DNA from: Arthrobacter sp. 260
Lineage (GTDB): Bacteria > Actinomycetota > Actinomycetes > Actinomycetales > Micrococcaceae
Assembly: GCF_013116745.1 (NCBI RefSeq)
Contig: NZ_JABFOE010000002.1
Span: 248,001-312,000, forward strand
Direction: 5' to 3'
Length of the DNA: 64,000 nt
This document shows, piece by piece, positions 1 to 64,000 of the stretch. The notes under the pieces were generated by a model that made no database searches, was not told the origin of the DNA, and was given only the letters and a program-made list of their open reading frames with translations. Each line of letters starts with the position of its first letter. Position 1 is the stretch's first letter. The position numbers and the translations under genes were made by a program.

Positions 1-112
1 AGCCGTGGTTCCGGCCCAGATCGATAACGTCGACCCGATTGCCCTCGTCAGCCCACGCGCGGATATATGACTTGGTCAACATATGTGCGTTGCGCACTTC
101 TTCTCGGGCCAT
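1..112 (-). CDS. Partial hypothetical protein, N-terminal end only
   Basis: An open frame starts with ATG at 112 and runs off the left edge of the window, so only about 37 residues are visible. They begin MAREEVRNAHMLTKSYIRAW and continue with an acidic, aspartate-rich stretch. The 'hydrophobic-Y-hydrophobic-R-A-W-A-D' pattern resembles the N-terminus of DUF4238-type proteins of mobile regions, but this is a loose visual match. Base composition is low-GC like the next two genes, so it probably belongs to the same accessory patch. No function is assigned. Confidence 0.5.
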   Translation of the reverse strand, partial: MAREEVRNAHMLTKSYIRAWADEGNRVDVIDLGRNHG

Positions 113-201
113 ACCTGCACCCTATCGTCTGCGACGCTGCTGGCGGAGTACCCGCCCGGGCTGCTCGCGCTTAGGTTTCGCCACTCGTCCTGAGATGTTG
201 C

Positions 202-224
202 GTTTCGGTACACCCATACGAAAC
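202..224. promoter_or_regulatory. Inverted repeat upstream of the partial gene
   Basis: GTTTCG at 202-207 and CGAAAC at 219-224 are perfect 6-bp arms separated by 11 bp. The site lies about 90 bp upstream of the ATG at 112 and about 60 bp past the end of the ASCH gene. It could be an operator or a weak terminator stem. Nothing in the sequence decides which. Confidence 0.25.
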
Positions 225-282
225 AGGAAACAGGAATCTCCGGCCCTGTTCTGTGTTTACATGTCGACGTATTGGACCGTTA

Positions 283-756
283 TCAGTGTGAGCTGTGGTC
301 CTCATTTACGGTTGCCAGCAGGCGCGCGTATGAATCTGCTTGAAGATACCTCCAGCTTTGTGGAGGCTCAAGGCCATGGTCTGTACGCAATTCAGTAAGC
401 GGCACAGGGCGCTGGCTAGCTGTCACGTTTTCTAGCTTGAGCGCGTGGGCGACTTCAGCACCAAGAAAGTAGTCATCAAACTCTTTCCGAGTAACTCCAA
501 GATGAATCTCAAACTGGTTCCAGATGGCTTCGGGTGTACCTGTTGCCACCTCGGAGACCTTGGCTCGGGCCACGATGGCTTTGTCACCGCCTGAGGAGTA
601 AACGATGATGTCAAGGCCAGCTGCATGTCGAGGTACTTTCCTCCGCAGCTCAAAAGTTTTGCTGCCATCCAGGATGGCGCGGACAAATCTGGTTCGTATG
701 GATATTAGGACGCCGCCCTGGCCGGCAGCAGCCTGCGATCCCGTGTAGTAGGTCAT
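283..756 (-). CDS. ASCH-domain protein coupled to the GNAT-PIN fusion
   Basis: A 157-residue protein. Residues about 17-45 (LISIRTRFVRAILDGSKTFE, then LRRKVP) carry the ASCH signature, in which a short beta strand and 'A-I-x-x-G-x-K-x-x-E-x-R' line a nucleic-acid-binding cleft of PUA-like fold. The family is known or predicted to bind RNA or nucleotide derivatives; a few members have catalytic activity. The ATG overlaps the stop of the upstream 677-residue gene by four bases (ATGA), so the two proteins are probably made together. The C-terminus is a polar tail without a recognised motif. GC content is lower than in the core genes to the right, suggesting horizontal acquisition. Substrate and role are unknown; the coupling suggests it reads or protects the RNA acted on by the PIN domain. 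Confidence 0.8.
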   Translation of the reverse strand: MTYYTGSQAAAGQGGVLISIRTRFVRAILDGSKTFELRRKVPRHAAGLDIIVYSSGGDKAIVARAKVSEVATGTPEAIWNQFEIHLGVTRKEFDDYFLGAEVAHALKLENVTASQRPVPLTELRTDHGLEPPQSWRYLQADSYARLLATVNEDHSSH

Positions 757-2789
757 CGCTTCATCCCCATTGCGTAGATTTCCTGAAAAGCTTCACCGTC
801 TATCCTTCGCACCGTCGGGACGGTCCCGAGTATCCTCCCGTAGTGCTCGACGATACGTGATGCCTCAGACAGCTTGACGCTATGGCGCAGGATCTCCGTA
901 TCGCCGAAACGAAGAGCGACGGCATAGCCGGTTTTCCCTGCCCTTTCTTCTATGTCCTGGTAGGTCCAAACGCCGTACTTTTGGAATCTTGTGTGTAGAG
1001 ACTGCGCTGATCCTTTGTGGGATGAGACCAATTGGGAGGCGGCGACTATCGCGCCACCGGCCTTCCCACTCACGTACCAAAGGATTCGGCCTGGGGCGGT
1101 AGGGAATAGGTTTGCCGACTTGTAGTAGACATGTCGGCGTCCGATGCCAAGGCCATCGGAACGAGCTAGAAGTGGCGTGTCGTAGCCAAGCAGCTCGCTG
1201 GCATATCGCTGTCTAATCGGCACAACGTAACAGGGCAGAGGGGCATCGATAACTTTAAGAGGCCAGAGCTCGTGCTCGAGCCGAGCGATTTCTTTTCCTG
1301 TGGCCTCTCCTTGTCTGATCCAAGGACGCAGATCCCAAGGTGCGTGGTTTCCTGCATGAATATCGGTTTGCTTCAATTGCGCGTCCACTACTTCAACTGA
1401 CCAGCGGCCGTCTAGCGATCGGAATCCATCTTCGCCAAAGATCGGTTCCGCGATTTCGCCGCCTCCGGGTTCCGGATCAGTTATTACCGCACGGAGGGCT
1501 CCAGATTGCAGAGCTTCTTGCCGCAGTTGAAAGAGTATTTGTTTCAACAGAGTTGGACCCAGGGGAGACCTGCGTACGCGGAGGATCGGTACTTCAAGAG
1601 CGTCTCCAGATCGCGTTGTCGCTACTAATGCGTCTGCGAGAGTGCTGTCCGCTGAATGGACAGTTCTCACGTTGGCATTAGTTTGCGATCGAAGATGCTT
1701 CGCGAATGCTGCCCGGGTTTCGCCTCGGTGGGATGTTATGAGGTGGTTGTGCTCTCTATCCGCTCCGGCCAACGCGCGCCTGATGGTGATTGACGTGTTC
1801 TGTATCCGGTCCGGTGCATCTCGTCGAACTCCCTTGAGCTCCTCAATTTTTACGACAAGTTGGGAGGGGTGAAGAATGTCTACACCATGGAGTTCCGCTC
1901 GGGGACGCAAGATTCTGCCCGCGTTATCGTCGTTGGTGATCATTACCGAGGCCCCAGCGACGATCGTTTCGGCCAAGACTCGGGCATCGCTAGGGAGACT
2001 ACGATCTCTTAGTATCTCGACTGGGTCGATGCCATCCAGCAACTCCTCAACGAGCTGGTCACTAATCGCGAGGTCTCCGGTTAGCGACTCATACTTTGAG
2101 ATTCCCGCCATGACAATGCGCCGTTCCGCGAGGTTCGGAGTCTCTGAAAGTTCGTTCTTGACTGATCTGGTTACGCAGTAGATGACCTCTTCGCTGAGCG
2201 ACGGAGCCTCGAAGTACTGCTGTGTGAGCAGGTCACGCCCCAACGTCAGATCTAGTACAACGTTCGTGTCCAGGACAGCTTGAATACGTAAGTCATCTTC
2301 CCGAGCAGCGGCGAACAGATCTGCGTGTCCAAATCCCCGCCACCAAGCAGTCATTTCAGCCTGGTCTCGGCCTCTTCCTGTCGGCAGGCTTTCGGCTTGA
2401 AAACCAAGCTTCGGCCATACTTTGTGGGCTGCGTAGTCTCTACGGCACTTAAGGCGGATTCCTTGGCGATCACCATGTCTTGTTTGTATTTCGTCGATGA
2501 GTTTGCGTGCTGTGCCGGTGCCCTGAAGGTCGCTTCGAACGCAGAGGTGAACGAGCCTGACATCAGAGTAGGGGAGATCAAATAAGACATATCCTGCGAG
2601 GTCGGACCCTATGAACGCTCCAAGTACACGCGCATCGCAAATGGCTTCCAGCATGGCTTGAGCTGGATAAAGGCCGAGATGTTTCTTGAAACGGTCGCCT
2701 AGATCGACTACATCAGCCCAATCGCCCTCAAGACATTGTCTGATAGTCAAGCTAGGGGCTACTGTCGATTTTCTTCCGACCGGTTCCAA
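753..2789 (-). CDS. Multidomain GNAT - PIN - GNAT-like - PUA-like fusion protein
   Basis: About 678 residues. Residues 14-150 form a GNAT acetyltransferase: acetyl-CoA loop near 85-95 (RSDLQGTGTARK) and the later AAHKVWPKLGF helix/strand. Residues 170-330 form a PIN nuclease with the expected acidic set: D174 in LDTNV, E213 in KNEL, D268 in SDAR, D287/D288 in ITNDD. Residues about 343-475 look like a second, degenerate GNAT fold. Residues about 553-660 look like a PUA/EVE/ASCH-type fold (RILWYVSG, GAIVAAS, KYGVWTY). The start is TTG at 2789, six bases after GAGGG. PIN proteins usually cut structured RNA such as tRNA or rRNA and GNAT toxins acetylate aminoacyl-tRNA, so an RNA-directed toxin or defence factor is a reasonable inference. 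No separate small antitoxin gene is seen. Low GC and an adjacent recombinase remnant fit mobile origin. Confidence 0.78.
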   Translation of the reverse strand: MEPVGRKSTVAPSLTIRQCLEGDWADVVDLGDRFKKHLGLYPAQAMLEAICDARVLGAFIGSDLAGYVLFDLPYSDVRLVHLCVRSDLQGTGTARKLIDEIQTRHGDRQGIRLKCRRDYAAHKVWPKLGFQAESLPTGRGRDQAEMTAWWRGFGHADLFAAAREDDLRIQAVLDTNVVLDLTLGRDLLTQQYFEAPSLSEEVIYCVTRSVKNELSETPNLAERRIVMAGISKYESLTGDLAISDQLVEELLDGIDPVEILRDRSLPSDARVLAETIVAGASVMITNDDNAGRILRPRAELHGVDILHPSQLVVKIEELKGVRRDAPDRIQNTSITIRRALAGADREHNHLITSHRGETRAAFAKHLRSQTNANVRTVHSADSTLADALVATTRSGDALEVPILRVRRSPLGPTLLKQILFQLRQEALQSGALRAVITDPEPGGGEIAEPIFGEDGFRSLDGRWSVEVVDAQLKQTDIHAGNHAPWDLRPWIRQGEATGKEIARLEHELWPLKVIDAPLPCYVVPIRQRYASELLGYDTPLLARSDGLGIGRRHVYYKSANLFPTAPGRILWYVSGKAGGAIVAASQLVSSHKGSAQSLHTRFQKYGVWTYQDIEERAGKTGYAVALRFGDTEILRHSVKLSEASRIVEHYGRILGTVPTVRRIDGEAFQEIYAMGMKR

Positions 2790-3135
2790 GATCTACCCTC
2801 TGCTCAGCTGGCTACCCACCTATCTGTGCCCTAAGTTCTGTACAGGCTGAACAACGGCAAAATAGTTTCCACTTCATACCTAAATCCGAAAGCTTGGGCC
2901 GCACCATATTCTTCTTGCTCTTAGTTGTTCGAGGATAACCGACTATTGAGACGTCCGTTGCACAATGCGATACACCGTTGACCTCGCGATTTTGAAGAGT
3001 TCGGCGATTTCGGTGGTGGTGTGTTGTCCTCCCTAAGTCTGCATGACACTCAGCCAACGGCTCAGCCTGTTCCAACGGACGCTGTAATGAACCACAGGAT
3101 CGTGGCGCATCTTCGTCGTCCCGCTCGCTCGAGTG
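2790..3135. other. Gene-poor junction between accessory patch and core operon
   Basis: This stretch has no intact gene. It contains the promoter side of the GNAT-PIN gene (2790-2850), AT-rich sequence, and the decayed resolvase tail described separately (2943-3032). GC rises sharply to the right of about 3080, where the catabolic operon begins. A longer open frame spanning 2812-3075 on the minus strand has no protein-like character and overlaps the remnant in another frame, so it is not called. Confidence 0.6.
2943..3032 (-). pseudogene. Remnant of a serine resolvase/invertase C-terminal HTH
   Basis: Read on the minus strand, 29 codons between an in-frame TAG at 3033-3035 and the natural stop at 2943-2945 give GGQHTTTEIAELFKIARSTV followed by YRIVQRTSQ. 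This is the helix-turn-helix tail of Hin/resolvase-type serine recombinases (T-x-x-E-I-A-x-L-F-x-x-x-R-S-T-V-Y-R). The catalytic domain is absent and the upstream frame is closed, so it is a fragment. It marks past site-specific recombination at the edge of the low-GC patch. Confidence 0.75.
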
Positions 3136-3164
3136 CTAGACAGATGGCCGGCCCAGATGTCTAG
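3136..3164. terminator. Palindrome at the end of the catabolic operon
   Basis: CTAGACA at 3136-3142 pairs perfectly with TGTCTAG at 3158-3164, and the loop contains the self-complementary GGCCGGCC. It overlaps the stop codon of the dehydratase gene and precedes the accessory patch, so it is a likely transcription end. There is no clear T-run. Confidence 0.5.
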
Positions 3165-4879
3165 CCCTGCAGGAAGCGGAAGTCGCAGCCCTCGTCCGCC
3201 TGGGTTACCTCGGTGACGAAGAGCTTCCGGTAGCCCCGCTCCGGAACCACTTGTGATGCCGGACCCATGGCTTCCTCACGCCTGGCCAGCTCTGCATCGG
3301 ACACCTCCAACTGGATCAGCCGCTGGCTCACGCTCAAGGTGATCGTATCCCCGGTCTGCACCAACCGCAGCGGGCCACCTACCGCCGACTCAGGGGTTAC
3401 GTGCAGGACGACGGCGCCAGCCGCGGTGCCGGACATCCGGCCGTCCGAGATGCGCACCATGTCGCGGACGCCCTGCGAGGCAAGCTTCTTCGGGATGGGT
3501 AGGTACCCGGCCTCGGGCATGCCGGGGGCGCCGACCGGACCGATGTTCTTCAACACCAGCACCGACTCGGCGGTGACATCCAGGTCGGCATCATCGATCC
3601 GAGCTGCCAGGTCCGCGGTGTTCTCGAACACCACCGCAGAGCCGGTGTGTTCCAGCAGCGCAGGGGATACGGCAGCCTGCTTGATGATCGCCCCACCCGG
3701 CGCCAGGTTCCCCCGAAGGAACGCAAGGCTGCCCTCCGGATACACGGGGTTGGACAACGGCCGGATGATGTCCTGCGGAAAGCCGGGACCGGCGTCGTCA
3801 ATCTCCTCACCCAGCATCCGGCCAGTCACGGTCGGCACATCCCGGTGAATCAGCGACCCCAGCTCCCGCAGCACAGCGGGAACCCCGCCGGCACGGTGGA
3901 AGTCCTCCATGTAGTACTTCCCGGACGGCTTCAGATCCACCAGCACGGGCGTCTCAGTGCTCATCCGGTCCAGCTGCTCCAGCGACAACCGGATCCCCAA
4001 CCGACCAGCCACAGCGGTCAGGTGAATGATCGCGTTCGTCGAACCGCCGATGGCCAACAGCACCCGCAACCCGTTCTCGAACGACTCCTGGGTCAGAATG
4101 GTGTCCATCTTCGTCCCGGCAGCCGCCAGGGCAACGGCCTGGGTCCCGGTCGCCTCGGCGATCCGCACCCGGTCGGCCGTGACCGCGGGAGCCGACGCCG
4201 AACCCGGCATCGCAATCCCCATTGCTTCGGTCAGGCAGGCCATGGTGCTGGCCGTGCCCATCACCGAGCACGTGCCGACGCTGCCGACCAGCCGCGAGTT
4301 CACGTCGTCGATCTCTGGTTTGGAAATCTCCCCGCCCCGGAACTTGCCCCAGAATGCGCGACAGTCGGTGCACGCACCCACCCGCTCGCCCCGGTACCCG
4401 CCGGTCAGCATTGACCCGGTCACCAGCGAAATCGCGGGCACTCCCGCCGACGCCGCACCCATCAGCTGGGCGGGAACGGTCTTGTCGCAGCCGCCGATCA
4501 GCACGACGGCGTCCATCGGCTGGGCGCGGATCATCTCCTCCGTGTCCATCGACATCAGATTCCGCAGGAACATGCTGGTGGGTTGCGAGAAGCTCTCGTG
4601 GATGGAGATCGTGGGGAAGTCCACCGGCAACCCGCCGGCGAGCATCACCCCACGCTTCACCGCCTCCAGCAGTGCCGGCATGTTGCCGTGGCACGGGTTG
4701 AACCCGCTGCCCGTGTTGATGATCCCGATCACCGGCCGGTCCAGGGCATCGTCGGAATAACCGGCACCCTTGATGAACGCCTTCCGCAGGAACAGCGAAA
4801 ACTCGGCGTCCCCGTAGTTGGTCAGGCCCTTGCGGATGCCGGTGGCAGGTTTACCAGCGGGGGCAGCGGCGTCACTCAC
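3161..4879 (-). CDS. IlvD/Edd-family sugar-acid dehydratase
   Basis: 572 residues, full length for the family. These enzymes remove water from 2,3-dihydroxy acids using an Fe-S cluster and Mg, giving 2-keto-3-deoxy acids. Three cysteines at the cluster-ligand positions are visible: C63 (NPCHGN), C131 (GGCDKT) and C204 (GTCSVMGTAS). The CDKT motif and the Ser/Lys-rich Mg site region are intact. The GTCxxMGTAST form and the 68/73-residue cysteine spacing resemble the pentonate (L-arabinonate-type) dehydratases rather than biosynthetic IlvD. The gene is last in the long minus-strand operon and overlaps the acyl-CoA dehydrogenase stop by four bases. Its neighbours (SDR, FAH hydrolase, DHDPS-like lyase) support a sugar-acid or hydroxy-acid degradation role. 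The exact substrate cannot be read from the sequence. Confidence 0.88.
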   Translation of the reverse strand: MSDAAAPAGKPATGIRKGLTNYGDAEFSLFLRKAFIKGAGYSDDALDRPVIGIINTGSGFNPCHGNMPALLEAVKRGVMLAGGLPVDFPTISIHESFSQPTSMFLRNLMSMDTEEMIRAQPMDAVVLIGGCDKTVPAQLMGAASAGVPAISLVTGSMLTGGYRGERVGACTDCRAFWGKFRGGEISKPEIDDVNSRLVGSVGTCSVMGTASTMACLTEAMGIAMPGSASAPAVTADRVRIAEATGTQAVALAAAGTKMDTILTQESFENGLRVLLAIGGSTNAIIHLTAVAGRLGIRLSLEQLDRMSTETPVLVDLKPSGKYYMEDFHRAGGVPAVLRELGSLIHRDVPTVTGRMLGEEIDDAGPGFPQDIIRPLSNPVYPEGSLAFLRGNLAPGGAIIKQAAVSPALLEHTGSAVVFENTADLAARIDDADLDVTAESVLVLKNIGPVGAPGMPEAGYLPIPKKLASQGVRDMVRISDGRMSGTAAGAVVLHVTPESAVGGPLRLVQTGDTITLSVSQRLIQLEVSDAELARREEAMGPASQVVPERGYRKLFVTEVTQADEGCDFRFLQG

Positions 4880-6036
4880 CGGAACGCGGGGACGCCGGTG
4901 ATGTGATTGCCCAGGATCAGGGTGTGAACCTCGTCGGTGCCCTCATAGGTCCTGACACTCTCCAGGTTGTTCGCATGCCGCAGCGGCGAGTAATCCAGGG
5001 TGACGCCGTTGCCGCCGAGCATCGCCCGCGCCTCACGGCAGATCGCGATCGCCTCACGGCAGTTGTTCAGCTTGCCCACCGAGATCTGGTACGGCTGCAG
5101 GGTTCCGGCGTCCTTCAACCGGCCCAGCTGCAACGCGAGCAGGGTGCCCTTGTTGATCTCCAGCGCCATGTTCACCAGCTTCTCCTGCGTCAGCTGGTAC
5201 CCGGACAACGGCTTCCCGAACTGCAGACGCTCCTGCGAGTAGGCCAGCGCGGTGAGGTAGCTGTCCCGGGCTGCGCCCATGGCGCCCCAGATGATGCCGT
5301 AGCGGGCTTCGTTCAGGCACTCGAACGGGCCGCGCAGTCCCTTGGCGTTCGGGAGCATCGCACTCTCTGGCAACCGGATGTCGGTCAGGGTGATGTCGCA
5401 CTGGATGGACGCCCGCATGGAGAGCTTCTGCTTGATCGGCGTCGCCACGAACCCCGGACTGTCGGTGGGCACCACGAAGCCGCGGACGCCGCCGTCGGTC
5501 ATCGCCCAGATGATGGCCACCTTCGCCACCGAAGCCAGGCCGATCCAGCGCTTCGCACCGTTGAGGATCCAGTCCGACCCGTCGCGCTTGGCGAAGGTCT
5601 GCATCGCGCCGGGGTCAGATCCGGCGGTCGGCTCGGTCAGCCCGAATGCACCGATCGCGGTTCCGGCAGCCATCTGCGGGAGCCACTCGGTCTTCTGCTC
5701 CTCGGAGCCGTGCTTGTAGATGGCGCTCATCGCCAGCGAGCCCTGCACCGACACGAAGGTCCGCAGGCCCGAGTCGCCGGCCTCCAGTTCCATCGCGGCC
5801 AGTCCGTATTCCACCGACGACTTCCCGGGGCAGCCGTAGCCCTTGATGTGCATGCCGAGCAGGCCCAGCTCGGCCATCTGCGGGACAATCTCCATCGGGA
5901 AGACGGCGTCGTCGTACCATTGGGCGATGTTCGGCTTGATCTCGGTGTCCACGAAGGACCGTACGGTCTCCCGCAGGGTGATCTCCTCAGGGGAGAGGAG
6001 GCCTTCAATACCGATCAGGTCTGACATGTCAGTCAT
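4876..6036 (-). CDS. Acyl-CoA dehydrogenase, glutaryl-CoA dehydrogenase-like
   Basis: About 386 residues from the ATG at 6036 (MTDMSDLIG). A GTG at 6084, overlapping the upstream stop, is a possible longer start. FAD enzymes of this family oxidise acyl-CoA; the glutaryl-CoA branch also decarboxylates to crotonyl-CoA. Visible family marks are the FAD/substrate strand AFGLTEPTAGSDPG, the WILNGAKRWIG block, and the C-terminal RTYEGTDEVH containing the catalytic-base glutamate of the glutaryl-CoA/isovaleryl branch. The overall pattern (LLSPEE...VRSFVDTEI at the N-terminus, ARAMLGGNG near the end) fits GCDH-like proteins. The gene sits between a CaiB-type CoA-transferase and the dehydratase, suggesting an acid is activated to CoA and then oxidised. 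The actual acyl group is unknown. Confidence 0.88.
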   Translation of the reverse strand: MTDMSDLIGIEGLLSPEEITLRETVRSFVDTEIKPNIAQWYDDAVFPMEIVPQMAELGLLGMHIKGYGCPGKSSVEYGLAAMELEAGDSGLRTFVSVQGSLAMSAIYKHGSEEQKTEWLPQMAAGTAIGAFGLTEPTAGSDPGAMQTFAKRDGSDWILNGAKRWIGLASVAKVAIIWAMTDGGVRGFVVPTDSPGFVATPIKQKLSMRASIQCDITLTDIRLPESAMLPNAKGLRGPFECLNEARYGIIWGAMGAARDSYLTALAYSQERLQFGKPLSGYQLTQEKLVNMALEINKGTLLALQLGRLKDAGTLQPYQISVGKLNNCREAIAICREARAMLGGNGVTLDYSPLRHANNLESVRTYEGTDEVHTLILGNHITGVPAFR

Positions 6037-6080
6037 GGTTCTGCTTTCAACTGTTGAGGAAGTCACTGGGGATCCTGCTT

Positions 6081-7274
6081 TCACTGTAGGTGGTGCAGTG
6101 CGGGTACGGCGGGGACGTCGAAGGCGGCACCGGTGTGCTCGCCGAGGAGGGGCGGCGGGCGCCGGTAGCGGGCGGGAGTCCCGGAGAGGTGGATCGGATT
6201 GGCGACCTGCTGGCTGGTCCGCGACCCGTCAGCGTTGGCGATTTCGACGACGGGGGCCAGGCCCAGCGTGTCAGCCAGTTCCAGCGCCTCGACAATCGAG
6301 TTCACCTTCCCGGCCGGCACCCCGGCGACGCTGAGCAGCTCCGACCACTCGGCGGCGGACTTGGACCCCAGCTGTTCTTCCAGCAGGGACTTCAGCGCCA
6401 CCCGGTTAGCGACCCGGTTCGAGTTCCCAGCGAACCGCTCATCGCTGGAAAGCTCGGGCACGCCAAGCACCCGGACCAGCCCCGCGAACTGCTTGTCGGT
6501 CCCGACGGCGACGGCCAGCGGACCATCGGCGGTCCGCAGCGTCTCGTACGGTGCGATGCTCGGGTGCGCGTTGCCCATCCGTTGCGGCGATTCACCGGTG
6601 GCCAGTGTGCTCGAGGCCTGGTTCACCAGCCCCGACAGCAGGGACGACAGCAGGTTCACATCCACCCGCTGGCCCACCCCGGTCTGCTCCAGCGACCGCA
6701 GGGCGGCGAGGATCCCGACGACGGCGTTCTGCCCGGTCACCACATCCACCAGGGCAACGCCGACCTTGCTCGGTTCGGAGTCCAGCCCGCCAGTGACGCT
6801 CATCAGCCCGCCGACGGCCTGCACCAGCAGGTCATAACCCGGCAGGTGAGCGCCGGCGGTGCTGCCGAAACCGGTGATGGAGCAGTAGATCAGGTCCGGC
6901 CGCCGGTCTTTCAGGGAGTCATAGTCCAGTCCGAACCGCTCCATGATGCCGGGCCGGAAGTTCTCGATCACGACATCGGCCGTCAAGGCGATCTCCAACG
7001 CCGCCGCTTGCCCCTCGGGGGTGGTCAGGTCGCACACCACCGAGCGCTTGTTGCGGTTCACGCTGGAGAAATACGTGCCTACCCCGTACTCGTCCACCGG
7101 CGGCGTCCAGCTGCGGGTGTCGTCACCGGACGGGCTTTCCACCTTGATGACGTCGGCCCCGAAATCAGCCAGCATCATCGAGGCAAACGGCCCCGCGAGC
7201 ACCCTGGAAAAGTCGGCCACCTTGATTCCGTCCAGGGGTCCCGCCGGCAATCCGTCGTCGGGTGAGTTACTCAC
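6081..7274 (-). CDS. CaiB/BaiF family III CoA-transferase
   Basis: About 397 residues from GTG at 7274, which follows AGAAAGG and overlaps the end of the FAH gene by eight bases. The open frame extends further upstream, but those residues are out-of-frame FAH sequence. Family III transferases move CoA between carboxylic acids through an aspartyl-CoA adduct. The N-terminal LDGIKVADFSRVLAGPFASM block, LADFGADVIKVE, the NRNKRSVVCDL strand and the PGYDLLVQAVGG segment carrying the expected catalytic aspartate (Y-D) are all present. With the following GCDH-like gene it forms a CoA-activation and oxidation pair like that used for glutarate in other bacteria. Donor and acceptor are not deducible. 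Confidence 0.9.
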   Translation of the reverse strand: MSNSPDDGLPAGPLDGIKVADFSRVLAGPFASMMLADFGADVIKVESPSGDDTRSWTPPVDEYGVGTYFSSVNRNKRSVVCDLTTPEGQAAALEIALTADVVIENFRPGIMERFGLDYDSLKDRRPDLIYCSITGFGSTAGAHLPGYDLLVQAVGGLMSVTGGLDSEPSKVGVALVDVVTGQNAVVGILAALRSLEQTGVGQRVDVNLLSSLLSGLVNQASSTLATGESPQRMGNAHPSIAPYETLRTADGPLAVAVGTDKQFAGLVRVLGVPELSSDERFAGNSNRVANRVALKSLLEEQLGSKSAAEWSELLSVAGVPAGKVNSIVEALELADTLGLAPVVEIANADGSRTSQQVANPIHLSGTPARYRRPPPLLGEHTGAAFDVPAVPALHHLQ

Positions 7275-8166
7275 TACCGCCACTGCCTTTCTGATGGTGG
7301 TCCTCCTGGGCAGACGCTTCCTGATCCACCACCGGGTTGCTGAGCACACCGACGCCGGGGATGCGGCATTCCGCCACGTCGCCCGCCTTGATGTGCACGG
7401 CACCCGGTGTGCCGGTGGAGATGATGTCGCCGGGGTAGAGCGGCATCACCTTGCTGTGGAAGCTGACCAGGTACTCGGGGGAGTACCTCATATTGCCCAC
7501 CACGTTGCTGCGGTGCACCTCGCCGTTGATCACTGTGGACACCTCGACGGCGGCCAGCGAGCCGGCGTCGTCGGCCACCTCCGCTAGGGGCACGATCTCC
7601 GGGCCGAAGGAGAAGAAGCCGGGGAAGTTCTTGGACCGGGTGAGGAACCGGGGGTTCTTCTCCAGGATGTCCTCGGCGGTCTGGTCCAGCAGCGTGACGA
7701 CGCCGGCCACGTAGGACAGCGCGTCCTCCGGCTCCACGTCGCGGCAGTACCTGCCGATGACGAGACCCAGCTCGGCTTCGGCGGTGGTGCGCACGCTCTG
7801 GTGCGGGATGGTGATGTTTTCGCCCGGGCCGATGATGGTGTGGTCGCCCTTGATGAACGACGCCGGCTCATCCGGGACACCCTCGGACAGGTCCGAGGCG
7901 TGCTCCACATAGTTCAGGCCGATGCCCCACAGCATCCGGGGATGCCGGTAGGGGGCGCCGAAGGTCACCGAATCGCGGTCACGGAACACCGCGGTGTCCG
8001 CCGTCTCGGCGAACGACTCCAGCTTCCCGAGCGAATCGGTGGCCAGCAGTTCGAGGAGGTCGCCGGAGAAGCCGGGGATGAGGTCGCGGACCAGCGCGAC
8101 GCCGCGCTCGGGGTGGATCACTGCGGCGAGTTCGTCGCCGCCTTCGCGGACTGAGGCCAGGTGCAT
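7267..8166 (-). CDS. Fumarylacetoacetate hydrolase (FAH) family protein
   Basis: 299 residues from ATG at 8166, eight bases after AAAGAAG; a TTG two codons earlier is less likely. FAH enzymes hydrolyse, hydrate or decarboxylate 2-keto or 2,4-diketo acids with a bound divalent metal. The signature MLWGIGLNYVEHASD (usual form 'G-x-N-Y-x-x-H') and the metal-binding acidic residues of AEAELGLVIG and YVAGVVTLLDQTAEDI are visible, followed by the FFSFGPEIVP and PGDIISTGTPGAV blocks. Members acting on 2,4-diketo-3-deoxy sugar acids release pyruvate, a good match to the dehydratase and SDR genes here. It begins 70 bases after the SDR gene ends, the only clear gap in the operon, so a secondary promoter is possible. 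Confidence 0.88.
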   Translation of the reverse strand: MHLASVREGGDELAAVIHPERGVALVRDLIPGFSGDLLELLATDSLGKLESFAETADTAVFRDRDSVTFGAPYRHPRMLWGIGLNYVEHASDLSEGVPDEPASFIKGDHTIIGPGENITIPHQSVRTTAEAELGLVIGRYCRDVEPEDALSYVAGVVTLLDQTAEDILEKNPRFLTRSKNFPGFFSFGPEIVPLAEVADDAGSLAAVEVSTVINGEVHRSNVVGNMRYSPEYLVSFHSKVMPLYPGDIISTGTPGAVHIKAGDVAECRIPGVGVLSNPVVDQEASAQEDHHQKGSGGSE

Positions 8167-8236
8167 GGTCAACGCTTCTTTCTGTTCAGAGTCGAGAGGT
8201 CGAGAGATTCTTCAGGGTCAACTAGGAGACGCAGGG

Positions 8237-9010
8237 CTAGTACGCGCGGACCAGTCCGCCGTCGCAGCGGATCTGTTCGCCGGTCACGTAGGCGGCGGGC
8301 ACGCTGGCGAGGAACGCGACGACGGCGCCGAACTCCTCGGGCGCACCGTACCGGCCGGCGGGGATGGTCTTTTCGGACGCGGCGCGGGCTTCGTCGGGTG
8401 TGCTGCCGGTCCGCTTGGCCGCTGCGGCGTCGAGCGAGGCCACCCGGTCCGTGTCGATCCGGCCCGGGAGCACCATGTTCACGGTGACGCCGTCGGCCGC
8501 GACCTCGGCGGCGAGGGTCTTCAGGTAGCCGGCGAGCCCGGCCCGGCCGATGTTGGAGAGCGCCAGGTTGGGCAGCGGCTGCTGCACGCCACTGGACCCG
8601 ACGGCGACGATGCGGCCCCAGCCGCGCTCGCGCATGCCGGGCAGCACCAGGTTGGTCAGCCGCATGTGCTGCAGCAGCAGCTGGTGCACGGCGGCGAGGG
8701 CCTGCTCGTCACTGACGTCAGCTGCCCCACCGGGAGGCGGGCCGCCGCTGTTGAGGATCAGCACATCGATCGGTCCGAAGGCCTTCTCGGCCGCCTCGAC
8801 CAGCGCGGCGGGGGCGCCGTCGTCGGTCAGGTCCATCGCGATCCCGACGGCGGAGGGCAGCTTGGCCGCTTCGGCCTGCACCACGTCCTCACGGCGGGCC
8901 GCGAGCACCACGTTGGCGCCCTCGTCGGCCAGCGCTTGGGCGATGGCCAGGCCGATGCCCGAGCTTGCGCCCGGCACCAACACGTTCTTCCCTTTGAGTC
9001 CGGTATCCAT
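8237..9010 (-). CDS. SDR-family protein with altered catalytic residues
   Basis: 257 residues with a short-chain dehydrogenase fold. The usual TGxxxGIG is VPGASSGIG (Pro in place of Thr), and NSGG stands where NAAG/NAG is expected. The Ser of GSSGV is present, but the YxxxK motif reads SNIGR, so both the catalytic Tyr and Lys are replaced. This LSN...R variant is a recognised SDR subgroup annotated as 3-oxoacyl-ACP-reductase-like without the standard tetrad. It may use a different mechanism or have lost reductase activity. The start overlaps the lyase stop by one base (TGATG). In the operon it could oxidise a 2-keto-3-deoxy acid, but the missing residues make that uncertain. Confidence 0.85.
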   Translation of the reverse strand: MDTGLKGKNVLVPGASSGIGLAIAQALADEGANVVLAARREDVVQAEAAKLPSAVGIAMDLTDDGAPAALVEAAEKAFGPIDVLILNSGGPPPGGAADVSDEQALAAVHQLLLQHMRLTNLVLPGMRERGWGRIVAVGSSGVQQPLPNLALSNIGRAGLAGYLKTLAAEVAADGVTVNMVLPGRIDTDRVASLDAAAAKRTGSTPDEARAASEKTIPAGRYGAPEEFGAVVAFLASVPAAYVTGEQIRCDGGLVRAY

Positions 9011-9918
9011 CAGGCAATCTCCTTCACAGCATCAAGGTGGGCGTCGATCATGTCGGCCAGGGCCGGCGGCAACGTGGGCGAGGGCGGGCGGACCGCGGCG
9101 TCGGCGATGATGCCGCGACGGCGGAGGATCTCCTTGCGGACTGCGAGGCCGATCCCGGGCTGGCCCTCGAAGTTGGCCAGCGGCAACCACGGGGCGAACG
9201 CCGCGCGGGCGGCCGGGAAACCGCCGTCGGCGAACGCGGTCAGCGCCGCCTGCAGCCCTTCCGGGTGGGAGAACCCGGTCATGGCCCCGGCAGCACCGGC
9301 GGCCAGTTCATCGAGCAGGCCGACGCCGCCCAGTCCGCCGAAGACCGGCACCGTCGTGGCTGCGGTGAGCGCCGCGATGGGAACGGCCGTCGGAGGTGCT
9401 TCGGATTTCACGGCGCTGATGAACTGGCACAGCTCCAGCACGCTGAGGATCTGAGCGGCGCTGATCTTCACGCCCGAGGCCACCGGGTAGTCCTGGAGCA
9501 CAATCCCGGCGCCCGTGTCGGCGGGGATGACCTCGTTGATCGCTGTCAGGTGCGCGGCGAGTAGCTCCGGGTCGGCGCTGTTGGCCTGCACCATCAGGGC
9601 GCCCAGGTTGCTGCCGGCAGCGGCGACGGCGGTGCGTGCCTGCTCGACGGCGACCGCCGTCGACCGTGCCGACAGGCCGACCACCAGCGGGGTGTCCCCG
9701 GCTTCGTCGGCGACGGTCTGCACAATCAGGGTCTGCTCGGCGGTGTCCAGGGTGACGCCCTCGCCGAAGACGCCGAGGACCACCATGCCGGTGGCGTTCA
9801 GGCCGGTGTAGAGGCGGACCTCGCTGCGGAGGGACTCGGTGTCGACGGCGAAGTCACTGCCGTGGAAGGGCGTGGCGAGCACGCCCCAGAGGCCTTTGGA
9901 AAGAGGTGAAATAGTCAC
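9010..9918 (-). CDS. DHDPS/NAL-family class I lyase
   Basis: 302 residues from GTG at 9918, overlapping the lhgO stop by four bases; AAAGGA lies 12 bases upstream. The longer open frame upstream is antisense-like and out of register with lhgO. The family forms a Schiff base on lysine and splits or dehydrates 2-keto acids. The catalytic tyrosine (LQDYPVASG) and Schiff-base lysine (SAVKSEA) are present, as is the N-terminal GVLATPF. The usual GxxGE is VFGEGVTL, shifted from the strict form, so substrate preference may be unusual. Likely substrates are 2-keto-3-deoxy acids made by the dehydratase in the same operon. It could act as aldolase or as dehydratase. Confidence 0.85.
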   Translation of the reverse strand: MTISPLSKGLWGVLATPFHGSDFAVDTESLRSEVRLYTGLNATGMVVLGVFGEGVTLDTAEQTLIVQTVADEAGDTPLVVGLSARSTAVAVEQARTAVAAAGSNLGALMVQANSADPELLAAHLTAINEVIPADTGAGIVLQDYPVASGVKISAAQILSVLELCQFISAVKSEAPPTAVPIAALTAATTVPVFGGLGGVGLLDELAAGAAGAMTGFSHPEGLQAALTAFADGGFPAARAAFAPWLPLANFEGQPGIGLAVRKEILRRRGIIADAAVRPPSPTLPPALADMIDAHLDAVKEIA

Positions 9919-11153
9919 AGGGATGAGGTGTCCTTTCGGTCGGAGTTGTTCTCGAGTGCCAGCGAGACAATGTGCTCCGCGATGGCGAGGGAGGAGGTGG
10001 CGGCGGGGGAGGGCGCGTTCCTGACGGACAGCACCGAGCCCTGCCGGGTGATCCGGAAGTCGTCGACCAGGGATCCGTCGCGGGTCAGCGCCTGGGCGCG
10101 GATGCCGCGGGGGCCCGGGATGACGTCGTCGGCGGTGATCTCGGGAACGTACTTGCGGGCTTCGGCGACGAACCGGCGCTTGCTCAGCGATCCGAGCATC
10201 TCGGCCGCACCGGTGCGCCAGTGCTGCTTCGCGAAGGACCGGAAGCCCGAGTACATCACCGCGTCCATGAGGTCGCGGGGTGAGATGGTGGACCACTTGT
10301 AGCCTTCGCGGGCCAGGGCGAGCACCGCGTTGGGGCCCACCATCACCTGGCCGTCAGTGGTCGGGGTCAGATGTACGCCGAGGAACGGGTACCGGGGGTC
10401 GGGCACGGGGTACACCAGGCCGCGGACCAGATGCTTGCGCTCGGGGCGGAGCAGGTAGTACTCGCCGCGGAAGGGCACAATCTTGGGGTCGTCGTCGTCG
10501 CCGGCGAGCTTCGCCACCCGGTCCGCCTGCAGTCCGGCGCAGACGATCACCATGTCGTAGGTGTCGGAGGTTTCGGTGCCGCGATGCTTGCCCGTGACCA
10601 CTGTCTGTCCGGCGCGTTCGGTCAGCGCAGTGACTTCGAAGTTGGTGTGGACGGTGCCACCGGCAGCCTCGACATCCATGGCGAGGGAACGGGTGATGGC
10701 TCCGTAGTCAACGATCGCCGTGTGGGGCGAGTGCAGGCCAGAGGTTCCCATGACATGGGGCTCCAGTTCCAGCAGCTCGGCCTGGTTGATGATGCGCACA
10801 CCGGGCACTCCGTTGGCGACGGCACGCTCCATGATGTCGCCCAGCCGGCCTTCCTCGACCGGGTTGCGGGCGACGAGCACCTTGCCGCACTCGTCGTAGG
10901 GCAGGCCCTTCTCTTCGCAGTACTCCTTGAGCATGTCCACACCCTGCCGGCAAAGTTTCGCCTTCAACGAACCGGGCGTGTAGTAGAGCCCGGCGTGGAC
11001 AACGCCTGAATTCCGGCCGGTCTGGTGACCGGCGAGGATGGGCTCCTTCTCAAGCACGGTCACCTCGGCGTCGGGCTGGACCTGCAGCAACCGGCGGGCG
11101 ACGGCGGCACCAACAATGCCACCTCCCACCACTGCGAAACGCGTGGGCGTCAT
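9915..11153 (-). CDS. lhgO: L-2-hydroxyglutarate oxidase family protein (LhgO-like)
   Basis: 412 residues, the normal length. This FAD enzyme of the DAO fold oxidises L-2-hydroxyglutarate to 2-oxoglutarate, usually passing electrons to the membrane quinone pool. The dinucleotide motif VVGGGIVGAAVARRL is at residues 8-22, followed by the LhgO-typical HQTGRNSGVVHAGLYYTPGS and the FRGEYYLLRPE segment. The C-terminal GPRGIRAQA block is also typical. ATGA overlaps with both neighbours place it inside the operon. Its presence suggests the pathway produces or consumes a 2-hydroxy acid, perhaps glutarate-related. Close relatives may accept other 2-hydroxy acids, so the symbol is a family-level call. 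Confidence 0.88.
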   Translation of the reverse strand: MTPTRFAVVGGGIVGAAVARRLLQVQPDAEVTVLEKEPILAGHQTGRNSGVVHAGLYYTPGSLKAKLCRQGVDMLKEYCEEKGLPYDECGKVLVARNPVEEGRLGDIMERAVANGVPGVRIINQAELLELEPHVMGTSGLHSPHTAIVDYGAITRSLAMDVEAAGGTVHTNFEVTALTERAGQTVVTGKHRGTETSDTYDMVIVCAGLQADRVAKLAGDDDDPKIVPFRGEYYLLRPERKHLVRGLVYPVPDPRYPFLGVHLTPTTDGQVMVGPNAVLALAREGYKWSTISPRDLMDAVMYSGFRSFAKQHWRTGAAEMLGSLSKRRFVAEARKYVPEITADDVIPGPRGIRAQALTRDGSLVDDFRITRQGSVLSVRNAPSPAATSSLAIAEHIVSLALENNSDRKDTSSL

Positions 11154-12382
11154 TTTTTCTCCTCCATGGGGGTCAGGGTGTGGTTTGGTTCTCCGGCCGC
11201 AGTCAGCGCCCGCGACCGGCGGATCATCCGCCGCGCCACCGTGAAGGTCACGGCGGCCAGGGCGGCGACGACGGCGGCCGCCAGCCAGGCGGTGTCATAC
11301 GAGGTGGCGGCCGTCAGCAAACCGAACAGCAGCGGACCGGCCGCGGCGCCCAGGGACAGCCCGGTCTGGATAACCCCGGTGGCGGTGGCCGCGTTGGCGC
11401 GGTTGTCCCGGACCACTGCGAAGTGCACCAGGCCGGGCCAGGTCCAGCCGGCACCGTAGGCGAGCAGCGCCCCGAGCACGAACAGCAGCGAACTGGTCCC
11501 CAGGGCGAGCAGCAGGTAGCCGATCACGCCGAGGGCCAGCAGGTTGGTGATCAAGACCAGTGGGCTGCGCTGCGGATACTTGTCCATACCGAGGCCCAGC
11601 AGGATCCGGATGACCAGCCCCAGCAGAGCGGCACCAGCGAACAACAGGCCGGCGGTTCCGGGTGCCATCCCGGATTCCACTGCTGAGTCCACCAGGAACA
11701 CGCCCAGCGAGGTGGCAGCAGCGGCAGCAAACCCCGCGCCCAGGCTCAGCATTACCAGGCCGCCCCGGGGGGTGCCCCGGTCAGCCTTGGGGGTTTCCCC
11801 CGGCTGGGTGGGGCGGGTGCCGGGTGCGCTGAAGAACGCCCAGACCGCAATGGCGATGGCCATCAGTGAGCCGAGCAGGAACGCGTACCGCCAGCCCACC
11901 GCGAGGGCAATCACCGGGACGGCGATCCCGGCGATCATCGAAGCCGCCGGAATGGACGACTGCTTGACCCCGAACGCCAGCCCCAGCCGGTTCGGATTGA
12001 CCGCCCGGGAGATCCCGAGGTTCGCCGACGGCTGGGCCATGGCGTTGGCCAGCCCGCCGACGAACAGGGCGACGATCAGCAGGGCGAACGTCGGCGCCAG
12101 ACCGGCGCCGGCCAGCGCGACGGCGGCAAGGGTTGCCGAAGCGACCATGCCCTTCGCCGCACCGATCCGCTGCACCAGTCCGCCCAGGGGGCGGGCGAGC
12201 ACACCGGACACCGTGAACAGGGTGGCTGCTGCCATCCCCATCTCGGCCGGTCCGATGTCCAGATCCCCGCGGATCTGCACCGCCAACGCACCCAGCAGGA
12301 AGGCAGGAAGCACCCCTGTGGTGGTGACAGAGACGGCCTGCAGCATGGTGACTGCTGCATGCGTCGACGGTGCCTGGGTCAT
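11150..12382 (-). CDS. Major facilitator superfamily transporter
   Basis: 410 residues with about twelve hydrophobic segments. It contains an MFS-like loop (GVLARPLGGLVQRIGAAKG) and the second-half equivalent GLGMDKYPQRSPLV. It overlaps the TRAP permease stop and the lhgO start by four bases each. It is a second, independent transport system in the same operon as the TAXI-TRAP uptake system, so it may import a related substrate or export a product. Substrate is not predictable. Confidence 0.88.
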   Translation of the reverse strand: MTQAPSTHAAVTMLQAVSVTTTGVLPAFLLGALAVQIRGDLDIGPAEMGMAAATLFTVSGVLARPLGGLVQRIGAAKGMVASATLAAVALAGAGLAPTFALLIVALFVGGLANAMAQPSANLGISRAVNPNRLGLAFGVKQSSIPAASMIAGIAVPVIALAVGWRYAFLLGSLMAIAIAVWAFFSAPGTRPTQPGETPKADRGTPRGGLVMLSLGAGFAAAAATSLGVFLVDSAVESGMAPGTAGLLFAGAALLGLVIRILLGLGMDKYPQRSPLVLITNLLALGVIGYLLLALGTSSLLFVLGALLAYGAGWTWPGLVHFAVVRDNRANAATATGVIQTGLSLGAAAGPLLFGLLTAATSYDTAWLAAAVVAALAAVTFTVARRMIRRSRALTAAGEPNHTLTPMEEKK

Positions 12383-14532
12383 GGAGCGGTGGGATCCGTT
12401 GTCTTCGCTGGGGCAGCGTCAACCTTGGCGGCATCCGCGACGGGTGGGTCGGTGTCCGGATCATACGGGTGCCGCTTCCGACCGATGAGGTGCACCACGA
12501 CGCCGACGGCGATGATCGCCACACCGATGCCGATGTTCACCGGGTCAAGGGTGAGCAGCGGCAGGGAGCCGATGGCCAGGATGACCCGTTCCGGCCAGCG
12601 TGCCGGTCCGAGCAGCCAGCCGCCCGTGGAGACCGCGAGTGCTGCCACGGCGAGGAGCGACACTGAGAAGGCCAGCGCCACGGTAGCGACACCGCCCTGC
12701 AGCAACAGTCCGACGCCGTCTCCGGAGAGGACGAAGATGAACGGCACCAGGAAGGCGGACAGGGTGTACCGCCAGGTGAGCCACATGGTTTTGATTGGTT
12801 TGCCGCCGGTGATCGCCGATGCTGCGAACGGGGAGAGCGCCGTCGGCGGCGACACCTCGCTGAGTACCGAGTAGTAGAAGATGAACATCGCCGCGGCGAA
12901 GCCGGGAACGCCCACGTCCTGCAGGGCGGGTCCGATGATCACCCAGGAGATGATGAAGCTCGCCGTAACCGGTACGGCCAGGCCCAGCAGGATCACGGCG
13001 ATGGCCGAGAAGATCGCGGTGAGCAGCAGGCTGCCACCGGCGAAGTCGACGATGATGCTCGCCAGCTTCAGGCCCAGACCGGTCAAGGTCATGATGCCGA
13101 CGATCAGGCCGGCCGCAGCCATCACGGGGATGACTGAGAGGGCGCCAGTGGCACCGGTGGCCAGGGCGTCGAAGATCTTCCGCGGAGTCATCCAGGATTC
13201 GCGGTCGAAGAAGCTCAGCACGAACGCGAGGATGGTGGCGAACACCACGGCGCGGAAGGGGGTCATGCCGAAGGCCATGAACACCACGATGGCGGCCAGC
13301 GAGCTGAAGTGGTAGCCGAACCGCAGCAACAGCTTGCCGACCGGTTTGACGTCCATGGCGACGGCCTTCGTCTTGAATCGGCGGGCGTCCATTTCGATGG
13401 CGAGGATGATGCCGAAGTAGTAGAGCAGGGTGGGGATGGTGGCCCAGATCAGCACCTCAAGGTAGGACACCCCGAGGAGCGCGGCAATGATGAACGCCGC
13501 CGCGCCGAGGGTGGGAGGCGACATGATGGCGCCGATACCCGCGGCGGCGAGAATACCGCCACCGTGTTCCTTCGGGTAGCCAGCCTTGCGGAGCAGTGGC
13601 CAGGAGATGCCACCGAGGGTCACGGTGGTGGCGACGCCGGAACCGGAGACGGTACCGAGCAGGAAGCCCGCCAGGGTGACGGTGCGGCCGGGGCCGGACT
13701 TTGACTGGCCGAACGCCGAGAAGGAGAGGTCAATGAAGAACTTGGTGGCGCCCGAGGCGCCCAGCACCGCACCGTAGACGGTGAACAGGATGATGTACGT
13801 CGCGGCGACGTCGGTGGGTACCCCGAAGATGCCCTGGGTGCCCATCACGTTGTGACCCACCAGCCGGATCCAGTCGAATGAGGACGTGTTGAACGGCGCC
13901 GGAATGTACGGACCCCAGTAGGCGTAGGCGAAGAACCCGATCACCACGAGGGGCACCAGGATGCCGACGGTGCGCCGGGCCGCTTCCAAAACCACGAGGA
14001 TAGCGATGACGCCCATGATCAGGTCAAGGTAGGTGGGGGTGATAGCGCGGCGGAAGAACGGGTCCCAGTCGGAGATGATGTAGGCGAACGGCACAATGGC
14101 CACGATCGCGCACACCCAGTCGAGCAGGTGCGGGTTATCGGACTTGCCCGCTTCCTTGGCTTTCGCTGACCTGCCCCATCCCCGGTAGACGAGGAACGTC
14201 AGGGACAGGCCGATCATCAGGAACGCGGGGAGGTAGAACTGCGTCGCCATCGGGTTGAACACCCAGTACAGCGCGAACAGGGACAGTCCCGCGCCGCCGA
14301 TCTTGACCACCATGGCCGGGATCCCGGTCAGCTGCCGGGCGGGTTTCTCCGCCTCGAACTCGGCGATCAGCGCCTCTTCGTCGATCTCTTCGCTGCGCTG
14401 GATCGGGTTGATCGGCGCGTCGTCGGGTATTCGCGCTTCGTCGCGCCGTGCCGGATCGATTGCCTCACTGGGGGTGGGGCGGTGCTGCTTGCCGGCCTTG
14501 AGGGCGCCGTCGCCGTCAATTCGCTCGGTCAT
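12379..14532 (-). CDS. TAXI-TRAP transporter fused permease (DctQ-DctM type)
   Basis: 717 residues from ATG at 14532, which sits behind AAGGAGACCCC and overlaps the DUF1850 stop by four bases; the open frame continues 19 codons further upstream without a better start. The first ~75 residues are cytoplasmic and charged. A small-subunit-like membrane block follows, then the large DctM-type permease with many helices (LLGTVSGSGVATTVTLGGI, GGGILAAAGIGAIMSPPTLG). These are the conserved glycine-rich re-entrant regions of TRAP transporters. Substrate uptake is driven by an ion gradient rather than ATP. The binding protein is two genes upstream. Known TAXI systems carry dicarboxylates or amino-acid-like acids, consistent with an acid-degrading operon. 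Confidence 0.92.
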   Translation of the reverse strand: MTERIDGDGALKAGKQHRPTPSEAIDPARRDEARIPDDAPINPIQRSEEIDEEALIAEFEAEKPARQLTGIPAMVVKIGGAGLSLFALYWVFNPMATQFYLPAFLMIGLSLTFLVYRGWGRSAKAKEAGKSDNPHLLDWVCAIVAIVPFAYIISDWDPFFRRAITPTYLDLIMGVIAILVVLEAARRTVGILVPLVVIGFFAYAYWGPYIPAPFNTSSFDWIRLVGHNVMGTQGIFGVPTDVAATYIILFTVYGAVLGASGATKFFIDLSFSAFGQSKSGPGRTVTLAGFLLGTVSGSGVATTVTLGGISWPLLRKAGYPKEHGGGILAAAGIGAIMSPPTLGAAAFIIAALLGVSYLEVLIWATIPTLLYYFGIILAIEMDARRFKTKAVAMDVKPVGKLLLRFGYHFSSLAAIVVFMAFGMTPFRAVVFATILAFVLSFFDRESWMTPRKIFDALATGATGALSVIPVMAAAGLIVGIMTLTGLGLKLASIIVDFAGGSLLLTAIFSAIAVILLGLAVPVTASFIISWVIIGPALQDVGVPGFAAAMFIFYYSVLSEVSPPTALSPFAASAITGGKPIKTMWLTWRYTLSAFLVPFIFVLSGDGVGLLLQGGVATVALAFSVSLLAVAALAVSTGGWLLGPARWPERVILAIGSLPLLTLDPVNIGIGVAIIAVGVVVHLIGRKRHPYDPDTDPPVADAAKVDAAPAKTTDPTAP

Positions 14533-15050
14533 GGGGTCTCCTTGATGTCTAGCAGGATGAAGGGCTGATCGTCGTCGACCAGGGTCCACAGCGAAACGGG
14601 CGCTGCTCCGGGCAGGTGGAGGGTGCGTTCACCAAGATCGGTGGCGGCAATGGAAAGTTCGGTGAACACAGCGGGGTGCGCGGGGTCGGGGTCGACCACG
14701 TACTTCCGCCGGTCGGTGGGTTCCGCGGGGGTGGGGGCCCCGGGGACGCCGTAGTACTCTTCGAGCACTGCGAGCTGGTCGGCAGCGATCTGGTCGAGCC
14801 GGAAACTGCCGTCGGGGAGGACTGTGTAGCGTTCCTCGGCAACTGTTTTGTAGATGGAATTGCGGTAGCTGACCGCGAAGGTGTCCCCGGGGAGGGCCAC
14901 CGAGGCCAGCCCGCCGTCGTCGTTGGTGATCACGATGCTGCGCTCGGAGGCTCCCTGATCGGGGGCGTCCTGGGCAGCAACCGCGAACGCCCCACCACCC
15001 AGCGTGCCAAGGCACACCAGGACGGCGACGACGACGGCGGGCTTGCGCAT
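14529..15050 (-). CDS. DUF1850 protein of the TAXI-TRAP system
   Basis: 173 residues with an N-terminal signal or anchor helix (VVVAVLVCLGTLGGGAFAVAA) and an exported beta-rich domain. The segment FAVSYRNSIYKTVAEERYTV is the DUF1850 hallmark (Y-R-x-S-x-Y-x-T-x-x-E-E). DUF1850 genes habitually lie between TAXI binding proteins and fused TRAP permeases, as here. It begins six bases after the binding-protein gene ends and overlaps the permease start. The molecular role is not known; it is probably an accessory of the transporter outside the membrane. Confidence 0.85.
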   Translation of the reverse strand: MRKPAVVVAVLVCLGTLGGGAFAVAAQDAPDQGASERSIVITNDDGGLASVALPGDTFAVSYRNSIYKTVAEERYTVLPDGSFRLDQIAADQLAVLEEYYGVPGAPTPAEPTDRRKYVVDPDPAHPAVFTELSIAATDLGERTLHLPGAAPVSLWTLVDDDQPFILLDIKETP

Positions 15051-15056
15051 CAGTGC

Positions 15057-16076
15057 TTAGCCTGCGGCTTCGTCGAAGTACCGCTGGGCGCCGGGGCAGG
15101 TTTCGACGTAGGGGATGTCGCCGGCGGTGGCGGCATCCAGTTCGACGGCTGCGGGGTGCACCTGGGTGAGGGCTTCCACGTTGTCGAAGATCGCTGCGGT
15201 GATGTTGTATTGCAGCTCCTCATCCATGTCAGGGCTGGCGACGAGGATGTTCGGTGACGCAATGGCTGAGACTGCCTCGGTCTGGCCCTCGTAGGTATCG
15301 GCCGGAATGTCTTCCTCGACGTAGTACTCGCCGTATTCGGTGGCGAGCTGTTCGGCGTACTCGCCGATGTTGAGGAGGTTCATGTCGCCGTCGCTGGCCA
15401 GGTCGATCAGGGCGCCGGTGGGCAGACCACCGGACCAGAAGCCGGCGTCGATGGTGCCGTCGCGCAATGCCGCAACCGTCTCGGCTGCGCCGAGCTGACG
15501 GCGCTCGAAGCCTGACTCGGGGTCAATGCCGGCAGCCTCGAGGATGCGCAGTGCTGCGACCTCGGTGGCCGAACCGGGAGCGCCGACCGAGACGACCTTG
15601 CCTTCCATGTCAGCGACACCCTCGATGCCGGTGCCGTCAACGGTGACGGCCTGCATGAAGTTGTTGTAGGTGTTGCCGAGCGAGCAGATCTCGATGGGGT
15701 TGCCGTCGAAGTCGTTGACACCCTCCACCGCGTCGGAAACGACGTCGCCGACCGCGAAGGCCAGCTGCGCAGAGCCGTTTTCGATCAGCAGCATATTGTC
15801 CACGGAGGCGTTGGTCTCCTGGACGGTGGCGTCGTAGCCCTCGATGTTGTCGCGGATCATGGTGGCGAAGCCGCCGCCGAGGGGGTAGTACACGCCGCCG
15901 GTGCCGCCGGTGGCGATGGAGAGCATGCCGCCATCGGCGCCGCCACTGGCGTCACCGCCGCCGCTTCCTCCGCCGCTGGTGTCGGGGCTGCCGCAGGCGG
16001 ACAGGAATAGTGCGGGGACGGTGAGTGCCGCTGCGGCAAGCCGGACCCTGCGACGGTGCAGTGGTGAGGTTGTCAT
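15057..16076 (-). CDS. TAXI-family TRAP substrate-binding lipoprotein
   Basis: 339 residues. A lipoprotein signal ends at LFLSACGS with the lipidated cysteine near residue 28, followed by a Gly/Ser/Asp-rich linker. The mature part starts LSIATGGTGGVYYPLGGGFA, the TAXI family signature ('T-G-x-x-x-G-x-Y-Y-P-x-G'). It captures the substrate outside the cell and delivers it to the TRAP permease encoded downstream. It overlaps the CMD gene by four bases. The abundance of acidic residues matches other actinobacterial members. Confidence 0.93.
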   Translation of the reverse strand: MTTSPLHRRRVRLAAAALTVPALFLSACGSPDTSGGGSGGGDASGGADGGMLSIATGGTGGVYYPLGGGFATMIRDNIEGYDATVQETNASVDNMLLIENGSAQLAFAVGDVVSDAVEGVNDFDGNPIEICSLGNTYNNFMQAVTVDGTGIEGVADMEGKVVSVGAPGSATEVAALRILEAAGIDPESGFERRQLGAAETVAALRDGTIDAGFWSGGLPTGALIDLASDGDMNLLNIGEYAEQLATEYGEYYVEEDIPADTYEGQTEAVSAIASPNILVASPDMDEELQYNITAAIFDNVEALTQVHPAAVELDAATAGDIPYVETCPGAQRYFDEAAG

Positions 16077-16816
16077 GAGTGTTCTCCCTTGGTGGTGATG
16101 GTGGTGGTGAGTGATTGCGGATGGGTAGTGGGGGTGGAGTCTGGCGTCTCCACGGCTGGCGTCTCCACGGCTGGTGCCTCCACGGCGCCGGCGGCGAGCA
16201 ACCCGGACAGTGCCCGGTAGTAGCCCACCAGGACTGACAGTTCGGTGATGCCGGAGTGGCCGTGGTGGGCGAGTGTGGTGGCGTGGTCCTCGGTGGAGAC
16301 GGTCCGGCCGTTCAGCAGGGCGGCGGTGAAGGTCAGGGCCGAGCGTTCGTCATCGGGCAGGTCTGCGGGGAGGTGGCCGCCGCGCAGGCTCTCCAGTTCG
16401 TCGACAGAGATGCCGACGGTGAGGGCGACCCGGCTGTGGGCGTACCACTCGTAGGCCGAGGAGCGTTCGGCGGCGACGGCGCAGATCACCAGTTCCCGGG
16501 TGCGGTTGGACAATTCCCCGCCGAACCGCAGGGCGGCACCCAGTGCCTGGACGGCGTGGCCGATCTGCGGTGCGTAGAGCAGGGCATTGAACGGGCCGGC
16601 CAGATGGCCATCATCGTCGACCACCAGGAACGGTCCGCCCGCGCGGGGCGGGCCGGCGATCGTGTTGTAGAGGGCGAGCTGCTCGTCGGTCAGCGCTTCG
16701 GGTGCCAGCAACGGGAAGCGACCGCCGTGCGCCTTCTCGGTCTGGGGCTCAGGCTGCTGCTGACCTGGCAGTGGTTGGTTAGACAAGGGTCCGCCCGCCG
16801 TCGACGTAGAGCACAT
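16073..16816 (-). CDS. Carboxymuconolactone decarboxylase (CMD) family protein
   Basis: 247 residues from ATG at 16816, which lies 38 bases inside the SDR gene; TTG at 16786 gives only an eight-base overlap and is equally possible, and neither has a strong ribosome site. The all-helical CMD core is at about residues 65-170: LSNRTRELVICAVAAE then AYEWYAHSRVAL, with the Glu and His of the family but no CxxC, so it is not an AhpD peroxidase. The C-terminus carries a short tandem repeat (VEAPAVETPAVETP) that looks disordered. It probably acts on a lactone or keto acid of the operon's pathway. Confidence 0.78.
   Translation of the reverse strand: MCSTSTAGGPLSNQPLPGQQQPEPQTEKAHGGRFPLLAPEALTDEQLALYNTIAGPPRAGGPFLVVDDDGHLAGPFNALLYAPQIGHAVQALGAALRFGGELSNRTRELVICAVAAERSSAYEWYAHSRVALTVGISVDELESLRGGHLPADLPDDERSALTFTAALLNGRTVSTEDHATTLAHHGHSGITELSVLVGYYRALSGLLAAGAVEAPAVETPAVETPDSTPTTHPQSLTTTITTKGEHS
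16142..16188. repeat. 15-bp tandem repeat, three units, inside the CMD gene
   Basis: The unit GGCGTCTCCACGGCT is repeated about three times (the third copy reads GGTGCCTCCACGGCG). It encodes the Val-Glu-Thr/Ala-Pro-Ala repeat at the C-terminus of the CMD-family protein. Such a repeat can change length by slippage without breaking the frame. Confidence 0.7.
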
Positions 16817-17525
16817 GGCCGGTGACGAACGCGGCCTGACGGGAGGCGAGGAACAGGGCCGGGCCGGTGAGGTCGCCGGTCGATCCCAGCCTCCCCGCGG
16901 GGACCAGCGAGGTGTAGTTCTCGCGGACTCCCGGCTTGTCGAGGTGCCCGCGGGTCAGGTCGGTTTCCACGTAGCCGGGGGCGATGGCATTCACGGTGAC
17001 CCCGTCGGCTGCCCACTCGCGGGCCATCACGCGGATCAGCTGGTTGAGGCCGCCCTTGCTGGCGGCGTAGGGGCCGTGGTCCGGGTGGGCGAGGAGGCTC
17101 GACACGGAGGAGCAGTACACCTGGCGGCCGTACCCGGCGGCCACCATCAGCTTCCCGGCGGCCCGGCCCAGGCGGAAGGCGCTGGTGAGGTTGACGGTGA
17201 GCATGCGGTCCCAGTCGTCATCGGTGGTGTCGAGGATGGGGACCCGGTGGTTGACGCCCACTGCGTGCATCAGTACGTCGAGGCCGCCGAGCTCCAGGGC
17301 CGCGCGGGCAATGGCGTCCTCGCAGCCAGCGGTGGTTGACAGGTCGATCTCAAGCGCCTGGACTCGTGGGTCGAGGGCCGCGAGACCAGCTGGATTGACG
17401 TCGGCGACCATGACGAGAGCCCCGGCGTCGGCGAAGGCTGCGGCCAGTGCGCTGCCGATCCCGCCAGCACCGGCCACAAGGACCCGCTGGCCGTCCAGGC
17501 CGAGCCAGTCACTCATGAAGATCAT
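16779..17525 (-). CDS. Short-chain dehydrogenase/reductase, first gene of the operon
   Basis: 248 residues; ATG at 17525, with another ATG at 17516 giving MSDWLGL. It is a canonical SDR: cofactor motif VAGAGGIGSALA, the catalytic Ser in CSSVSS, YAASKGGLNQ with Tyr and Lys, and the C-terminal TGHVLYVDGG. An acidic residue after the second strand (VADVN) suggests NAD preference. As the first gene behind the predicted operator it may do the first oxidation of the imported hydroxy or sugar acid, or the oxidation of the 2-keto-3-deoxy intermediate. Confidence 0.9.
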   Translation of the reverse strand: MIFMSDWLGLDGQRVLVAGAGGIGSALAAAFADAGALVMVADVNPAGLAALDPRVQALEIDLSTTAGCEDAIARAALELGGLDVLMHAVGVNHRVPILDTTDDDWDRMLTVNLTSAFRLGRAAGKLMVAAGYGRQVYCSSVSSLLAHPDHGPYAASKGGLNQLIRVMAREWAADGVTVNAIAPGYVETDLTRGHLDKPGVRENYTSLVPAGRLGSTGDLTGPALFLASRQAAFVTGHVLYVDGGRTLV

Positions 17526-17625
17526 CCGCGCGAAGGTCGTTCCCGGGCTGCGTCACGCACCACTTGGGTACCCGGAGCAACCAGGGTGCGGACAGCAAGG
17601 ATTTGCTCGGCGGTGACCAGATCAT

Positions 17626-17642
17626 TTGGATACTGTATCCAA
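17626..17642. promoter_or_regulatory. Predicted operator for the GntR regulator
   Basis: TTGGATACTGTATCCAA is a perfect 8-1-8 palindrome lying 101 bases upstream of the operon's first gene and 48 bases beyond the gntR stop. Its form (ATAC-n-GTAT) is typical for FadR/FCD-type GntR proteins. On the minus strand it covers a possible -10 (TACAGT) with TTACAT 17 bases upstream, so binding would block the operon promoter. Confidence 0.7.
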
Positions 17643-17689
17643 TTAAGTCGCGGAATGTAACGACGGTCACAAATATTACGTGATGGGGC

Positions 17690-18361
17690 TCACCTGGCGT
17701 CCAGGAAGGTCCTCAGGGCGTCGACCGCGTGGTCGCGGTGTTCGTTAAGAAGGGTAATGACCTGCTCCGCATCGCGCGCGGCGAATGCGTCGATGATCCG
17801 GCGGTGTTCGTCTTCCACCCGGTGCCGGTTGACCTCGTCACCGTAGTAGACAAACCGGTACGTTTCGGTGGCGTCCCACAGCACCTGGATCAGTTTCTCC
17901 AGGCGCGGCATCCGGGCTGCGGTCACCATGAGGAAATGGAACCGGCGGTTGGCCTCGGTCATGACGAGCAGGTCACCGGACGCGCTCGCCGTCTCGACCT
18001 CCAGTGCTGCTGCCCGCAGCTTGCCGACCACGCCGTCGTCGGACCTTCTGATTGACACCCTGACGGCCTCCGCCTCCAGGATCTCGCGGATGCGGTACAC
18101 CTCCAGGAGGTCGGTGAGGGAGAGAGTGGCCACCTTGTAGCCGCGGTGTGGCGTGTACACCACCTGGCCTTCGCCCTCGAGCACTTTGAAAGCTTCGCGG
18201 AGAGGGACGCGGCTAACGCCGAAGCGTTCTGCGAGCGCATCCTGGCGGAGTGCCTGGCCGGGAAGAAGTTCACCAGCGATGATGGCCCGGCGCAGTTGTG
18301 CGAGCACAAAGGCCGGGGCGGTGATGGGCCGCCCGGAGTCGGTATCGGCGTCGTCGATCAC
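17690..18361 (-). CDS. GntR-family regulator, FCD (FadR) subfamily
   Basis: 223 residues from GTG at 18361; no clear ribosome site. The winged helix is at about residues 20-80 (LRRAIIAGELLPGQALRQ, DALAERFGVSRVPLREAFK, VVYTPHRGYKV). The all-helical FCD sensor follows, with the usual metal/ligand residues in ANRRFHFLMV and DEHRRIIDAF. FCD regulators respond to small organic acids. The gene lies just upstream of, and in the same direction as, the thirteen-gene operon, with the palindrome between them, so it is the likely repressor whose inducer is the substrate or an early intermediate. Confidence 0.92.
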   Translation of the reverse strand: MIDDADTDSGRPITAPAFVLAQLRRAIIAGELLPGQALRQDALAERFGVSRVPLREAFKVLEGEGQVVYTPHRGYKVATLSLTDLLEVYRIREILEAEAVRVSIRRSDDGVVGKLRAAALEVETASASGDLLVMTEANRRFHFLMVTAARMPRLEKLIQVLWDATETYRFVYYGDEVNRHRVEDEHRRIIDAFAARDAEQVITLLNEHRDHAVDALRTFLDAR

Positions 18362-18470
18362 GCTACACCGGGGGTCCGTAGGGCATTCATCACCTGTATA
18401 ACTCTAGTCGAATACCCGAAAGACTCTCAGCGGGCCTCTTCCGGTGAGCAACCAGGACACCGGGGGTCAC

Positions 18471-18512
18471 GGTGGACATCCGGGATGGAGATTTCCCTAT
18501 CGGATGTCCACC
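18471..18512. terminator. Hairpin after the FMN reductase gene
   Basis: GGTGGACATCCG at 18471-18482 pairs perfectly over 12 bases with CGGATGTCCACC at 18501-18512. It sits five bases past the stop of the minus-strand flavin reductase gene and upstream of gntR. There is no T-run, so termination may be partial. Confidence 0.6.
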
Positions 18513-18516
18513 TTCC

Positions 18517-19068
18517 TCACCTGACCGTGGTGAGGCGCTGCAGGCTGCCCATCACGTCGCCCAGCCCCACCTCGATGCGGCTGTACACCTCGGCGTTGAG
18601 CACCATGTCGCCGTCGAAGTCGCCGGAGTTCGCGTAGAAACCTACGGGGATGGTGGCCGCCTGGAAGAACCCGAACAGTGGCCGCAGCGCGTGTTCAATC
18701 ACCAGGGCATGGCGGTCGCTGCCGCCCGTGGCGACCAGGATCACCGGCTTGTTGGTCAGGGCGTACTGGCCCACCAGGTCGAAGAAGTGCTTGAACATCC
18801 CGGCGTAGGAACCCCGGTACACGGGGGTGGCCGCGATGAGCAGGTCCGCGGACTCGACGGCCGCGAATTCCTCCTCGACCGATGGGTCCAGCTCATCCCG
18901 CGATGTGGCCCCGGTGAAGGAGGGGCCGAGGTGGTAGACGTTGGTCTGGTGGATCTCGATTTCAAGCTTCTGCGCCAGCGAATCGGTAATAAGCCGGACC
19001 AGGCCCATGGTCTTGGACCGTTCGGTGGGGCTGCCGTTGACGACGACGACGCGCAGCGGCCTGCTCAC
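18517..19068 (-). CDS. NAD(P)H-dependent FMN reductase, LLM-partnered (CE1759-like)
   Basis: 183 residues from GTG at 19068, overlapping the monooxygenase stop by four bases. Flavodoxin-like fold: VVVNGSPTERSKTMGL is the FMN phosphate loop, and TPVYRGSYAGMFKHFFDL contacts the isoalloxazine ring. It resembles MsuE/SsuE reductases that supply reduced FMN to a two-component monooxygenase. Fixed pairing with the next gene matches the CE1758/CE1759 pair of corynebacteria, whose substrate is not established. Confidence 0.88.
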   Translation of the reverse strand: MSRPLRVVVVNGSPTERSKTMGLVRLITDSLAQKLEIEIHQTNVYHLGPSFTGATSRDELDPSVEEEFAAVESADLLIAATPVYRGSYAGMFKHFFDLVGQYALTNKPVILVATGGSDRHALVIEHALRPLFGFFQAATIPVGFYANSGDFDGDMVLNAEVYSRIEVGLGDVMGSLQRLTTVR

Positions 19069-20123
19069 GCGTTGACCGATTCGCGCGAGGCGATTTCGGC
19101 GCGGATGACCGGTGCCACTTCGGTGCCCAGGCGTTCGATGGCTTCCAGGTGGGTCTGCTGCGGCACGCCGCCGAAGCCCATCTGGAACACGGCACGGGAG
19201 ACGCCGTAGAGGTCGTGGTAGGTGAGGAGCTTGTCGATGATCTCCTGGGGGCTGCCGACCAGCAGGCCGCCAGCGGGTGAGGCCTGGGCCTCGAAGGCGT
19301 TCCGCGGCATGTTGAAGCTGGCACCGCGCTGGTGGTTGTTCTCGCCCAGCCCGCGGGTGAAGTAGGGGTAGAAATCGTCACGGGCGCTCTGGCTGGTCTT
19401 GCCGACCATGCCGTGCGCGTTGATGCTGATCCGCTGGGTGGCGGGATCATGCCCGGCGGCGGCGGAGGCCTGGCGGTAGAAGTCCACCGGACGCTCGAAC
19501 TGGGTGATCGGTCCGAGCAGCAGGGCCAGGGCCAGGGGCAATCCCAGCTGACCGGTGCGGACCGCCGAAGCGGGTGTCCCGCCCACGCCCACCCAGATGG
19601 GCAAGTCGCTGACCGGTCGCGGCGCGATGTCGGCGTCGATCAGCGGCGCCCTCAGCGTGCCCTGCCAGGAGACGGGGTTCTGGGCGCGGATGGCGAGGAG
19701 CAGGTCCAGCTTTTCCCTGAACAGGTCGGAATAGTCGGCCAGGTCATAGCCGAACAGGGGGAAGGACTCGGTGTAGGAGCCGCGGCCGGCGATGATCTCG
19801 GCCCGGCCCCCGGAGAGCAGGTCCAGCGTGGCGAAGTTCTGGAACACCCGGACCGGGTCCTCGGAGCTGAGGACCGTGACACCGCTGGTGAGCTGGATGT
19901 TCTTCGTGGCCATGGCGGCGGCGGCCAACACCATGTGTGGCGCTGAAGCGACGAAGTCCGATCGATGGTGCTCGCCCACGCCAAAGACGTCGAGGCCCAC
20001 CTCGTCGGCCACCCGGGCCTGTTCGATGGTCTGCATCATCCGCTCCTGGGGGGAGGGCATGCGTCCGGTGGTGAGGTCGGTGGTCAGCTCACCGAAGGTG
20101 AGGATGCCAAGTTCGAAAGCCAT
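19065..20123 (-). CDS. Luciferase-like FMN-dependent monooxygenase (CE1758-like)
   Basis: 352 residues, a TIM-barrel LLM protein. Visible blocks: GILTFGELTTDLTTG at the N-terminus, VFGVGEHHRSDFVASAP (the His-His of the active-site region), and LPIWVGVGGTPASAVR. It would use FMNH2 from the co-translated reductase and oxygen to oxidise an organic compound. It is preceded six bases away by an HxlR regulator, suggesting induction by an electrophile or by the substrate. Confidence 0.9.
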   Translation of the reverse strand: MAFELGILTFGELTTDLTTGRMPSPQERMMQTIEQARVADEVGLDVFGVGEHHRSDFVASAPHMVLAAAAMATKNIQLTSGVTVLSSEDPVRVFQNFATLDLLSGGRAEIIAGRGSYTESFPLFGYDLADYSDLFREKLDLLLAIRAQNPVSWQGTLRAPLIDADIAPRPVSDLPIWVGVGGTPASAVRTGQLGLPLALALLLGPITQFERPVDFYRQASAAAGHDPATQRISINAHGMVGKTSQSARDDFYPYFTRGLGENNHQRGASFNMPRNAFEAQASPAGGLLVGSPQEIIDKLLTYHDLYGVSRAVFQMGFGGVPQQTHLEAIERLGTEVAPVIRAEIASRESVNA

Positions 20124-20129
20124 AGTCGT

Positions 20130-20531
20130 TTATCGTCCCTTGCTGAGGTTGTGGTCTGGAGATGCTGTGCGTGCTGGGGCCTGTTCGGTGACCGAGTAGG
20201 CGTGGCCCCATGAGGTGATGTCCCGGAGGATGGGCAGCAGGGCCAGCCCGGCGACGGTGAGGGAGTAGCGCACCCTGATGGGGCGCCCATCGATCACTTC
20301 ACGCTGGATGAGGCCGTCCGTTTCGAGCTCACGGAGACGCTTGGCGAGCATGGTGTCGCCGATCTGCGGGACGAAGCGGCTGACGTCGGCGAAGCCAGTG
20401 TTGCCCTTGCCGATCGCCTCGATGATGATGCCGCTCCAGCGTCTGCCGATGACGTCCATGGCGGCGACGAACGAGGGGCAAGCCCCGCCGTCGGCCTCGG
20501 CCTGATGCGCCGGGATGGCTGAGTCACTCAT
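20130..20531 (-). CDS. HxlR-family transcriptional regulator
   Basis: 133 residues from ATG at 20531, behind AAGGGAGC; the long upstream open frame is noise. The winged helix contains ACPSFVAAMDVIGRRWSGII, the HxlR opening with its cysteine (C18 approx.), IGDTMLAKRLRELETDGLIQ as recognition helix, and RVRYSLTVAG as wing. Many family members sense aldehydes or disulfide stress through this cysteine. It is the first gene of a three-gene operon with the LLM/FMN reductase pair and lies directly behind two palindromic operators. Confidence 0.9.
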   Translation of the reverse strand: MSDSAIPAHQAEADGGACPSFVAAMDVIGRRWSGIIIEAIGKGNTGFADVSRFVPQIGDTMLAKRLRELETDGLIQREVIDGRPIRVRYSLTVAGLALLPILRDITSWGHAYSVTEQAPARTASPDHNLSKGR

Positions 20532-20565
20532 CGTGCGCTCCCTTCGGTGATGTACTCCCATTGCG

Positions 20566-20594
20566 GTAGTAACTACGTCAACTGTAGTGACTAC
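20566..20594. promoter_or_regulatory. Twin 11-bp palindromic operators for HxlR
   Basis: GTAGTAACTAC at 20566-20576 and GTAGTGACTAC at 20584-20594 are each perfect palindromes around one central base, 18 bases apart centre to centre. They lie 35-63 bases upstream of the hxlR start, where its promoter must be. The pair would bind two regulator dimers. It also lies 76 bases upstream of the divergent DoxX-like gene, which may be co-regulated. Confidence 0.75.
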
Positions 20595-20669
20595 TGATCT
20601 ATTCCTGGCTCTCCGCAGGGTGGTACTTTCGCCCGGAAAGGTGATCCCCTCCAGTGATCCGAGGACCTC

Positions 20670-21029
20670 ATGTCCACTCTTCCCGAGCCGGTCTGGCCCG
20701 TCATCGCGCTGGCGCTGATCCAGGTCATGGACGGGGTGCTCTGCCTGAAGCCGGTGGGTTTCGTGGCGCGCTGCTTCGAGGATGTGAACTGGCCGCGCCG
20801 TTACTGGTGGGTGATGTCGCCGATCAAGTTCGCCGCCGCCGCCGGACTGCTCCTCGGTCTCTGGGTCCCGTACCTGGGGGCAATTACCACCGGCGCGCTC
20901 GTCCTGTACTTCGTCGGTGCCGTGATCATGCATGTCCGGGCAAGGGACTTCGGCCGGAACCTCTTCGTCAACGCGACGGCGATGCTGGCCATCTGTGTCG
21001 GAACCCTGGTGGCCTGCTTCCTCCTCTGA
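20670..21029 (+). CDS. DoxX-like small membrane protein
   Basis: 119 residues with four hydrophobic segments, ATG after GAGGACCTC. The layout and the MSPIKFAAAAGLLLGLWVPYLG segment (helix, glycine-rich turn, helix) match the DoxX/DoxX-like family, whose members are linked to redox and thiol stress. It is divergent from the HxlR operon and may share its operators. Precise role unknown. Confidence 0.75.
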   Translation: MSTLPEPVWPVIALALIQVMDGVLCLKPVGFVARCFEDVNWPRRYWWVMSPIKFAAAAGLLLGLWVPYLGAITTGALVLYFVGAVIMHVRARDFGRNLFVNATAMLAICVGTLVACFLL

Positions 21030-21077
21030 ACCGGCGTGCGGTTGAATCGGCGCGCCATTCGCGCCGCGGTGCCTGCG

Positions 21078-21563
21078 TCAGGGGGCGGCGATGGGAGCCA
21101 CTGCCGCGCCGGTGGCCCGGACGAGGTCGGCCGGTGCCAGTTCGATCTCCAGACCGCGCCGCCCGCCGGACACCAGGACGGCGTCGAACTGCATGGCCGA
21201 CGCGTCAATGACCACCGGGCTCCGCTGCCGCTGCCCCAGTGGTGAGATTCCACCCAGCACGTATCCGGTGCGCCGCTCGGCGACGTCGCTGGCTGCCATC
21301 ATCGCTTTCTTGCCATTGCGGGCGGCGGCGAGCGCCTTCAGGTTCAGCGTGCCGGAGACCGGGACGACGGCGACGGTCAGGATGCCATCCACGTCCACCA
21401 TCAGCGTTTTGAAAACCCGCTGCGCGTCGACGTCCAGGGCCGCTGCGGCCTCCGTGCCGTAGCTCGCGGTCCTCGGATCATGAGCATAGGTGAGGACGGT
21501 GAAGGGAATTCCGGCAGCATCGAGGGCTGCGGTCGCTGGAGTGGCGCGCTGTGTCCGGCTCAT
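21078..21563 (-). CDS. ybaK: Cys-tRNA(Pro) deacylase, YbaK/EbsC family
   Basis: 161 residues, normal length. This trans-editing enzyme hydrolyses mischarged Cys-tRNA(Pro). The motifs QRVFKTLMV with the catalytic-site lysine, VAVVPVSGTLNLKALAAA and TGYVLGGISPLGQ are the YbaK signature (G-Y-x-x-G-G-I-S-P-x-G). It stands alone, convergent with the DoxX-like gene. Confidence 0.93.
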   Translation of the reverse strand: MSRTQRATPATAALDAAGIPFTVLTYAHDPRTASYGTEAAAALDVDAQRVFKTLMVDVDGILTVAVVPVSGTLNLKALAAARNGKKAMMAASDVAERRTGYVLGGISPLGQRQRSPVVIDASAMQFDAVLVSGGRRGLEIELAPADLVRATGAAVAPIAAP

Positions 21564-21643
21564 GAGGAAAGTCTATTTCGGTGGGACCCGAGCGGCGCCC
21601 GGGACGTCATGATGCGTCAGCATGTGCATTGTGGACCAATAGT

Positions 21644-21664
21644 AAGTATGCTTAGGGAATACTT
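21644..21664. promoter_or_regulatory. Inverted repeat upstream of the 180-residue conserved protein
   Basis: AAGTAT at 21644-21649 and ATACTT at 21659-21664 are perfect 6-bp arms with nine bases between. It lies 46-66 bases upstream of the start at 21710, in the promoter position. A plausible operator; the binding protein is unknown. Confidence 0.4.
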
Positions 21665-21709
21665 TCTGCAGTTGTTTCGACGCAGGACCTAGTTGAAGGA
21701 GTGATCATT

Positions 21710-22252
21710 ATGGCTGGAAATCTACTGGCACGATCCGTTCACGATTTGAGTGCCGCCGCATGGTTCGGCGGATCACTGATGGGTGCCGTCGGACTGAACG
21801 GCGCAGCAGCCGAAGCGAAGGATCCGAAGGAACGGACGCGCCTCGCAACCATTGGGTGGGCCAAGTGGACCCCCGTTCAGGCGGCAGCCTTCGGCGCACA
21901 CGCCATTGGCGGAGTCGGCCTGATTCTCGGCAACAAGGGCCGGGTCGCCGGTCAGGACGGCGCACTGGCCAACACCGTCGTCAAGTCAGTCGTCACGGTC
22001 GCCGGAATGGGCCTGTCGCTGTACGCCGGAATCCTGGGCGCGAAGGTTGGGAAGCTTGCCGATGAGGGAGCGAAGGGTCCAACCGAGCCCGGCGCGTCAA
22101 GCTCACCTGAGCTGGCGAGCGCACAGAAGCAGCTCAAGATTGTGCAGTGGGCACTGCCCGTCGTCAGTGGTGCGGTGATTGTCCTCGGTGCGCAGCAGGG
22201 CGAACAGCAGCGTCCCACTAACCTGTTGACCGGGCTCACCAAGCGCCGCTAG
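21710..22252 (+). CDS. Conserved actinobacterial membrane protein, function unknown
   Basis: 180 residues from ATG at 21710, eight bases after AAGGAG (a GTG at 21701 is too close to that site). It has about three to four weakly hydrophobic, glycine/alanine-rich segments (SAAAWFGGSLMGAVGLNG, AAAFGAHAIGGVGLILG, VTVAGMGLSLYAGILGAK, ALPVVSGAVIVLGA) and a charged linker with many Glu/Lys. I recognise the type as a common hypothetical protein of Arthrobacter-like genomes but know no function. Confidence 0.75.
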   Translation: MAGNLLARSVHDLSAAAWFGGSLMGAVGLNGAAAEAKDPKERTRLATIGWAKWTPVQAAAFGAHAIGGVGLILGNKGRVAGQDGALANTVVKSVVTVAGMGLSLYAGILGAKVGKLADEGAKGPTEPGASSSPELASAQKQLKIVQWALPVVSGAVIVLGAQQGEQQRPTNLLTGLTKRR

Positions 22253-22314
22253 GCAGGTCTTGGTGCTTCGCTGCCAGCAACGCACGAGCCGGACGGGGTG
22301 ACCCAACCGGCATG

Positions 22315-22345
22315 AAGGGACAGGGCCAACGGCTCTGTCCCTTTT
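22315..22345. terminator. Rho-independent terminator
   Basis: AAGGGACAG at 22315-22323 pairs with CTGTCCCTT at 22335-22343, followed by TTTT. It lies 62 bases after the 180-residue gene and 100 bases beyond the end of the convergent acyltransferase gene, and can serve both. Confidence 0.85.
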
Positions 22346-22447
22346 CGTTTGCCTGGACTGAAGTCCAGTTTGCCCTGGCGGGAGCCCCATGGCCGGGCGG
22401 TAGTGCCGCCGTGACGCCGCCAAGCCTGAGTCCAGAGGCGGTTGACC

Positions 22448-24502
22448 TCAGCTCAGAGCCGCGTGGAAGCGTTCCTCGAATTCGGGAAGGGTAGTTCCGG
22501 TGTAGGTGATCGTGAGGTGGTTGTCGTCCAGGTAAACGTAGACGTTGCCGACCACCGGGGTGCAGACCCCCTCGGGGCAGATCAGGTCGGTGAGGTCCAT
22601 CAGCCGGAGCGCTCCGCCCGTCTCCGCCGTCGGCACCGGCGCCGTCGCGGGGAGTTTCTCGTCAACCGGGAAGATGCACTCGGCGGCATCCTGACCGTGC
22701 TCCTCGACACAGGAGATCATGTTGACCTCGAACCGGGGGTTATCCCGCATCCCGATCACGGGGATGCCCGCCGCGCCGAGAATCGCACTGGCCTCACCGA
22801 TCCCCGCCACAGACCGCTCCCTGGTGGTGTCCTTGGTGGAAATGGTCGCCATGGTGAACACGGCGTCGGGCTCCATCCGCAGCGCGTAGTCAGTGGCGGC
22901 GTCGTTGAACGTATTGCAGACCTCGTTGCGTGCGTCGCTCTCGGCGCCGTAGCTGCATCCGCCGAGCAGCAGGGCAGTGACCTGGTAGTTGTTCCGCTGG
23001 GCCATCAGCTCGATGGGTTCCAACCACTGTTCGGCATGGGAATCACCGATCACCAGAATCTCTTTCGCCGGCTCGCCGTCGGCCGGGGTGAAGGAACAGC
23101 CGCGGACAGCAGCGTCGTTCCCCACCGGGACCTGCTCCCCCTCGCACTTTTCGCCCAGCACACCCCACTCAGCGTCAAGGCTCCCCAGATCCGGTAGCGG
23201 TGGCGACTCTCCCGTGGACTGATCGACGAAGCCGGGCAGCAGGGAGTAGGCGCCGGGGTTCTCGGTTTCGGCCTGGCTCAGGAGGGCCTGGGCCTGGGTC
23301 TTCATGACCAGTTGCACGCTCGCCACCGAGACTGAAATCAGCATGATGCAGGCAACGATCACCGCCAGGCTGCGCACCCGACTCGCCTCGACCTTCGGCA
23401 TGCTTCGAAGCGGCCGCTCAACGAAACGGGTGGTGAGGTAGGCCAGGGCGAGGGACAGGCCGATGATGGCAAGCCCACCGAGGGGCCCAACGGTGTCACG
23501 CCCCTGGTGCACGAGGTAGATGACGAGGATGGGCCAGTGCCAGAGGTAGAGCGCATAGGACAGGTCGCCCATCCTGACCAGTGGCCCCCAGGAGAGGAAC
23601 CGGTCCGCCCCAAACGGGCTTCCGGTCTGGCCGGCGGCGATGATCAGGGCTGCGGACAGGAGCGGCCAGAGGGCGACAAACCCGGGGAACTCGCCTTCGA
23701 CGTCGAGCACGTAGCCGACGCTGAGCATCCCGGCCAGCCCGATCCAGCCGGCCACGACGGCGGCAGCACGGGGAAGGCTGATCAGCGGCAGCACCAGCGC
23801 GAGCAGCGTACCCAGCGCGAATTCCCACAGCCGGGCGCGGGTGTCGAAGTAGGCGAAGGACTGGTTGGTATTCGTCTGGTAGATGGAGAAGGCGAGCGAC
23901 GCGAGGAAGATCGCGCCGAAGATCACCGCCGCGACAGTCTGGAACCGCGCGTTGATCCTCCTGGCGATCAGGCTCGCCCCCAGGAACAGGAGCGGCCACA
24001 GCACGAACACCTGTCCCTGGATGGACAGGGACCAGAAGTGCTGGAGGGGGCTGGCCACGCTGGTGTCCGCGTAGTAGTCGACGGATTCAGCGGCCAGCAA
24101 CCAGTTCTGGAAGTAGAACAGCGCAGCCCACGACTGGTCGAGCACCATGCTCCAGCGGGCGCGCGGCAGCAACAGGAGCGAGGCGACCAGCGTGCCGATC
24201 AGCACGACGGCAACGGCGGGCAGCAGCCTCTTGAACAGGTGCACCCAGTGCCGCAGGAGGGCGAAGGGGGTGCCGCGATCAGACCTCCTGACGAACGTCA
24301 GGGTCATCAGGAACGCCGAAATGAGGAGGAAGATGTCGACGCCGCCGGATACCCGGTCAAACCAGATGTGATAGGTCACCACCATCAGGACGGCGAGCGC
24401 GCGAAGGCCCTGCACCTCCGGGCGGTACCCTTCCCGGAGAGGGGCGGCCGGAGCTTCCCGGCGGTGGCGGCCGCGGACAGCGGTACTTTCGCGGTCGGTC
24501 AT
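22448..24502 (-). CDS. Membrane acyltransferase (OafA/YrhL type) with SGNH domain
   Basis: 684 residues from ATG at 24502, behind GAAGGGAC; the open frame extends 20 codons upstream without support. Residues about 25-400 are an acyltransferase-3 membrane domain with ten or so helices. It opens with YRPEVQGLRALAVLMVVTYH (the R-x-x-R-A/H motif region) and contains FYFQNWLLAAES. The C-terminal extracytoplasmic part is an SGNH hydrolase-like domain with EILVIGDSHAEQW (catalytic Ser) and YLDDNHLT (Asp-x-x-His). Such proteins O-acetylate cell-surface glycans or peptidoglycan. It is a single gene between two terminators or promoters. Confidence 0.9.
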   Translation of the reverse strand: MTDRESTAVRGRHRREAPAAPLREGYRPEVQGLRALAVLMVVTYHIWFDRVSGGVDIFLLISAFLMTLTFVRRSDRGTPFALLRHWVHLFKRLLPAVAVVLIGTLVASLLLLPRARWSMVLDQSWAALFYFQNWLLAAESVDYYADTSVASPLQHFWSLSIQGQVFVLWPLLFLGASLIARRINARFQTVAAVIFGAIFLASLAFSIYQTNTNQSFAYFDTRARLWEFALGTLLALVLPLISLPRAAAVVAGWIGLAGMLSVGYVLDVEGEFPGFVALWPLLSAALIIAAGQTGSPFGADRFLSWGPLVRMGDLSYALYLWHWPILVIYLVHQGRDTVGPLGGLAIIGLSLALAYLTTRFVERPLRSMPKVEASRVRSLAVIVACIMLISVSVASVQLVMKTQAQALLSQAETENPGAYSLLPGFVDQSTGESPPLPDLGSLDAEWGVLGEKCEGEQVPVGNDAAVRGCSFTPADGEPAKEILVIGDSHAEQWLEPIELMAQRNNYQVTALLLGGCSYGAESDARNEVCNTFNDAATDYALRMEPDAVFTMATISTKDTTRERSVAGIGEASAILGAAGIPVIGMRDNPRFEVNMISCVEEHGQDAAECIFPVDEKLPATAPVPTAETGGALRLMDLTDLICPEGVCTPVVGNVYVYLDDNHLTITYTGTTLPEFEERFHAALS

Positions 24503-24674
24503 GAAAGTCCCTTCGCCGTCCTGGAGATTGATGCTTCCTGGGTTCAGGACAGCGTGCTTCACGTGGTCCCCATCTTTTCATAGCCGGATCCGTAGGCTCT
24601 TCGGTGCCGGACCGGCGTCGGGGGCTGTAATTGCCCGTAGGCTGGTAAGCACACTGTCAATCTGAGGAGTCACT

Positions 24675-24884
24675 GTGGCACTGAGCAAAGGCACGTCCGT
24701 GGAGTGGAACACTCCGCAGGGCACCACCTACGGGAAAATTGTCGAGAAGAAGACCAGCGACTTCCAGCTGGACGGCAACACGCACCGCGCCAGCGAGGAC
24801 GAGCCGCAGTACGTCGTCGAGTCCGGTAAAACGGGGGCCCGTGCCGCACATAAGGCGAGCGCCCTCACCGAGAAGTCGGCCTAG
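24675..24884 (+). CDS. DUF2945 small protein (Tudor-like fold)
   Basis: 69 residues from GTG behind TGAGGAG. The pattern G-x-x-V-x-W-N near the start, G-x-I-V-E-K near 26, HRASEDEPQYVVES at 40-53 and AAHKASAL near the end is the DUF2945 signature. These small basic/acidic proteins are common in soil bacteria; function is unknown. Only one base separates its stop from the next GTG start, so it is co-transcribed with the SQR-like gene. Confidence 0.88.
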   Translation: MALSKGTSVEWNTPQGTTYGKIVEKKTSDFQLDGNTHRASEDEPQYVVESGKTGARAAHKASALTEKSA

Positions 24885-24885
24885 C

Positions 24886-26106
24886 GTGGCCGCTGCGGAC
24901 AACGGTTCGGCTGGGACCCACCATCAGATCGTCGTGATCGGCGGGGGTAACGCCGGGATCTCCCTCGCAGCACGGCTGCGCCGGTACGGTGCCAAGGATA
25001 TTGCGGTGGTCGAGCCCAGCTCCGACCACCTCTACCAGCCGCTGTTTTCCCATATAGCCGGTGGAACCGCCCAGGCTTCGGAGGCCATCAGGCCCCAGCA
25101 GTCGGTGATTCCCCGCGGGGTGACCTGGGTGCAGGACGCCGCCGCCGACGTCGACGCCGCCCACAACACCGTTCTCCTGGCCTCCGGTGCCCGGATCGGC
25201 TACGACCAGCTGGTGGTGTGCCCCGGCATCCAGAAAGACTGGGATGCGGTGCCCGGTCTGGCCGACGCCATGGCATCGGAATATGGTGCCTCGAACTACG
25301 AGATCGAGCTGGCGCCCAAGGCCTGGGACCTGCTGCGCGCCCTGCGCCGCGGAACTGTGGTGTTCAACCTGCCACCGGGGCCGCTGACCTGCGGGGGTGC
25401 TGCCCAAAAGCCCATGTACCTGGCCTGCGACTACTGGGCTCAGCAGGGAGTCCTGGATGACATCCGGGTGGTCCTGGTGGTTCCCACCCCGACGGTCTTT
25501 GCGGAGTCGGTGGCCAACGAGGAGCTCAACCGCAAGATCGCCGAGTACGGTATCGAGCTGCGCTACAACAGTGAGGTCACCGCGGTCGACGCCGCTGGGA
25601 AGACCGTCACCGTCCAGGACAACCTGGCCGGGAAGACGGAAATTCTGGGCTACGACGTGCTGCACGCCGTTCCGCCGCAGTCGGCCCCCGACTGGCTCAA
25701 ATCGACCGACCTCCCGGCGCCGGGCGACCCCTCGGGGTTTGTTGAGGTGGACCCGGAAACGCTGCGGTCCCTCAGATACCCGGCCGTCTGGTCCCTCGGC
25801 GACGCGGCGGCAACCCTGAACTCGAAATCGGGTGCTGCGCTCCGTCAGCAGACTCAAGTGGTGGCTAAGAACCTGATGGCAGTGCTCAAGGGCAAGAAGG
25901 TCAGCGCAAAGTACAACAACTATTCGGCGTGCCCGTTCACTGTGTCCCGGTCCACCGTGGTGTTCTCCGAGTTCGACGACCAGTACCGGGCGATGCCATC
26001 CATCCCGTGGAAGGGCATCATGCGGGAACGGCGGGCCACCTTTGTTCTCGAACGCCGGATCCTGCCCCGGGTCTACTGGAAACTGATCCTGAAGGGGCGC
26101 GCCTAA
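24886..26106 (+). CDS. Sulfide:quinone oxidoreductase-like flavoprotein
   Basis: 406 residues from GTG at 24886, one base after the DUF2945 stop. FAD-binding IVVIGGGNAGISLAARL, then HLYQPLFSHIAGGTA typical of SQR and NDH-2 relatives. Two cysteines in the SQR positions are seen: GPLTCGGAAQKPMYL and YSACPFTVSRS, and the following EFD fits type II SQR. It would oxidise sulfide or a persulfide and reduce membrane quinone. The C-terminus lacks a long membrane anchor but has basic/hydrophobic residues. No sulfur-handling genes (rhodanese, persulfide dioxygenase) are adjacent. Confidence 0.82.
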   Translation: MAAADNGSAGTHHQIVVIGGGNAGISLAARLRRYGAKDIAVVEPSSDHLYQPLFSHIAGGTAQASEAIRPQQSVIPRGVTWVQDAAADVDAAHNTVLLASGARIGYDQLVVCPGIQKDWDAVPGLADAMASEYGASNYEIELAPKAWDLLRALRRGTVVFNLPPGPLTCGGAAQKPMYLACDYWAQQGVLDDIRVVLVVPTPTVFAESVANEELNRKIAEYGIELRYNSEVTAVDAAGKTVTVQDNLAGKTEILGYDVLHAVPPQSAPDWLKSTDLPAPGDPSGFVEVDPETLRSLRYPAVWSLGDAAATLNSKSGAALRQQTQVVAKNLMAVLKGKKVSAKYNNYSACPFTVSRSTVVFSEFDDQYRAMPSIPWKGIMRERRATFVLERRILPRVYWKLILKGRA

Positions 26107-26125
26107 AGGGCACTTCGATACCGGA

Positions 26126-26154
26126 CTGGATGCGCTCTAGTCAGCGGCATCCAG
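26126..26154. terminator. Hairpin between convergent SQR-like and MerR genes
   Basis: CTGGATGC at 26126-26133 and GCATCCAG at 26147-26154 form a perfect eight-base stem; the right arm lies in the last codons of the MerR gene. No T-run, so strength is uncertain. Confidence 0.45.
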
Positions 26155-26421
26155 TTCGTCGCGCAACTTCCCGTTAGCGGCCTCCAGCACCAGCACCATC
26201 CTGATCCCCGCGAGGTTCAGTCCCTCGGCGAGGAGCTGCTCGATGCGCCGCAGCGTCGCCAGATCCAGCTCACTGTACTTCCGCGTCCCGCCGGGGGTCC
26301 GGGCGGGATCGAGTAGCCCTTTGCGTTCGTACAGCCGCAGGTTCTGCTGTCCCATTCCCACCAGTTCGGCCGCCACCGAGATGGCGTACACCCCCGTGCT
26401 TGGATCTTGTTTCTCCGCCAT
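26137..26421 (-). CDS. MerR-family regulator, HspR-like
   Basis: 94 residues from ATG at 26421, eight bases after GGAGG; a GTG three codons earlier is possible. The helix-turn-helix (YAISVAAELVGMGQQNLRLY), wing (ERKGLLDPARTPGGTRKYSE) and following RRIEQLL are the MerR/HspR pattern; P-x-R-T-x-G-G-x-R-x-Y is diagnostic. It is short and lacks a sensor domain, like HspR, the heat-shock repressor of actinobacteria. It is divergent from a lone Hsp20 gene, its likely target. It is not in a dnaK operon, so it may be an Hsp20-specific paralogue. Confidence 0.85.
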   Translation of the reverse strand: MAEKQDPSTGVYAISVAAELVGMGQQNLRLYERKGLLDPARTPGGTRKYSELDLATLRRIEQLLAEGLNLAGIRMVLVLEAANGKLRDELDAAD

Positions 26422-26578
26422 CTCCAACACCTCCGCTCGTCCTGAGTGATCGTTTCGATCCCGTCAAAAATTGTTGTTGCATCAGTCTCTCACTGGTGAT
26501 ATAAAAAATCTATGTCAGCCACTACAGAATGGTTGACAGGATATCCATCAACTCAAGATGCTGAAGGAGTGCAGAACC

Positions 26579-27004
26579 ATGTTGATGCGTACCGACCCAT
26601 TCAGGGAGCTGGATCGTCTTGCCCAGCAGGTACTGGGAACCACCGCCCGGCCGGCAGCCATGCCGATGGACGCGTGGCAGGAGGGGGACAGCTTCGTTGT
26701 CACGTTCGATCTCCCCGGTGTCGACACGAACTCCATCGACCTCGACGTGGAGCGCAACGTGCTGACCGTCCGCGCTGAGCGGAGCCCATCGGCCCCTGAC
26801 GGCACCGAGTTGATCGCCGCAGAACGTCCACGCGGGGTCTTCAGCCGACAGCTGATCCTGGGTGACACCCTCGATACCGACAGGGTCAAGGCCAATTACG
26901 ACGGCGGCGTGCTGACGCTGCGCATCCCGATCGCCGAGAAGGCCAAGCCCCGGAAGATCGAAATCGAAAGCAATGGCCAGGCGCGGCAGGAGATCAACGC
27001 CTGA
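26579..27004 (+). CDS. Small heat-shock protein, Hsp20/alpha-crystallin family
   Basis: 141 residues from ATG at 26579, nine bases after AAGGAG; an in-frame ATG at 26558 lies before that site. The short N-arm ([15 protein letters not shown]) is followed by the crystallin beta-sandwich: [52 protein letters not shown] holdase chaperone preventing aggregation on heat or oxidative stress. Upstream is a half-site ACTCAAG (26551-26557) like those bound by HspR, but no complete inverted HAIR element is visible. Confidence 0.93.
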
Positions 27005-27151
27005 CGCACGGGTTCGTCACTCAAGCAGCCCGTCACGAAGCAGGGGTGGTTCCCGGAGGGGGCAACGGGGGTCACCCCACTGACGTATCGGAACTGCAGG
27101 CGTCAACCAAGGCAGAGGAATAGGTAAGGCACAGCGGGGAAGGGGTAGGTA

Positions 27152-27523
27152 ATGTCCGGATGGCGGCGGTACGACGCGCAGTTGGTTCCAGCCTTCTACG
27201 AGCGCTTCGAGGAACGCTGGGGCAAGGGTGCCGCCCCGTTCCTTGACCCGGCCGTCGGCGGCGAGCCTCTACCGAGGGCGCAGTGGATCAATGTGGACAC
27301 AGGTGCGGCCGTCGCCGCGGTACCCATCTGGGGAGATGACCAGCGGCAGCGCTCCTTCGGGGTGTTCTACCTGCCACCCGAGGGGGATATCTGGGTGTTG
27401 CGGCCCGGGCACACGGCCTATCTCGAATCCGAGGATGTGGCAGATGAGATCTCCCTGCGGAACGATGCGTTCAAGAAGGCTGTCGCCTTCGCCAAGGGTT
27501 TCATTTACGGCGAGGATGCCTAG
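27152..27523 (+). CDS. Hypothetical protein, 123 residues
   Basis: ATG after a purine-rich AAGGGG. A soluble, aromatic-rich protein (MSGWRRYDAQLVPAFYERFE, PRAQWINVDTG, FGVFYLPPEGDIWVLRPGH). No known domain recognised. Codon use matches the core genome and the reading frame has strong third-position GC, so it is a real gene. Confidence 0.65.
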   Translation: MSGWRRYDAQLVPAFYERFEERWGKGAAPFLDPAVGGEPLPRAQWINVDTGAAVAAVPIWGDDQRQRSFGVFYLPPEGDIWVLRPGHTAYLESEDVADEISLRNDAFKKAVAFAKGFIYGEDA

Positions 27524-27556
27524 CGGCCCGTCGGGCAGCCAGGTTGGCAGCCCAGG

Positions 27557-27598
27557 GAGGGCGAGAGGCCGTCGTCGCCCGCTGGGCAGGCCGCCCTC
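27557..27598. terminator. GC-rich hairpin after the 123-residue gene
   Basis: GAGGGCG at 27557-27563 pairs with CGCCCTC at 27592-27598, 34 bases after the stop. No T-run. The rest of the 294-base gap (27524-27817) holds only the promoter region of the next gene. Confidence 0.4.
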
Positions 27599-27817
27599 GG
27601 GTGTGCAGGTTTCCCCACTTTCACCAGTCCAACCAGAGGAAATTCGGCGTGTTGGGGCCGACACGCCGTCGCCATCGGTAGTACCTGAGGGTATTTGCGC
27701 GTGTGAGATTAGTTCCCACAGGCGACCAGTTGATTCAGCGTCCAGCTTGGGCGCGTAAGCTGGAAGACTGCGGACAAAATTATTGCCACTTCAGGCATTG
27801 TCCGCGAGGAGGCAACA

Positions 27818-28453
27818 TTGGCACGACGCATGGCGGACCCGGCTTACCGAGCACAGCAGTGGGAACGACGTTACGACCCGAATATCGAAGAAATCAACCG
27901 GATGTGTGACACTCTGGCCGAGCAGAAGCCGGACCGTTCACTTCCCTACATTGACCCAGCACACGACCTCGACGAGTGTCGCATTGTGAGCCTGTTCTCC
28001 AACCCGGGCGCAAACCTCGCCTCAGGATTTGTGTCCGCGGAGAACGACGATCAGAGTGCCATCCGCACCGCCGAGATCTACGAGAGCGTTGGGCTTCAGC
28101 CCAAGTTCGTGATGCCCTGGAACGTTTATCCCTGGTATGTCACAGAGGTGAAGGAAAAGGCGCTCACCCCCGAGCAGATCGACGAGGGCGTCAAGCCGTT
28201 GCTGGCTTTCCTGCAGCGCGTCTCGCGTGCCTCAGCCCTGGTGGCTCACGGCACCGACGCCCACAAGGTGGCACGCCGCCTCACGCAACTGGAGAACCGG
28301 GCCATTCAGCGCCGCGGCTTCAAGGTGTACAAGGTGAAATCCACAGGTGACCGCGCGTTTGCGGGATCACCGGCGAAGCAGGAGGTGTGGCGCCAGGAAA
28401 TGCAGGCCGCCTACACTGACGCGATGGCTCGGGCTGGCATCAGCCGCGCCTGA
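27818..28453 (+). CDS. Uracil-DNA glycosylase-like protein
   Basis: 211 residues from TTG at 27818, five bases after GAGGAGG. The order of motifs resembles the UDG-like family of actinobacteria: RIVSLFSNPGANLASGFVSA (family A: L-x-x-N/A-P-G), ENDDQSA, then VMPWNVYPWYV and ALVAHGTDAHKV, where the canonical final histidine motif would lie. UDG-fold proteins excise uracil or other bases, but relatives of this type have not all been shown to be active. The catalytic water-binding residue cannot be assigned with confidence. A single-gene unit with its own terminator. Confidence 0.7.
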   Translation: MARRMADPAYRAQQWERRYDPNIEEINRMCDTLAEQKPDRSLPYIDPAHDLDECRIVSLFSNPGANLASGFVSAENDDQSAIRTAEIYESVGLQPKFVMPWNVYPWYVTEVKEKALTPEQIDEGVKPLLAFLQRVSRASALVAHGTDAHKVARRLTQLENRAIQRRGFKVYKVKSTGDRAFAGSPAKQEVWRQEMQAAYTDAMARAGISRA

Positions 28454-28470
28454 TCCTGAACTGGGTCCAC

Positions 28471-28537
28471 CGGTACTGGGTTACCAGTGCCGCCTGACGG
28501 CACCCGGAGAGCAGCCTTGAGGGCTCTCGCCGGGTGC
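28471..28537. terminator. Double hairpin, bidirectional terminator
   Basis: Two stems follow the UDG-like gene: CGGTACTGG/CCAGTGCCG (28471-28492, one G-T pair) and a longer one with GCACCCGG (28500-28507) pairing to the CCGGGTGC end at 28537, extended by AGAGC/GCTCT. A T-rich stretch follows. The methyltransferase gene ends from the other side at 28548. Confidence 0.75.
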
Positions 28538-28547
28538 TGTTTGTCGT

Positions 28548-29180
28548 TTAAGGGCCGACGTCGGCCGTAGTAGTGGGCGGCGCCGCCTGGCTGGTCCGGG
28601 TAAGAATTGCAACCAGGAACGACGACGTCGGCTCCCTTGGACGCAGGTCCCAGGTGGAGAACTCGTTACGGCGTTCCAGGCCGGCGGCCGACGCATCAGT
28701 GAAGAACCTCTCCGCTGAATACCCACGCTCGCTGCCAAAGCCCACCACCAGCCGGCCGCCCGGAACCAGATGCACCTGCAGCCGGCGCAGTACCTCCGGC
28801 GCGGTACCGGGCGCCAGGAACGGCAACACGTTCCCGGTGCACACGATCAGGTCAAACGTCCGCTCCAGCGCCAGCCCGCTCAGGTCCGCCACCTGCCACT
28901 CGGAGAGAGGATGGTCCCGCCGCGCGGCACCGATCAGCTCGGCGTCCGCGTCGACCCCGGTGACCAGGTGACCCCGGCGGGCCAGTTCCCCGCCTACCCG
29001 GCCGGTGCCGCACCCGGCGTCGAGGATCCGGCTGCCACGGGCGGCCATCGCGTCGAGAACCCGTGCCTCACCGTGCAGGTCACGGCCCTCCGCGCGCATC
29101 GCCTCGAAGCGTTGAATGTAGCGGGTGGAATGGCCGGGGTGCTCGCGGTTTTCTGCCGCCCAGAGTGTCTCTTCGTTCAC
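28548..29180 (-). CDS. Class I SAM-dependent methyltransferase
   Basis: 210 residues from GTG at 29180. Motif I ILDAGCGTGRVGGELARRG, acidic motif VTGVDADAELI, and the later FDLIVCTGNVLPFL and LVPGGRLVVGFG are all typical of small-molecule methyltransferases. No ribosome site is present; a -10-like TAGGCT six bases before the start suggests leaderless translation. Substrate unknown. Divergent from the Pr6Pr gene. Confidence 0.88.
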   Translation of the reverse strand: MNEETLWAAENREHPGHSTRYIQRFEAMRAEGRDLHGEARVLDAMAARGSRILDAGCGTGRVGGELARRGHLVTGVDADAELIGAARRDHPLSEWQVADLSGLALERTFDLIVCTGNVLPFLAPGTAPEVLRRLQVHLVPGGRLVVGFGSERGYSAERFFTDASAAGLERRNEFSTWDLRPREPTSSFLVAILTRTSQAAPPTTTADVGP

Positions 29181-29186
29181 TGGGAC

Positions 29187-29192
29187 AGCCTA
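29187..29192 (-). promoter_or_regulatory. -10 element of a probable leaderless transcript
   Basis: TAGGCT on the minus strand ends six bases before the GTG of the methyltransferase gene, so transcription would start at or next to the start codon. The same spacing is seen at four other genes of this window. Confidence 0.5.
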
Positions 29193-29241
29193 CTGGGCAT
29201 ACGATCAGTGGAGGGTCGTCAGCCAGCGTGGGAGGGTACCG

Positions 29242-29901
29242 ATGGGGTTAGCTGCACGGGGTTGGCACGGCGTCGTCGCATTGATCGGTTTGGTGGGCCT
29301 CGGCGCCCAGGTGATCGCCCTGATCAACGGGGAAAACTACTCGGTACTCGGCCCCGTCATGTCGTGGTGGAATTTCTTCAGCTACTTCACCATCCTCAGC
29401 AATATTCTGGTGCTGGTGATCAACGCGGACCTGGCCCTGAACCCATCGGGCCGGTCGTCAACGCTGTGGCGGGTGCTGCGGCTGAACGCCGTCGTCAATA
29501 TCTCGGTCACCGGGCTGATCGCGTTCACGCTGCTGCGACGCCTCCCGGAGGTGCAGGCACTGGTGGGCCTCGGCCGGCTCTCCGACACCCTGCTGCACTA
29601 TGTGGTGCCAATCCTGACGGTACTCGGGTGGCTACTGTTCGGCCCCCGGCCCCGCTTCACCATCCAGACGGTCTGGCTCTCGCTGATTTTCCCGGGGGTC
29701 TGGCTGGTCTACACGCTCCTGCGCGGGGCGGCGGTCACCTGGTACCCGTACCCCTTCGTCGACCTAAGGATCATCGATCCGCTGGAAGTACTGATCAACT
29801 GCGTCTTCATCGGGGCCATGTTTGTGGGGTTCGGCTTCGCCGTGCTGCAGGTCGATAACCGGATGAAACCGCTATTTTCCAAGGAGCACGCTGATGTCTG
29901 A
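29242..29901 (+). CDS. Pr6Pr-family membrane protein
   Basis: 219 residues from ATG at 29242, behind GGGAGGG. Six hydrophobic segments; the block SWWNFFSYFTILSNILVLVI and the later RIIDPLEVLINCVFIG are typical of the Pr6Pr family (proteins with six TM segments and conserved proline/aromatic positions). The function of bacterial members is unknown. Its stop overlaps the DUF2071 gene by eight bases. Confidence 0.8.
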   Translation: MGLAARGWHGVVALIGLVGLGAQVIALINGENYSVLGPVMSWWNFFSYFTILSNILVLVINADLALNPSGRSSTLWRVLRLNAVVNISVTGLIAFTLLRRLPEVQALVGLGRLSDTLLHYVVPILTVLGWLLFGPRPRFTIQTVWLSLIFPGVWLVYTLLRGAAVTWYPYPFVDLRIIDPLEVLINCVFIGAMFVGFGFAVLQVDNRMKPLFSKEHADV

Positions 29902-30619
29902 CTCAATCGCCTGGCCGGCGGCACCGCCCCTGGTCAGCTGGCCAATCATGGATCAGGCGTGGATGGACGCCGTGTTCCTGCACTGGCGGATTCCGGTGGA
30001 GACCGCCGCCGGTTTCATGCCGCCCGGGACGGAACCCGACGTGTTCGACGGCGACGCGTGGGTGGGGCTGATCGGGTTCCGGATGGTGGGCGCCGGGATT
30101 GGCTCAGGGATGCCCGTTCCCTATTTCGGGTCCTTCAGCGAAATCAACGTCCGGTTGTACTCCCGGGAACCCGATGGGACCCGCGGGGTGGTGTTCCTGA
30201 CCCTCGATGCGTCCCGGCTGGCAGTGGTCCTGGTGGCCCGGGCGGCTGGGATCCCCTACGTCTGGTCCCGGTGTGCGCCGGTGCCCGACCCCGGTCGTGC
30301 CGGGTACACGGTGCGGCGGTTCCGCGGCGGGGCGTCGTCGTCGTTCGCCGTCAGGCCGAACCGGGCGGTGGTCGCGTCCGATCCGTTGACGATCAACGTG
30401 ACCGCACGGTTTGGCCTGCACTCGCAGTTGGCAGGGAGGACGCTGTTCATCCCGAACACGCACGCGCCGTGGCCCCTGCACCCGGCGACTATCGACCATC
30501 TCGACGACGGGCTGGTTGCCGCGGCCGGGATCACCGTCACCGGGCCACCCGAGTCGGTGCTGTACTCGCCGGGCGTGCAGACGCAGTTCGGCAAGCCCCG
30601 GGTGATCCGGCGCGGATAG
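29894..30619 (+). CDS. DUF2071 (YqjF-like) family protein
   Basis: 241 residues. Family marks: LVSWPIMDQAWMDAVFLHWR near the start, the block VGLIGFRMVG, FGSFSEINVRLYSR, and TRGVVFLTLDASRLAVVLVA. DUF2071 proteins are soluble, acetoacetate-decarboxylase-like in fold, with no proven function. Start codon overlaps the previous gene by eight bases, so the two are translated from one mRNA. Confidence 0.85.
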   Translation: MSDSIAWPAAPPLVSWPIMDQAWMDAVFLHWRIPVETAAGFMPPGTEPDVFDGDAWVGLIGFRMVGAGIGSGMPVPYFGSFSEINVRLYSREPDGTRGVVFLTLDASRLAVVLVARAAGIPYVWSRCAPVPDPGRAGYTVRRFRGGASSSFAVRPNRAVVASDPLTINVTARFGLHSQLAGRTLFIPNTHAPWPLHPATIDHLDDGLVAAAGITVTGPPESVLYSPGVQTQFGKPRVIRRG

Positions 30620-30650
30620 CCGCGGGTCAGGCAGCGGTCAGGACGGTCGG

Positions 30651-31337
30651 TCAGACCATCCCGGAAGGGCGGATATTCAGCGACTCGATGGTGGAGTCCC
30701 GGGAGGCGTCGACCGCCAGCCGGACCGCCTTGGCCACCTGATCGGGCTGGATCCATTCCTCCGGCCGGTAGGGCTTGCCCTCGAACGTATGCAGTTCCTG
30801 CTGCATGTCGGTGGCTACCCGGCCCGGGTGGATCGAACTGACCCGCACCCCGTTGCCGCGTTCCTCCTGCCGGAGGGCGTCGGTGAGGGCGCGCAGCGCG
30901 AACTTCGTGCCGCTGTACAGGGCGGAGCCGTCGCCCGAGGCGTACCCGGAGCCCGAGTTGATGGCGATGACCTGCCCCTTGGCGGCCCGCAGCGCGGGAA
31001 GCAGCAGCCGGGTCAGGTTAGCGACGGCAAACACGTTGACCTCGAAACTGTTCCGCCACTGCTCGGCGGTCAGCTCGGCCACCTGGCCCATCTGCAGCAC
31101 GCCCGCTGAGTGGACGAGCACATCGAGGCTGGTGATGCCCTCGACAGCGTCAGCGGTGAGCGCGGTGAGCTCGGCGGCGAACGGCTCGGCGGAGGGGAAC
31201 TCGCGGGCCAGGTCCTGCAGGGCGTCGGCGTCGCGGCCGCCGAGGAACAGGTGGTGGGTGGGGGCGAGTTCGCGGGCGATGGCGAGGCCGATGCCCCGCG
31301 ATGCACCGGTGATCAGGGCTACAGGCAGTTCAGTCAT
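30651..31337 (-). CDS. Short-chain dehydrogenase/reductase
   Basis: 228 residues from ATG at 31337, eight bases after AGGAT; an ATG at 31346 lacks a site. Canonical SDR: ALITGASRGIGLAIA, VLVHSAGV, the Ser of INSGSG and LYSGTKFAL with Tyr and Lys. R-D after the second strand (LGGRDADAL) suggests NADP. Single gene, convergent with the DUF2071 gene. Substrate unknown. Confidence 0.9.
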   Translation of the reverse strand: MTELPVALITGASRGIGLAIARELAPTHHLFLGGRDADALQDLAREFPSAEPFAAELTALTADAVEGITSLDVLVHSAGVLQMGQVAELTAEQWRNSFEVNVFAVANLTRLLLPALRAAKGQVIAINSGSGYASGDGSALYSGTKFALRALTDALRQEERGNGVRVSSIHPGRVATDMQQELHTFEGKPYRPEEWIQPDQVAKAVRLAVDASRDSTIESLNIRPSGMV

Positions 31338-31534
31338 GGTGGACATCCTAGCTTTGGGACCGCCAAGTGCCGGTGTTGGTGATCAATTTGCCCACCGTTC
31401 ACCGGCAGTTTTCTTACCCGGCGGATACCGGTCAGACGGCGGACCTAGTTTGAGGACTGTTGCGCCCCTGTTTGACCTGACCCATCCAGCTATCTCCCCA
31501 CTGCACCGTCGCACCTACCTGAGGGAAGCCCATC

Positions 31535-33280
31535 GTGAACAAACTGAGCAAGCGGACATTGATTGCCGCGACAGCCATCGCCTGTACCTTCGGCGTCGCC
31601 GCCCCAGCCACCGCCAATGTGGTTGCCGATCCGGTCAGGTATTCAGCGGATCGCGCGGCGCTATCGCTGAACCCGATCGGCACCTATGAGACGGGAATCT
31701 TCGACGCCAGCGCGGCCGAAATTGTCACCCACTATCCGGCTGCCCAACGACTGCTCGTCGTCAACGCAGCTGAAGCCCTCGTCGAAGTACTCGATGTGAA
31801 GAATCCAGCCCAGCCCACCAAGCTGTTCGATCTGGTCACTGAAGGAGTGAAGTCCGGGGACGGGTCACGGATCCCCGACGGGGCAGTGGTGAACTCGGTG
31901 GCGGTGCGCGACGACGGCCTGGGGGTCCTCGCCGTCGAGGCACCCACCAAGACCGATCCAGGTTGGCTGGTGTTCTTTGACGCGAACGGCGACGGCGAAA
32001 CCCTGGGCTCCGTGCGGGTTGGCGCCCTCCCCGACATGGTGACCATCACCGCAAAGGGGGACAAGGCCGTCGTCGCGAATGAGGGCGAGCCAGCCGAGGA
32101 CTACTCAGTGGACCCCGAAGGGTCGGTCTCGATCGTGAAACTCAAGCACCACAGGATCGAACTCCCGCGCCAGAAGGATGTCAAAACTGCAGGTTTCCGC
32201 GCGTTCGAAAAGAAGCTGCCCGACGGCGTGAGGATCTACGGCGGGCGTGAGGACGCCACCGGAGTGAAACCCAAGTACCCGGTGTCGGAAAACCTTGAAC
32301 CCGAGTACGTGACGGTAGCCAAGGACGGACGCACGGCGTACGTGTCGCTTCAGGAGGCCAACGCGATTGCCGAAGTGAACCTGAACTCAGCCACCATCAC
32401 GAGGATCACGCCGCTCGGGACGGTGGACCGTCTGAAGACACCCGCCGATATGTCGGACCGGGATGACGCGATCAACCTTGCCACCTGGCCAGTGAAAGGC
32501 TTCCACCAGCCAGATGCCATGTCCTCCTACACGGTGAAGGGTAAGACCTACCTCGTCACAGCCAATGAGGGGGACGCCCGGGCCTGGGAGGGCTACTCGG
32601 AAGAGGCCCGGGTCAAGGATCTGGGCGACGGCCTGCCGCCCATTTGCGATGGCTTCGACACCAGGAAACGCAACGCCGACGGCAGCAAGATGACCATCGA
32701 GCAGTTGCAGCAGGATCAGAACCTGGGCCGCCTGAACATCACCCTCGCGGACGGTCTTTCTGCTGACGGATCTTGCTACCAGGAGCTGTTCACCTACGGC
32801 ACCCGGTCGATGTCCATCTGGACCGACAAGGGCAAGAAGGTCTTCGACACTGCAACCGATTTCGAACGGATCACCGCCAAGGTGCTGCCTGAATACTTCA
32901 ACTCGAACCACAGCGAGAGTAACTTCGAGGGACGCAGCGACGACAAGGGCCCCGAACCCGAGGGCATCACCATCGGAGAGGTGGACGGCAAGACCTACGC
33001 CTTCGTTGGTCTTGAACGGGTGGGCGGAATCATGGTGTACGACATCAGTTCCCCCGAACGCTCGAAGTTCGTCACCTACGTCAACAACCGAGACTTCTCG
33101 GCCTCCGTCGAGGAGGACCCGGCATCGTTGGGTGCCGCCGGGGACCTGGGTCCCGAGGGGCTGGCGTTCATCAGTGCCAAGAAGTCACCGACCGGAAAGC
33201 CGCTCCTCGCCGTCGGCAACGAGGTCAGCGGCACCACCACACTGTTCAGCGTGGACCGGGTGCTCAAGCACCGGTCGTGA
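31535..33280 (+). CDS. Secreted choice-of-anchor-I-type beta-propeller protein
   Basis: 581 residues from GTG behind GAGGGAAG. A signal peptide ends at APATA-N (cleavage near residue 27). The rest is a beta-propeller-like protein with repeated blade-type strands (VVVANEGEPAEDYSVDPEGS, KTYLVTANEGDARAWEGYSE, LEPEYVTVAKDGRTAYVSLQ, EPEGITIGEVDGKTYAFVGL). The 'ANEGEP/ANEGDAR' and 'D-x-x-E-G/PEG' motifs are those of the choice-of-anchor I family, often attached to phosphatase or esterase modules. Here no catalytic module and no C-terminal anchor are seen, so it is released or loosely bound. Function unknown; metal binding through the acidic loops is likely. Confidence 0.85.
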   Translation: MNKLSKRTLIAATAIACTFGVAAPATANVVADPVRYSADRAALSLNPIGTYETGIFDASAAEIVTHYPAAQRLLVVNAAEALVEVLDVKNPAQPTKLFDLVTEGVKSGDGSRIPDGAVVNSVAVRDDGLGVLAVEAPTKTDPGWLVFFDANGDGETLGSVRVGALPDMVTITAKGDKAVVANEGEPAEDYSVDPEGSVSIVKLKHHRIELPRQKDVKTAGFRAFEKKLPDGVRIYGGREDATGVKPKYPVSENLEPEYVTVAKDGRTAYVSLQEANAIAEVNLNSATITRITPLGTVDRLKTPADMSDRDDAINLATWPVKGFHQPDAMSSYTVKGKTYLVTANEGDARAWEGYSEEARVKDLGDGLPPICDGFDTRKRNADGSKMTIEQLQQDQNLGRLNITLADGLSADGSCYQELFTYGTRSMSIWTDKGKKVFDTATDFERITAKVLPEYFNSNHSESNFEGRSDDKGPEPEGITIGEVDGKTYAFVGLERVGGIMVYDISSPERSKFVTYVNNRDFSASVEEDPASLGAAGDLGPEGLAFISAKKSPTGKPLLAVGNEVSGTTTLFSVDRVLKHRS

Positions 33281-33297
33281 CTGCCCTCTGAGCCCAA

Positions 33298-33359
33298 AAA
33301 CGGCCCTCAGGGCAAGGATCGCCGGTTGCAATCGGCGGGTCTTGCGCTGAGGGCCGTTT
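33298..33359. repeat. Dispersed palindromic unit, copy 1 (terminator-like)
   Basis: AAACGGCCCTCAG at 33298-33310 pairs perfectly over 13 bases with CTGAGGGCCGTTT at 33347-33359. Inside lies a second inverted pair, CGCCG and CGGCG, and the 20-base region GGCAAGG..CGCCGGTTGCA. The unit begins 18 bases after a stop codon, ends in a T-run, and so can terminate transcription. It is closely matched by the unit at 48261-48324. Confidence 0.85.
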
Positions 33360-33405
33360 CTTCGTGGCGGTCGGGGCGGCCGTGACGGACGGGGCGGACC
33401 GAGGG

Positions 33406-34638
33406 CTAGCGCTCCTCCATCCCCCACGGCGACCCGTAGCCTACCGGCGTGTCTGCGGAGAGCAGGTCCAGGAACGGCCGGGAATCGAAAGCCTCCGGCC
33501 CGAGGACGCCGGTGCCCTGCCAGATCCCGTTCGCCAGCAACTCCAGCGCGATCACCGGGTTCACCGCGGTCTGCCACACCACCGCCTGCGATGCGTACTC
33601 GGCCATCGACCACTCGTTGTCCACCACGTGGTACAGGTACACGGCCCGGGGGTTACCATCCTTGCCGGTGCCCGTCACATACAGTCCGGCGCAGGTTTTG
33701 CCCGTCATCCGGTCGCCCAGGGTGGCGGGATCGGGAAGCGCGGCCGCCACCACGTCACGCGGTGCCACCGACACCCCCTTCACCATCAGGGGCTCGGTCG
33801 AATCCAGACCTAGCTTGTGAAGGGTCTTGAGCACGTCGATGAACTCGTCACCGAGGCCGTACTTGAACGTCACCTTGCGCGCCTTGGTCCAGCGCGGCAT
33901 CAGGATGACCTCCTCGTGTTCCACGTTCACGCACTCCACCTCGCCGATCCCCTCGGGGAACCGAAACACCTCGGGTTCGCTGAACGGTTCGGTGGTGTAC
34001 CAGCCTCTCTCGCGCTCAAAGACGACCGGCGGGTTCAGGCACTCCTCGATGGTGGTCCAGATGGAGAACGACGGCGCGAAGGCCGGCTCGCCGTCGGCCC
34101 CCGCCACGACGAGGTTGGCGCCGTCGCGCACCCCCAGCTCGTCGATCGAGGTGAACAGCTCATCCTCCGCATAGCGGGCAAAAACGTCCGACAGGCCCGG
34201 CTCCACGCCCATGCCCACCAGGGCCAGCCGTCCGGCATCCTCCCATTCCTGGGCCACCGCGAACTGCTCGTCGCCGAGCATGACCCCGGTTTTGGTGAAG
34301 GGCTCCTCCGGGTGCCTGACGGACAGGCTCATCGCCATGTCAAGGTAGGTGGCACCCGCCGCGAAGCAGCCGTTGAAGATGGGCATCACAAACCGGGGGT
34401 CGACGGCGTTCAGGACGTGGGTGATGTGGTGTTCCTTCACGACGGCGGCAACCGCCTCAGCGGAGGATGCATCCACCTGCGTGGCCACCAGTCGGTCGTC
34501 GTCGAGCGCATCCACCAGGGCCTGCGGCCGGGCGGGGTCGTAGTCGGCCACCACGAGCAGGTCGAAGAACGAGCGTCGGACGGCGATCCGCACGGCGGCG
34601 GATCCAACACCTCCGGCACCAACAATGAGAATGCGCAT
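33406..34638 (-). CDS. Saccharopine dehydrogenase-family protein
   Basis: 410 residues. N-terminal Rossmann fold (ILIVGAGGVGSAAVRIA, LVVADYDPARP) and the family's C-terminal substrate domain with LVGMGVEPGLSDVFARYA, the conserved 'G-x-x-P-G-x-x-D'. Such enzymes form or cleave secondary amines between an amino acid or polyamine and a keto or aldehyde compound; this type is near the carboxynorspermidine/saccharopine group, but the exact reaction is unknown. Its ATG overlaps the permease stop (TAATG), so transport and catabolism of an amino compound are probably linked. Confidence 0.85.
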   Translation of the reverse strand: MRILIVGAGGVGSAAVRIAVRRSFFDLLVVADYDPARPQALVDALDDDRLVATQVDASSAEAVAAVVKEHHITHVLNAVDPRFVMPIFNGCFAAGATYLDMAMSLSVRHPEEPFTKTGVMLGDEQFAVAQEWEDAGRLALVGMGVEPGLSDVFARYAEDELFTSIDELGVRDGANLVVAGADGEPAFAPSFSIWTTIEECLNPPVVFERERGWYTTEPFSEPEVFRFPEGIGEVECVNVEHEEVILMPRWTKARKVTFKYGLGDEFIDVLKTLHKLGLDSTEPLMVKGVSVAPRDVVAAALPDPATLGDRMTGKTCAGLYVTGTGKDGNPRAVYLYHVVDNEWSMAEYASQAVVWQTAVNPVIALELLANGIWQGTGVLGPEAFDSRPFLDLLSADTPVGYGSPWGMEER

Positions 34639-36197
34639 TAGGCCAAGCCTCCATCAACTGAGCGTCGGTAGGTATCGGGGGAATCGGGGACGAGGACGGG
34701 GGTGTCGGCGTTCAGGCTTTCCCCCCGGAAGAACGGCAGCGCCCCAGAGCGGGTCCGCCAGATGACCATCAGCACCAGACCCAGGGCAAGGGAGCCGATG
34801 CCCACCACGAAGGTGCCGCCGACGCCCAGCAGCACGCTGTACCCGTAGTCGACGTCGGCCATGTCGATGGCGGACTTGATGAATGCGGCGGTGAGCATCA
34901 GGGCACCCAGCAGGGGAAGCAGGAACCTGAAGAAGAAGTTGTGCCGCGAGTTGAACAGCTCCCGGCGGAAGTACCAGACGCAGGCGTACCCGGTGATGGC
35001 GTAGTAGAAGGCGATGGCCAATCCCAGGGACAGGATGGAATCCGCCAGGATGTTCTCGCTGATCAGGGTCATCACCACGTAGAACCCGATCGCCGCCACC
35101 CCCATCACCAGGGTGGAGAAGGAGGGGGTCTTGAAGCGGTGGTGCACGGTGCTGAACCGGTGGGGGAGCGCCTGGTAGACGGCCATGGACAGGGTGCCCC
35201 GGGCGGTGGGCAGGATGGTGGTCTGCGTGGAGGAAACCGCCGACACGAGCACGGCCACCACCAGCAACCAGGCGGCGGGGCCCAGCACTGCGTCCTTGAG
35301 GGCGAAGAACACGTCTTCGGCGTTGACCTCGTTTCCGAGTCCGGAGCCTTCCTCGCCCACCCCGGCGTACATCATCGCTGCGACGGTGACCCCTACGTAG
35401 GTGATGAGCAGCAGGACCGTCGAGATCAGTGCTGCCCGGCCGGGGATCCGGCGGGCGTCGCGGGTTTCCTCGTTCAGGGCCAGGCAGGCGTCCCAGCCCC
35501 AGTAGATGAACAGGGCGAGCAACACCGCCTCCGTGAACCCTTCAACGCTTTCGAACGCGAACGGGTTGAACCAGTCCAGCGAGGGAGCAGTGGCGTTCTC
35601 CGCCGTGCCGTTGGCGATGCCGATCAGGGCGAACACCACGAACAGCCCCAGCGCCAGGTACTGGATACCCAGGAGGACATTCTGCAGTTTCGCGCCGATC
35701 TCGACGCCGCGGTAGCTGACGTACGTCATCGAGGCGATGAAAAAGACACCGGTCGCGGTCACGAGGAGGGTGTTGTCGGCGAGGGACCCGTCGCCGATCA
35801 GCAGCCACAGGTAGATCCCGGCGATCTGGGCGAGGTTGGCCAGCACGATGATCCCGGCAACAGCCACACCCCAGCCAGCCATCCAGCCCACCCACGGGCC
35901 GAACGCCTTGGTGGCCCAGGTGAAGGACGTACCGCAATCCGGGATTTCCCGGTTGAGCTCCCGGTAGGCGAAGGCGATGAACAGCATGGGGATGAACGCC
36001 AGGATGAAAGCGATTGGCGCCTGCGCCCCGACCGCGAGGACCACGAAACCGAGCGAGGCCGCCAGCGAATACACCGGGGCGGTCGACGCCAGGCCGATCA
36101 CCACCGAGCCCCAGACGCCGAGCGTGCCGGCGGCGAGCCCCTTGCCCTCACCCGACGGCGCGCCGGGGGCGTTCTTCCCTACTGTTGCGTGACTCAT
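34638..36197 (-). CDS. APC-family amino acid/polyamine permease
   Basis: 519 residues from ATG at 36197, behind GGAGGCGCACC. Twelve or so helices; the first carries LGVWGSVVIGLASTAPVYSL with the helix-breaking segment of APC transporters, and IPDCGTSFTWATKAFGPWVG is the conserved TM3 region. It belongs with a downstream saccharopine-dehydrogenase-like gene in a two-gene operon, divergent from a TetR regulator with a perfect operator between. Probably imports an amino acid or polyamine. Confidence 0.9.
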   Translation of the reverse strand: MSHATVGKNAPGAPSGEGKGLAAGTLGVWGSVVIGLASTAPVYSLAASLGFVVLAVGAQAPIAFILAFIPMLFIAFAYRELNREIPDCGTSFTWATKAFGPWVGWMAGWGVAVAGIIVLANLAQIAGIYLWLLIGDGSLADNTLLVTATGVFFIASMTYVSYRGVEIGAKLQNVLLGIQYLALGLFVVFALIGIANGTAENATAPSLDWFNPFAFESVEGFTEAVLLALFIYWGWDACLALNEETRDARRIPGRAALISTVLLLITYVGVTVAAMMYAGVGEEGSGLGNEVNAEDVFFALKDAVLGPAAWLLVVAVLVSAVSSTQTTILPTARGTLSMAVYQALPHRFSTVHHRFKTPSFSTLVMGVAAIGFYVVMTLISENILADSILSLGLAIAFYYAITGYACVWYFRRELFNSRHNFFFRFLLPLLGALMLTAAFIKSAIDMADVDYGYSVLLGVGGTFVVGIGSLALGLVLMVIWRTRSGALPFFRGESLNADTPVLVPDSPDTYRRSVDGGLA

Positions 36198-36262
36198 GGT
36201 GCGCCTCCGATGTCCGGCCGGCCGGCGTCGTCGGCCGTTGACCCTGTAACGCAAGTCACTAT

Positions 36263-36276
36263 ACCGACTAGTCGGT
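36263..36276. promoter_or_regulatory. Predicted TetR operator
   Basis: ACCGACTAGTCGGT is a perfect 14-bp palindrome between the divergent permease and tetR genes, 66 bases from one start and 29 from the other. It covers the expected -35 area of the tetR promoter (-10 TAGAAT at 36292). The ACCGACTAGTCGGT form is frequent for actinobacterial TetR repressors. Confidence 0.8.
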
Positions 36277-36291
36277 TTTTTGAGAAGGCCC

Positions 36292-36297
36292 TAGAAT
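36292..36297 (+). promoter_or_regulatory. -10 of tetR, leaderless start
   Basis: TAGAAT ends seven bases before the ATG at 36305 and no ribosome site is present, so the transcript would begin at or next to the start codon. Confidence 0.55.
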
Positions 36298-36304
36298 CGT
36301 CCCC

Positions 36305-36847
36305 ATGGGTCACGCTCCGAGCACTGTTCACCGGCTGGTTGACGCGTACCAGGACATCCTGGTGTCCGACGGCGAACGCAGCGCCACGCTCGACGCCATC
36401 GCGCAGCGGGCCGGAGTGTCCAAGGGCGGGCTCACCTACCATTTCAAGTCCAAGGACGAACTGGCGTCCGCGCTGTTCGAACGGCTGCAGGCGCTGGTCG
36501 AGGCGGACCTCGAGGTGATGCGGGCCGACCCCGGGCAGGCGGCCACCTACTACGTGAAAAGCTCCCTCGACGTCGCGAGCCCGTTGGAGCGGTGCAACAT
36601 GGCGGTCACCCGGCTGGCGCAGGGATCCCATCCGGAAGCCAACGAGCTGCTCGCCAAGTGCCGGACGCAGTGGTTCGACGTGCTCATGGATGCGGTCGGG
36701 CATGAGGACATGGTGCACCTGGTGATGTTGCTCGGGGACGGGATCTACTTCAACGCCTCACTCACGGGCACTGGGGCCATGCCGGAGGAGACCGATCCGG
36801 CCACCATCGACCGCATCATCGGCCTGATCGGGACCATCAGGTACTGA
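36305..36847 (+). CDS. TetR-family transcriptional regulator
   Basis: 180 residues. Helix-turn-helix at residues 25-55: SATLDAIAQRAGVSKGGLTY, HFKSKDELASALFERL. The second half is the C-terminal ligand domain with an LDVASPLERCNMAVTRLAQ region. It most likely represses itself and the divergent APC permease operon through the palindrome in between. The inducer would be the amino compound taken up. Confidence 0.92.
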   Translation: MGHAPSTVHRLVDAYQDILVSDGERSATLDAIAQRAGVSKGGLTYHFKSKDELASALFERLQALVEADLEVMRADPGQAATYYVKSSLDVASPLERCNMAVTRLAQGSHPEANELLAKCRTQWFDVLMDAVGHEDMVHLVMLLGDGIYFNASLTGTGAMPEETDPATIDRIIGLIGTIRY

Positions 36848-36880
36848 CCCCTTCTCCCGACCCCGCCTGACGGTGAAGCC

Positions 36881-38014
36881 CTACCGGAGGGTGAAGATCC
36901 GGCGCACCACGCGGCCGTCGGCCAGGGCATCAAGGCTCTCGTTCAGGTCGCCGAGATCCCGGGTATCGGTGTGGAGGAGCTCGACCGGCAGCTTCCCCTC
37001 CCGCCAGAGGGCAAGGTAGGCGGGAATGTCCCGGGCAGGGACCGAGTCTCCCATGTAGGAGCCGAGCAGTCGTTTGCTGGCCCCGGCGAACTGCAGGGCC
37101 TGGGTGGTGATGGTCTGGTCGGGGTGCGGCAAACCGACCGATACGAGGGCGCCCCCGCGGGTCAACAGTGCCAGGCACGCCTCCATCACCCGCCCGCTGC
37201 CGACCGCCTCAAGCGCCACATCCACCCCGTCGCTGCCCAGGGCCCGCACCAGCTCTGCTGCCTCGTCGGGGGCGCCCACCGTGGTCGCCCCGCAGCGCAG
37301 CGCCAGGTCACGCTTCGCGGGCAGCGGGTCGATAGCGATCACCGTGGTACCTGGAACCTGCGCGGCAGCCATCACGGCCATCAGCCCCACAGCGCCGAGC
37401 CCGAACACAATGACCGACTGCCCCTCGGACACCTGGGCCGTGTTCAACACCGCGCCGATGCCGGTGAGCGCCGCGCATCCGAACATCGCCGCCACATCGA
37501 AGGGGACGTCGTCGTCAATCACCACCACCGACTCACGTGCCACTACCGCGTACTCCGAGAATGCCGAAACGCCGAGGTGGTGGTTGATCCGGTCACCCTC
37601 TGCGGTCCGCAACAGGGCGGGCCCGTGCAGCAGGTCGCCACTGCCGTTGACCTCGGCGGCCCGGTGGCAGAGGGCGGGACGGCCGGCGTCGCACGCACGG
37701 CAGGACCCGCAGCTGGGCACAAACACCAGCACCACCCTCTCACCCACTGTGATATCGGCGACATCAGGGCCCACCACGTCGACGACGCCGGTCGCCTCAT
37801 GTCCCAGCGCCATCGGCAGCGGCCGCACCCGTGAGCCGTCAATCACCGACAGGTCGGAATGGCACAGGCTCGCCCGCTCGATCCTTACGCGTACCTCGCC
37901 CGATCGTGGTGACGGGACCTCGAGTTCCTGTAGATGGAGGGGAGTGCTGTCCGCGTAGGGGCGGACAGCGCCGGCTTCGTGGAGGACTGCGCTGCGCATC
38001 GTTGAGGGGTTCAT
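36881..38014 (-). CDS. Zinc-dependent alcohol dehydrogenase (MDR)
   Basis: 377 residues from ATG at 38014. Zn-enzyme signatures: catalytic SLCHSDLSV and GHEATGVV, structural-zinc CGSCRACDAGRPALC, and cofactor loop VIVFGLGAVGLMAVMAA. IAIDPLP after it suggests NAD preference. It resembles the type that oxidises aryl or mycothiol/formaldehyde-linked alcohols, but the substrate is unknown. There is no ribosome site; -10 TACATT lies six bases upstream (38021-38026), suggesting a leaderless mRNA. Confidence 0.88.
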   Translation of the reverse strand: MNPSTMRSAVLHEAGAVRPYADSTPLHLQELEVPSPRSGEVRVRIERASLCHSDLSVIDGSRVRPLPMALGHEATGVVDVVGPDVADITVGERVVLVFVPSCGSCRACDAGRPALCHRAAEVNGSGDLLHGPALLRTAEGDRINHHLGVSAFSEYAVVARESVVVIDDDVPFDVAAMFGCAALTGIGAVLNTAQVSEGQSVIVFGLGAVGLMAVMAAAQVPGTTVIAIDPLPAKRDLALRCGATTVGAPDEAAELVRALGSDGVDVALEAVGSGRVMEACLALLTRGGALVSVGLPHPDQTITTQALQFAGASKRLLGSYMGDSVPARDIPAYLALWREGKLPVELLHTDTRDLGDLNESLDALADGRVVRRIFTLR

Positions 38015-38105
38015 GGGTTCAATGTACGGCCTGAGGCTGCCTTGCCGTCCACCCCCTCGCAAACTACCGTGAGTACACGCCATCTGCACGAGGAGAACTG
38101 ACCGC

Positions 38106-39332
38106 ATGGACGTATCCCCAATTGTTTGGGCTTTAACGATCGCCGGAATTGTGGGGCTGCTGCTCTTCGACTTCTTCTTCCACGTCCGCAAGGCGCACAC
38201 CCCCACCCTGAAAGAGGCAGCGGTGTGGTCCTCGATCTACGTGGGCATCGCAATCCTCTTCGGTCTCGGCGTCCTGATCTTCGGCGGACCCACCATGGGA
38301 ACCGAGTACTTCGCCGGCTATGTGACCGAGAAGGCCCTGTCGGTCGACAACCTGTTTGTCTTCCTCATCATCATGGCCAGCTTCAAGGTGCCGCGCGCCG
38401 ACCAGCAGAAGGTGCTGCTCTTCGGCATCGTGTTCGCCCTGATTGCCCGCACTGGGTTCATCTTCCTGGGAGCTGCGTTGATCAACCAGTTCGCCTGGAT
38501 CTTCTACCTCTTCGGCCTGGTCCTGCTGATGACCGCCGGCAACCTGCTCAAGCCCACCAACGATGACGACCACGGCGACACCATAGTGGTCCGCCTAGCA
38601 AAGCGGTTCCTTCCCGCCACCGATCACTACGACGGCGACAAGCTGTTCACCATCGAGAACGGCAAACGCGTCCTCACCCCGATGCTGCTGGTCATGATCG
38701 CCATTGGCGGCACCGACATCCTGTTCGCGCTGGACTCCATCCCCGCCATCTTCGGCCTCACCCAGAACGTGTTCATCGTCTTCACGGCCACCGCGTTCTC
38801 CCTGATGGGGCTGCGCCAGCTGTACTTCCTGATCGACGGTCTGCTGGACCGCCTCATCTACCTGTCCTACGGGCTCGCGATCATCCTTGGTTTCATCGGT
38901 GTGAAGCTGATCCTCCACGCCCTGCACGAGAACAACCTGCCGTTCATCAACGACGGCGAGCCGGTTCCGGTAGTCGAGATCTCCACCGGGTTGTCGCTCA
39001 CTGTCATCCTCGGCGTCCTTGCCGTCACGGTCCTCGCGTCGATCTTCAGCCCCAAGGGCAAGGCGAAGACCGCAGTCCGCGGCGCGAAGCGCCACGCCAC
39101 CGAGTACCTGGACCTCGGTTACGAGACCAACATCGACGAACGAGAGAAGATCTTCGGCCGCATGGTCGAGGAGGAAAAAATGTTGCGCGACCTTCCAGAG
39201 AAGTACAAGAAGCTCATCCGCAACGAGACCGAGTTCATGGATCTCATCAAGAAGGCCCACGAGTCCCACGGTGCGGCGGTCGATCGGGAGCCAACCCGCG
39301 AATCCGGCGTCAGCGGCCCGACCAAGATCTGA
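38106..39332 (+). CDS. TerC/Alx-family membrane protein
   Basis: 408 residues from ATG, nine bases after GAGGAG. Eight or so hydrophobic helices with the TerC acidic motifs EKALSVDNLFVFLIIM and GGTDILFALDSIPAIFG, which in relatives coordinate or transport Mn(II). A charged cytoplasmic tail of about 100 residues follows (EEEKMLRDLPEKYKKLIRNE). The usual role is metal homeostasis, often for exported metalloproteins. No yybP-type riboswitch was recognised upstream. Confidence 0.92.
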   Translation: MDVSPIVWALTIAGIVGLLLFDFFFHVRKAHTPTLKEAAVWSSIYVGIAILFGLGVLIFGGPTMGTEYFAGYVTEKALSVDNLFVFLIIMASFKVPRADQQKVLLFGIVFALIARTGFIFLGAALINQFAWIFYLFGLVLLMTAGNLLKPTNDDDHGDTIVVRLAKRFLPATDHYDGDKLFTIENGKRVLTPMLLVMIAIGGTDILFALDSIPAIFGLTQNVFIVFTATAFSLMGLRQLYFLIDGLLDRLIYLSYGLAIILGFIGVKLILHALHENNLPFINDGEPVPVVEISTGLSLTVILGVLAVTVLASIFSPKGKAKTAVRGAKRHATEYLDLGYETNIDEREKIFGRMVEEEKMLRDLPEKYKKLIRNETEFMDLIKKAHESHGAAVDREPTRESGVSGPTKI

Positions 39333-39353
39333 CTAAGGGCAATAACCCTCTGA

Positions 39354-39390
39354 GGGCGGCCTCGCAGCGATGAGCTGCGGGCCGCCCTTT
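39354..39390. terminator. Rho-independent terminator between terC and the MFS gene
   Basis: GGGCGGCC at 39354-39361 pairs with GGCCGCCC at 39380-39387, enclosing CGCAGC/GCTGCG, and is followed by TTT. It ends 16 bases before the stop of the convergent MFS gene and can act for both. Confidence 0.85.
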
Positions 39391-39406
39391 CACATGGTGC
39401 CGGAGG

Positions 39407-40780
39407 CTAGCTGCGGGTGGTGGCCAGCTCAGCAGCCGTAGGGTCTCCCGGCGTATCGGTGCCCCTGATGGATTCGCCGGCGGTCTCGCGGACAAACGGC
39501 ATCGCGATCATGCCGATCAGGCAGGCGGCCATCATGTAGAACGCGGGAACCAGCAGGTTCCCCGTGGATTCGATCAACGCCTCGTTGGCCAGTGGTGCGG
39601 TGCCCCCGAACAGCGCGGTCGCGAGGTTGTAGGTCACCGCGAACCCGGCGAACCGCACATGGGCCGGGAACATGGCGGGGAAGGTCGCGGAAATGGTGGC
39701 CAACTGCAGCACATAGAGGATGCCCAGCACAGCGAACCCGATCAGCGCCCCGGTGAACCCGGTGCCGATCAGCATGTACATCGGCAGCGCGGCAACGAAG
39801 AGGCCAACCAGGGAGACCCACCACAGCGGTTTGCGGCCCACCCGGTCCGAGAGCGCTCCGGCAAACGGGATCAGCAGCATCATGACCACCTGCCCGATCA
39901 GGATCAGGGTAAGGGACCCGTCGTCGGACAGGCCGATCTGATTCTGCAGGTAGGTGGGCATGTAGCTGAGGAGGGTGTAGTTGGCGACGTTGAGCGCGAT
40001 GACCAGCCCCGCCATGGTGAGGACCGGACGCCAGTACTTGCTGGCCAGATGCTTGAGGGTGGTGGGTCCGCTGTCCTCGGTGCCCGACTCGTTCTCAAGT
40101 TCACGGAAGACCGGGGTGTCCTCCAGCTTGGACCGCAGGTACCAGCCGATGAGTCCCATCGGTCCGGCGATCAGGAAGGGAATGCGCCAACCCCAGTCGG
40201 TCATCGCTTCAGCGCCGAGGAGGATCTGCAGGAACAGGGTGACGGCAGTGCCGAGGGCGAATCCGCAGATCGTACCGAACTCAAGGAAGCTGCCCAGGAA
40301 GCCGCGTTTCTTGTCGGGGGAGTACTCGGCCATGAACGTCGCGGCACCGCCGTACTCGCCGCCGGTGGAGAAGCCCTGCAGGATGCGCAGGGCCACCAGC
40401 AGGGCCGGAGCCCAGTAACCGATCTGGTCAAAGGTGGGCAGCAGTCCGATGGAGAAGGTGGCGCCCGCCATCAGGATGATGGTCAGCGACAGGACCGCCT
40501 TGCGTCCCAGCCGATCTCCCAGCGGGCCCCAGATGAACCCGCCGAAGGGCCGCGCCAGGAACGAAATGGCGAAGGTGGCAAGCGCCCACTCGGCTCCGCC
40601 GGGGAAGAAGTTAGCGGTGATGTAGGTGAGGACTACCGCGTACACGCCGTAGTCGTACCACTCGGTGGCGTTGCCTACTGCCGATGCGCCAATGGCCCGT
40701 CGGATGGTCTTCTTGCCTTCCGGAGTGTCAGTCTCCGGAGTATCGAACCCGCCTGCGGGTGGTTGGTTTTCGGCAGTCAA
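39407..40780 (-). CDS. MFS transporter, metabolite:H+ symporter (ProP-like)
   Basis: 457 residues from TTG at 40780, which has GGAG six bases upstream; a TTG at 40834 lacks a site. Twelve-helix MFS with GNATEWYDYGVYAVVLTYIT, the MHS hallmark, LARPFGGFIWGPLGDRLGRK as the helix 2-3 loop, and PAVIxR-like ARPF. The family carries osmolytes (proline, betaine) or carboxylates such as shikimate or ketoglutarate. Substrate unassigned. Confidence 0.9.
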   Translation of the reverse strand: MTAENQPPAGGFDTPETDTPEGKKTIRRAIGASAVGNATEWYDYGVYAVVLTYITANFFPGGAEWALATFAISFLARPFGGFIWGPLGDRLGRKAVLSLTIILMAGATFSIGLLPTFDQIGYWAPALLVALRILQGFSTGGEYGGAATFMAEYSPDKKRGFLGSFLEFGTICGFALGTAVTLFLQILLGAEAMTDWGWRIPFLIAGPMGLIGWYLRSKLEDTPVFRELENESGTEDSGPTTLKHLASKYWRPVLTMAGLVIALNVANYTLLSYMPTYLQNQIGLSDDGSLTLILIGQVVMMLLIPFAGALSDRVGRKPLWWVSLVGLFVAALPMYMLIGTGFTGALIGFAVLGILYVLQLATISATFPAMFPAHVRFAGFAVTYNLATALFGGTAPLANEALIESTGNLLVPAFYMMAACLIGMIAMPFVRETAGESIRGTDTPGDPTAAELATTRS

Positions 40781-40957
40781 ATGTGTCTCCGTCCTGAGTG
40801 CGTGGGCCCGTTCGACAACCTCAGGAAGGGACAAACAGGGAAAGGTCAGCCATCAACCCTAGCGACGCGGCCGCTCGATGGCTAACGCACACCAGATCCT
40901 GCCCGCGGCGGGCATGGGCTGGAGACGTGTTGGGGGAAGGGACGGTGCTACTCGCGA

Positions 40958-41986
40958 TCAGGGAATGAGGTCGGCGATGATGTCCGCGACCGGTCCGGTG
41001 CGGGCGTTTCGGTAGCCAGTTCCTGCCCACAGATGCAGTGCTTGCTGATCGTTGTTGGCTAAAGCGGCCGCGCGTAGCGGCGCGGTGATGTAGTGAATCT
41101 GCGGGTAGGCGGGGCAGCGTCTATCGTGTTCGTCCATGAACCGGTTCCTCAAGCCCCGCGCAGGACGCCCGGTGAAGGCCCAGGTAATTTTCGTTTCGGT
41201 GAAAGCAGGGTCTCGCAGGGCTGCGCGGTGGGCTGCGTTCGTTCCGGCTTCGTCAGCGAGGAGTAATGCGGTGCCGAGTTGGACGGCAGCCGCCCCAGTG
41301 TCGAGGATCTCCTGCACCTCGTGGCGCGTGCTGATCCCGCCTCCCGCGATGATCGGAAGGTTGAGAGTTGCGCTGATTGACCTGATCAGATCCGGGAGCG
41401 GCTCGGTGCCAGGTTCTGCGGCCGGATCGAAGGTGGCCCGGTGACCACCGGCGTGAGGTCCCTGCACGATGAGTGTTCGAGCCCCGCGCTCGGCCGCGGT
41501 CTGCGCTTCCGCTGAGGAGGTGACGGTAACCGCCGTGTGGATGCCCGATCGGTTGAGGGTAGTGAGCACATCGGCTTCTGGGCAGTTGAAAGTGAAGGAC
41601 ACGACGTCGGGTCTGAGGTCGTTAATGACCTCGAGCTTGCCCGTCCACATGTCGTCGTCCCATTTCTGGGCACCGACCTCTACGCCGTATCGGTCAGCGT
41701 CGTACTGCAGTTCCCGACGGTAGGCGTCGAGCTCTTCCTCATCTGCGTCATTTGCTGCTACGACGAAGAGATTCACCCCGAAAGGGCCTACGGTCAGCTT
41801 TCTCGTCGCGGTGACCTGGTCCGCGAGTTGCTGCGGGGTTTTGTACCCTCCGGCGAGGAATCCCAGCCCGCCAGCGTTCGTGACGGCAGCGACGAGTTCC
41901 GGTGTGGAGGGTCCTCCTGCCATCGGCGCCCCGATGATGGGACGAGCAAGGTCAAATGGCTTGGGTAAAGAGGTCGGCCGGTTCAC
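40958..41986 (-). CDS. Nitronate monooxygenase family protein
   Basis: 342 residues from GTG at 41986, nine bases after AAGG; the frame extends 19 codons upstream without support. TIM-barrel FMN protein: PIIGAPMAGGPSTPELVAAV at the N-terminus, GARTLIVQGPHAGGHR with the catalytic His, and IIAGGGISTRHEV for FMN phosphate. These enzymes oxidise alkyl nitronates such as propionate-3-nitronate to keto products, a detoxifying reaction. Single gene. Confidence 0.92.
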   Translation of the reverse strand: MNRPTSLPKPFDLARPIIGAPMAGGPSTPELVAAVTNAGGLGFLAGGYKTPQQLADQVTATRKLTVGPFGVNLFVVAANDADEEELDAYRRELQYDADRYGVEVGAQKWDDDMWTGKLEVINDLRPDVVSFTFNCPEADVLTTLNRSGIHTAVTVTSSAEAQTAAERGARTLIVQGPHAGGHRATFDPAAEPGTEPLPDLIRSISATLNLPIIAGGGISTRHEVQEILDTGAAAVQLGTALLLADEAGTNAAHRAALRDPAFTETKITWAFTGRPARGLRNRFMDEHDRRCPAYPQIHYITAPLRAAALANNDQQALHLWAGTGYRNARTGPVADIIADLIP

Positions 41987-42136
41987 GCGAGACTGCCTTT
42001 CCACGGCGGGCTGTTCCTTCTGCCCTGTAGAGGAAAGGACCACCGGTCAGCGTTCAGCTGGTTATCTCCTCCACTGTAGGTACTCGGAGACGGAGAAGAT
42101 ATTGCTGCTCACGCAGACTTGCAAGCCGCTGCGGTG

Positions 42137-42361
42137 CTACTCGGCGCTGATCTGCCAGATGGCATACTCGTCGGCGTGCAGGATCGCCCGGCGGCCGTCG
42201 GAGAGATCCCGGATCCAGACGATCCCGAGGCCGGGAGCCGTGTCTTCCACATAGCCGCTGTAATGGACTTCGCGGTTACGGTGGGCCTCAATTTCGTCCC
42301 CCCGGTGCAGCATACCGAGGTCATGGATGCGGGTGATGGCGGTGGCGGTAAGCAGGGACAT
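42137..42361 (-). CDS. Small hypothetical protein, 74 residues
   Basis: ATG at 42361, behind AAGGAG. Residues ITRIHDLGMLHRGDEIEAHR, HYSGYVEDTAPGLGIVWIRD and GRRAILHADEYAIWQI form a beta-rich small domain. It resembles a family of short actinobacterial proteins of unknown function. The good ribosome site and codon bias support it. No partner. Confidence 0.65.
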   Translation of the reverse strand: MSLLTATAITRIHDLGMLHRGDEIEAHRNREVHYSGYVEDTAPGLGIVWIRDLSDGRRAILHADEYAIWQISAE

Positions 42362-42545
42362 GGTGACTCCTTGGATCTGTGGCCAGGTAGGCGGGTCCGG
42401 CCGATGGTTTGATTCAACTCCTACGGTGTTGCGAGGGTGTTTCGGCCCGGTGAATTTGTCGCGACCGGCCCCGCGCGCCCGCGGCGGGACCGGCATTATT
42501 ACCCAGGATTGCGCTCCACGACTGCCATGCCAGCAAATAGTTGCC

Positions 42546-42551
42546 TAAGCT
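42546..42551 (+). promoter_or_regulatory. -10 element of the M20 hydrolase gene, leaderless
   Basis: TAAGCT ends six bases before the ATG at 42558 and no purine-rich site lies in the correct window, so the transcript probably starts at the ATG. Confidence 0.45.
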
Positions 42552-42557
42552 ACCAGG

Positions 42558-43877
42558 ATGACCGAACCAGCCTTGCCGGACCCGGCATACCTCAACCAGA
42601 TCGACGCCGACACCCAGCGCCGCCTCCTCACAGCCGTCCCCCCGACCTCAGACTTCGATGGCGCACCCGAGGACCTGCGTGCCGCCGTCGACAGCAATGT
42701 CGCAGCGCTGCACGATGACCTCCAGCGGATCGTGCACACCCTGCACGCCCACCCGGAGACCGCGTTCCAGGAGCACGACAGTGCACGCCTGATCGCCGAC
42801 ATCCTCACCGAACACGGGATCGTCGCCGATCTTGGCGCCCACGGCGTCGAGACCGCCGTCCGAGCCGAGATCCGCGGGACCGGCGACGGACCCACCATCG
42901 CCGTCCTCAGCGAGTACGACGCGCTCCCGGGCATCGGGCACGCCTGCGGCCACAACGTCATCGCTGCCACCGGAGTGGGTGCTTTCCTGGCGCTCGCCGG
43001 CGTCCGGGACCGGCTCAACGGCACAGTCGTCTTCCTCGGCACCCCCGCCGAGGAGGGCCACTCCGGCAAGGAACTGCTGGCCCGCAACGGGGCGTTCGAC
43101 GGCGTCGACGCCGCCATTATGGTCCACCCCTACGGCTACGATTTGGCCGACCAGGTCTGGCTGGGGCGCCGGCTGCTCACCATCACCTTCACCGGTATCG
43201 CCGCGCACGCCTCCGCCCAGCCGTTCATGGGGCGCAACGCGCTCGACGCCGCCAGCCTCACCTACCAGGGCATCGGCCTGCTCCGCCAACAGCTGCCACC
43301 ATCGGACCGTGTCCACAGCAACATCACCGAGGGCGGGCGCAGCCCCAACATCATCCCGGACACCGCGGTGATGAAGCTGTACGCCCGCTCAAAATACCCG
43401 GAGACGCTGAAGGACCTCAGCAAGCGGCTGGAAGACATTGCCCGCGGTGCGGCCCTGATGACCGGCACCGCCGTGGAGCTGGACTGGGACCAGCACCCGC
43501 CGTCGCTCCCTATTCGTACCAACGACGCGCTCACCGGCCGCTGGGTCGAATCGCAGCAGCGGCGCGGACGCAGCCCGCTTCCCGCCGGAGTGGTCTCGGA
43601 CACGCTTGCAGCCTCCACCGACTTTGGCAACGTCAGCTACCGCATCCCGGGCATCCACCCGTTGATCAAGATCGCCGACCAGAGCACCGCCCTGCACACC
43701 ACCGACTTCGCTGCCGCTGCCGCGTCCGACGCGGCGGTGCAGGGAGCGTACGACGGCGCCGCCGGCCTCGCGCTGACAGCCCTGGATTACCTGATGGACC
43801 CAGTACTGCAGCAGCAGGTCCGGCAGGAGTTCGAGGAGCAGGGCGGGGCCATCGACGTCCCGTCCTACTTCGACTGA
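42558..43877 (+). CDS. M20-family amidohydrolase (AbgB-like)
   Basis: 439 residues. Metal-binding motifs of the M20 metallopeptidase family: HPETAFQEHDSA, IAVLSEYDALPGIGHACGHN with the His-Cys-Gly-His, and GTPAEEGHSGKELL with catalytic Glu pair. A dimerisation domain is inserted around residues 200-330. Its position 74 bases before an AbgT-type transporter suggests uptake and cleavage of p-aminobenzoyl-glutamate or a similar amide. AbgA, the second subunit of the E. coli enzyme, is absent, so this is a single-subunit version. Confidence 0.88.
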   Translation: MTEPALPDPAYLNQIDADTQRRLLTAVPPTSDFDGAPEDLRAAVDSNVAALHDDLQRIVHTLHAHPETAFQEHDSARLIADILTEHGIVADLGAHGVETAVRAEIRGTGDGPTIAVLSEYDALPGIGHACGHNVIAATGVGAFLALAGVRDRLNGTVVFLGTPAEEGHSGKELLARNGAFDGVDAAIMVHPYGYDLADQVWLGRRLLTITFTGIAAHASAQPFMGRNALDAASLTYQGIGLLRQQLPPSDRVHSNITEGGRSPNIIPDTAVMKLYARSKYPETLKDLSKRLEDIARGAALMTGTAVELDWDQHPPSLPIRTNDALTGRWVESQQRRGRSPLPAGVVSDTLAASTDFGNVSYRIPGIHPLIKIADQSTALHTTDFAAAAASDAAVQGAYDGAAGLALTALDYLMDPVLQQQVRQEFEEQGGAIDVPSYFD

Positions 43878-43950
43878 CGTCCAGAACCGCCGGCACGACC
43901 CGCCCTCCTCAACTGAAACCCGCGTGAAATAAGTCAAGGGAGCACCACCC

Positions 43951-45525
43951 ATGTCCAGTACCGCCAGCGCACCGCGCGGATTCACCGACAAGTTCCTCAA
44001 CGGGGTGGAACGGGTCGGCAACAAGCTGCCCGACCCGTTCATGCTCTTCCTGATCCTGTTTGGCATCACCGCCGCAGTGTCGACGGCGATGGCGTGGGCG
44101 AACGTCACCGTCCAGCTGCCCGGCAGCGATGAGATCACCGAGATCAAGGGTCTCTTCACCGCCGAGGGTCTCACCTGGCTTACCACCAACCTGGGCCCGA
44201 ACTACCTCGGCTTCCCGCCGCTCGCCACCGTGCTGCCAATCCTCCTGGCGGTGGGTGTGGCGGAGAAGTCAGGCCTGCTGGGAGCCATGATCCGGCGGGC
44301 CTTCGGCAGCGCGCCGCGCTGGGCGCTGCCGTACGCCGTCGGCGTTGTCGGGGTGATGGGTTCGATCATGTCGGACGCCGCGTTTGTGGTGATCCCTCCG
44401 CTGGCGGCCCTGGTGTTCAAGGCCGCCGGCCGTCACCCGGTAGCGGGTCTGCTGGGCGGTTTCGCCGCTGCTGGCGCTGGCTACTCGACAAACGTGCTGG
44501 TGACCAGCCTCGACGCCCTCTTCGCGGGCATCACGACGGCGGTCACCGAGACGCTGCCCAACGCCGGGTCCCCGGTGACCCCCGTGTCGAACTACTTCTT
44601 CAATGTGGTGGCCTCGGTGGTGCTGATGCTGATCGCCGGGTTTGTGATCGACAAAATCCTTGAGCCCCGGCTGGAACGCCAGGGCATCCCCCGCGACGAA
44701 ATCCGCGACGAAGACGCACCCGCTGCGCCCACCAGCGCCGAGCTCAGTGCCGACCTGACGGCCACCGAGTCCAAGGGCCTGCGGTGGGCACTGATCGGCG
44801 GGGCGATCCTCGCCGCCGTGCTGGTGGTGGCGTTCACCCTTCCCGCCTCACCGTGGCGTAACGAGGACGGCGGGTTCCTGCCCACCTCCCCGCTGCTGAG
44901 CTCCATCGTGTTCGTGGTGTTCAGCATGTTCGTGGTGCCGGGGCTGGTCTACGGCAAGATTGTCGGCACGATCACCACCGGCCGGGACATCCCGCGGGTG
45001 ATGGGCGAGGCGATCAAGGACATGGCCGGGTTCCTGGTGCTGGCGTTCATCCTGGGGCAGTTCATCGCCCTGTTCAACTGGTCGGGGATCGGGCAGTGGA
45101 TCGCGGTTGCGGGCGCCGGGGGACTGGAAGCGATCGGGTTGACCGGCTATCCGGCCATCCTGGGCTTCATCCTGCTGGCCTCGCTGCTGAACCTGTTCAT
45201 CATCTCCGGGTCCGCGATGTGGACGCTGATGGCCGCCGTCTTCGTGCCCCTGTTTGTGCTGCTCGGCTACGAGCCCGCCTTCATCCAGGCCGCGTTCCGG
45301 GTGGGCGACTCGGCCACCCAGGTGATCACCCCCCTGAACCCCTACATGATCGTTCTCCTGACGATGCTGCGGAAGTACGAGCCGGACGCCGGCCTGGGCA
45401 CCCTGATGGCGCGGATGCTGCCCTTCGTGGTGCCCTTCTGGCTGGCGTGGGTGGCCATCCTGAGCGTGTTCTTCTTCCTTGACCTGCCACTGGGACCCGG
45501 CAACGGCATCTTCCTGCCCGAGTAA
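43951..45525 (+). CDS. abgT: AbgT-family transporter
   Basis: 524 residues with about a dozen helices. Family blocks: GNKLPDPFMLFLILFGITAA, GVAEKSGLLGAMIRRAFG, AAAGAGYSTNVLVTSLDALF, SGSAMWTLMAAVFVPLFVLL and NPYMIVLLTMLRKYEPDAGL. AbgT proteins import p-aminobenzoyl-glutamate, and some export sulfonamides. Linked to the upstream M20 hydrolase. The symbol is a family-level call. Confidence 0.92.
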   Translation: MSSTASAPRGFTDKFLNGVERVGNKLPDPFMLFLILFGITAAVSTAMAWANVTVQLPGSDEITEIKGLFTAEGLTWLTTNLGPNYLGFPPLATVLPILLAVGVAEKSGLLGAMIRRAFGSAPRWALPYAVGVVGVMGSIMSDAAFVVIPPLAALVFKAAGRHPVAGLLGGFAAAGAGYSTNVLVTSLDALFAGITTAVTETLPNAGSPVTPVSNYFFNVVASVVLMLIAGFVIDKILEPRLERQGIPRDEIRDEDAPAAPTSAELSADLTATESKGLRWALIGGAILAAVLVVAFTLPASPWRNEDGGFLPTSPLLSSIVFVVFSMFVVPGLVYGKIVGTITTGRDIPRVMGEAIKDMAGFLVLAFILGQFIALFNWSGIGQWIAVAGAGGLEAIGLTGYPAILGFILLASLLNLFIISGSAMWTLMAAVFVPLFVLLGYEPAFIQAAFRVGDSATQVITPLNPYMIVLLTMLRKYEPDAGLGTLMARMLPFVVPFWLAWVAILSVFFFLDLPLGPGNGIFLPE

Positions 45526-45545
45526 CCAGGACCACTGGTCAAACT

Positions 45546-45581
45546 CGCCCGGTCGAACGGAATAGGCCCGCAGGCCGGGCG
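45546..45581. terminator. Hairpin between abgT and the ATP-grasp gene
   Basis: CGCCCGG at 45546-45552 and CCGGGCG at 45575-45581 are perfect seven-base arms. No T-run. It may reduce read-through from the transporter operon into the ATP-grasp gene, 35 bases further on. Confidence 0.4.
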
Positions 45582-45615
45582 GTTATGCCTAACGAACCCA
45601 AGCTGGAGGTACATC

Positions 45616-46590
45616 GTGACCAAGATTTTTGCCCTGCATGAGAACCCTGAATGGTTCCCACCCTTCGCGAAGGCTTTCGAGGCCGAGGGCGTCGAAGTGG
45701 AAGAGTGGCTGCTCACCGACGGCGTGCTCGACCTGGACCAGGTGCCACCCGAGGGCATCTTCTGGTCCCGGATCAGCGCTTCGTCGCACACCCGCGATCA
45801 CCATCTCTCGAAGGATTACGCCCGGGCCGTCCTGTCCTGGCTGGAAGCGCACGGCCGCCGTACAGTGAACGGCCGCCGCATCCTCGAGCTGGAAATGAGC
45901 AAGATCGACCAGTTGACGGCGCTGAAGGCGGCCGGCATCGACACGCCCCGGACCGTTGCGGCCATCGGCAAGGACCGGATCCTCGACGCCGCGGCAGGCT
46001 TCCCGACCCCCTTCATTACCAAGCACAACCAGGGCGGCAAAGGCCTCGGCGTCCGGAAGTTTGAGAGCCACGAAGAGCTGGCCGAATACGTCGGCTCGTC
46101 CGAGTTTGAGGAACCCCAGGACGGCATCACCCTGATCCAGGAGTTCATCCAGGCAGCCGAACCCATCATCACCCGGGTCGAAATCGTCGGCGGTGAGTTC
46201 ATCTACGCCATCCAGGCCGACACGGCGCGCGGCGGCTTCCAGCTGTGCCCGGCTGACGCCTGCGCGATCGACCCGGTGACCGGCAAACCCATCATGCCGC
46301 CCGGCGCCACGATCCAACCCGAGGAAGGCCAGCAGCTCTTCAGTATCCGCGAGGGCTTCGACCACCCGATCATCGAGAAGTACCTCGAGTTCGCGCGACG
46401 GAACAACATCGAGGTGTGCGGGATCGAGTTCATCGAGACCGCCGACGGCAGGGTCCTCACCTACGACGTGAACACCAACACCAACTACAACGCAGTGGTT
46501 GAGGCCGAGGCGCCCCGCTCAGCCCCGGGCGCACTCGTGAAGTACCTCTCTGGGCTCGCCGCTCCCGCGCCCGAACCTGCGCTTCGCTAG
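45616..46590 (+). CDS. ATP-grasp protein, RimK-like carboxylate-amine ligase
   Basis: 324 residues from GTG behind GGAGG. ATP-grasp features: TKHNQGGKGLGVRKFES as the glycine-rich loop, QEFIQAA, and CGIEFIETADGRVLTYDVNT with acidic Mg ligands and N. It would join a carboxylate to an amine with ATP, as RimK or amide-forming ligases do. Substrate unknown. Its position downstream of the AbgT operon may be chance; a hairpin lies between them. Confidence 0.85.
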   Translation: MTKIFALHENPEWFPPFAKAFEAEGVEVEEWLLTDGVLDLDQVPPEGIFWSRISASSHTRDHHLSKDYARAVLSWLEAHGRRTVNGRRILELEMSKIDQLTALKAAGIDTPRTVAAIGKDRILDAAAGFPTPFITKHNQGGKGLGVRKFESHEELAEYVGSSEFEEPQDGITLIQEFIQAAEPIITRVEIVGGEFIYAIQADTARGGFQLCPADACAIDPVTGKPIMPPGATIQPEEGQQLFSIREGFDHPIIEKYLEFARRNNIEVCGIEFIETADGRVLTYDVNTNTNYNAVVEAEAPRSAPGALVKYLSGLAAPAPEPALR

Positions 46591-46674
46591 GGTAGGCGAA
46601 CAGGGACGACGCATCCGAGGACGACGACGGCCCGCCAGCAACGCGTCGTCGTGCGGACCGGGAGGGGTTGAGCA

Positions 46675-47070
46675 ATGAAGAAGAGTGACCTGCCGAGCAC
46701 GCTGCAGCGCTCCGGGAAGAAGGCACAGGACACCTTCGCCAAGACTCTTGAGTCGGCGGAGGAGGAATACGGTGAGGGGGAGCGGGCTCACCGGACCGCC
46801 TTCAGCTCGCTGAAACACACGCACGAGAAGGTGGGTGACCACTGGGAACCCAAAGAGGAGAGCGGCCCATCTGATGCTGCCTCCGAGCGTGGCGGGCAGA
46901 ACCCGGGGGAGACAGCCGGAGGAGTGGACGCGAACGCCTCCAAAGATCACCTGTACGGGATCGCCAGAACCCTCAAGGTTCAGGGCCGATCACGGATGAC
47001 GAAGGCCGAATTGGTGGAGGCCATCCAGCGGGCCAACGACCGCGAGACGCGACGGGCACGGGACACCTGA
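46675..47070 (+). CDS. ChaB-family protein with Rho-N-like C-terminus
   Basis: 131 residues. Residues 3-62 are the ChaB domain (DLPSTLQRSGKKAQDTFAKT, then SLKHTHEKVGDHWEPK). A Gly/Ser/Asp linker follows and residues about 90-125 (KDHLYGIARTLKVQGRSRMT, KAELVEAIQRAN) form a Rho_N/SAP-type motif that binds nucleic acid in other proteins. Function unknown; ChaB relatives occur near cation transporters, but none is adjacent here. Confidence 0.85.
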   Translation: MKKSDLPSTLQRSGKKAQDTFAKTLESAEEEYGEGERAHRTAFSSLKHTHEKVGDHWEPKEESGPSDAASERGGQNPGETAGGVDANASKDHLYGIARTLKVQGRSRMTKAELVEAIQRANDRETRRARDT

Positions 47071-47109
47071 CCTATTACGCAACACAAACATTTCGTAATC
47101 ATCGTGAGG

Positions 47110-47128
47110 ATAGGTTAGCCTTACTTCG
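47110..47128. promoter_or_regulatory. DtxR/IdeR-type iron box
   Basis: ATAGGTTAGCCTTACTTCG matches the DtxR/IdeR consensus (TTAGGTTAGSCTAACCTAA) in about 14 of 19 positions, with the left half nearly complete. It lies 54-72 bases upstream of a siderophore-binding lipoprotein gene, the usual position for iron repression. Confidence 0.65.
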
Positions 47129-47181
47129 TCGCGTCCGAACGGGCGTGAGTCACAGTTTCCCGAAAGTCGAGGAGCCCCTCC

Positions 47182-48246
47182 ATGGCCCCCACCCGCATGC
47201 GCGGTTTCGCTGCCGCCGCGACAGCAGCCGCCGCCATCCTGGCCCTATCCGCCTGCAGTACCGGTCCCGCCGATGATGGCTCAGCGACCGACGCCCCTAC
47301 CGCTGCTGGCGCGGCAGACCAGTTCCCCGTCACCATTGAGCACGCGTACGGCGAAACGGTCATCGAGGAACTGCCCGAGCGCGTGGCCACCGTTGACTGG
47401 GTCAACGCGGACGTCACCCTGGCCCTCGGCGTCGTTCCCGTCGGCATGCAGAGTGACGAGTACGGCGGCAACGAGAACGCCTCCACCCCGTGGAAGGATG
47501 CCAAGCTCGAAGAGCTCGGCGCCGCGATCGGCACCGACAACGCCCCGGTCCAGTACTCGGAAGCCGATGGGTACGCTTTCGACGAGGTCGCCGCGACCAA
47601 CCCCGACGTCATCCTGGCCGCCTACTCAGGCCTGACCCAGGAGGACTACGACACCCTGAGCGCCATCGCGCCGGTTGTCGCGTTCCCCGAGGTCGCCTAC
47701 GGCACCCCGTGGCAGGAATCGACCCGCATCATCGGCGAGGCCCTGGGCCTGACCGACGAGGCCGAAGAACTGATCACCGAGACCGAAGAGACAGTGGCCT
47801 CCGCCGCCGCCGACTACCCGTCGATCGTGGGCAAGACCTTCATCTACGGCAACCTTGATCCGGCTAGTGCCGAAGGCGTAAGCATCTACACGGCCAACGA
47901 CAATCGGCCGCGCTTCCTGGAGTCAATCGGGATGGTCCAGGCCGACGTCGTCACCGACAACACCGAGGGCTCGGAAGAGTTCTTTATCGCCTGGTCTGCC
48001 GAGCGGGCGAACGAGCTGGAGTCGGACATCTTCGTGACCTGGGTGCCCGACGAGGCCACCACCGAGGCCATCGTCGAGGACCCCCTGCTGAGCCAGATTC
48101 CGGCCGTGGAGTCCGGTGCACTGGTCGCTGACCCCGACAACACGCTCACCCTGTCCATCTCCGCGGCGAACCCGCTGAGCCTCCCCTGGGCGCTGGACAC
48201 CTTCCTCCCCATGCTGGACGAGGCAGCCCAGGCCGCCGAAGGCTAA
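47182..48246 (+). CDS. Iron-siderophore ABC transporter binding lipoprotein
   Basis: 354 residues. Lipoprotein signal ending ALSACS with Cys25. The mature protein is a FecB/FepB-type helical-backbone binding protein: VIEELPERVATVDWVNADVT, the conserved VDEVAATNPDVILAAYSG-like block, and an FLESIGMVQADVV segment. It would bind ferric siderophores at the cell surface. No permease or ATPase genes are adjacent, so it must rely on components encoded elsewhere. Iron control is predicted by the upstream box. Confidence 0.92.
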   Translation: MAPTRMRGFAAAATAAAAILALSACSTGPADDGSATDAPTAAGAADQFPVTIEHAYGETVIEELPERVATVDWVNADVTLALGVVPVGMQSDEYGGNENASTPWKDAKLEELGAAIGTDNAPVQYSEADGYAFDEVAATNPDVILAAYSGLTQEDYDTLSAIAPVVAFPEVAYGTPWQESTRIIGEALGLTDEAEELITETEETVASAAADYPSIVGKTFIYGNLDPASAEGVSIYTANDNRPRFLESIGMVQADVVTDNTEGSEEFFIAWSAERANELESDIFVTWVPDEATTEAIVEDPLLSQIPAVESGALVADPDNTLTLSISAANPLSLPWALDTFLPMLDEAAQAAEG

Positions 48247-48260
48247 ACCTCCCGCGTCAA

Positions 48261-48324
48261 AGACGGCCCTCAGGGCAAGGCCCGCCGGTTGCACACGGCG
48301 GGTCTGCTTCTGGGGGCCGTTTCT
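48261..48324. repeat. Dispersed palindromic unit, copy 2 (terminator-like)
   Basis: Arms AGACGGCCCTCAG (48261-48273) and CTGGGGGCCGTTTCT (48310-48324) pair with one G-T. The inside again reads GGCAAGG..CGCCGGTTGCA..CGGCGGGTCT, nearly identical to the unit at 33298-33359. It begins 15 bases after the stop of the siderophore-binding gene. Confidence 0.85.
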
Positions 48325-48426
48325 GTGTCCGCGGCTGGGAGGTGTGCAGCTCCAGTTGCTCTCAGGGGTCATCCTCGGATGAAATAGGATCAGCACACTT
48401 AGTTTCATCAAGGATGGAGATGCACC

Positions 48427-48732
48427 ATGGCACAACCGGACATTCAGGAACTTCAGGAAGCCACCGCCTGGGACGCCGACGGCGAGAAGCTGGGCGAGGT
48501 GTCGCAGGTCCACCTCGACGGCCGCACCGGCGAGCCCGTATGGCTGACCGTTCCGCTGGGGCTGTTCAACACCCGTGAGCACTTCATCCCCTACCAGGGT
48601 GCACGGCTCGACGGCGGCGACCTCCACGTTGCGTACACCAAGGACAAGATCAAGGACGCCCCAGACCTGGAGGCGGCGTCGGAACTCACCGACGAGCAGA
48701 TGGCTACCCTCAGCGAGTACTACGGGATCTAG
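48427..48732 (+). CDS. PRC-barrel domain protein
   Basis: 101 residues from ATG after GGATGGAG. A PRC beta-barrel covers most of it (TAWDADGEKLGEVSQVHLD, then GEPVWLTVPLGLF, TREHFIPYQGARLDGG, LHVAYTKDKIKDAPD). Such proteins bind RNA or other proteins, or are stress related; no function is established for this small single-domain form. Confidence 0.9.
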   Translation: MAQPDIQELQEATAWDADGEKLGEVSQVHLDGRTGEPVWLTVPLGLFNTREHFIPYQGARLDGGDLHVAYTKDKIKDAPDLEAASELTDEQMATLSEYYGI

Positions 48733-48739
48733 GGGCCAC

Positions 48740-48753
48740 GCTCCTTCGGGAGC
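48740..48753. terminator. Short hairpin after the PRC-barrel gene
   Basis: GCTCC-TTCG-GGAGC, a five-base stem with a stable TTCG loop, seven bases after the stop and followed by CCGTTT. A plausible terminator. Confidence 0.55.
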
Positions 48754-48768
48754 CCGTTTAACGGCAAA

Positions 48769-48836
48769 CGCGCCCGCCGTCAGCGGGGAACTGCCAGCCT
48801 TTAGTGGCCGGTTTTCTCCCCCTGACTGCGGGCGCG
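48769..48836. terminator. Long bidirectional terminator hairpin
   Basis: CGCGCCCGC at 48769-48777 pairs with GCGGGCGCG at 48828-48836. The stem continues with GTCAG/CTGAC and GGGGA/TCCCC inside. It separates the convergent PRC-barrel and DUF6480 genes. Confidence 0.7.
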
Positions 48837-48867
48837 CTGCGTTGGTAAAGCGTGTGAGACTGGTTCC

Positions 48868-49101
48868 CTAGAACACGTCGACCAGCCGGCCGACCACAAA
48901 CAGGACGATGCACGCCGCAAAAACCACGCCGATGCCGATCAGCCACGGGAGCGGGTTGTTCGACTTTGAGGTGCCCTCGTCGTGACCCTGGGGTCCCACG
49001 GTTGAGGATTCGCCCGGAGGGGTTTCGCCCGGGGGGACGCCGCCGCCCGGCTCTAGCCCGGTGATCTTGTCGCCCTGTGGATCGGGATTCTGTCCTGTCA
49101 T
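48868..49101 (-). CDS. DUF6480 small membrane protein
   Basis: 77 residues from ATG at 49101, seven bases after AGGAGG. Begins MTGQNPDPQGDKITGLEPGG and then has the diagnostic GGVPPGETPPGES; a Gln/Gly/Ser linker leads to one C-terminal helix (WLIGIGVVFAACIVLFVVGR). A common actinobacterial gene of unknown function with the N-terminus outside or in the cytoplasm. It begins ten bases after the end of the next upstream gene, so the two are an operon. Confidence 0.85.
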   Translation of the reverse strand: MTGQNPDPQGDKITGLEPGGGVPPGETPPGESSTVGPQGHDEGTSKSNNPLPWLIGIGVVFAACIVLFVVGRLVDVF

Positions 49102-49111
49102 GCGGTGCCTC

Positions 49112-49378
49112 CTAGATTTCCCAATCAGACCTCTTGGGTGATGGATCTTTCGTGTCACGCGGCGTCCAGGACATGGTGATATCGGCGCCTTCTTCTGTTT
49201 CACGGACAAACAGATGAAGGTCCTCACCGTAAAGGTTCTCGTTTTCGACCACGTCACCCGCCTCGTGGGCCAACTCCACCAGACGGCTGATGGCCACTGC
49301 CATGGCACGGCCCCAGTCGTGTGGATGCTTGCTTGACGATTCCTCGGTTACAGAGAACTTTCTATCCATAGTTGCCAT
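49112..49378 (-). CDS. Small hypothetical protein, 88 residues
   Basis: ATG at 49378, four bases after AAGGAG; a second ATG at 49370 is possible. Contains MAVAISRLVELAHEAGDVVE and LYGEDLHLFVRETEEGADIT, giving an acidic, soluble alpha/beta protein. Not recognised. In an operon with DUF6480. Confidence 0.65.
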   Translation of the reverse strand: MATMDRKFSVTEESSSKHPHDWGRAMAVAISRLVELAHEAGDVVENENLYGEDLHLFVRETEEGADITMSWTPRDTKDPSPKRSDWEI

Positions 49379-49553
49379 TGTGCTCCTTAGGTCTCTGCAG
49401 TGGGAACGCCAGTGAGGCAGCGGGTTCATGCCCCACAACAAAGAATGGTAAGTCCCCTGTGCAGTTTCGGAATGATCCAACCCTAGCAGCACAGCCGTTC
49501 ACAATGACCGGGCAATTGCGTGCGGCCAGAGCGGGCGTGGTAGATCCTTAGAT

Positions 49554-50564
49554 ATGCCTGCATCCCCTTCCGCACCCCAGACACCGCCTACTTCAGCCGA
49601 CCCTGAGGCCGAGGAACGCAGCGCCCGGATCGCCGTCACGTTGTTTCCGCTGCTGATTCTCGCGGGCGGCGCGGTGGCTGTCCTGACACCGGGGACTTTC
49701 GCAGGAATGGGACCCTGGATCAACCCGCTGCTCGGGCTGATCATGTTCGGGATGGGGCTGACGCTCACCCCGCCGGACTTCGCGCTGATCGCCAAACGCC
49801 CCATCCCGGTCGTCATCGGTGTGGTGGCCCAGTTCATGATCATGCCGCTGCTCGGCTGGCTCATTGCAGCCGCGCTGGGGTTGCCGCCGGCGTTGGCGGC
49901 CGGGGTGATCCTGGTGGGATGTTGCCCTGGCGGCACTGCCTCCAACGTGGTCGCCTACCTGGCGAAGGGCGACGTTGCCCTGTCGGTGGCCATGACCTCG
50001 GTATCGACCCTGATCGCGCCCCTGTTCACCCCGGTGCTGGCGCTCTGGCTCGCCGGCCAGTACATGCCGGTCGACGCCGGCTCGATGGCCTTCTCGATTG
50101 TGCAGATTGTCCTGCTTCCCGTCCTGCTGGGTCTGGTGGTGCGCCGCTTCCTGCCCGGGGTAGTCGCCACATGTCTCCCGGCACTGCCCTGGCTGTCGGT
50201 CGGAGCGATCACCCTCGTGGTCATCGCGGTGGTCTCCGGAAGTGCCGGGATCATCTTCTCGGCTGGACTGCTGGTTCTGGTGGCCGTCATCGCACACAAC
50301 GGCCTGGGGTACGCGCTGGGCTACGGCGCCGCACGCCTGTTCAAACTGCCGATCGCCTCGCGGCGGACCACGGCGATCGAGGTCGGCATGCAGAACTCCG
50401 GTCTCGCCGCTGGCCTCGCCCGCCAGTACCTGACCCCCGAGGCCGCGCTGCCCGGCGCCATCTTCTCCATCTGGCACAACGTCTCCGGTGCGGTGCTGGC
50501 CGCCTACTGGCGGCGTCGGGACGCGCGTAACACTGCGCCACGCGACCAGCAGCCCGTCGGCTAG
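49554..50564 (+). CDS. Bile acid:sodium symporter family protein
   Basis: 336 residues with about nine to ten helices. Family motif block GVILVGCCPGGTASNVVAYL (the crossover region that binds sodium), TSVSTLIAPLFTPVLALWLA, and AIEVGMQNSGLAAGLARQY (second crossover). Transports organic anions, in bacteria often pantoate or other carboxylates, with sodium. No strong ribosome site. The substrate is unknown. Confidence 0.92.
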   Translation: MPASPSAPQTPPTSADPEAEERSARIAVTLFPLLILAGGAVAVLTPGTFAGMGPWINPLLGLIMFGMGLTLTPPDFALIAKRPIPVVIGVVAQFMIMPLLGWLIAAALGLPPALAAGVILVGCCPGGTASNVVAYLAKGDVALSVAMTSVSTLIAPLFTPVLALWLAGQYMPVDAGSMAFSIVQIVLLPVLLGLVVRRFLPGVVATCLPALPWLSVGAITLVVIAVVSGSAGIIFSAGLLVLVAVIAHNGLGYALGYGAARLFKLPIASRRTTAIEVGMQNSGLAAGLARQYLTPEAALPGAIFSIWHNVSGAVLAAYWRRRDARNTAPRDQQPVG

Positions 50565-50752
50565 GAGACCAACCCGGTCAGGTTCAGGACCAGCAGGGCC
50601 AGCGAAACGAATACGCCGACGGCGACGGCGACGCCCGCCGTGTAGACCCACCACTGGCGGGAGCCGACCGGATGACTCTCCTGGTGGGCCCGTGACTCAG
50701 TGATCCCAATGAAGTCGAGAACTCTCCGCACCTTGCCCGGTTCCTGTGTCAT
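50561..50752 (-). CDS. Small single-helix membrane protein, 63 residues
   Basis: A charged N-terminal half (MTQEPGKVRRVLDFIGITES) and one hydrophobic helix (VYTAGVAVAVGVFVSLALLV). The ATG is preceded by TAGCAT with six bases between, so it may be leaderless, and it starts nine bases after the end of the upstream flavoprotein gene. Its stop overlaps the convergent symporter stop by four bases. Function unknown. Confidence 0.55.
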   Translation of the reverse strand: MTQEPGKVRRVLDFIGITESRAHQESHPVGSRQWWVYTAGVAVAVGVFVSLALLVLNLTGLVS

Positions 50753-50761
50753 CCGCTGATG

Positions 50762-52147
50762 CTACCTCGCAGCCTCACGCCGCAGGGCTGCGCGCGCCGC
50801 CTCACCGATGATTGCCGTGTACGTCGGATAGGCGAACTTCACGCGGGCCAGCGTCGCCACGTCGGTGCCGGCCGCCATCGCTGCCGCGACCGCCTGGATC
50901 ACTTCGACGGCATTCTCGCCCACCGCGTGCGCACCCAGAATCAGCTCACGATGCCGATCCACCACCAGTTTCAGGAAACCCTGTTCGCGGTCATCGATGA
51001 TCGGTCGTTCAACGTCGCCGTAGGGCACGACGACGACGCCCGCCTCCCGGTCGCGCACCCGGGCCGCCTCCTCGGTGAGTCCCACCCCGGCGTAGTCGGG
51101 ATCGGTGAACCCGCCGGCGGGCAGCAGGTGGTGCGGGGTGGTCCGCTGCGTCCCCAGCACGGCGTTCTCCGCCGCCGTCTCACCCTCGAAGACAGCTGCC
51201 TGCACCAGCATGCTGGAGCCGTTCGCGTCTCCTGCCACGAAGATATGCTCCACGTTGGTGCGTAGATATTCGTCCACCGGGATCGCGTTCCGGTGCGCCT
51301 CGACGCCAGCGGCGTCCAGCCCCAGACCTTCGGTGTTCGCCGGCCAACCCGCAGCCATCACCACGGCGTCGAGCACCTCGACGTGGTCGCCGGCGGCGTT
51401 GCGCCAGTGGAGGTGCAGCGCACCGTCGTCGTCCCTGTCGATCTTGTCGATCCCGGCGATCCCCGTCTCCACCCGCACCCCGCGGGTCCGGAAGCCGTCG
51501 GTGACGGCGGCGGACACGTCAGCGTCCTCGGTGGTGAGGATCCGCGGCGCCAGATCCAGCAGCAGCACCCGGGTGCCGAGGGCATGGAAGATGGTGGCAA
51601 GCTGCGCACCCGTGTGGCCGCCGCCGATGATCGCGAGGGTGCGCGGCAGGGTCGGGAGGTCGAGCACCTCGGGTGGAAGCACCGCGTGCTCCGCCCCGGG
51701 GATGGGTAGCCAGCGTGCGTTGCCGCCGACGCCGAGGATCACCGAACCGGCGGTCGCGCTCCGGCCTGCGACGTCCAGGGTGTGCGGGCCGGTGAAGGTC
51801 GCGTTGCCGGTCAGTAGCTCGATGCCCAGCCGGCGGGCGACGGCGTCGTAATCCTTCGCCGCGAGCACCCGGTCCACCGTCGACCGGACCCGCCGGACGA
51901 TCTGCTGCCAGTCGACGGCCGGTTCAGCGACGACGATCCCGTAGTCGTAGGCGGTGCGCACTTCCCGGTACAGCCGGGCGGTTTTCGCCAGGACCCGGGT
52001 GGGCACACAGCCGGAGTTCACGCAGGTGCCGCCGAGCCGCGCCCGCTCCACCACCGCAACGCGGGCCCCCAGCTCCGCCGCTCGCACGGCTGCGGCCATC
52101 CCCGCCGGTCCGGCCCCCACGATCAGGACGTCGAAGTCGTATTCCAT
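50762..52147 (-). CDS. Pyridine nucleotide-disulfide oxidoreductase, atypical C-terminus
   Basis: 461 residues from ATG behind AGGAG. FAD motif DVLIVGAGPAGMAAAVRAAE, redox-active GGTCVNSGCVPTRVLA with the CxxxxC pair, and NAD motif LAIIGGGHTGAQLATIF. Family members are dihydrolipoamide, mercuric or mycothione reductases. The C-terminal HPxxxE that supplies the catalytic base is replaced by YPTYTA, so it is not a standard member. There is no mercury-binding N-terminal domain. It may be a flavoprotein disulfide reductase or a dehydrogenase of unknown substrate. Confidence 0.87.
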   Translation of the reverse strand: MEYDFDVLIVGAGPAGMAAAVRAAELGARVAVVERARLGGTCVNSGCVPTRVLAKTARLYREVRTAYDYGIVVAEPAVDWQQIVRRVRSTVDRVLAAKDYDAVARRLGIELLTGNATFTGPHTLDVAGRSATAGSVILGVGGNARWLPIPGAEHAVLPPEVLDLPTLPRTLAIIGGGHTGAQLATIFHALGTRVLLLDLAPRILTTEDADVSAAVTDGFRTRGVRVETGIAGIDKIDRDDDGALHLHWRNAAGDHVEVLDAVVMAAGWPANTEGLGLDAAGVEAHRNAIPVDEYLRTNVEHIFVAGDANGSSMLVQAAVFEGETAAENAVLGTQRTTPHHLLPAGGFTDPDYAGVGLTEEAARVRDREAGVVVVPYGDVERPIIDDREQGFLKLVVDRHRELILGAHAVGENAVEVIQAVAAAMAAGTDVATLARVKFAYPTYTAIIGEAARAALRREAAR

Positions 52148-52242
52148 GAGTTACTCCTGGTGACTGGTTGGACAGGCGTACGGTAGTGCTTCCTGTATAG
52201 CGCCAAACGGCTCCAAACTCCCGTCCCGCGGGCCAGCTTAGG

Positions 52243-52248
52243 TAATCT
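52243..52248 (+). promoter_or_regulatory. -10 of the CPBP-like gene, leaderless
   Basis: TAATCT ends seven bases before the ATG at 52256, with no ribosome site between. Confidence 0.5.
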
Positions 52249-52255
52249 CTTGGGT

Positions 52256-53077
52256 ATGACTACCCAGCCGGCCGCCTTACGTCAGACCCAAAAGACCGCA
52301 GCGAACCTGATCCCGGCGGTGCTGGTCGCGGCCTCGGGATTTGCCATGTTCGGGCTGGACGAGCGGTGGCTGGGCTACCTGCTGCTCGCTGCGGCGCTGG
52401 TGTCGGCGTTCTTCATCGGACGGCAGCTGTTCAAGGATCTGGGCCTGCTGGCGCTGGGCCTGGTGATCATGTCCCTGGTGCCGATCACCACCGACATCAG
52501 CTTCAGCCACATGCTGATCATGGGCACGGCCATGTTCTTCGCCGTGGGCCTGCCGTATTCGATCTCCCGGTTTGTGTTCAAGGACCACGCCATCCGGTTC
52601 CCGGTACTCACCGGCCAGAAGTGGACCCGGACCGAACGCTGGTACCTGGCCGCCGTCGTCGTGATGGGCTATCTTCTGTTGCCCGTCTACATGATTCCCA
52701 CCGGCGTGTATGAAAACTGGCCCGCAGCCTCGGACGGCAGTACGGTGGCGCGGCTGTTCCTCGGCACCAACGTCCTGGGGATCTGGGATGAGCTGTTCTT
52801 CATCTGCACCGCCTTCACCCTGCTGCGTCGGCACCTCGCCGATTGGCAGGCCAACATGTTGCAGGCAGTCCTGTTCACCTCCTTCCTCTGGGAGCTCGGT
52901 TTCCATGCGTGGGGCCCGCTGCTGATCTACCCCTTCGCCCTGGTCCAGGGGTGGATCTTCAAGAAGACCCAGTCCCTGAGCTACGTGGTGGCGGTGCATC
53001 TGCTCTTTGACTTCGTGCTGTTCCTGGTGCTGATTCACGCCCACAACCGCGACTGGTTCGACATCTTCCTGTATTGA
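52256..53077 (+). CDS. CPBP-like intramembrane protease family protein
   Basis: 273 residues with about eight helices, ATG at 52256. The segment GIWDELFFICTAFTLLRRH and the later FLWELGFHAWGPLLIYPFAL and VAVHLLFDFVLF match the CPBP (Abi) pattern of E-x..R, E-x-x-F and H-x-x-x-D. The first motif has DE rather than the usual EE, so activity is not guaranteed. CPBP proteins are prenyl-protein or membrane proteases, some linked to bacteriocin immunity. Confidence 0.75.
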   Translation: MTTQPAALRQTQKTAANLIPAVLVAASGFAMFGLDERWLGYLLLAAALVSAFFIGRQLFKDLGLLALGLVIMSLVPITTDISFSHMLIMGTAMFFAVGLPYSISRFVFKDHAIRFPVLTGQKWTRTERWYLAAVVVMGYLLLPVYMIPTGVYENWPAASDGSTVARLFLGTNVLGIWDELFFICTAFTLLRRHLADWQANMLQAVLFTSFLWELGFHAWGPLLIYPFALVQGWIFKKTQSLSYVVAVHLLFDFVLFLVLIHAHNRDWFDIFLY

Positions 53078-53169
53078 TCCCCGTTTGTGACGCGCTTGCG
53101 GTGAGAGCCTGCCCACAGTTCCCCGGCCCGGCTGGACAGGCACCCACACCCATCTGAGACCGTGAGGTC

Positions 53170-54222
53170 ATGGACGAACTACTGAACACCCTGGCCCCGG
53201 TCGCTGCCGTCGTCGGGGCCCTGCTCGCGGCAGTCATCCTGGCGGCGCTGCTGCGCCGGATCGCTGCGCGGACCCTGCGCAAAGTTCCAGCCATCCAGGG
53301 GGCGTCCCGGCGGGCGCTAAACCCGGTGCGGCTGGTGCTTGCAATCGTTGGGGTGCGGATAGCCCTCGGTGTGACCGCCGGCGACACGTCGTGGTTTCCG
53401 CCCGTCGATTACTCGCTGGTGCTGGCCCTGATCGGGGCGGTGGCGTGGCTGATCGTCTCGCTTCTGCTCGTGGTGGAGGCCGTCGCGCTGCGCAAGTACG
53501 GCAAGGATGCGGGCGACCACGGGCGCATGCGCCGCCTCAAGACGCAGATCATGCTGGCCCGCCGGGTGGGCGTGGCTGGGGTGATCACGCTCGCGCTGGC
53601 CAGCGTGCTGCTCACCATCCCCGAGGTGCGGGCACTCGGCGCGGGCATCCTGGCCTCGGCCGGACTGATTTCGATCGTCGCCGGCCTGGCAGTGCAGAGC
53701 TCGCTCGCCAACGTGTTCGCCGGGGTGCAGCTGGCCTTCACCGACGCCCTGCGTATCGACGACACGGTGTTTGTGGAGGACCAGCTGGGCACCGTCGAGG
53801 AAATCACCATGACCTACGTGGTGGTCAAGGTTTGGGACGACCGCCGGATCATCCTGCCGTCCACCTACTTCACCACCACCCCGTTCGAGAACTGGACCCG
53901 GAGCCGTTCCGAACTGCTGGGCACTGTGGACCTGGACCTTGACTGGCGGGTCCCCATCGAATCGATGCGGGCACACCTGGTCGCGGTGCTCGACGACACC
54001 ACACTGTGGGACGGGCGCACCAGCACCCTGCAAATCACACAGGCCACCGACGGTATGGTGCGCGCCCGGGTCCTGGTCAGTGCCGCCGACAACGACGCCC
54101 TGTGGGACCTGAAGTGCCTGATCCGCGAATCAATGGTGGTGTTCCTGCAGACCCACCACCGGGACGCGTTGCCGCGGCAGCGCTGGGAAGCGGTCCACGC
54201 GGAAGCCGCGTTCACCGACTGA
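53170..54222 (+). CDS. MscS-family mechanosensitive channel
   Basis: 350 residues. Four N-terminal helices, then the pore helix region (SAGLISIVAGLAVQSSLANV, with the Gly/Ala-rich TM3 pattern) and FAGVQLAFTDALRIDDTVFV, the conserved start of the beta domain. The cytoplasmic alpha/beta cage follows. Releases solutes on hypo-osmotic shock. Single gene. Confidence 0.92.
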   Translation: MDELLNTLAPVAAVVGALLAAVILAALLRRIAARTLRKVPAIQGASRRALNPVRLVLAIVGVRIALGVTAGDTSWFPPVDYSLVLALIGAVAWLIVSLLLVVEAVALRKYGKDAGDHGRMRRLKTQIMLARRVGVAGVITLALASVLLTIPEVRALGAGILASAGLISIVAGLAVQSSLANVFAGVQLAFTDALRIDDTVFVEDQLGTVEEITMTYVVVKVWDDRRIILPSTYFTTTPFENWTRSRSELLGTVDLDLDWRVPIESMRAHLVAVLDDTTLWDGRTSTLQITQATDGMVRARVLVSAADNDALWDLKCLIRESMVVFLQTHHRDALPRQRWEAVHAEAAFTD

Positions 54223-54253
54223 TCCCAGCCCCTGCCGGGCAAAGCCCCAAGAG

Positions 54254-56125
54254 TTAGGCGAAGCCTCCGAGGGCCGTCACGATCGGCACCGCCGACGCCG
54301 CAGCCCAGGCCTGTGGGCGGCAGGACGACGGGTAGGGGACAGGCGGCCAGACGTCGTCGGCGGAGTGCCCGGAGAACAGTTCCGGTAGCCGCCAGTCGAA
54401 GCCTTCTGCTGCGCGGAGTAGTCCGGACGCCAGGGTGCGTGCGTCGTCGGCGAAGCCATCCTTGACCAGGCCGCTGATGATCATCCCGGTGTCGTGGCTC
54501 CACACGGATCCCGCGTGGTAGCGGGTGGGCCAGAAGCCGCCGTTGGTGGTGGAGACGGTGCGGATGCCGTACCCCGAGAACATGGTCGGATCCATCAGTC
54601 GGCGGACCACTGCTGCCTGCTCCTCGAGGTTCAGGATCCCGGTGCCGAGCAGGTGCCCCATGTTGCTGGTCACTCCGTCGACCGGGCGCTTGGCTGCGTC
54701 CAGTGCGATGGCCGGGTAGGGGCCCAGTTCGTCGCTGCACCAGAACGACTCGCGGAACCGCAGCTCCAGCTTGGTGGCGTAGTCACGCCAGTCGCCGGCG
54801 CCGGGACGGCCGAAGGCCTCCAACAGTGCGGCGCCGCCCATCGCAGCCTCGTACGCGTACGCCTGGACCTCCGCCAGGGCGATCGGCCCGTCGGCGAGGG
54901 CGCCATCGTGCCAGCGGATCGAGTCCCCGGAATCCTTCCAGCCCTGGTTGGCCAGGCCGTGGCCGCTGGTGTCGAGGTACTCCAGGAACCCGTCGCCGTC
55001 GGAATCGCCATGGTCGCGAAGCCAGACCAGCGCCGCCTCCAGGTGGTCGAGCAGCCCCTCCACCTCGGCAGTGGGCAGCCCCGCCCGCCAGGCGTCGTGG
55101 AGCAGCGAGATCCACAGGGGAGTGGCGTCGATGGTGCCGAAGTAGACCGGCGGCAGGGAGATCCCGGTGCCGTTCTCCTCGAACTGGAGTGTGCCGCGCC
55201 GCACCTCGTGCAGGATCTTGCCCGGCTGCTCGGCTGTCATCGGATCGGTGGTGTCCCCCTGGCGGGAGGCCAGGGCCCGCAGGGTGCTCCCCGCCAGAGC
55301 GGTATCGAGCGGCAGCAGCATGCGCGCGGCGATCAGGGAATCGCGTCCAAACATGGTGAAGAACCAGGGTGCGCCGGCGGCCAGAAAGGTGTCCTCCGGC
55401 TGGTCAGCGGTGGCCATCCGCAGCCCATTGAGGTCGGAAACGGACTGGCGGAGCAGGCTGTTCTGCCGCGCTTCGCTGAGCTGGGGGGCCTCAAGGGGAG
55501 CGGTGCTCGGCGCCACCATCGGTGCTGCCGAGTCTGTCAGGGAGACGCGCCAGGGCAGGACGACGGAGCCACCCGGCTCCACCTCGGTTACCCACGTGAG
55601 GTTGATCCGGTTGCCGTCGTACTCGGTGCGGGCGCCGCCCGCATCCAGCGCGACGGTGGTGTCGGTGCCACGCCAGTTCCACCGCGGGCCAACGACTGTG
55701 ACATCGGCCTGGGTGGCGGCACCGGATTTCACTTTTTCCATCGGGGTGCTGTCGGCGACGAGGCGGCACTGCACCTCAAGGTGGGCCAGGAAGCTGTGGG
55801 CAGACTCGATCCTGATCTCCTCGCTGATGCCCTCGGCATCGGCGATCCGGGACCGGGTGAGGTACAGCAACGGGTCAGCAACGGGGGACTGGACGCGCAC
55901 GAAGTAGAGGTAATCCACCCGGCTGGCCGATCGCACCTGGGTGGAGACCCACTCGGGCTCTTCCCCGTTGACGGTCAGGATGGCCTGCTTGAGGACGCGG
56001 TCGTCGCCGCAGTGGATGCCCTGGGCGCCATGGCCGCGAATCTGCCCGTGATCGTCAGCCCAGGCCTGGACCGGCGCGCTGAAAACGCCGGAGAGGTTGT
56101 GCAGATAAGGCTGGCGGTAGGCCAC
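54254..56125 (-). CDS. Glycogen-debranching-type amylo-alpha-1,6-glucosidase-like protein
   Basis: 623 residues, ATG at 56125. An N-terminal beta-sandwich (about 1-220) of the glycogen-debranching N-terminal type is followed by an (alpha/alpha)6 barrel. The barrel has PWFFTMFGRDSLIAARMLLP and HGLANQGWKDSGDSIRWHDG, the family motifs bearing the Asp/Glu acids. It likely cleaves alpha-glucosidic links of oligosaccharides in the cytoplasm; no signal peptide is seen. It is divergent from a LacI repressor with two operators between, and so belongs to the carbohydrate regulon on its right. Confidence 0.85.
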   Translation of the reverse strand: MAYRQPYLHNLSGVFSAPVQAWADDHGQIRGHGAQGIHCGDDRVLKQAILTVNGEEPEWVSTQVRSASRVDYLYFVRVQSPVADPLLYLTRSRIADAEGISEEIRIESAHSFLAHLEVQCRLVADSTPMEKVKSGAATQADVTVVGPRWNWRGTDTTVALDAGGARTEYDGNRINLTWVTEVEPGGSVVLPWRVSLTDSAAPMVAPSTAPLEAPQLSEARQNSLLRQSVSDLNGLRMATADQPEDTFLAAGAPWFFTMFGRDSLIAARMLLPLDTALAGSTLRALASRQGDTTDPMTAEQPGKILHEVRRGTLQFEENGTGISLPPVYFGTIDATPLWISLLHDAWRAGLPTAEVEGLLDHLEAALVWLRDHGDSDGDGFLEYLDTSGHGLANQGWKDSGDSIRWHDGALADGPIALAEVQAYAYEAAMGGAALLEAFGRPGAGDWRDYATKLELRFRESFWCSDELGPYPAIALDAAKRPVDGVTSNMGHLLGTGILNLEEQAAVVRRLMDPTMFSGYGIRTVSTTNGGFWPTRYHAGSVWSHDTGMIISGLVKDGFADDARTLASGLLRAAEGFDWRLPELFSGHSADDVWPPVPYPSSCRPQAWAAASAVPIVTALGGFA

Positions 56126-56179
56126 ATGAACTCCTGGGTAGTGGGTGTTGTCGCCTTGACACTATCGCCAAAACGTTAT

Positions 56180-56223
56180 TTGATCGTTCAACTTAGTGAT
56201 TGACATCATATTTGAACGTTCAT
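56180..56223. promoter_or_regulatory. Twin LacI-type operators and a sigma-70-like promoter
   Basis: TTGATCGTTCAA (56180-56191) and TTGAACGTTCAT (56212-56223) are near-palindromes of the consensus TTGAACGTTCAA, 32 bases apart, about three helical turns. A third partial match, with core AACGTT, starts at 56172. The downstream copy lies in the spacer of a strong promoter for lacI (-35 TTGACA at 56200, -10 TATTGT at 56223, 17-base spacer). The upstream copy would cover the promoter of the divergent debranching gene. Confidence 0.75.
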
Positions 56224-56283
56224 ATTGTTGTAAACAGGCAGTAGGTCCAGAGCTGCCGTGAGTGTGGAGCGCAAGGGAGTGCA

Positions 56284-57327
56284 ATGGCGAAGACAACGTT
56301 GGTCAGCCTGGCCGAGTCCCTTGGCGTGTCCCGGCAGACCATTTCCAACGTTATCAACGCCCCCCACCGCGTCAAACCGGAAACCCGGGAGCGGGTGGAG
56401 CACGCCATCGCCGAAAGCGGGTACCGTCCCAGCGCCGCCGCCCGGCAGTTGCGGACCCGCCGCTCGATGAACCTCGGCATCCGGATGATGCCGGTCGTCG
56501 ATGGCATCAACGGATCTATCCTCGACCGCTTCCTGCACGCCCTGACGGAGGCCGCACAGGAGGAGGGTTACCGCCTGACCCTGTTCAGCGCCGCCACCGA
56601 CGACGACGAGGTCCGCCAGTACGAGGACCTCCTCAACGTCGCCGACCTTGACGGATTTGTCCTCACCGGCACCCACCACGGCGACCAGCGGACCGCCTGG
56701 CTGCTGGAAAACGAGGTTCCGTTCGCCTCCTTTGGGCGCCCCTGGAGCGACACCGAGGACCCTTTCACCTCCCTGCACCCCTGGGTGGACGTCGACGGCG
56801 GCGCCGGCACCGAACAAGCCACCCGCCTTTTGATCGATCAGGGACACACCGCAATCGGTTTCATCGGCTGGCCTGCCGGCTCCGGAGCCGGCGATGACCG
56901 CCGGGATGGCTGGCGACGGGCACTGCAGGCCGCGGGCCTTCCCGCCGACCAGCTCGACCTCCGGGTATTCGACGGCGTCCCCGCGGGGGCGCGGGCCGCC
57001 GAGCAGGTCATCGCTGCCGGGGCTACCGCAGTAGTGTGCGCCAGCGACAGTCTTGCACTTGGGGCCTTGTCCACCTTCAGGAGCCGGTACCCGGCCCCCG
57101 CGAGCCCCGACGTGATCGGTTTCGACGACACACCGGTCGCGGCCGCCGTCGGGCTGTCCAGCATCGCCCAGCCGATCGAGGACGCCGCGCGCCACATCAT
57201 CAGGGTGCTCGCCCACACACTCTCGGGCGACGAGGCGAGCGGCCGCCCCGACAAACACTTGCTGCTGACGCCCACCCTGGCGCAGCGCTTCCCACACCCG
57301 CTGGCCGGCGACGGCTGGCTGGCATGA
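56284..57327 (+). CDS. LacI-family transcriptional repressor
   Basis: 347 residues. DNA-binding HTH and hinge at residues 4-57 (LVSLAESLGVSRQTISNVIN, then APHRVKPETRERVEHAIAES, GYRPSAAARQL). Periplasmic-binding-protein-like sensor domain with GFIGWP and VIGFDDTPVAAAV for sugar binding. It presumably represses the divergent debranching enzyme gene and the following transport genes through the twin operators. The inducer is probably an alpha-linked oligosaccharide. Confidence 0.93.
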   Translation: MAKTTLVSLAESLGVSRQTISNVINAPHRVKPETRERVEHAIAESGYRPSAAARQLRTRRSMNLGIRMMPVVDGINGSILDRFLHALTEAAQEEGYRLTLFSAATDDDEVRQYEDLLNVADLDGFVLTGTHHGDQRTAWLLENEVPFASFGRPWSDTEDPFTSLHPWVDVDGGAGTEQATRLLIDQGHTAIGFIGWPAGSGAGDDRRDGWRRALQAAGLPADQLDLRVFDGVPAGARAAEQVIAAGATAVVCASDSLALGALSTFRSRYPAPASPDVIGFDDTPVAAAVGLSSIAQPIEDAARHIIRVLAHTLSGDEASGRPDKHLLLTPTLAQRFPHPLAGDGWLA

Positions 57328-57385
57328 CCCACCTGCCCATCCCCCTAGATAGCCCGAAATAAACAAAAGAATGAGGAAACAGACA

Positions 57386-58651
57386 ATGAAGACTGGAAAC
57401 TTCCGCACCCGCAGGAAGACGCTCGCCGTCGCTGTGACAGCCGCGGCAGCCCTGGCACTGAGCGCCTGCGGCGGATCAGGATTCTCGGGCTCCGAGGGCG
57501 AATCAGCCGAGGCGGAAGGCGCAACTGACGCACCGATCACCGTGCTGATCGGCTCCTCCGGCGAAGCCGAGACCACCTCGGTCACCGAGGCAGTCGACGC
57601 GTGGGCCTCCGAGTCCGGCATGGACGCCAGCGTCAGCGTGGCCTCCGACCTGCCCCAGCAGCTCAGCCAGGGCTTCGCGTCAGGCGAGCCCGCCGACGTC
57701 TTCTACGTCTCGACCGACCTGTTCGCTGGCTACGCAGCCAACGGCTCCCTTGAGCCCTACGGCGACGACCTGGAAAACAAGGACGACTTCTACCCCGCCC
57801 TGCAGGAGGCCTTCACCTACGAGGACCAGCTGTACTGCGCCCCGAAGGACTTCTCCACCCTGGGCCTGGTCATCAACAACACCCTCTGGGAAGAGGCAGG
57901 CCTCAGCGAGGACGACGTGCCCACCACCTGGGAAGAACTGGCGTCAGTGGCTGAACAGCTGACCACCGACGACGTCGTCGGCCTCGGCTACGGTCCCGAG
58001 TTCCAGCGCCTCGGTGTCTTCACCGCTCAGGCCGGCGGCGGACTCGTCACCGACGGCGAAGCAACCGTCAACAGCCCTGAGAACGTCGAGGGCCTCACCT
58101 TTGTCCAGCAGATGATGAACGACGGCGTCGCCGCCTTCTCCTCGGACCTCGGCTCGGGCTGGGGCGGCGAGGCCTTCGGTAAGGGCCAGGCCGCTATGGT
58201 GATCGAGGGCAACTGGATTGCCGGTGCGATGAGCAACGACTTCCCCGACGTCGACTACCAGGTCGCCGAACTCCCCGAGGGTCCTGCCGGCCCCGGCACC
58301 CTGCAGTTCACCAACTGCTGGGGCATCGCCGCAGACAGCGACAACATCGAGGGTGCCAAGGAACTGGTCGCACACCTGACCACCGCCGAGACCCAGCTCA
58401 GCTTCGCCGAGGCTTTCGGCGTCATGCCGTCGCTGCAGTCGGCCGCCGAGGACTGGTCCACCCAGTACCCAGACCTCGCAGCCTTCATCGCCGGTGGCGA
58501 CTACGCCCAGAACCTGCCAGCCCAACAGGGCGCATCGGACGTTCTCGCGGAGCTGAACGCCCAGCTCGAGACGATCAAGACCGCTGACATCCAGCAGCTG
58601 CTGGACACCCTCCAGACCGACATGGAGTCGGTCGTGGCGGACGCCGGATAA
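57386..58651 (+). CDS. CUT1-type sugar ABC transporter binding lipoprotein
   Basis: 421 residues from ATG at 57386, six bases after GAGGAAA; an earlier ATG at 57371 lacks a site. Lipoprotein signal ending ALSACGG with Cys28. The mature part is a type 1 extracellular sugar-binding protein: ADVFYVSTDLFAGYAANGSL, PKDFSTLGLVINNTLWEEAG, and MVIEGNWIAGAM (typical MalE-like blocks). It feeds two permeases encoded downstream. Part of the LacI regulon. Confidence 0.93.
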   Translation: MKTGNFRTRRKTLAVAVTAAAALALSACGGSGFSGSEGESAEAEGATDAPITVLIGSSGEAETTSVTEAVDAWASESGMDASVSVASDLPQQLSQGFASGEPADVFYVSTDLFAGYAANGSLEPYGDDLENKDDFYPALQEAFTYEDQLYCAPKDFSTLGLVINNTLWEEAGLSEDDVPTTWEELASVAEQLTTDDVVGLGYGPEFQRLGVFTAQAGGGLVTDGEATVNSPENVEGLTFVQQMMNDGVAAFSSDLGSGWGGEAFGKGQAAMVIEGNWIAGAMSNDFPDVDYQVAELPEGPAGPGTLQFTNCWGIAADSDNIEGAKELVAHLTTAETQLSFAEAFGVMPSLQSAAEDWSTQYPDLAAFIAGGDYAQNLPAQQGASDVLAELNAQLETIKTADIQQLLDTLQTDMESVVADAG

Positions 58652-58665
58652 CCGGCACCCAAACA

Positions 58666-58712
58666 ACCGCAGGAGCACCCTGACCGTCCGACAGATCGGG
58701 TGCTCCTGCGGT
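58666..58712. other. Intercistronic 15-bp hairpin between binding protein and permease genes
   Basis: ACCGCAGGAGCACCC at 58666-58680 pairs perfectly with GGGTGCTCCTGCGGT at 58698-58712. It lies 14 bases after the binding-protein stop and lacks a T-run. Such stems between malE- and malF-like genes protect the upstream message or partly stop transcription, giving more binding protein than permease. Confidence 0.7.
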
Positions 58713-58784
58713 ACCACCCAGAGTTCACCACTCAGCATTTCACCACTTTCGTAATTCACCCCGGGGTAACAGAACGAGGACGCA

Positions 58785-60038
58785 GTGGCACGACGTACAG
58801 CGGCAAAGAGGCCGTCCGGCACCAAGGATTCACCTCCTGCGTACCGCAAACGCACGGGCATCCAGGGCCGCACCGGCCTCACCGGATGGCTCTTCATCTC
58901 CCCGGTCGTACTGATCCTCGGCCTGTTCCTGGTCATTCCCGTCCTCATGGCGGCGTGGGTCAGCATGTCTGACTGGACCGGCCGCGGCAGCCCCTTCGGA
59001 AGCGACGTCGAGTTCGTGGGCGGGGAGAACTTTTCCGCCATCCTTGGTGGTGAGGGACTGGCCGCCCGTGATTTCGGCACCGCGATCCGCAACAACTTCT
59101 ACTACGTGCTGCTGGTGGTTCCGCTGCAGACCGCGCTGGCCATGTTCTTGGCAGTGATGGTGAACAAGCAGGTCCTCAAGGGCCGTGGCCTGTTCCGGAC
59201 CGCCTTCTACTTCCCCTCGGTCACCAGCTCCGTGGCGATCACCGTGCTCTGGTTGTTCCTCTTCAGCGCCACCGGCGTGGTCAACAAGGTGCTGTCCTTT
59301 TTCGCCATCTCCGGGCCGAACTGGTTCCAGGATCCCCGCGGTATCTTCCACATCCTCTTTTCGATCTTCGGCCTCAACCAGGCGCCCGCCGGGTTGCAGG
59401 ACCCCGGTTTCCTGGGGATCCCCGGCTGGGAATGGTTGGCCGGCCCCTCCGTCGCGATGAGCGCCTTCGTGCTGATGGCCATCTTCACCACCTCCGGCAC
59501 CTTCATGCTGCTCTTCATCGCAGCCCTGCAGAACATCAGTGGGGAAGTGCAGGAAGCGGCAATGGTCGACGGCGCCAGCGCCTGGCAGCGGTTCTGGCAG
59601 GTCACCCTGCCCATGCTGCGGCCCACCCTTTTCACCGTCCTGACCCTGGGGCTGATCGGGACCTGGCAGGTCTTCGACCAGATCTACGTCGGCACGCAGG
59701 GCGGACCAGCGAAGACCACCCTGACCCCGGCCTACCTGTCCTTCAACTCCGCCTTCAACAACCAGCGGTGGGGCGAAGGCGCAGCCATCGCCTTCATCCT
59801 CTTCGGCATCATCGTGGTGCTCACCGTCCTCCAGCGATACGCGCTCAGGGAACGGGACGTGCCCAAACGAAGCCGCATGGTCCCGGTCGGCGCCGACCCC
59901 AAAACCGCCGCCGCAGCGCAATCCAGCGCCCGACATGCGGACCGCGTGAAGGGCCGGGATCCCGGTGGCACCGGCCCGGGAGGCTCCACCCCGGACGGCA
60001 CCAATCAGACTGGCACCACTGAAGGAGACCGGCGATGA
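58785..60038 (+). CDS. Sugar ABC transporter permease (MalF-like)
   Basis: 417 residues from GTG after GAGGAC. Six helices. The EAA motif for ATPase contact is EVQEAAMVDGASAWQRFWQV and is followed by LPML. The C-terminus is an unusually long, Gly/Thr/Pro-rich cytoplasmic tail (about 55 residues). Its stop overlaps the next permease by four bases. No ATPase gene is nearby, so a shared MsiK-type ATPase must be used. Confidence 0.93.
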   Translation: MARRTAAKRPSGTKDSPPAYRKRTGIQGRTGLTGWLFISPVVLILGLFLVIPVLMAAWVSMSDWTGRGSPFGSDVEFVGGENFSAILGGEGLAARDFGTAIRNNFYYVLLVVPLQTALAMFLAVMVNKQVLKGRGLFRTAFYFPSVTSSVAITVLWLFLFSATGVVNKVLSFFAISGPNWFQDPRGIFHILFSIFGLNQAPAGLQDPGFLGIPGWEWLAGPSVAMSAFVLMAIFTTSGTFMLLFIAALQNISGEVQEAAMVDGASAWQRFWQVTLPMLRPTLFTVLTLGLIGTWQVFDQIYVGTQGGPAKTTLTPAYLSFNSAFNNQRWGEGAAIAFILFGIIVVLTVLQRYALRERDVPKRSRMVPVGADPKTAAAAQSSARHADRVKGRDPGGTGPGGSTPDGTNQTGTTEGDRR

Positions 60039-60943
60039 GCACCACCGTAGCCCCATCCGCGGCACCCGAGCCCTCCTCGGCGCCCCCGGTCCCTCAGCGG
60101 ATCAAGAACCGCCGCAAGAAGGTCACCCGCGGCGTCTGGATTTCCTATGTGGTGCTGATCATCCTGGCCATCATCTACATTTTCCCGTTCCTGACCCAGG
60201 TGGCCACGTCCTTCAAAACCGAGCCCGACGCGGCGCAGGACCCGCTGGGTCTGATCCCGCAGCACTGGACATTCGCCGCCTATGAAACCCTGTTCGCCAA
60301 CTCCGACTTCCCCATCTGGGGCCGGAACTCGTTCATCGTCACCGTCTTCGTAACCGCGGGGCGGGTGTTCTTCAACTGCCTGGCCGGGTACGCGCTGGCC
60401 AGAATCAACTTCCGCGGCCGCGGGCTGGTGTTCGCCCTGCTCGTCGCAGTGATGGCGGTGCCCGGCGTCGTCCTGCTGATCCCGAAGTTCCTGGTGATCA
60501 ACCAGCTCGGCATCTACGACTCCTATGCAGGCATGATCCTGCCCCTGCTCGCTGACGCTGCCGGTGTCTTCATCATGAAGAACTTCTTCGAATCCATTCC
60601 GCCCAGCGTCGAGGAACAGGCACGCGTCGACGGAGCCGGGACCTTCCGTACCTTCTGGTCGATTGTGTTGCCGATGGCCCGGCCAGCGGTGATGACCATT
60701 GTCATCCTGTCCTTCCAGGGCTCCTGGAATGAGCTGAACCACTTCATCATTTCCACCCAGGACCCCGCCCTGACCACCCTCACCAAGGGCGTGGCGCAGC
60801 TGGCGTCGGGCCAGCTCAGCCAGGGAACCCAGTACCCGTTGAAGCTGGCGGCAGCGGCCCTGATGACCATTCCGGTGGCCATCGTGTTCTTCGTCTTCCA
60901 GAAGAAGATCATGAACGCCTCGGCCGGGGCCGTGAAGGAGTAG
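60035..60943 (+). CDS. Sugar ABC transporter permease (MalG-like)
   Basis: 302 residues. Six helices with the EAA motif SVEEQARVDGAGTFRTFWSI then VLPMARP. The N-terminal 30 residues are Pro/Ala rich and cytoplasmic. Forms the membrane channel with the previous gene's product. Last gene of the carbohydrate operon. Confidence 0.93.
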   Translation: MSTTVAPSAAPEPSSAPPVPQRIKNRRKKVTRGVWISYVVLIILAIIYIFPFLTQVATSFKTEPDAAQDPLGLIPQHWTFAAYETLFANSDFPIWGRNSFIVTVFVTAGRVFFNCLAGYALARINFRGRGLVFALLVAVMAVPGVVLLIPKFLVINQLGIYDSYAGMILPLLADAAGVFIMKNFFESIPPSVEEQARVDGAGTFRTFWSIVLPMARPAVMTIVILSFQGSWNELNHFIISTQDPALTTLTKGVAQLASGQLSQGTQYPLKLAAAALMTIPVAIVFFVFQKKIMNASAGAVKE

Positions 60944-60997
60944 GGCTGTAAAGCAATAGCCCGCCCGGAGGAGTAGCGCCGGGGAACGGTGTGGGAG

Positions 60998-62068
60998 TCA
61001 GTTCCGGGGCTTGAGGGCGGGCGAGGCGGAGACGCCGTCGCCCGCGCTGAGTCCGGTGAGCACGGCGCTCATCGCGTCGAGTGACGAGTGCTCGGGCTCC
61101 CACCCAAGCAGCGTCCGGGCGCGATCCGTCTCCATCAGCGGCGCCTGGGTTGCCATATCGATCCACCCCGGATCGGTGCGCTGCAGGCCGAGCGCCCAGG
61201 AAACCCCGACGACGGCGCGCAGCAGCCGCACCGGAAGACCCACGACCCGGCGGGCACCCAACTGGGACGCCAGTCGGGTGGGGGTGAGGATCGGTTCGGC
61301 GGCGATGTTGAATGCACCCGGAACGCGGCGATCCACGGCCCGCCAGTACGCGTCGGCGACGTCGTCGGCGTGGACGGCCTGGAAGACCAGTTGTTCAGGG
61401 ATCGGCAGCAGGGGTAGGCGAAGGCGGTCCAGCAGGAACTTCGGAACCAGCGGGCCGAGGAAGTATCGCCCGATCTCGCTGCCCGCATCCTGCTGGAAGA
61501 TCAGCCCCGGGCGAAGGCGGGTGACGACCGTCTCCGGGTGCCGCGCCGCGAAGTCATCGAGGAGCGCTTCCTGCTTTCCCTTGTGGCGGCTGTAATGCGA
61601 CGTCTTGATGCCGCCGTGTGGCCAGCCCTCGTCCACCCGCTGGCCCTTGGTCGCCGGAAGGTAAGCGCCGACTGAGGACGCGCAGACGAAATGGCGGACC
61701 CCGGCGTCGGCTGCTGCCTGCAGGGCGTTCGCGGTGCCCGTCACGTTGGTGCGGTGCATTGCCGCTTCGTTGCGGTTCGGCTGGATGGCCCAGGCCAGGT
61801 GCACGACGGCGTCGACACCGTCGAGCGCAACGGTCAGGTCGCGTCGGCCCTCATCGGTCCCCACATCCAGCCCATGCCACTGGCAACCCGCATAGGGTGC
61901 CACGGTGGTGTCGGGGGTCCGGCGTGCGAAGCCCAGGATCTCCAGACCGCCCGGCCGCTCGAGGGCAGCACGCTGCAACCGGCGCAGCACGGCGGTTCCC
62001 ACGTTGCCCGTGGCACCAATCACCGCAACGCGCAGGGGTCCGGCAGAAGATTCAGGGGTAAGGGCCAT
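60998..62068 (-). CDS. NAD-dependent epimerase/dehydratase family protein
   Basis: 356 residues from ATG. Extended SDR fold: RVAVIGATGNVGTAVLRRLQ, ALDGVDAVVHLAWAIQPN, VRHFVCASSVGAY, and HYSRHKGKQEALL with Tyr and Lys. Likely acts on a nucleotide sugar or other carbonyl compound; substrate unknown. Divergent from the BrkB gene. Confidence 0.88.
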   Translation of the reverse strand: MALTPESSAGPLRVAVIGATGNVGTAVLRRLQRAALERPGGLEILGFARRTPDTTVAPYAGCQWHGLDVGTDEGRRDLTVALDGVDAVVHLAWAIQPNRNEAAMHRTNVTGTANALQAAADAGVRHFVCASSVGAYLPATKGQRVDEGWPHGGIKTSHYSRHKGKQEALLDDFAARHPETVVTRLRPGLIFQQDAGSEIGRYFLGPLVPKFLLDRLRLPLLPIPEQLVFQAVHADDVADAYWRAVDRRVPGAFNIAAEPILTPTRLASQLGARRVVGLPVRLLRAVVGVSWALGLQRTDPGWIDMATQAPLMETDRARTLLGWEPEHSSLDAMSAVLTGLSAGDGVSASPALKPRN

Positions 62069-62107
62069 GCCTCAACGGTAATCCTTAGGTACGCTTATGT
62101 ACTAGTA

Positions 62108-62121
62108 AGTGTCCTTACGAT
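62108..62121. promoter_or_regulatory. Small inverted repeat upstream of the BrkB-like gene
   Basis: GTAAG-TGTC-CTTAC, perfect five-base arms, at 62106-62119 approx., 40 bases before the TTG start. Possible operator for either divergent gene; low confidence. Confidence 0.25.
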
Positions 62122-62158
62122 CTGGTCGAGGGCGCAGCAGACTACGTGGAGGTACCAA

Positions 62159-63268
62159 TTGGCACAGAGCAGCGGGCCGGCGTCGGGTTCCCCCGAAACG
62201 CAAACCCAGGACAAGGCGCAGAACGCACCCCATCCCGACGACGACCGGAAACCGGATAGTCCCTCCGACCTGAAGAAGCCGGCCTGGGGATACGTGTTCA
62301 AGCGCACCCTCCGCGAATTCGGCAAGGATCAGTGCACCGACCTGGCAGCTGCGCTCACCTACTACGCGGTGCTGGCCATTTTCCCGGCCCTGCTGGCCCT
62401 GGTCTCGCTGCTCGGCGTGTTTGGGCAGGCTCAGACCACCACCGACACGGTCCTGGACGTCCTCGGAGGGGTAGCACCTGAAATCGCCGATAACCAGACT
62501 TTGGAAGACACCATCCGGGGTCTCGCATCGTCACAGGGTGCTGGCCTCACCCTGGTCATCGGTATTCTCGGCGCCCTCTGGTCCGCATCCGCCTATGTGA
62601 ACGCCTTCAGCCGGGCAATGAACCGTATCTACGAGGTGGAGGAGGGCCGGCCGATCTGGAAGCTGCGCCCCGTGATGCTGCTGATCACCGCCACTGTTCT
62701 CCTGCTGGTAGTGCTGATGGCCCTGCTGCTGATCCTCTCCGGTCCCATTGCCGAATCGGTGGGTAACGTGATCGGGCTCGGCGACACAGCCCTACTGGTG
62801 TGGAACATCGCCAAGTGGCCGGTCATGGTGCTCTTCGCCGTCCTGATGATTGCTGTCCTGTACTACGGCGCCCCCAATGTGAAGCAGCCCAAGTTCAAAT
62901 GGATGAGCATGGGGTCCTTTGTGGCACTGCTGGTCCTCGGCCTCACCACCGCTGGATTCTCCTTCTACGTCTCACGGTTCGGCAGCTACGACGAGACGTA
63001 CGGGGCGATCGCCGGCGTCATCGTCTTGCTGCTCTGGATTTGGCTGGCCAACCTCTCCCTCCTCTTCGGCGCCGAGTTCGACGCCGAACTGGAGCGCGGG
63101 CGTCAGCTGCAGGCAGGCATCGAAGCTGAGGAGACCCTGCAGCTTCCCCCACGGGACGACACGATGAGCCGCAAGAAGCATGACAAGGAACTCGAGAACA
63201 TCGACGAGGGCCGGGAACTGCGCCGGAAGTACGAGCGCGAGTCCAGCCAGCACCGCAAGAACGACTGA
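62159..63268 (+). CDS. YihY/BrkB-family membrane protein
   Basis: 369 residues from TTG at 62159, six bases after GGAGG; the long upstream open frame is antisense to the epimerase gene. A charged N-terminal tail is followed by six or so helices with CTDLAAALTYYAVLAIFPAL (conserved family start), GILGALWSASAYVNAFSRAM and YGAIAGVIVLLLWIWLANLS. A long charged C-terminal tail ends in Lys/Glu. Family function is not settled; transport of lipids or small molecules has been suggested. Confidence 0.92.
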   Translation: MAQSSGPASGSPETQTQDKAQNAPHPDDDRKPDSPSDLKKPAWGYVFKRTLREFGKDQCTDLAAALTYYAVLAIFPALLALVSLLGVFGQAQTTTDTVLDVLGGVAPEIADNQTLEDTIRGLASSQGAGLTLVIGILGALWSASAYVNAFSRAMNRIYEVEEGRPIWKLRPVMLLITATVLLLVVLMALLLILSGPIAESVGNVIGLGDTALLVWNIAKWPVMVLFAVLMIAVLYYGAPNVKQPKFKWMSMGSFVALLVLGLTTAGFSFYVSRFGSYDETYGAIAGVIVLLLWIWLANLSLLFGAEFDAELERGRQLQAGIEAEETLQLPPRDDTMSRKKHDKELENIDEGRELRRKYERESSQHRKND

Positions 63269-63323
63269 TCCCTTTCCGGCACTGCGTCGTTCCCACCCGC
63301 AGTGATTAACTCCACCCCGTACC

Positions 63324-63349
63324 GCGGGCTGTTCTGTTCGACAGCCCGC
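63324..63349. terminator. Terminator after the BrkB-like gene
   Basis: GCGGGCTGT at 63324-63332 and ACAGCCCGC at 63341-63349 form a perfect nine-base stem. A weak T-run is absent, but the site is between co-directional genes and fits a transcription end. Confidence 0.65.
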
Positions 63350-63359
63350 AGCGGGATAT

Positions 63360-63365
63360 TAGGCT
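63360..63365 (+). promoter_or_regulatory. -10 of the GST-like gene, leaderless
   Basis: TAGGCT ends six bases before the ATG at 63372. The purine-rich GAGGA between them is too close to act as a standard ribosome site. Confidence 0.45.
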
Positions 63366-63371
63366 GAGGAT

Positions 63372-64000
63372 ATGACTGAGAACGAGCACAGCACGCGCGG
63401 CGCCTACGTAAATACTGGCAAAGAATTCAACCGCGACACCACCTACATCGAAACCCGGATCACCCGCGACGGGGCGGACGGCTACCCGGTGGAAGCCGGA
63501 CGCTACCGGCTGATCGCGGCCCGCGCCTGCCCGTGGGCCAACCGCGCCATCATCGTGCGCCGGTTGCTCGGACTCGAGGACGCCATTTCCCTCGGTACTC
63601 CCGGCCCCACCCACGACAAGCGGTCCTGGACTTTCGACCTGGACCCCGACGGCCGCGACCCGGTCCTGGGCATCGAACGCCTGCAGGAGGCATTCTTCAA
63701 GCGGGACCCCGAGTACCCGCGCGGCATCACCGTGCCGGCGATCGTTGACGTGCCGAGCGGCGCCGTCGTCACGAACAACTTCCCGCAGATCACTTTGGAC
63801 TTCTCCACCGAGTGGAAGGACTTCCACCGCGAAGGTGCACCCGACCTCTACCCGGAGAAGCTGCGTGCCGAAATCGACGAGGTCAGCAAGAGGATCTTCA
63901 CCGAGGTCAACAACGGGGTCTACCGCTGCGGCTTCGCCGGTTCACAGGAAGCCTACAACGACGCCTACGATCGGCTGTTCGCCGCGATGGACTGGCTTGA
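63372..64000 (+). CDS. GST-like reductase, glutathionyl-hydroquinone reductase (YqjG) type, truncated by window
   Basis: About 209 residues are visible and the frame is still open at the window edge. Start ATG at 63372. The active-site block RLIAARACPWANRAIIVRRL (Cys-Pro-Trp) and the PEYPRGITVPAIVDV segment, then NNFPQITLDFSTEW, match the Xi-class GST/YqjG family. In actinobacteria such enzymes probably work with mycothiol rather than glutathione to reduce mycothiol-quinone adducts. The C-terminal helical domain continues beyond the window. Confidence 0.88.
   Translation, partial: MTENEHSTRGAYVNTGKEFNRDTTYIETRITRDGADGYPVEAGRYRLIAARACPWANRAIIVRRLLGLEDAISLGTPGPTHDKRSWTFDLDPDGRDPVLGIERLQEAFFKRDPEYPRGITVPAIVDVPSGAVVTNNFPQITLDFSTEWKDFHREGAPDLYPEKLRAEIDEVSKRIFTEVNNGVYRCGFAGSQEAYNDAYDRLFAAMDWL

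Follow-up and report, generated by a model that had tools for sequence, protein, structure and literature searches.

The question raised by this locus is what a run of thirteen genes in a window of 64,000 nucleotides (the whole stretch of Arthrobacter DNA that was analysed) serves to take up and degrade, and by which reactions. We think that it is probably a unit for the uptake and breakdown of a hydroxylated organic acid by soil actinobacteria. The ORF listing and family scans against Pfam and NCBIfam, which covered 20 ORFs of the window (283-21563), placed 13 ORFs on the minus strand at 3161-17525. In line with the thirteen-gene operon of the earlier note, they are co-directed, mostly overlapping and located behind a GntR/FCD gene. 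With the ORF starts that we chose, 8 of the 12 junctions overlap by 1-17 bases, and the intergenic spacings are 6 bases between the TAXI gene and that of a small protein, 44 between CaiB and GCDH, and 70 between SDR2 and FAH; the spacing between SDR1 and CMD varies with the choice of the CMD start. The DHDPS gene was taken as 9010-9918, as the listed ORF (9010-10296) begins too far upstream. A search of 2600-18800 returned just two terminator-like sites, which both fall within genes and are outnumbered by those in shuffles (mean 6.2), and one promoter-like match, which is on the opposite strand and not above chance. Judged by sequence, the 13 genes appear to be a conserved gene unit and are a candidate single operon.

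The GntR/FCD regulator gene (17690..18361, minus strand; PF07729 3.8e-24, PF00392 1.4e-14) lies upstream of the unit across a gap of 164 bp, and such a gene is found at the equivalent position in the related loci L027-L036. The gap contains a 17-bp perfect palindrome, TTGGATAC-N-GTATCCAA (17626..17642), which is a candidate operator, and a TGTGA-N6-TTACA element (17656..17671, minus strand), presumably CRP/GlxR-like by name, whose ten bases are invariant in 10/10 aligned gaps. Allowing up to one mismatch, the palindrome is present as a single copy both in the window and in the 3.9-Mb genome. In all 14 relatives' gaps tested it was matched at 13-16 of 16 positions, a level reached in 0/1000 shuffles for 13 of the gaps and in 1/1000 for one. 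Since it is single in the genome, no co-regulated gene hinted at the substrate.

All 13 genes of the unit being on the minus strand, only coordinates are given below. Transport is represented by a TRAP solute-binding protein of the TAXI type, whose start resembles a lipobox (15057..16076; TIGR02122 276.6 bits, cut-off 84), a fused TRAP permease (12379..14532; TIGR02123 451 bits, cut-off 321) and an MFS transporter (11150..12382; PF07690 4.2e-39), whose gene is missing in L030, L032, L034 and L035. The small protein between TAXI and TRAP (14529..15050), conserved in position in relatives, had no match in the Pfam or NCBIfam scans and is presumably DUF1850-like. As for the ligand, VcGluP needs a Gln (PMC11574862). 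As we read the alignment with TtGluBP, the window protein has Val at this position, and among 32 matches Gln occurs in one, the other 31 having Val, Leu or Thr. Glutamate is therefore a less likely TAXI ligand.

Among the enzymes, LhgO (9915..11153) scored 547 bits against the equivalog NF008726 (cut-off 299) and keeps all six L-2-hydroxyglutarate-binding residues (Ser, His, Tyr, Leu, His, Arg). In the family, five of the six are kept in 30/30 matches, and the Arg in the 29/29 that span its position. By score and substrate residues the protein fits LhgO / L2HGDH of the L-2-hydroxyglutarate oxidase family, and activity on L-2-hydroxyglutarate is predicted. The IlvD/EDD dehydratase (3161..4879; NF004784 849 bits, cut-off 539), with 551 bits to 8ej0 and 520 bits to the L-arabinonate dehydratase 9evv, is close to sugar-acid dehydratases. 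The FAH-family protein (7267..8166; PF01557 5.4e-50), a hydrolase or decarboxylase, had its best PDB match in HpaG (1gtt, 156 bits), with L-2,4-diketo-3-deoxyrhamnonate hydrolase (8gsr) at 99 bits. For the family III (CaiB type) CoA-transferase (6081..7283) the top NCBIfam model is succinate-glutarate CoA-transferase (SUGCT, NF052585). Its 376 bits are under the cut-off of 750, so that it failed as SUGCT; against solved structures it scored 330 bits (4ed9) and 271 bits (9br6). The glutaryl-CoA dehydrogenase-like protein (GCDH, 4876..6036; 3swo 533 bits) retains the Arg and Glu motifs; the Arg of the (L/I)R motif is found in 40/40 rows of the alignment and YEGT in the 38/38 rows reaching it, which we take to be the carboxylate-binding Arg and catalytic Glu positions. 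At the WIT motif of the four solved GCDHs aligned, the window protein reads WIG. An unusual oxidase was considered for this motif and rejected, as WIG is a lineage feature: 37/37 Micrococcaceae rows have it, other gene settings included, and three Nocardioides-type rows retain WIT. Two further proteins are SDR1, a canonical YxxxK short-chain dehydrogenase with a YAASK motif (16779..17525, start at 17525 or 17516; PF13561 2.2e-56), and a CMD-domain protein (16073..16816; PF02627 1.8e-10) of uncertain start (16816, 16786 or 16711).

DHDPS and SDR2 are encoded by adjacent genes. The DHDPS-superfamily protein (9010..9918; PF00701) is a putative KdaD-like dehydratase. Its Q142, K171, E173 and M213 are present in 103/103 DHDPS matches (at least 40% identity) and are the same as in KdaD (PMC13398020). 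The glutamates E200 and E201 of CnKdaD, which deprotonate C5, correspond to L196 (102/103 matches) and G197 (103/103). With Leu and Gly in place of these glutamates, we therefore call the protein KdaD-like only and do not assign it as KdaD. The nearest solved fold was 3dz1, followed by 7c0c/3fkk. An identity as 4-hydroxy-2-oxoglutarate aldolase was not preferred, because Gln142 stands where 3cpr has its catalytic Tyr, and because the protein has the Glu of KdaD; Y144, two residues from Q142 and kept in 103/103 matches, leaves some room for it and could have another catalytic role.

SDR2 (8237..9010), directly after DHDPS in 70/80 loci, is an atypical SDR. It lacks the canonical Tyr and Lys of YxxxK and failed when tested as an ordinary SDR dehydrogenase; Ser152 and Arg156 occupy these positions in 102/102 matches, and Asn153 is found in 101/102. 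Tyr and Lys are found in 16 of the 17 other SDR matches from these loci, and Ser and Lys in one. The nucleotide-binding glycine motif is partly retained. A structure model (pLDDT 94.5) was nearest in Foldseek to Burkholderia SDRs of unstated function and then to AerF (6jha, 6jhb; ranks 7-8, 37% identity), which we take to be a double-bond reductase of aeruginosin biosynthesis. The closest of the solved structures have NADP(H) bound, and one AerF entry contains NADPH and 4-hydroxyphenylpyruvate, a 2-oxo acid. The name of the SDR subgroup gave no match in a full-text search of open-licence papers. SDR2 also occurs without DHDPS, beside CaiB and GCDH (L132, L134), beside GCDH (L133), and on plasmids of Pantoea, Rhizobium, Ideonella and Arthrobacter, where Ser and Arg are retained (6/6 homologues) and the neighbourhoods include no assigned pathway. 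Such cases are not accounted for by a scheme that joins DHDPS and SDR2.

The DHDPS-like gene was found at an identity of at least 71% in 11 of 197 Micrococcaceae genomes, and the FAH gene in the same 11. Gene order is retained, with losses, in the ten other genomes compared, with LhgO relocated in two. On sequence comparison the two halves of the unit are modules. The earlier note had named separate conservation of the halves as evidence against one pathway; this is partly what we found, as L132 has LhgO, SDR2, CaiB and GCDH with DHDPS and FAH missing, and L030 has LhgO, DHDPS, SDR2 and FAH with CaiB and GCDH missing (a GCDH being elsewhere in its genome), but both half-clusters share the transporter (TAXI, TRAP), the regulator, LhgO and SDR2. 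IlvD is optional, missing from 7/16 Micrococcaceae clusters with a readable end. LhgO and/or IlvD is present in every one of 17 sequence-distinct clusters (distinctness compared for L027-L062); any complementarity of the two is based on three seemingly related LhgO-less clusters and may be due to chance. A more distant LhgO (44-45%) is located behind GCDH in L034, L035 and L062, with a Mn-catalase gene adjoining. The Nocardioides-type loci L060, L061 and L063 have GCDH-CaiB. In Mycolicibacterium L104 the core is joined by two CaiB, an ECH-like protein (27%), a 4HBT thioesterase and TctC/TctB.

Our preferred reading, held tentatively and at less than even confidence, is a regulator-controlled catabolic operon for an organic acid that carries a hydroxyl group and is most likely a C5 dicarboxylate of the glutarate type. 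This acid would enter by TAXI-TRAP and be degraded through a 2-oxo acid; we infer both substrate and reactions. The earlier note had suggested a hydroxylated dicarboxylic or branched sugar acid. For a hydroxylated dicarboxylate as a likely substrate class speak the LhgO residues, the TAXI-TRAP transporter and a KdaD-like DHDPS that lacks the glutamates reported to keep off a distal carboxylate. The transporter would import the acid, LhgO would oxidise an L-2-hydroxy acid to a 2-oxo-3-deoxy acid, and IlvD, where present, would arrive at such an acid by dehydrating a 2,3-dihydroxy acid. The KdaD-like protein would then form a Schiff base with it and eliminate the C4 hydroxyl; since it is without the C5-deprotonating residues of KdaD, it would yield a 2-oxo-3-enoate. 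SDR2, as a putative reductase, would perhaps use NAD(P)H to reduce the C=C bond. In this way 4-hydroxy-2-oxoglutarate, for example, would be converted through 2-oxoglutaconate to 2-oxoglutarate. SDR1 and FAH may be a second outlet, by cleavage of a 2,4-dioxo acid or by decarboxylation, and CaiB and GCDH may lead from a glutarate-type acid to crotonyl-CoA. Against this proposal, CMD and SDR1 are without a clear role and are missing in L034, L035 and L062, and CaiB is under its cut-off. A further and more speculative suggestion, in which we have rather low confidence, is that DHDPS and SDR2 together form a module for reductive deoxygenation that has not been described before, where the 2-oxo-3-enoate is made and a Ser/Arg SDR reduces its C=C bond; here it would convert 4-hydroxylated glutarates to 2-oxoglutarate, while related acids would go through the FAH and CoA branches, and elsewhere it would act in other acid pathways.

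The variable modules just described, with halves in L132 and L030 and an optional IlvD, would also fit a multi-substrate operon in which separate small acids are handled by LhgO, DHDPS-SDR2-FAH, CaiB-GCDH and IlvD, with one transporter and signal in common and no linear pathway. GCDH homologues of ~80% beside CaiB of 52-57%, often also with ALDH, in other genomes favour it. However, both half-clusters retain SDR2, TAXI, TRAP and LhgO, the genome contains the palindrome just once, and at E 1e-100 there is one GCDH and one LhgO in the window genome; we consider this reading possible but doubtful. The earlier note had equated its first group of genes with a diketo-hydrolase sugar-acid route, where IlvD would yield a 2-keto-3-deoxy aldonate, an SDR would oxidise C4 and FAH would release pyruvate and a hydroxy acid by cleaving the 2,4-diketo acid. 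Although IlvD is near sugar-acid dehydratases, SDR1 is canonical, FAH has its 99 bits to 8gsr and IlvD and FAH recur together in L059 and L115, the route is weakened because SDR2, the usual partner of DHDPS, has invariant Ser and Arg for Tyr and Lys. Furthermore, SDR1 is missing from the cluster in L034, L035 and L062, which retain FAH (although L034 and L035 have another SDR, of 30%, upstream of their regulator gene), IlvD is absent from the seven clusters mentioned, FAH is nearer HpaG, and the CoA genes are left without explanation. We find this route unlikely.

In another scheme the CoA genes would act first: CaiB would activate a dicarboxylate and GCDH would dehydrogenate it, and after hydration it would be freed as a 2-hydroxy acid, oxidised by LhgO and processed by DHDPS and SDR2. 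The gene set of L104 and the GCDH-CaiB of L060, L061 and L063 are in line with such an upstream route, but the window cluster is without a hydratase, and GCDH normally decarboxylates, while hydration of glutaconyl-CoA would yield a 3-hydroxy acid; we regard it as very unlikely. Equally improbable to us is that SDR2 is a non-redox enzyme or a structural partner completing the KdaD-like dehydratase. Loss of the catalytic Tyr and Lys, the fixed Ser and Arg, the nearly invariant Asn153 and the adjoining DHDPS would suit this role, whereas the partly kept glycine motif, the NADP(H)-bound relatives and the occurrence of SDR2 without DHDPS speak against it.

Acid catabolic operons are common; what this one offers is a two-gene module of a KdaD-like dehydratase and a Ser/Arg SDR. 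The module recurs within several different operons of Actinobacteria and, as a more distant version, of Proteobacteria, and in the records examined its genes bear only the annotations 'dihydrodipicolinate synthase family' and 'SDR family oxidoreductase', or ones much like these. If our proposal is true, it would be a new reaction type for both families and routine annotation would be corrected, and an orphan TAXI-TRAP transporter would gain a testable substrate class.

In a full-text search of open-licence papers we found neither a description of the gene set nor, in agreement with the earlier note, a pathway using both of its groups; for the gene set the search listed just a paper on a Gordonia genome. 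Route 3 of non-phosphorylating L-rhamnose/L-fucose degradation (SDR 4-dehydrogenase and hydrolase) has the gene types IlvD, SDR and FAH in common with the window, but the conserved SDR here is without the catalytic Tyr and Lys, IlvD is optional and FAH is nearer HpaG. The glutaryl-CoA dehydrogenation route shares the GCDH Arg/Glu motifs and, through the best NCBIfam model of CaiB, SUGCT; unlike it, the window has a CaiB under the SUGCT cut-off, WIG for WIT, and a cluster without a glutarate semialdehyde gene. With the csiD-lhgO glutarate route and L2HGDH, the window shares an LhgO above the equivalog cut-off with six substrate residues, but located inside a TRAP-DHDPS-FAH operon, and a CsiD-like dioxygenase was not among the 20 ORFs scanned (283-21563). 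KdaD, 3fkk and 7c0c have the fold, Schiff-base Lys, catalytic Glu and C1-binding Gln in common with the window DHDPS, which differs in identity (24-25% in the fold search), in Leu and Gly for the C5 glutamates and in having SDR2 as its usual neighbour. For SDR2 itself the comparison is with AerF of Microcystis, to which it is alike in fold, at 37% identity.

Thirteen minus-strand genes follow one another between positions 17525 and 3161 of the window, in a 3.9-Mb draft genome of 193 contigs, and the ORF listing and family scans bore out both the gene set and the family assignments of the earlier note. With gene starts as chosen in this analysis, 8 of the 12 junctions are overlaps of 1-17 bases, and the genes lie furthest apart at SDR2-FAH (70 bp) and CaiB-GCDH (44 bp). 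The DHDPS start is likely 9918, the ORF as listed beginning too far upstream. A GntR/FCD regulator gene (17690-18361, minus strand) lies upstream of the operon across a gap of 164 bp, which holds the palindrome TTGGATAC-N-GTATCCAA at 17626-17642. This is the sole match in the window with up to two mismatches (0 in 100 shuffles) and the sole match in the genome with up to one. In ten aligned gaps (the window and nine relatives), all 24 invariant columns fall within a TGTGA-N6-TTACA element and the palindrome. Palindrome scores were 13-16 of 16 in 14/14 relatives' gaps tested, with three further loci of the same list left out, and the observed score was reached by 0 of 1000 base shuffles in 13 gaps and by 1 of 1000 in the remaining one (L052). 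Taken together, the unique palindrome, the invariant columns and the shuffle control argue, at the level of sequence, for one regulated unit, short of proof of a single transcript. Near the operon's regulator, a luciferase-like monooxygenase gene has an HxlR-type regulator gene directly upstream on the same strand (19065-20933). Over positions 1-4000, taken as two steps of 2 kb, GC content is 0.56-0.59 versus about 0.66 beyond, which may be the border of an acquired segment.

The DHDPS protein was found in 20 of 197 family genomes (E 1e-20), 11 at 71% identity or more (window genome counted) and 9 at 53-57%; the FAH protein was found in 11 of the 197 (E 1e-60), the same 11 genomes. Named relatives carrying the same cluster are Arthrobacter strains, which places the host very probably in the actinobacterial family Micrococcaceae. 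Gene order in ten other Micrococcaceae genomes (L027-L036) is that of the window with losses: MFS is absent from L030, L032, L034 and L035, LhgO from the L028 cluster, CaiB and GCDH from L030, and SDR1 and CMD from L034 and L035, both of which have an LhgO of 45% after GCDH. IlvD (3161-4879) of at least 87% stands at the end of 4 of the 11 clusters (window, L027, L028, L031). Among the matches listed there are 17 Micrococcaceae clusters, with L056 and L058 removed as duplicates of L032 and L036 in a comparison that did not include the window; of the 16 with a readable end, 9 carry IlvD, and LhgO and/or IlvD occurs in 17/17, the three clusters without LhgO (L028, L052, L057) all having IlvD. 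In L034, L035 and L062, a more distant LhgO is directly followed by a Mn-catalase gene (15945-16826, 15952-16833 and 16311-17192, respectively), which would fit an H2O2-making oxidase. L062 has a second Mn-catalase copy. The thirteen-gene set is a real, conserved and unassigned catabolic operon.

According to a 2026 paper on KdgD and KdaD (PMC13398020), the Schiff base in CnKdaD is formed by Lys172, while Glu174 serves C3, Gln144 the C1 carboxylate and Glu201 C5, Glu200 probably resetting Glu201; the paper adds that entrance-side glutamates could repel a dicarboxylate. In the DHDPS-like protein (9010-9918), Lys171, Glu173, Gln142 and Met213 are kept in 103/103 matches, whereas the glutamate pair of that description is replaced by Leu196 (102/103) and Gly197 (103/103). 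The position two residues from Gln142 is likewise invariant, with Tyr144 in 103/103 against Ala in KdaD. The closest fold to its structure model (pLDDT 94.0) is 3dz1, with KdaD structures next. From these residues we would infer, as the predicted reaction, a C4 dehydration without C5 deprotonation.

SDR2 (8237-9010), when aligned to SDR1, has Ser152 and Arg156 at the positions of the catalytic Tyr and Lys in 102/102 matches (at least 40% identity, more than 200 residues; not independent, some loci being one genome from two sources), and 17 other SDR matches in the same loci have Tyr and Lys (16) or Ser and Lys (1). The solved folds nearest to its structure model (pLDDT 94.5) are Burkholderia SDRs (41-44%) for which no function is given, followed by AerF (37%), one entry of which is a complex with NADPH and 4-hydroxyphenylpyruvate. 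AerF is an NADPH-dependent double-bond reductase. SDR2 could act as a C=C reductase on the enoate formed by the DHDPS protein, and this role would explain the frequent pairing of the two genes: SDR2 directly follows DHDPS in 70 of 80 contig-search loci, these being the best 80 of at least 573 confirmed candidates and biased towards close relatives. The other 10 of these 80 have no SDR2 of at least 40% on the same strand; in one (L073), it is on the opposite strand. All six plasmid homologues of SDR2 have Ser and Arg, three of them being proteobacterial and without a DHDPS neighbour, and the occurrence of SDR2 without DHDPS is not accounted for by the C=C reductase role alone. The Ser/Arg homologues on Pantoea (L158), Rhizobium (L159) and Ideonella (L160) plasmids have no annotated DHDPS within 6 kb, and the Rhizobium gene adjoins an RraA-family gene. 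A plasmid of Arthrobacter sp. NicSoilE8 (L162) carries hydroxyglutarate oxidase, an SDR2 homologue (58%), ALDH, MFS and acyl-CoA dehydrogenase in 12 kb, with no DHDPS annotated there.

DHDPS and SDR2 also occur in other settings. Nocardioides-type loci L060 and L061 read TRAP-TAXI-GCDH-CaiB-LhgO-DHDPS-SDR2, and an Actinophytocola MAG (L059) has enolase-superfamily, IlvD, 2-hydroxyacid dehydrogenase, CMD, LhgO, DHDPS, SDR2, FAH, TAXI, TRAP and MFS genes. Mycolicibacterium locus L104 has IclR, CaiB, ECH-like, 4HBT thioesterase, TctC, TctB and a 524-aa protein (probably TctA), followed by AbrB-family, CaiB, LhgO, DHDPS, SDR2 and FAH. Another operon type, likewise unassigned (L023, L024, many of L069-L130 and, in part, L037-L045), occurs in Arthrobacter, Rhodococcus and other hosts and combines a cupin-HTH regulator, MFS, FAD oxidoreductase (PF12831), CaiB, ECH, DHDPS, SDR2 and an ALDH nearest to 2,5-dioxovalerate dehydrogenase, under that model's cut-off. 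Alphaproteobacterial DHDPS-SDR pairs (L047, L051, L163) have as neighbours an amidohydrolase, an Asp/Glu racemase and ABC transporters for peptides or amino acids. The DHDPS in L046 is a distant one (about 32%) and the second of its genome; it stands with SDR2 (46%) and a DUF1932/NAD_binding_2 gene, and this group is divergent from a TAXI-TRAP set that is 76-81% like that of the window.

The earlier note placed a diketo-hydrolase sugar-acid half and a glutarate/2-hydroxyglutarate half in one transcript, a reading to which separate conservation of the halves, each serving known pathways, would be contrary. The halves are separable, one being found in L132 and the other in L030. L132 has the regulator, SDR1, CMD, TAXI, small protein, TRAP, MFS, LhgO, SDR2, CaiB and GCDH without DHDPS and FAH; L134 has SDR2-CaiB-GCDH and L133 CMD-SDR2-GCDH. 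In L030, nothing of CaiB or GCDH follows FAH, and a GCDH lies elsewhere in its genome. GCDH-like proteins (window gene 4876-6036) occur in 143 of 197 family genomes (E 1e-100), with one in the window genome. In the GCDH rows compared (window and L132-L151), the WIT motif, on the flavin side, has Gly for Thr in all 37 Micrococcaceae rows, and Thr is kept in the three Nocardioides-type rows. The top NCBIfam model of CaiB (6081-7283) is SUGCT, with a score under the SUGCT cut-off. FAH (7267-8166) keeps His89, Asp92, Glu130, Glu132 and Asp161 in 30/30 matches; among solved structures it is closest to HpaG (156 bits), with the diketo-deoxyrhamnonate hydrolase at 99 bits. In the TAXI protein, the VYY motif is present and the Gln required by VcGluP for glutamate is absent. 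For Drosophila L2HGDH, the structure paper PMC10726252 gives Ser88, His92, Tyr289, Leu299, His302 and Arg393 as binding 2-oxoglutarate. All six of these are present in the aligned window LhgO (9915-11153); in 30 matches of at least 44%, the first five are kept in 30/30 and Arg in 29/30, the remaining alignment ending short of it. Judged from this alignment, a C5 2-hydroxy dicarboxylate would be the natural expectation for its substrate. The substrate class proposed earlier, a hydroxylated dicarboxylic or branched sugar acid, is reasonable, and the diketo-hydrolase half of that interpretation is weakened.

Glutarate breakdown runs via CsiD and LhgO in both E. coli and P. putida, the latter also using glutaryl-CoA dehydrogenase (PMC5974017, PMC6667623, PMC6265302). 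LhgO neighbourhoods with LhgR are described with csiD and gab genes or with a GntR gene (PMC8206213), and the route-3 sugar-acid pathway in PMC11199699. As these papers describe them, neither the CsiD-LhgO nor the glutaryl-CoA route, nor the LhgR-type neighbourhoods, nor the route-3 pathway matches the operon, and the strongest new point is its pairing of a KdaD-like dehydratase with a Ser/Arg SDR.
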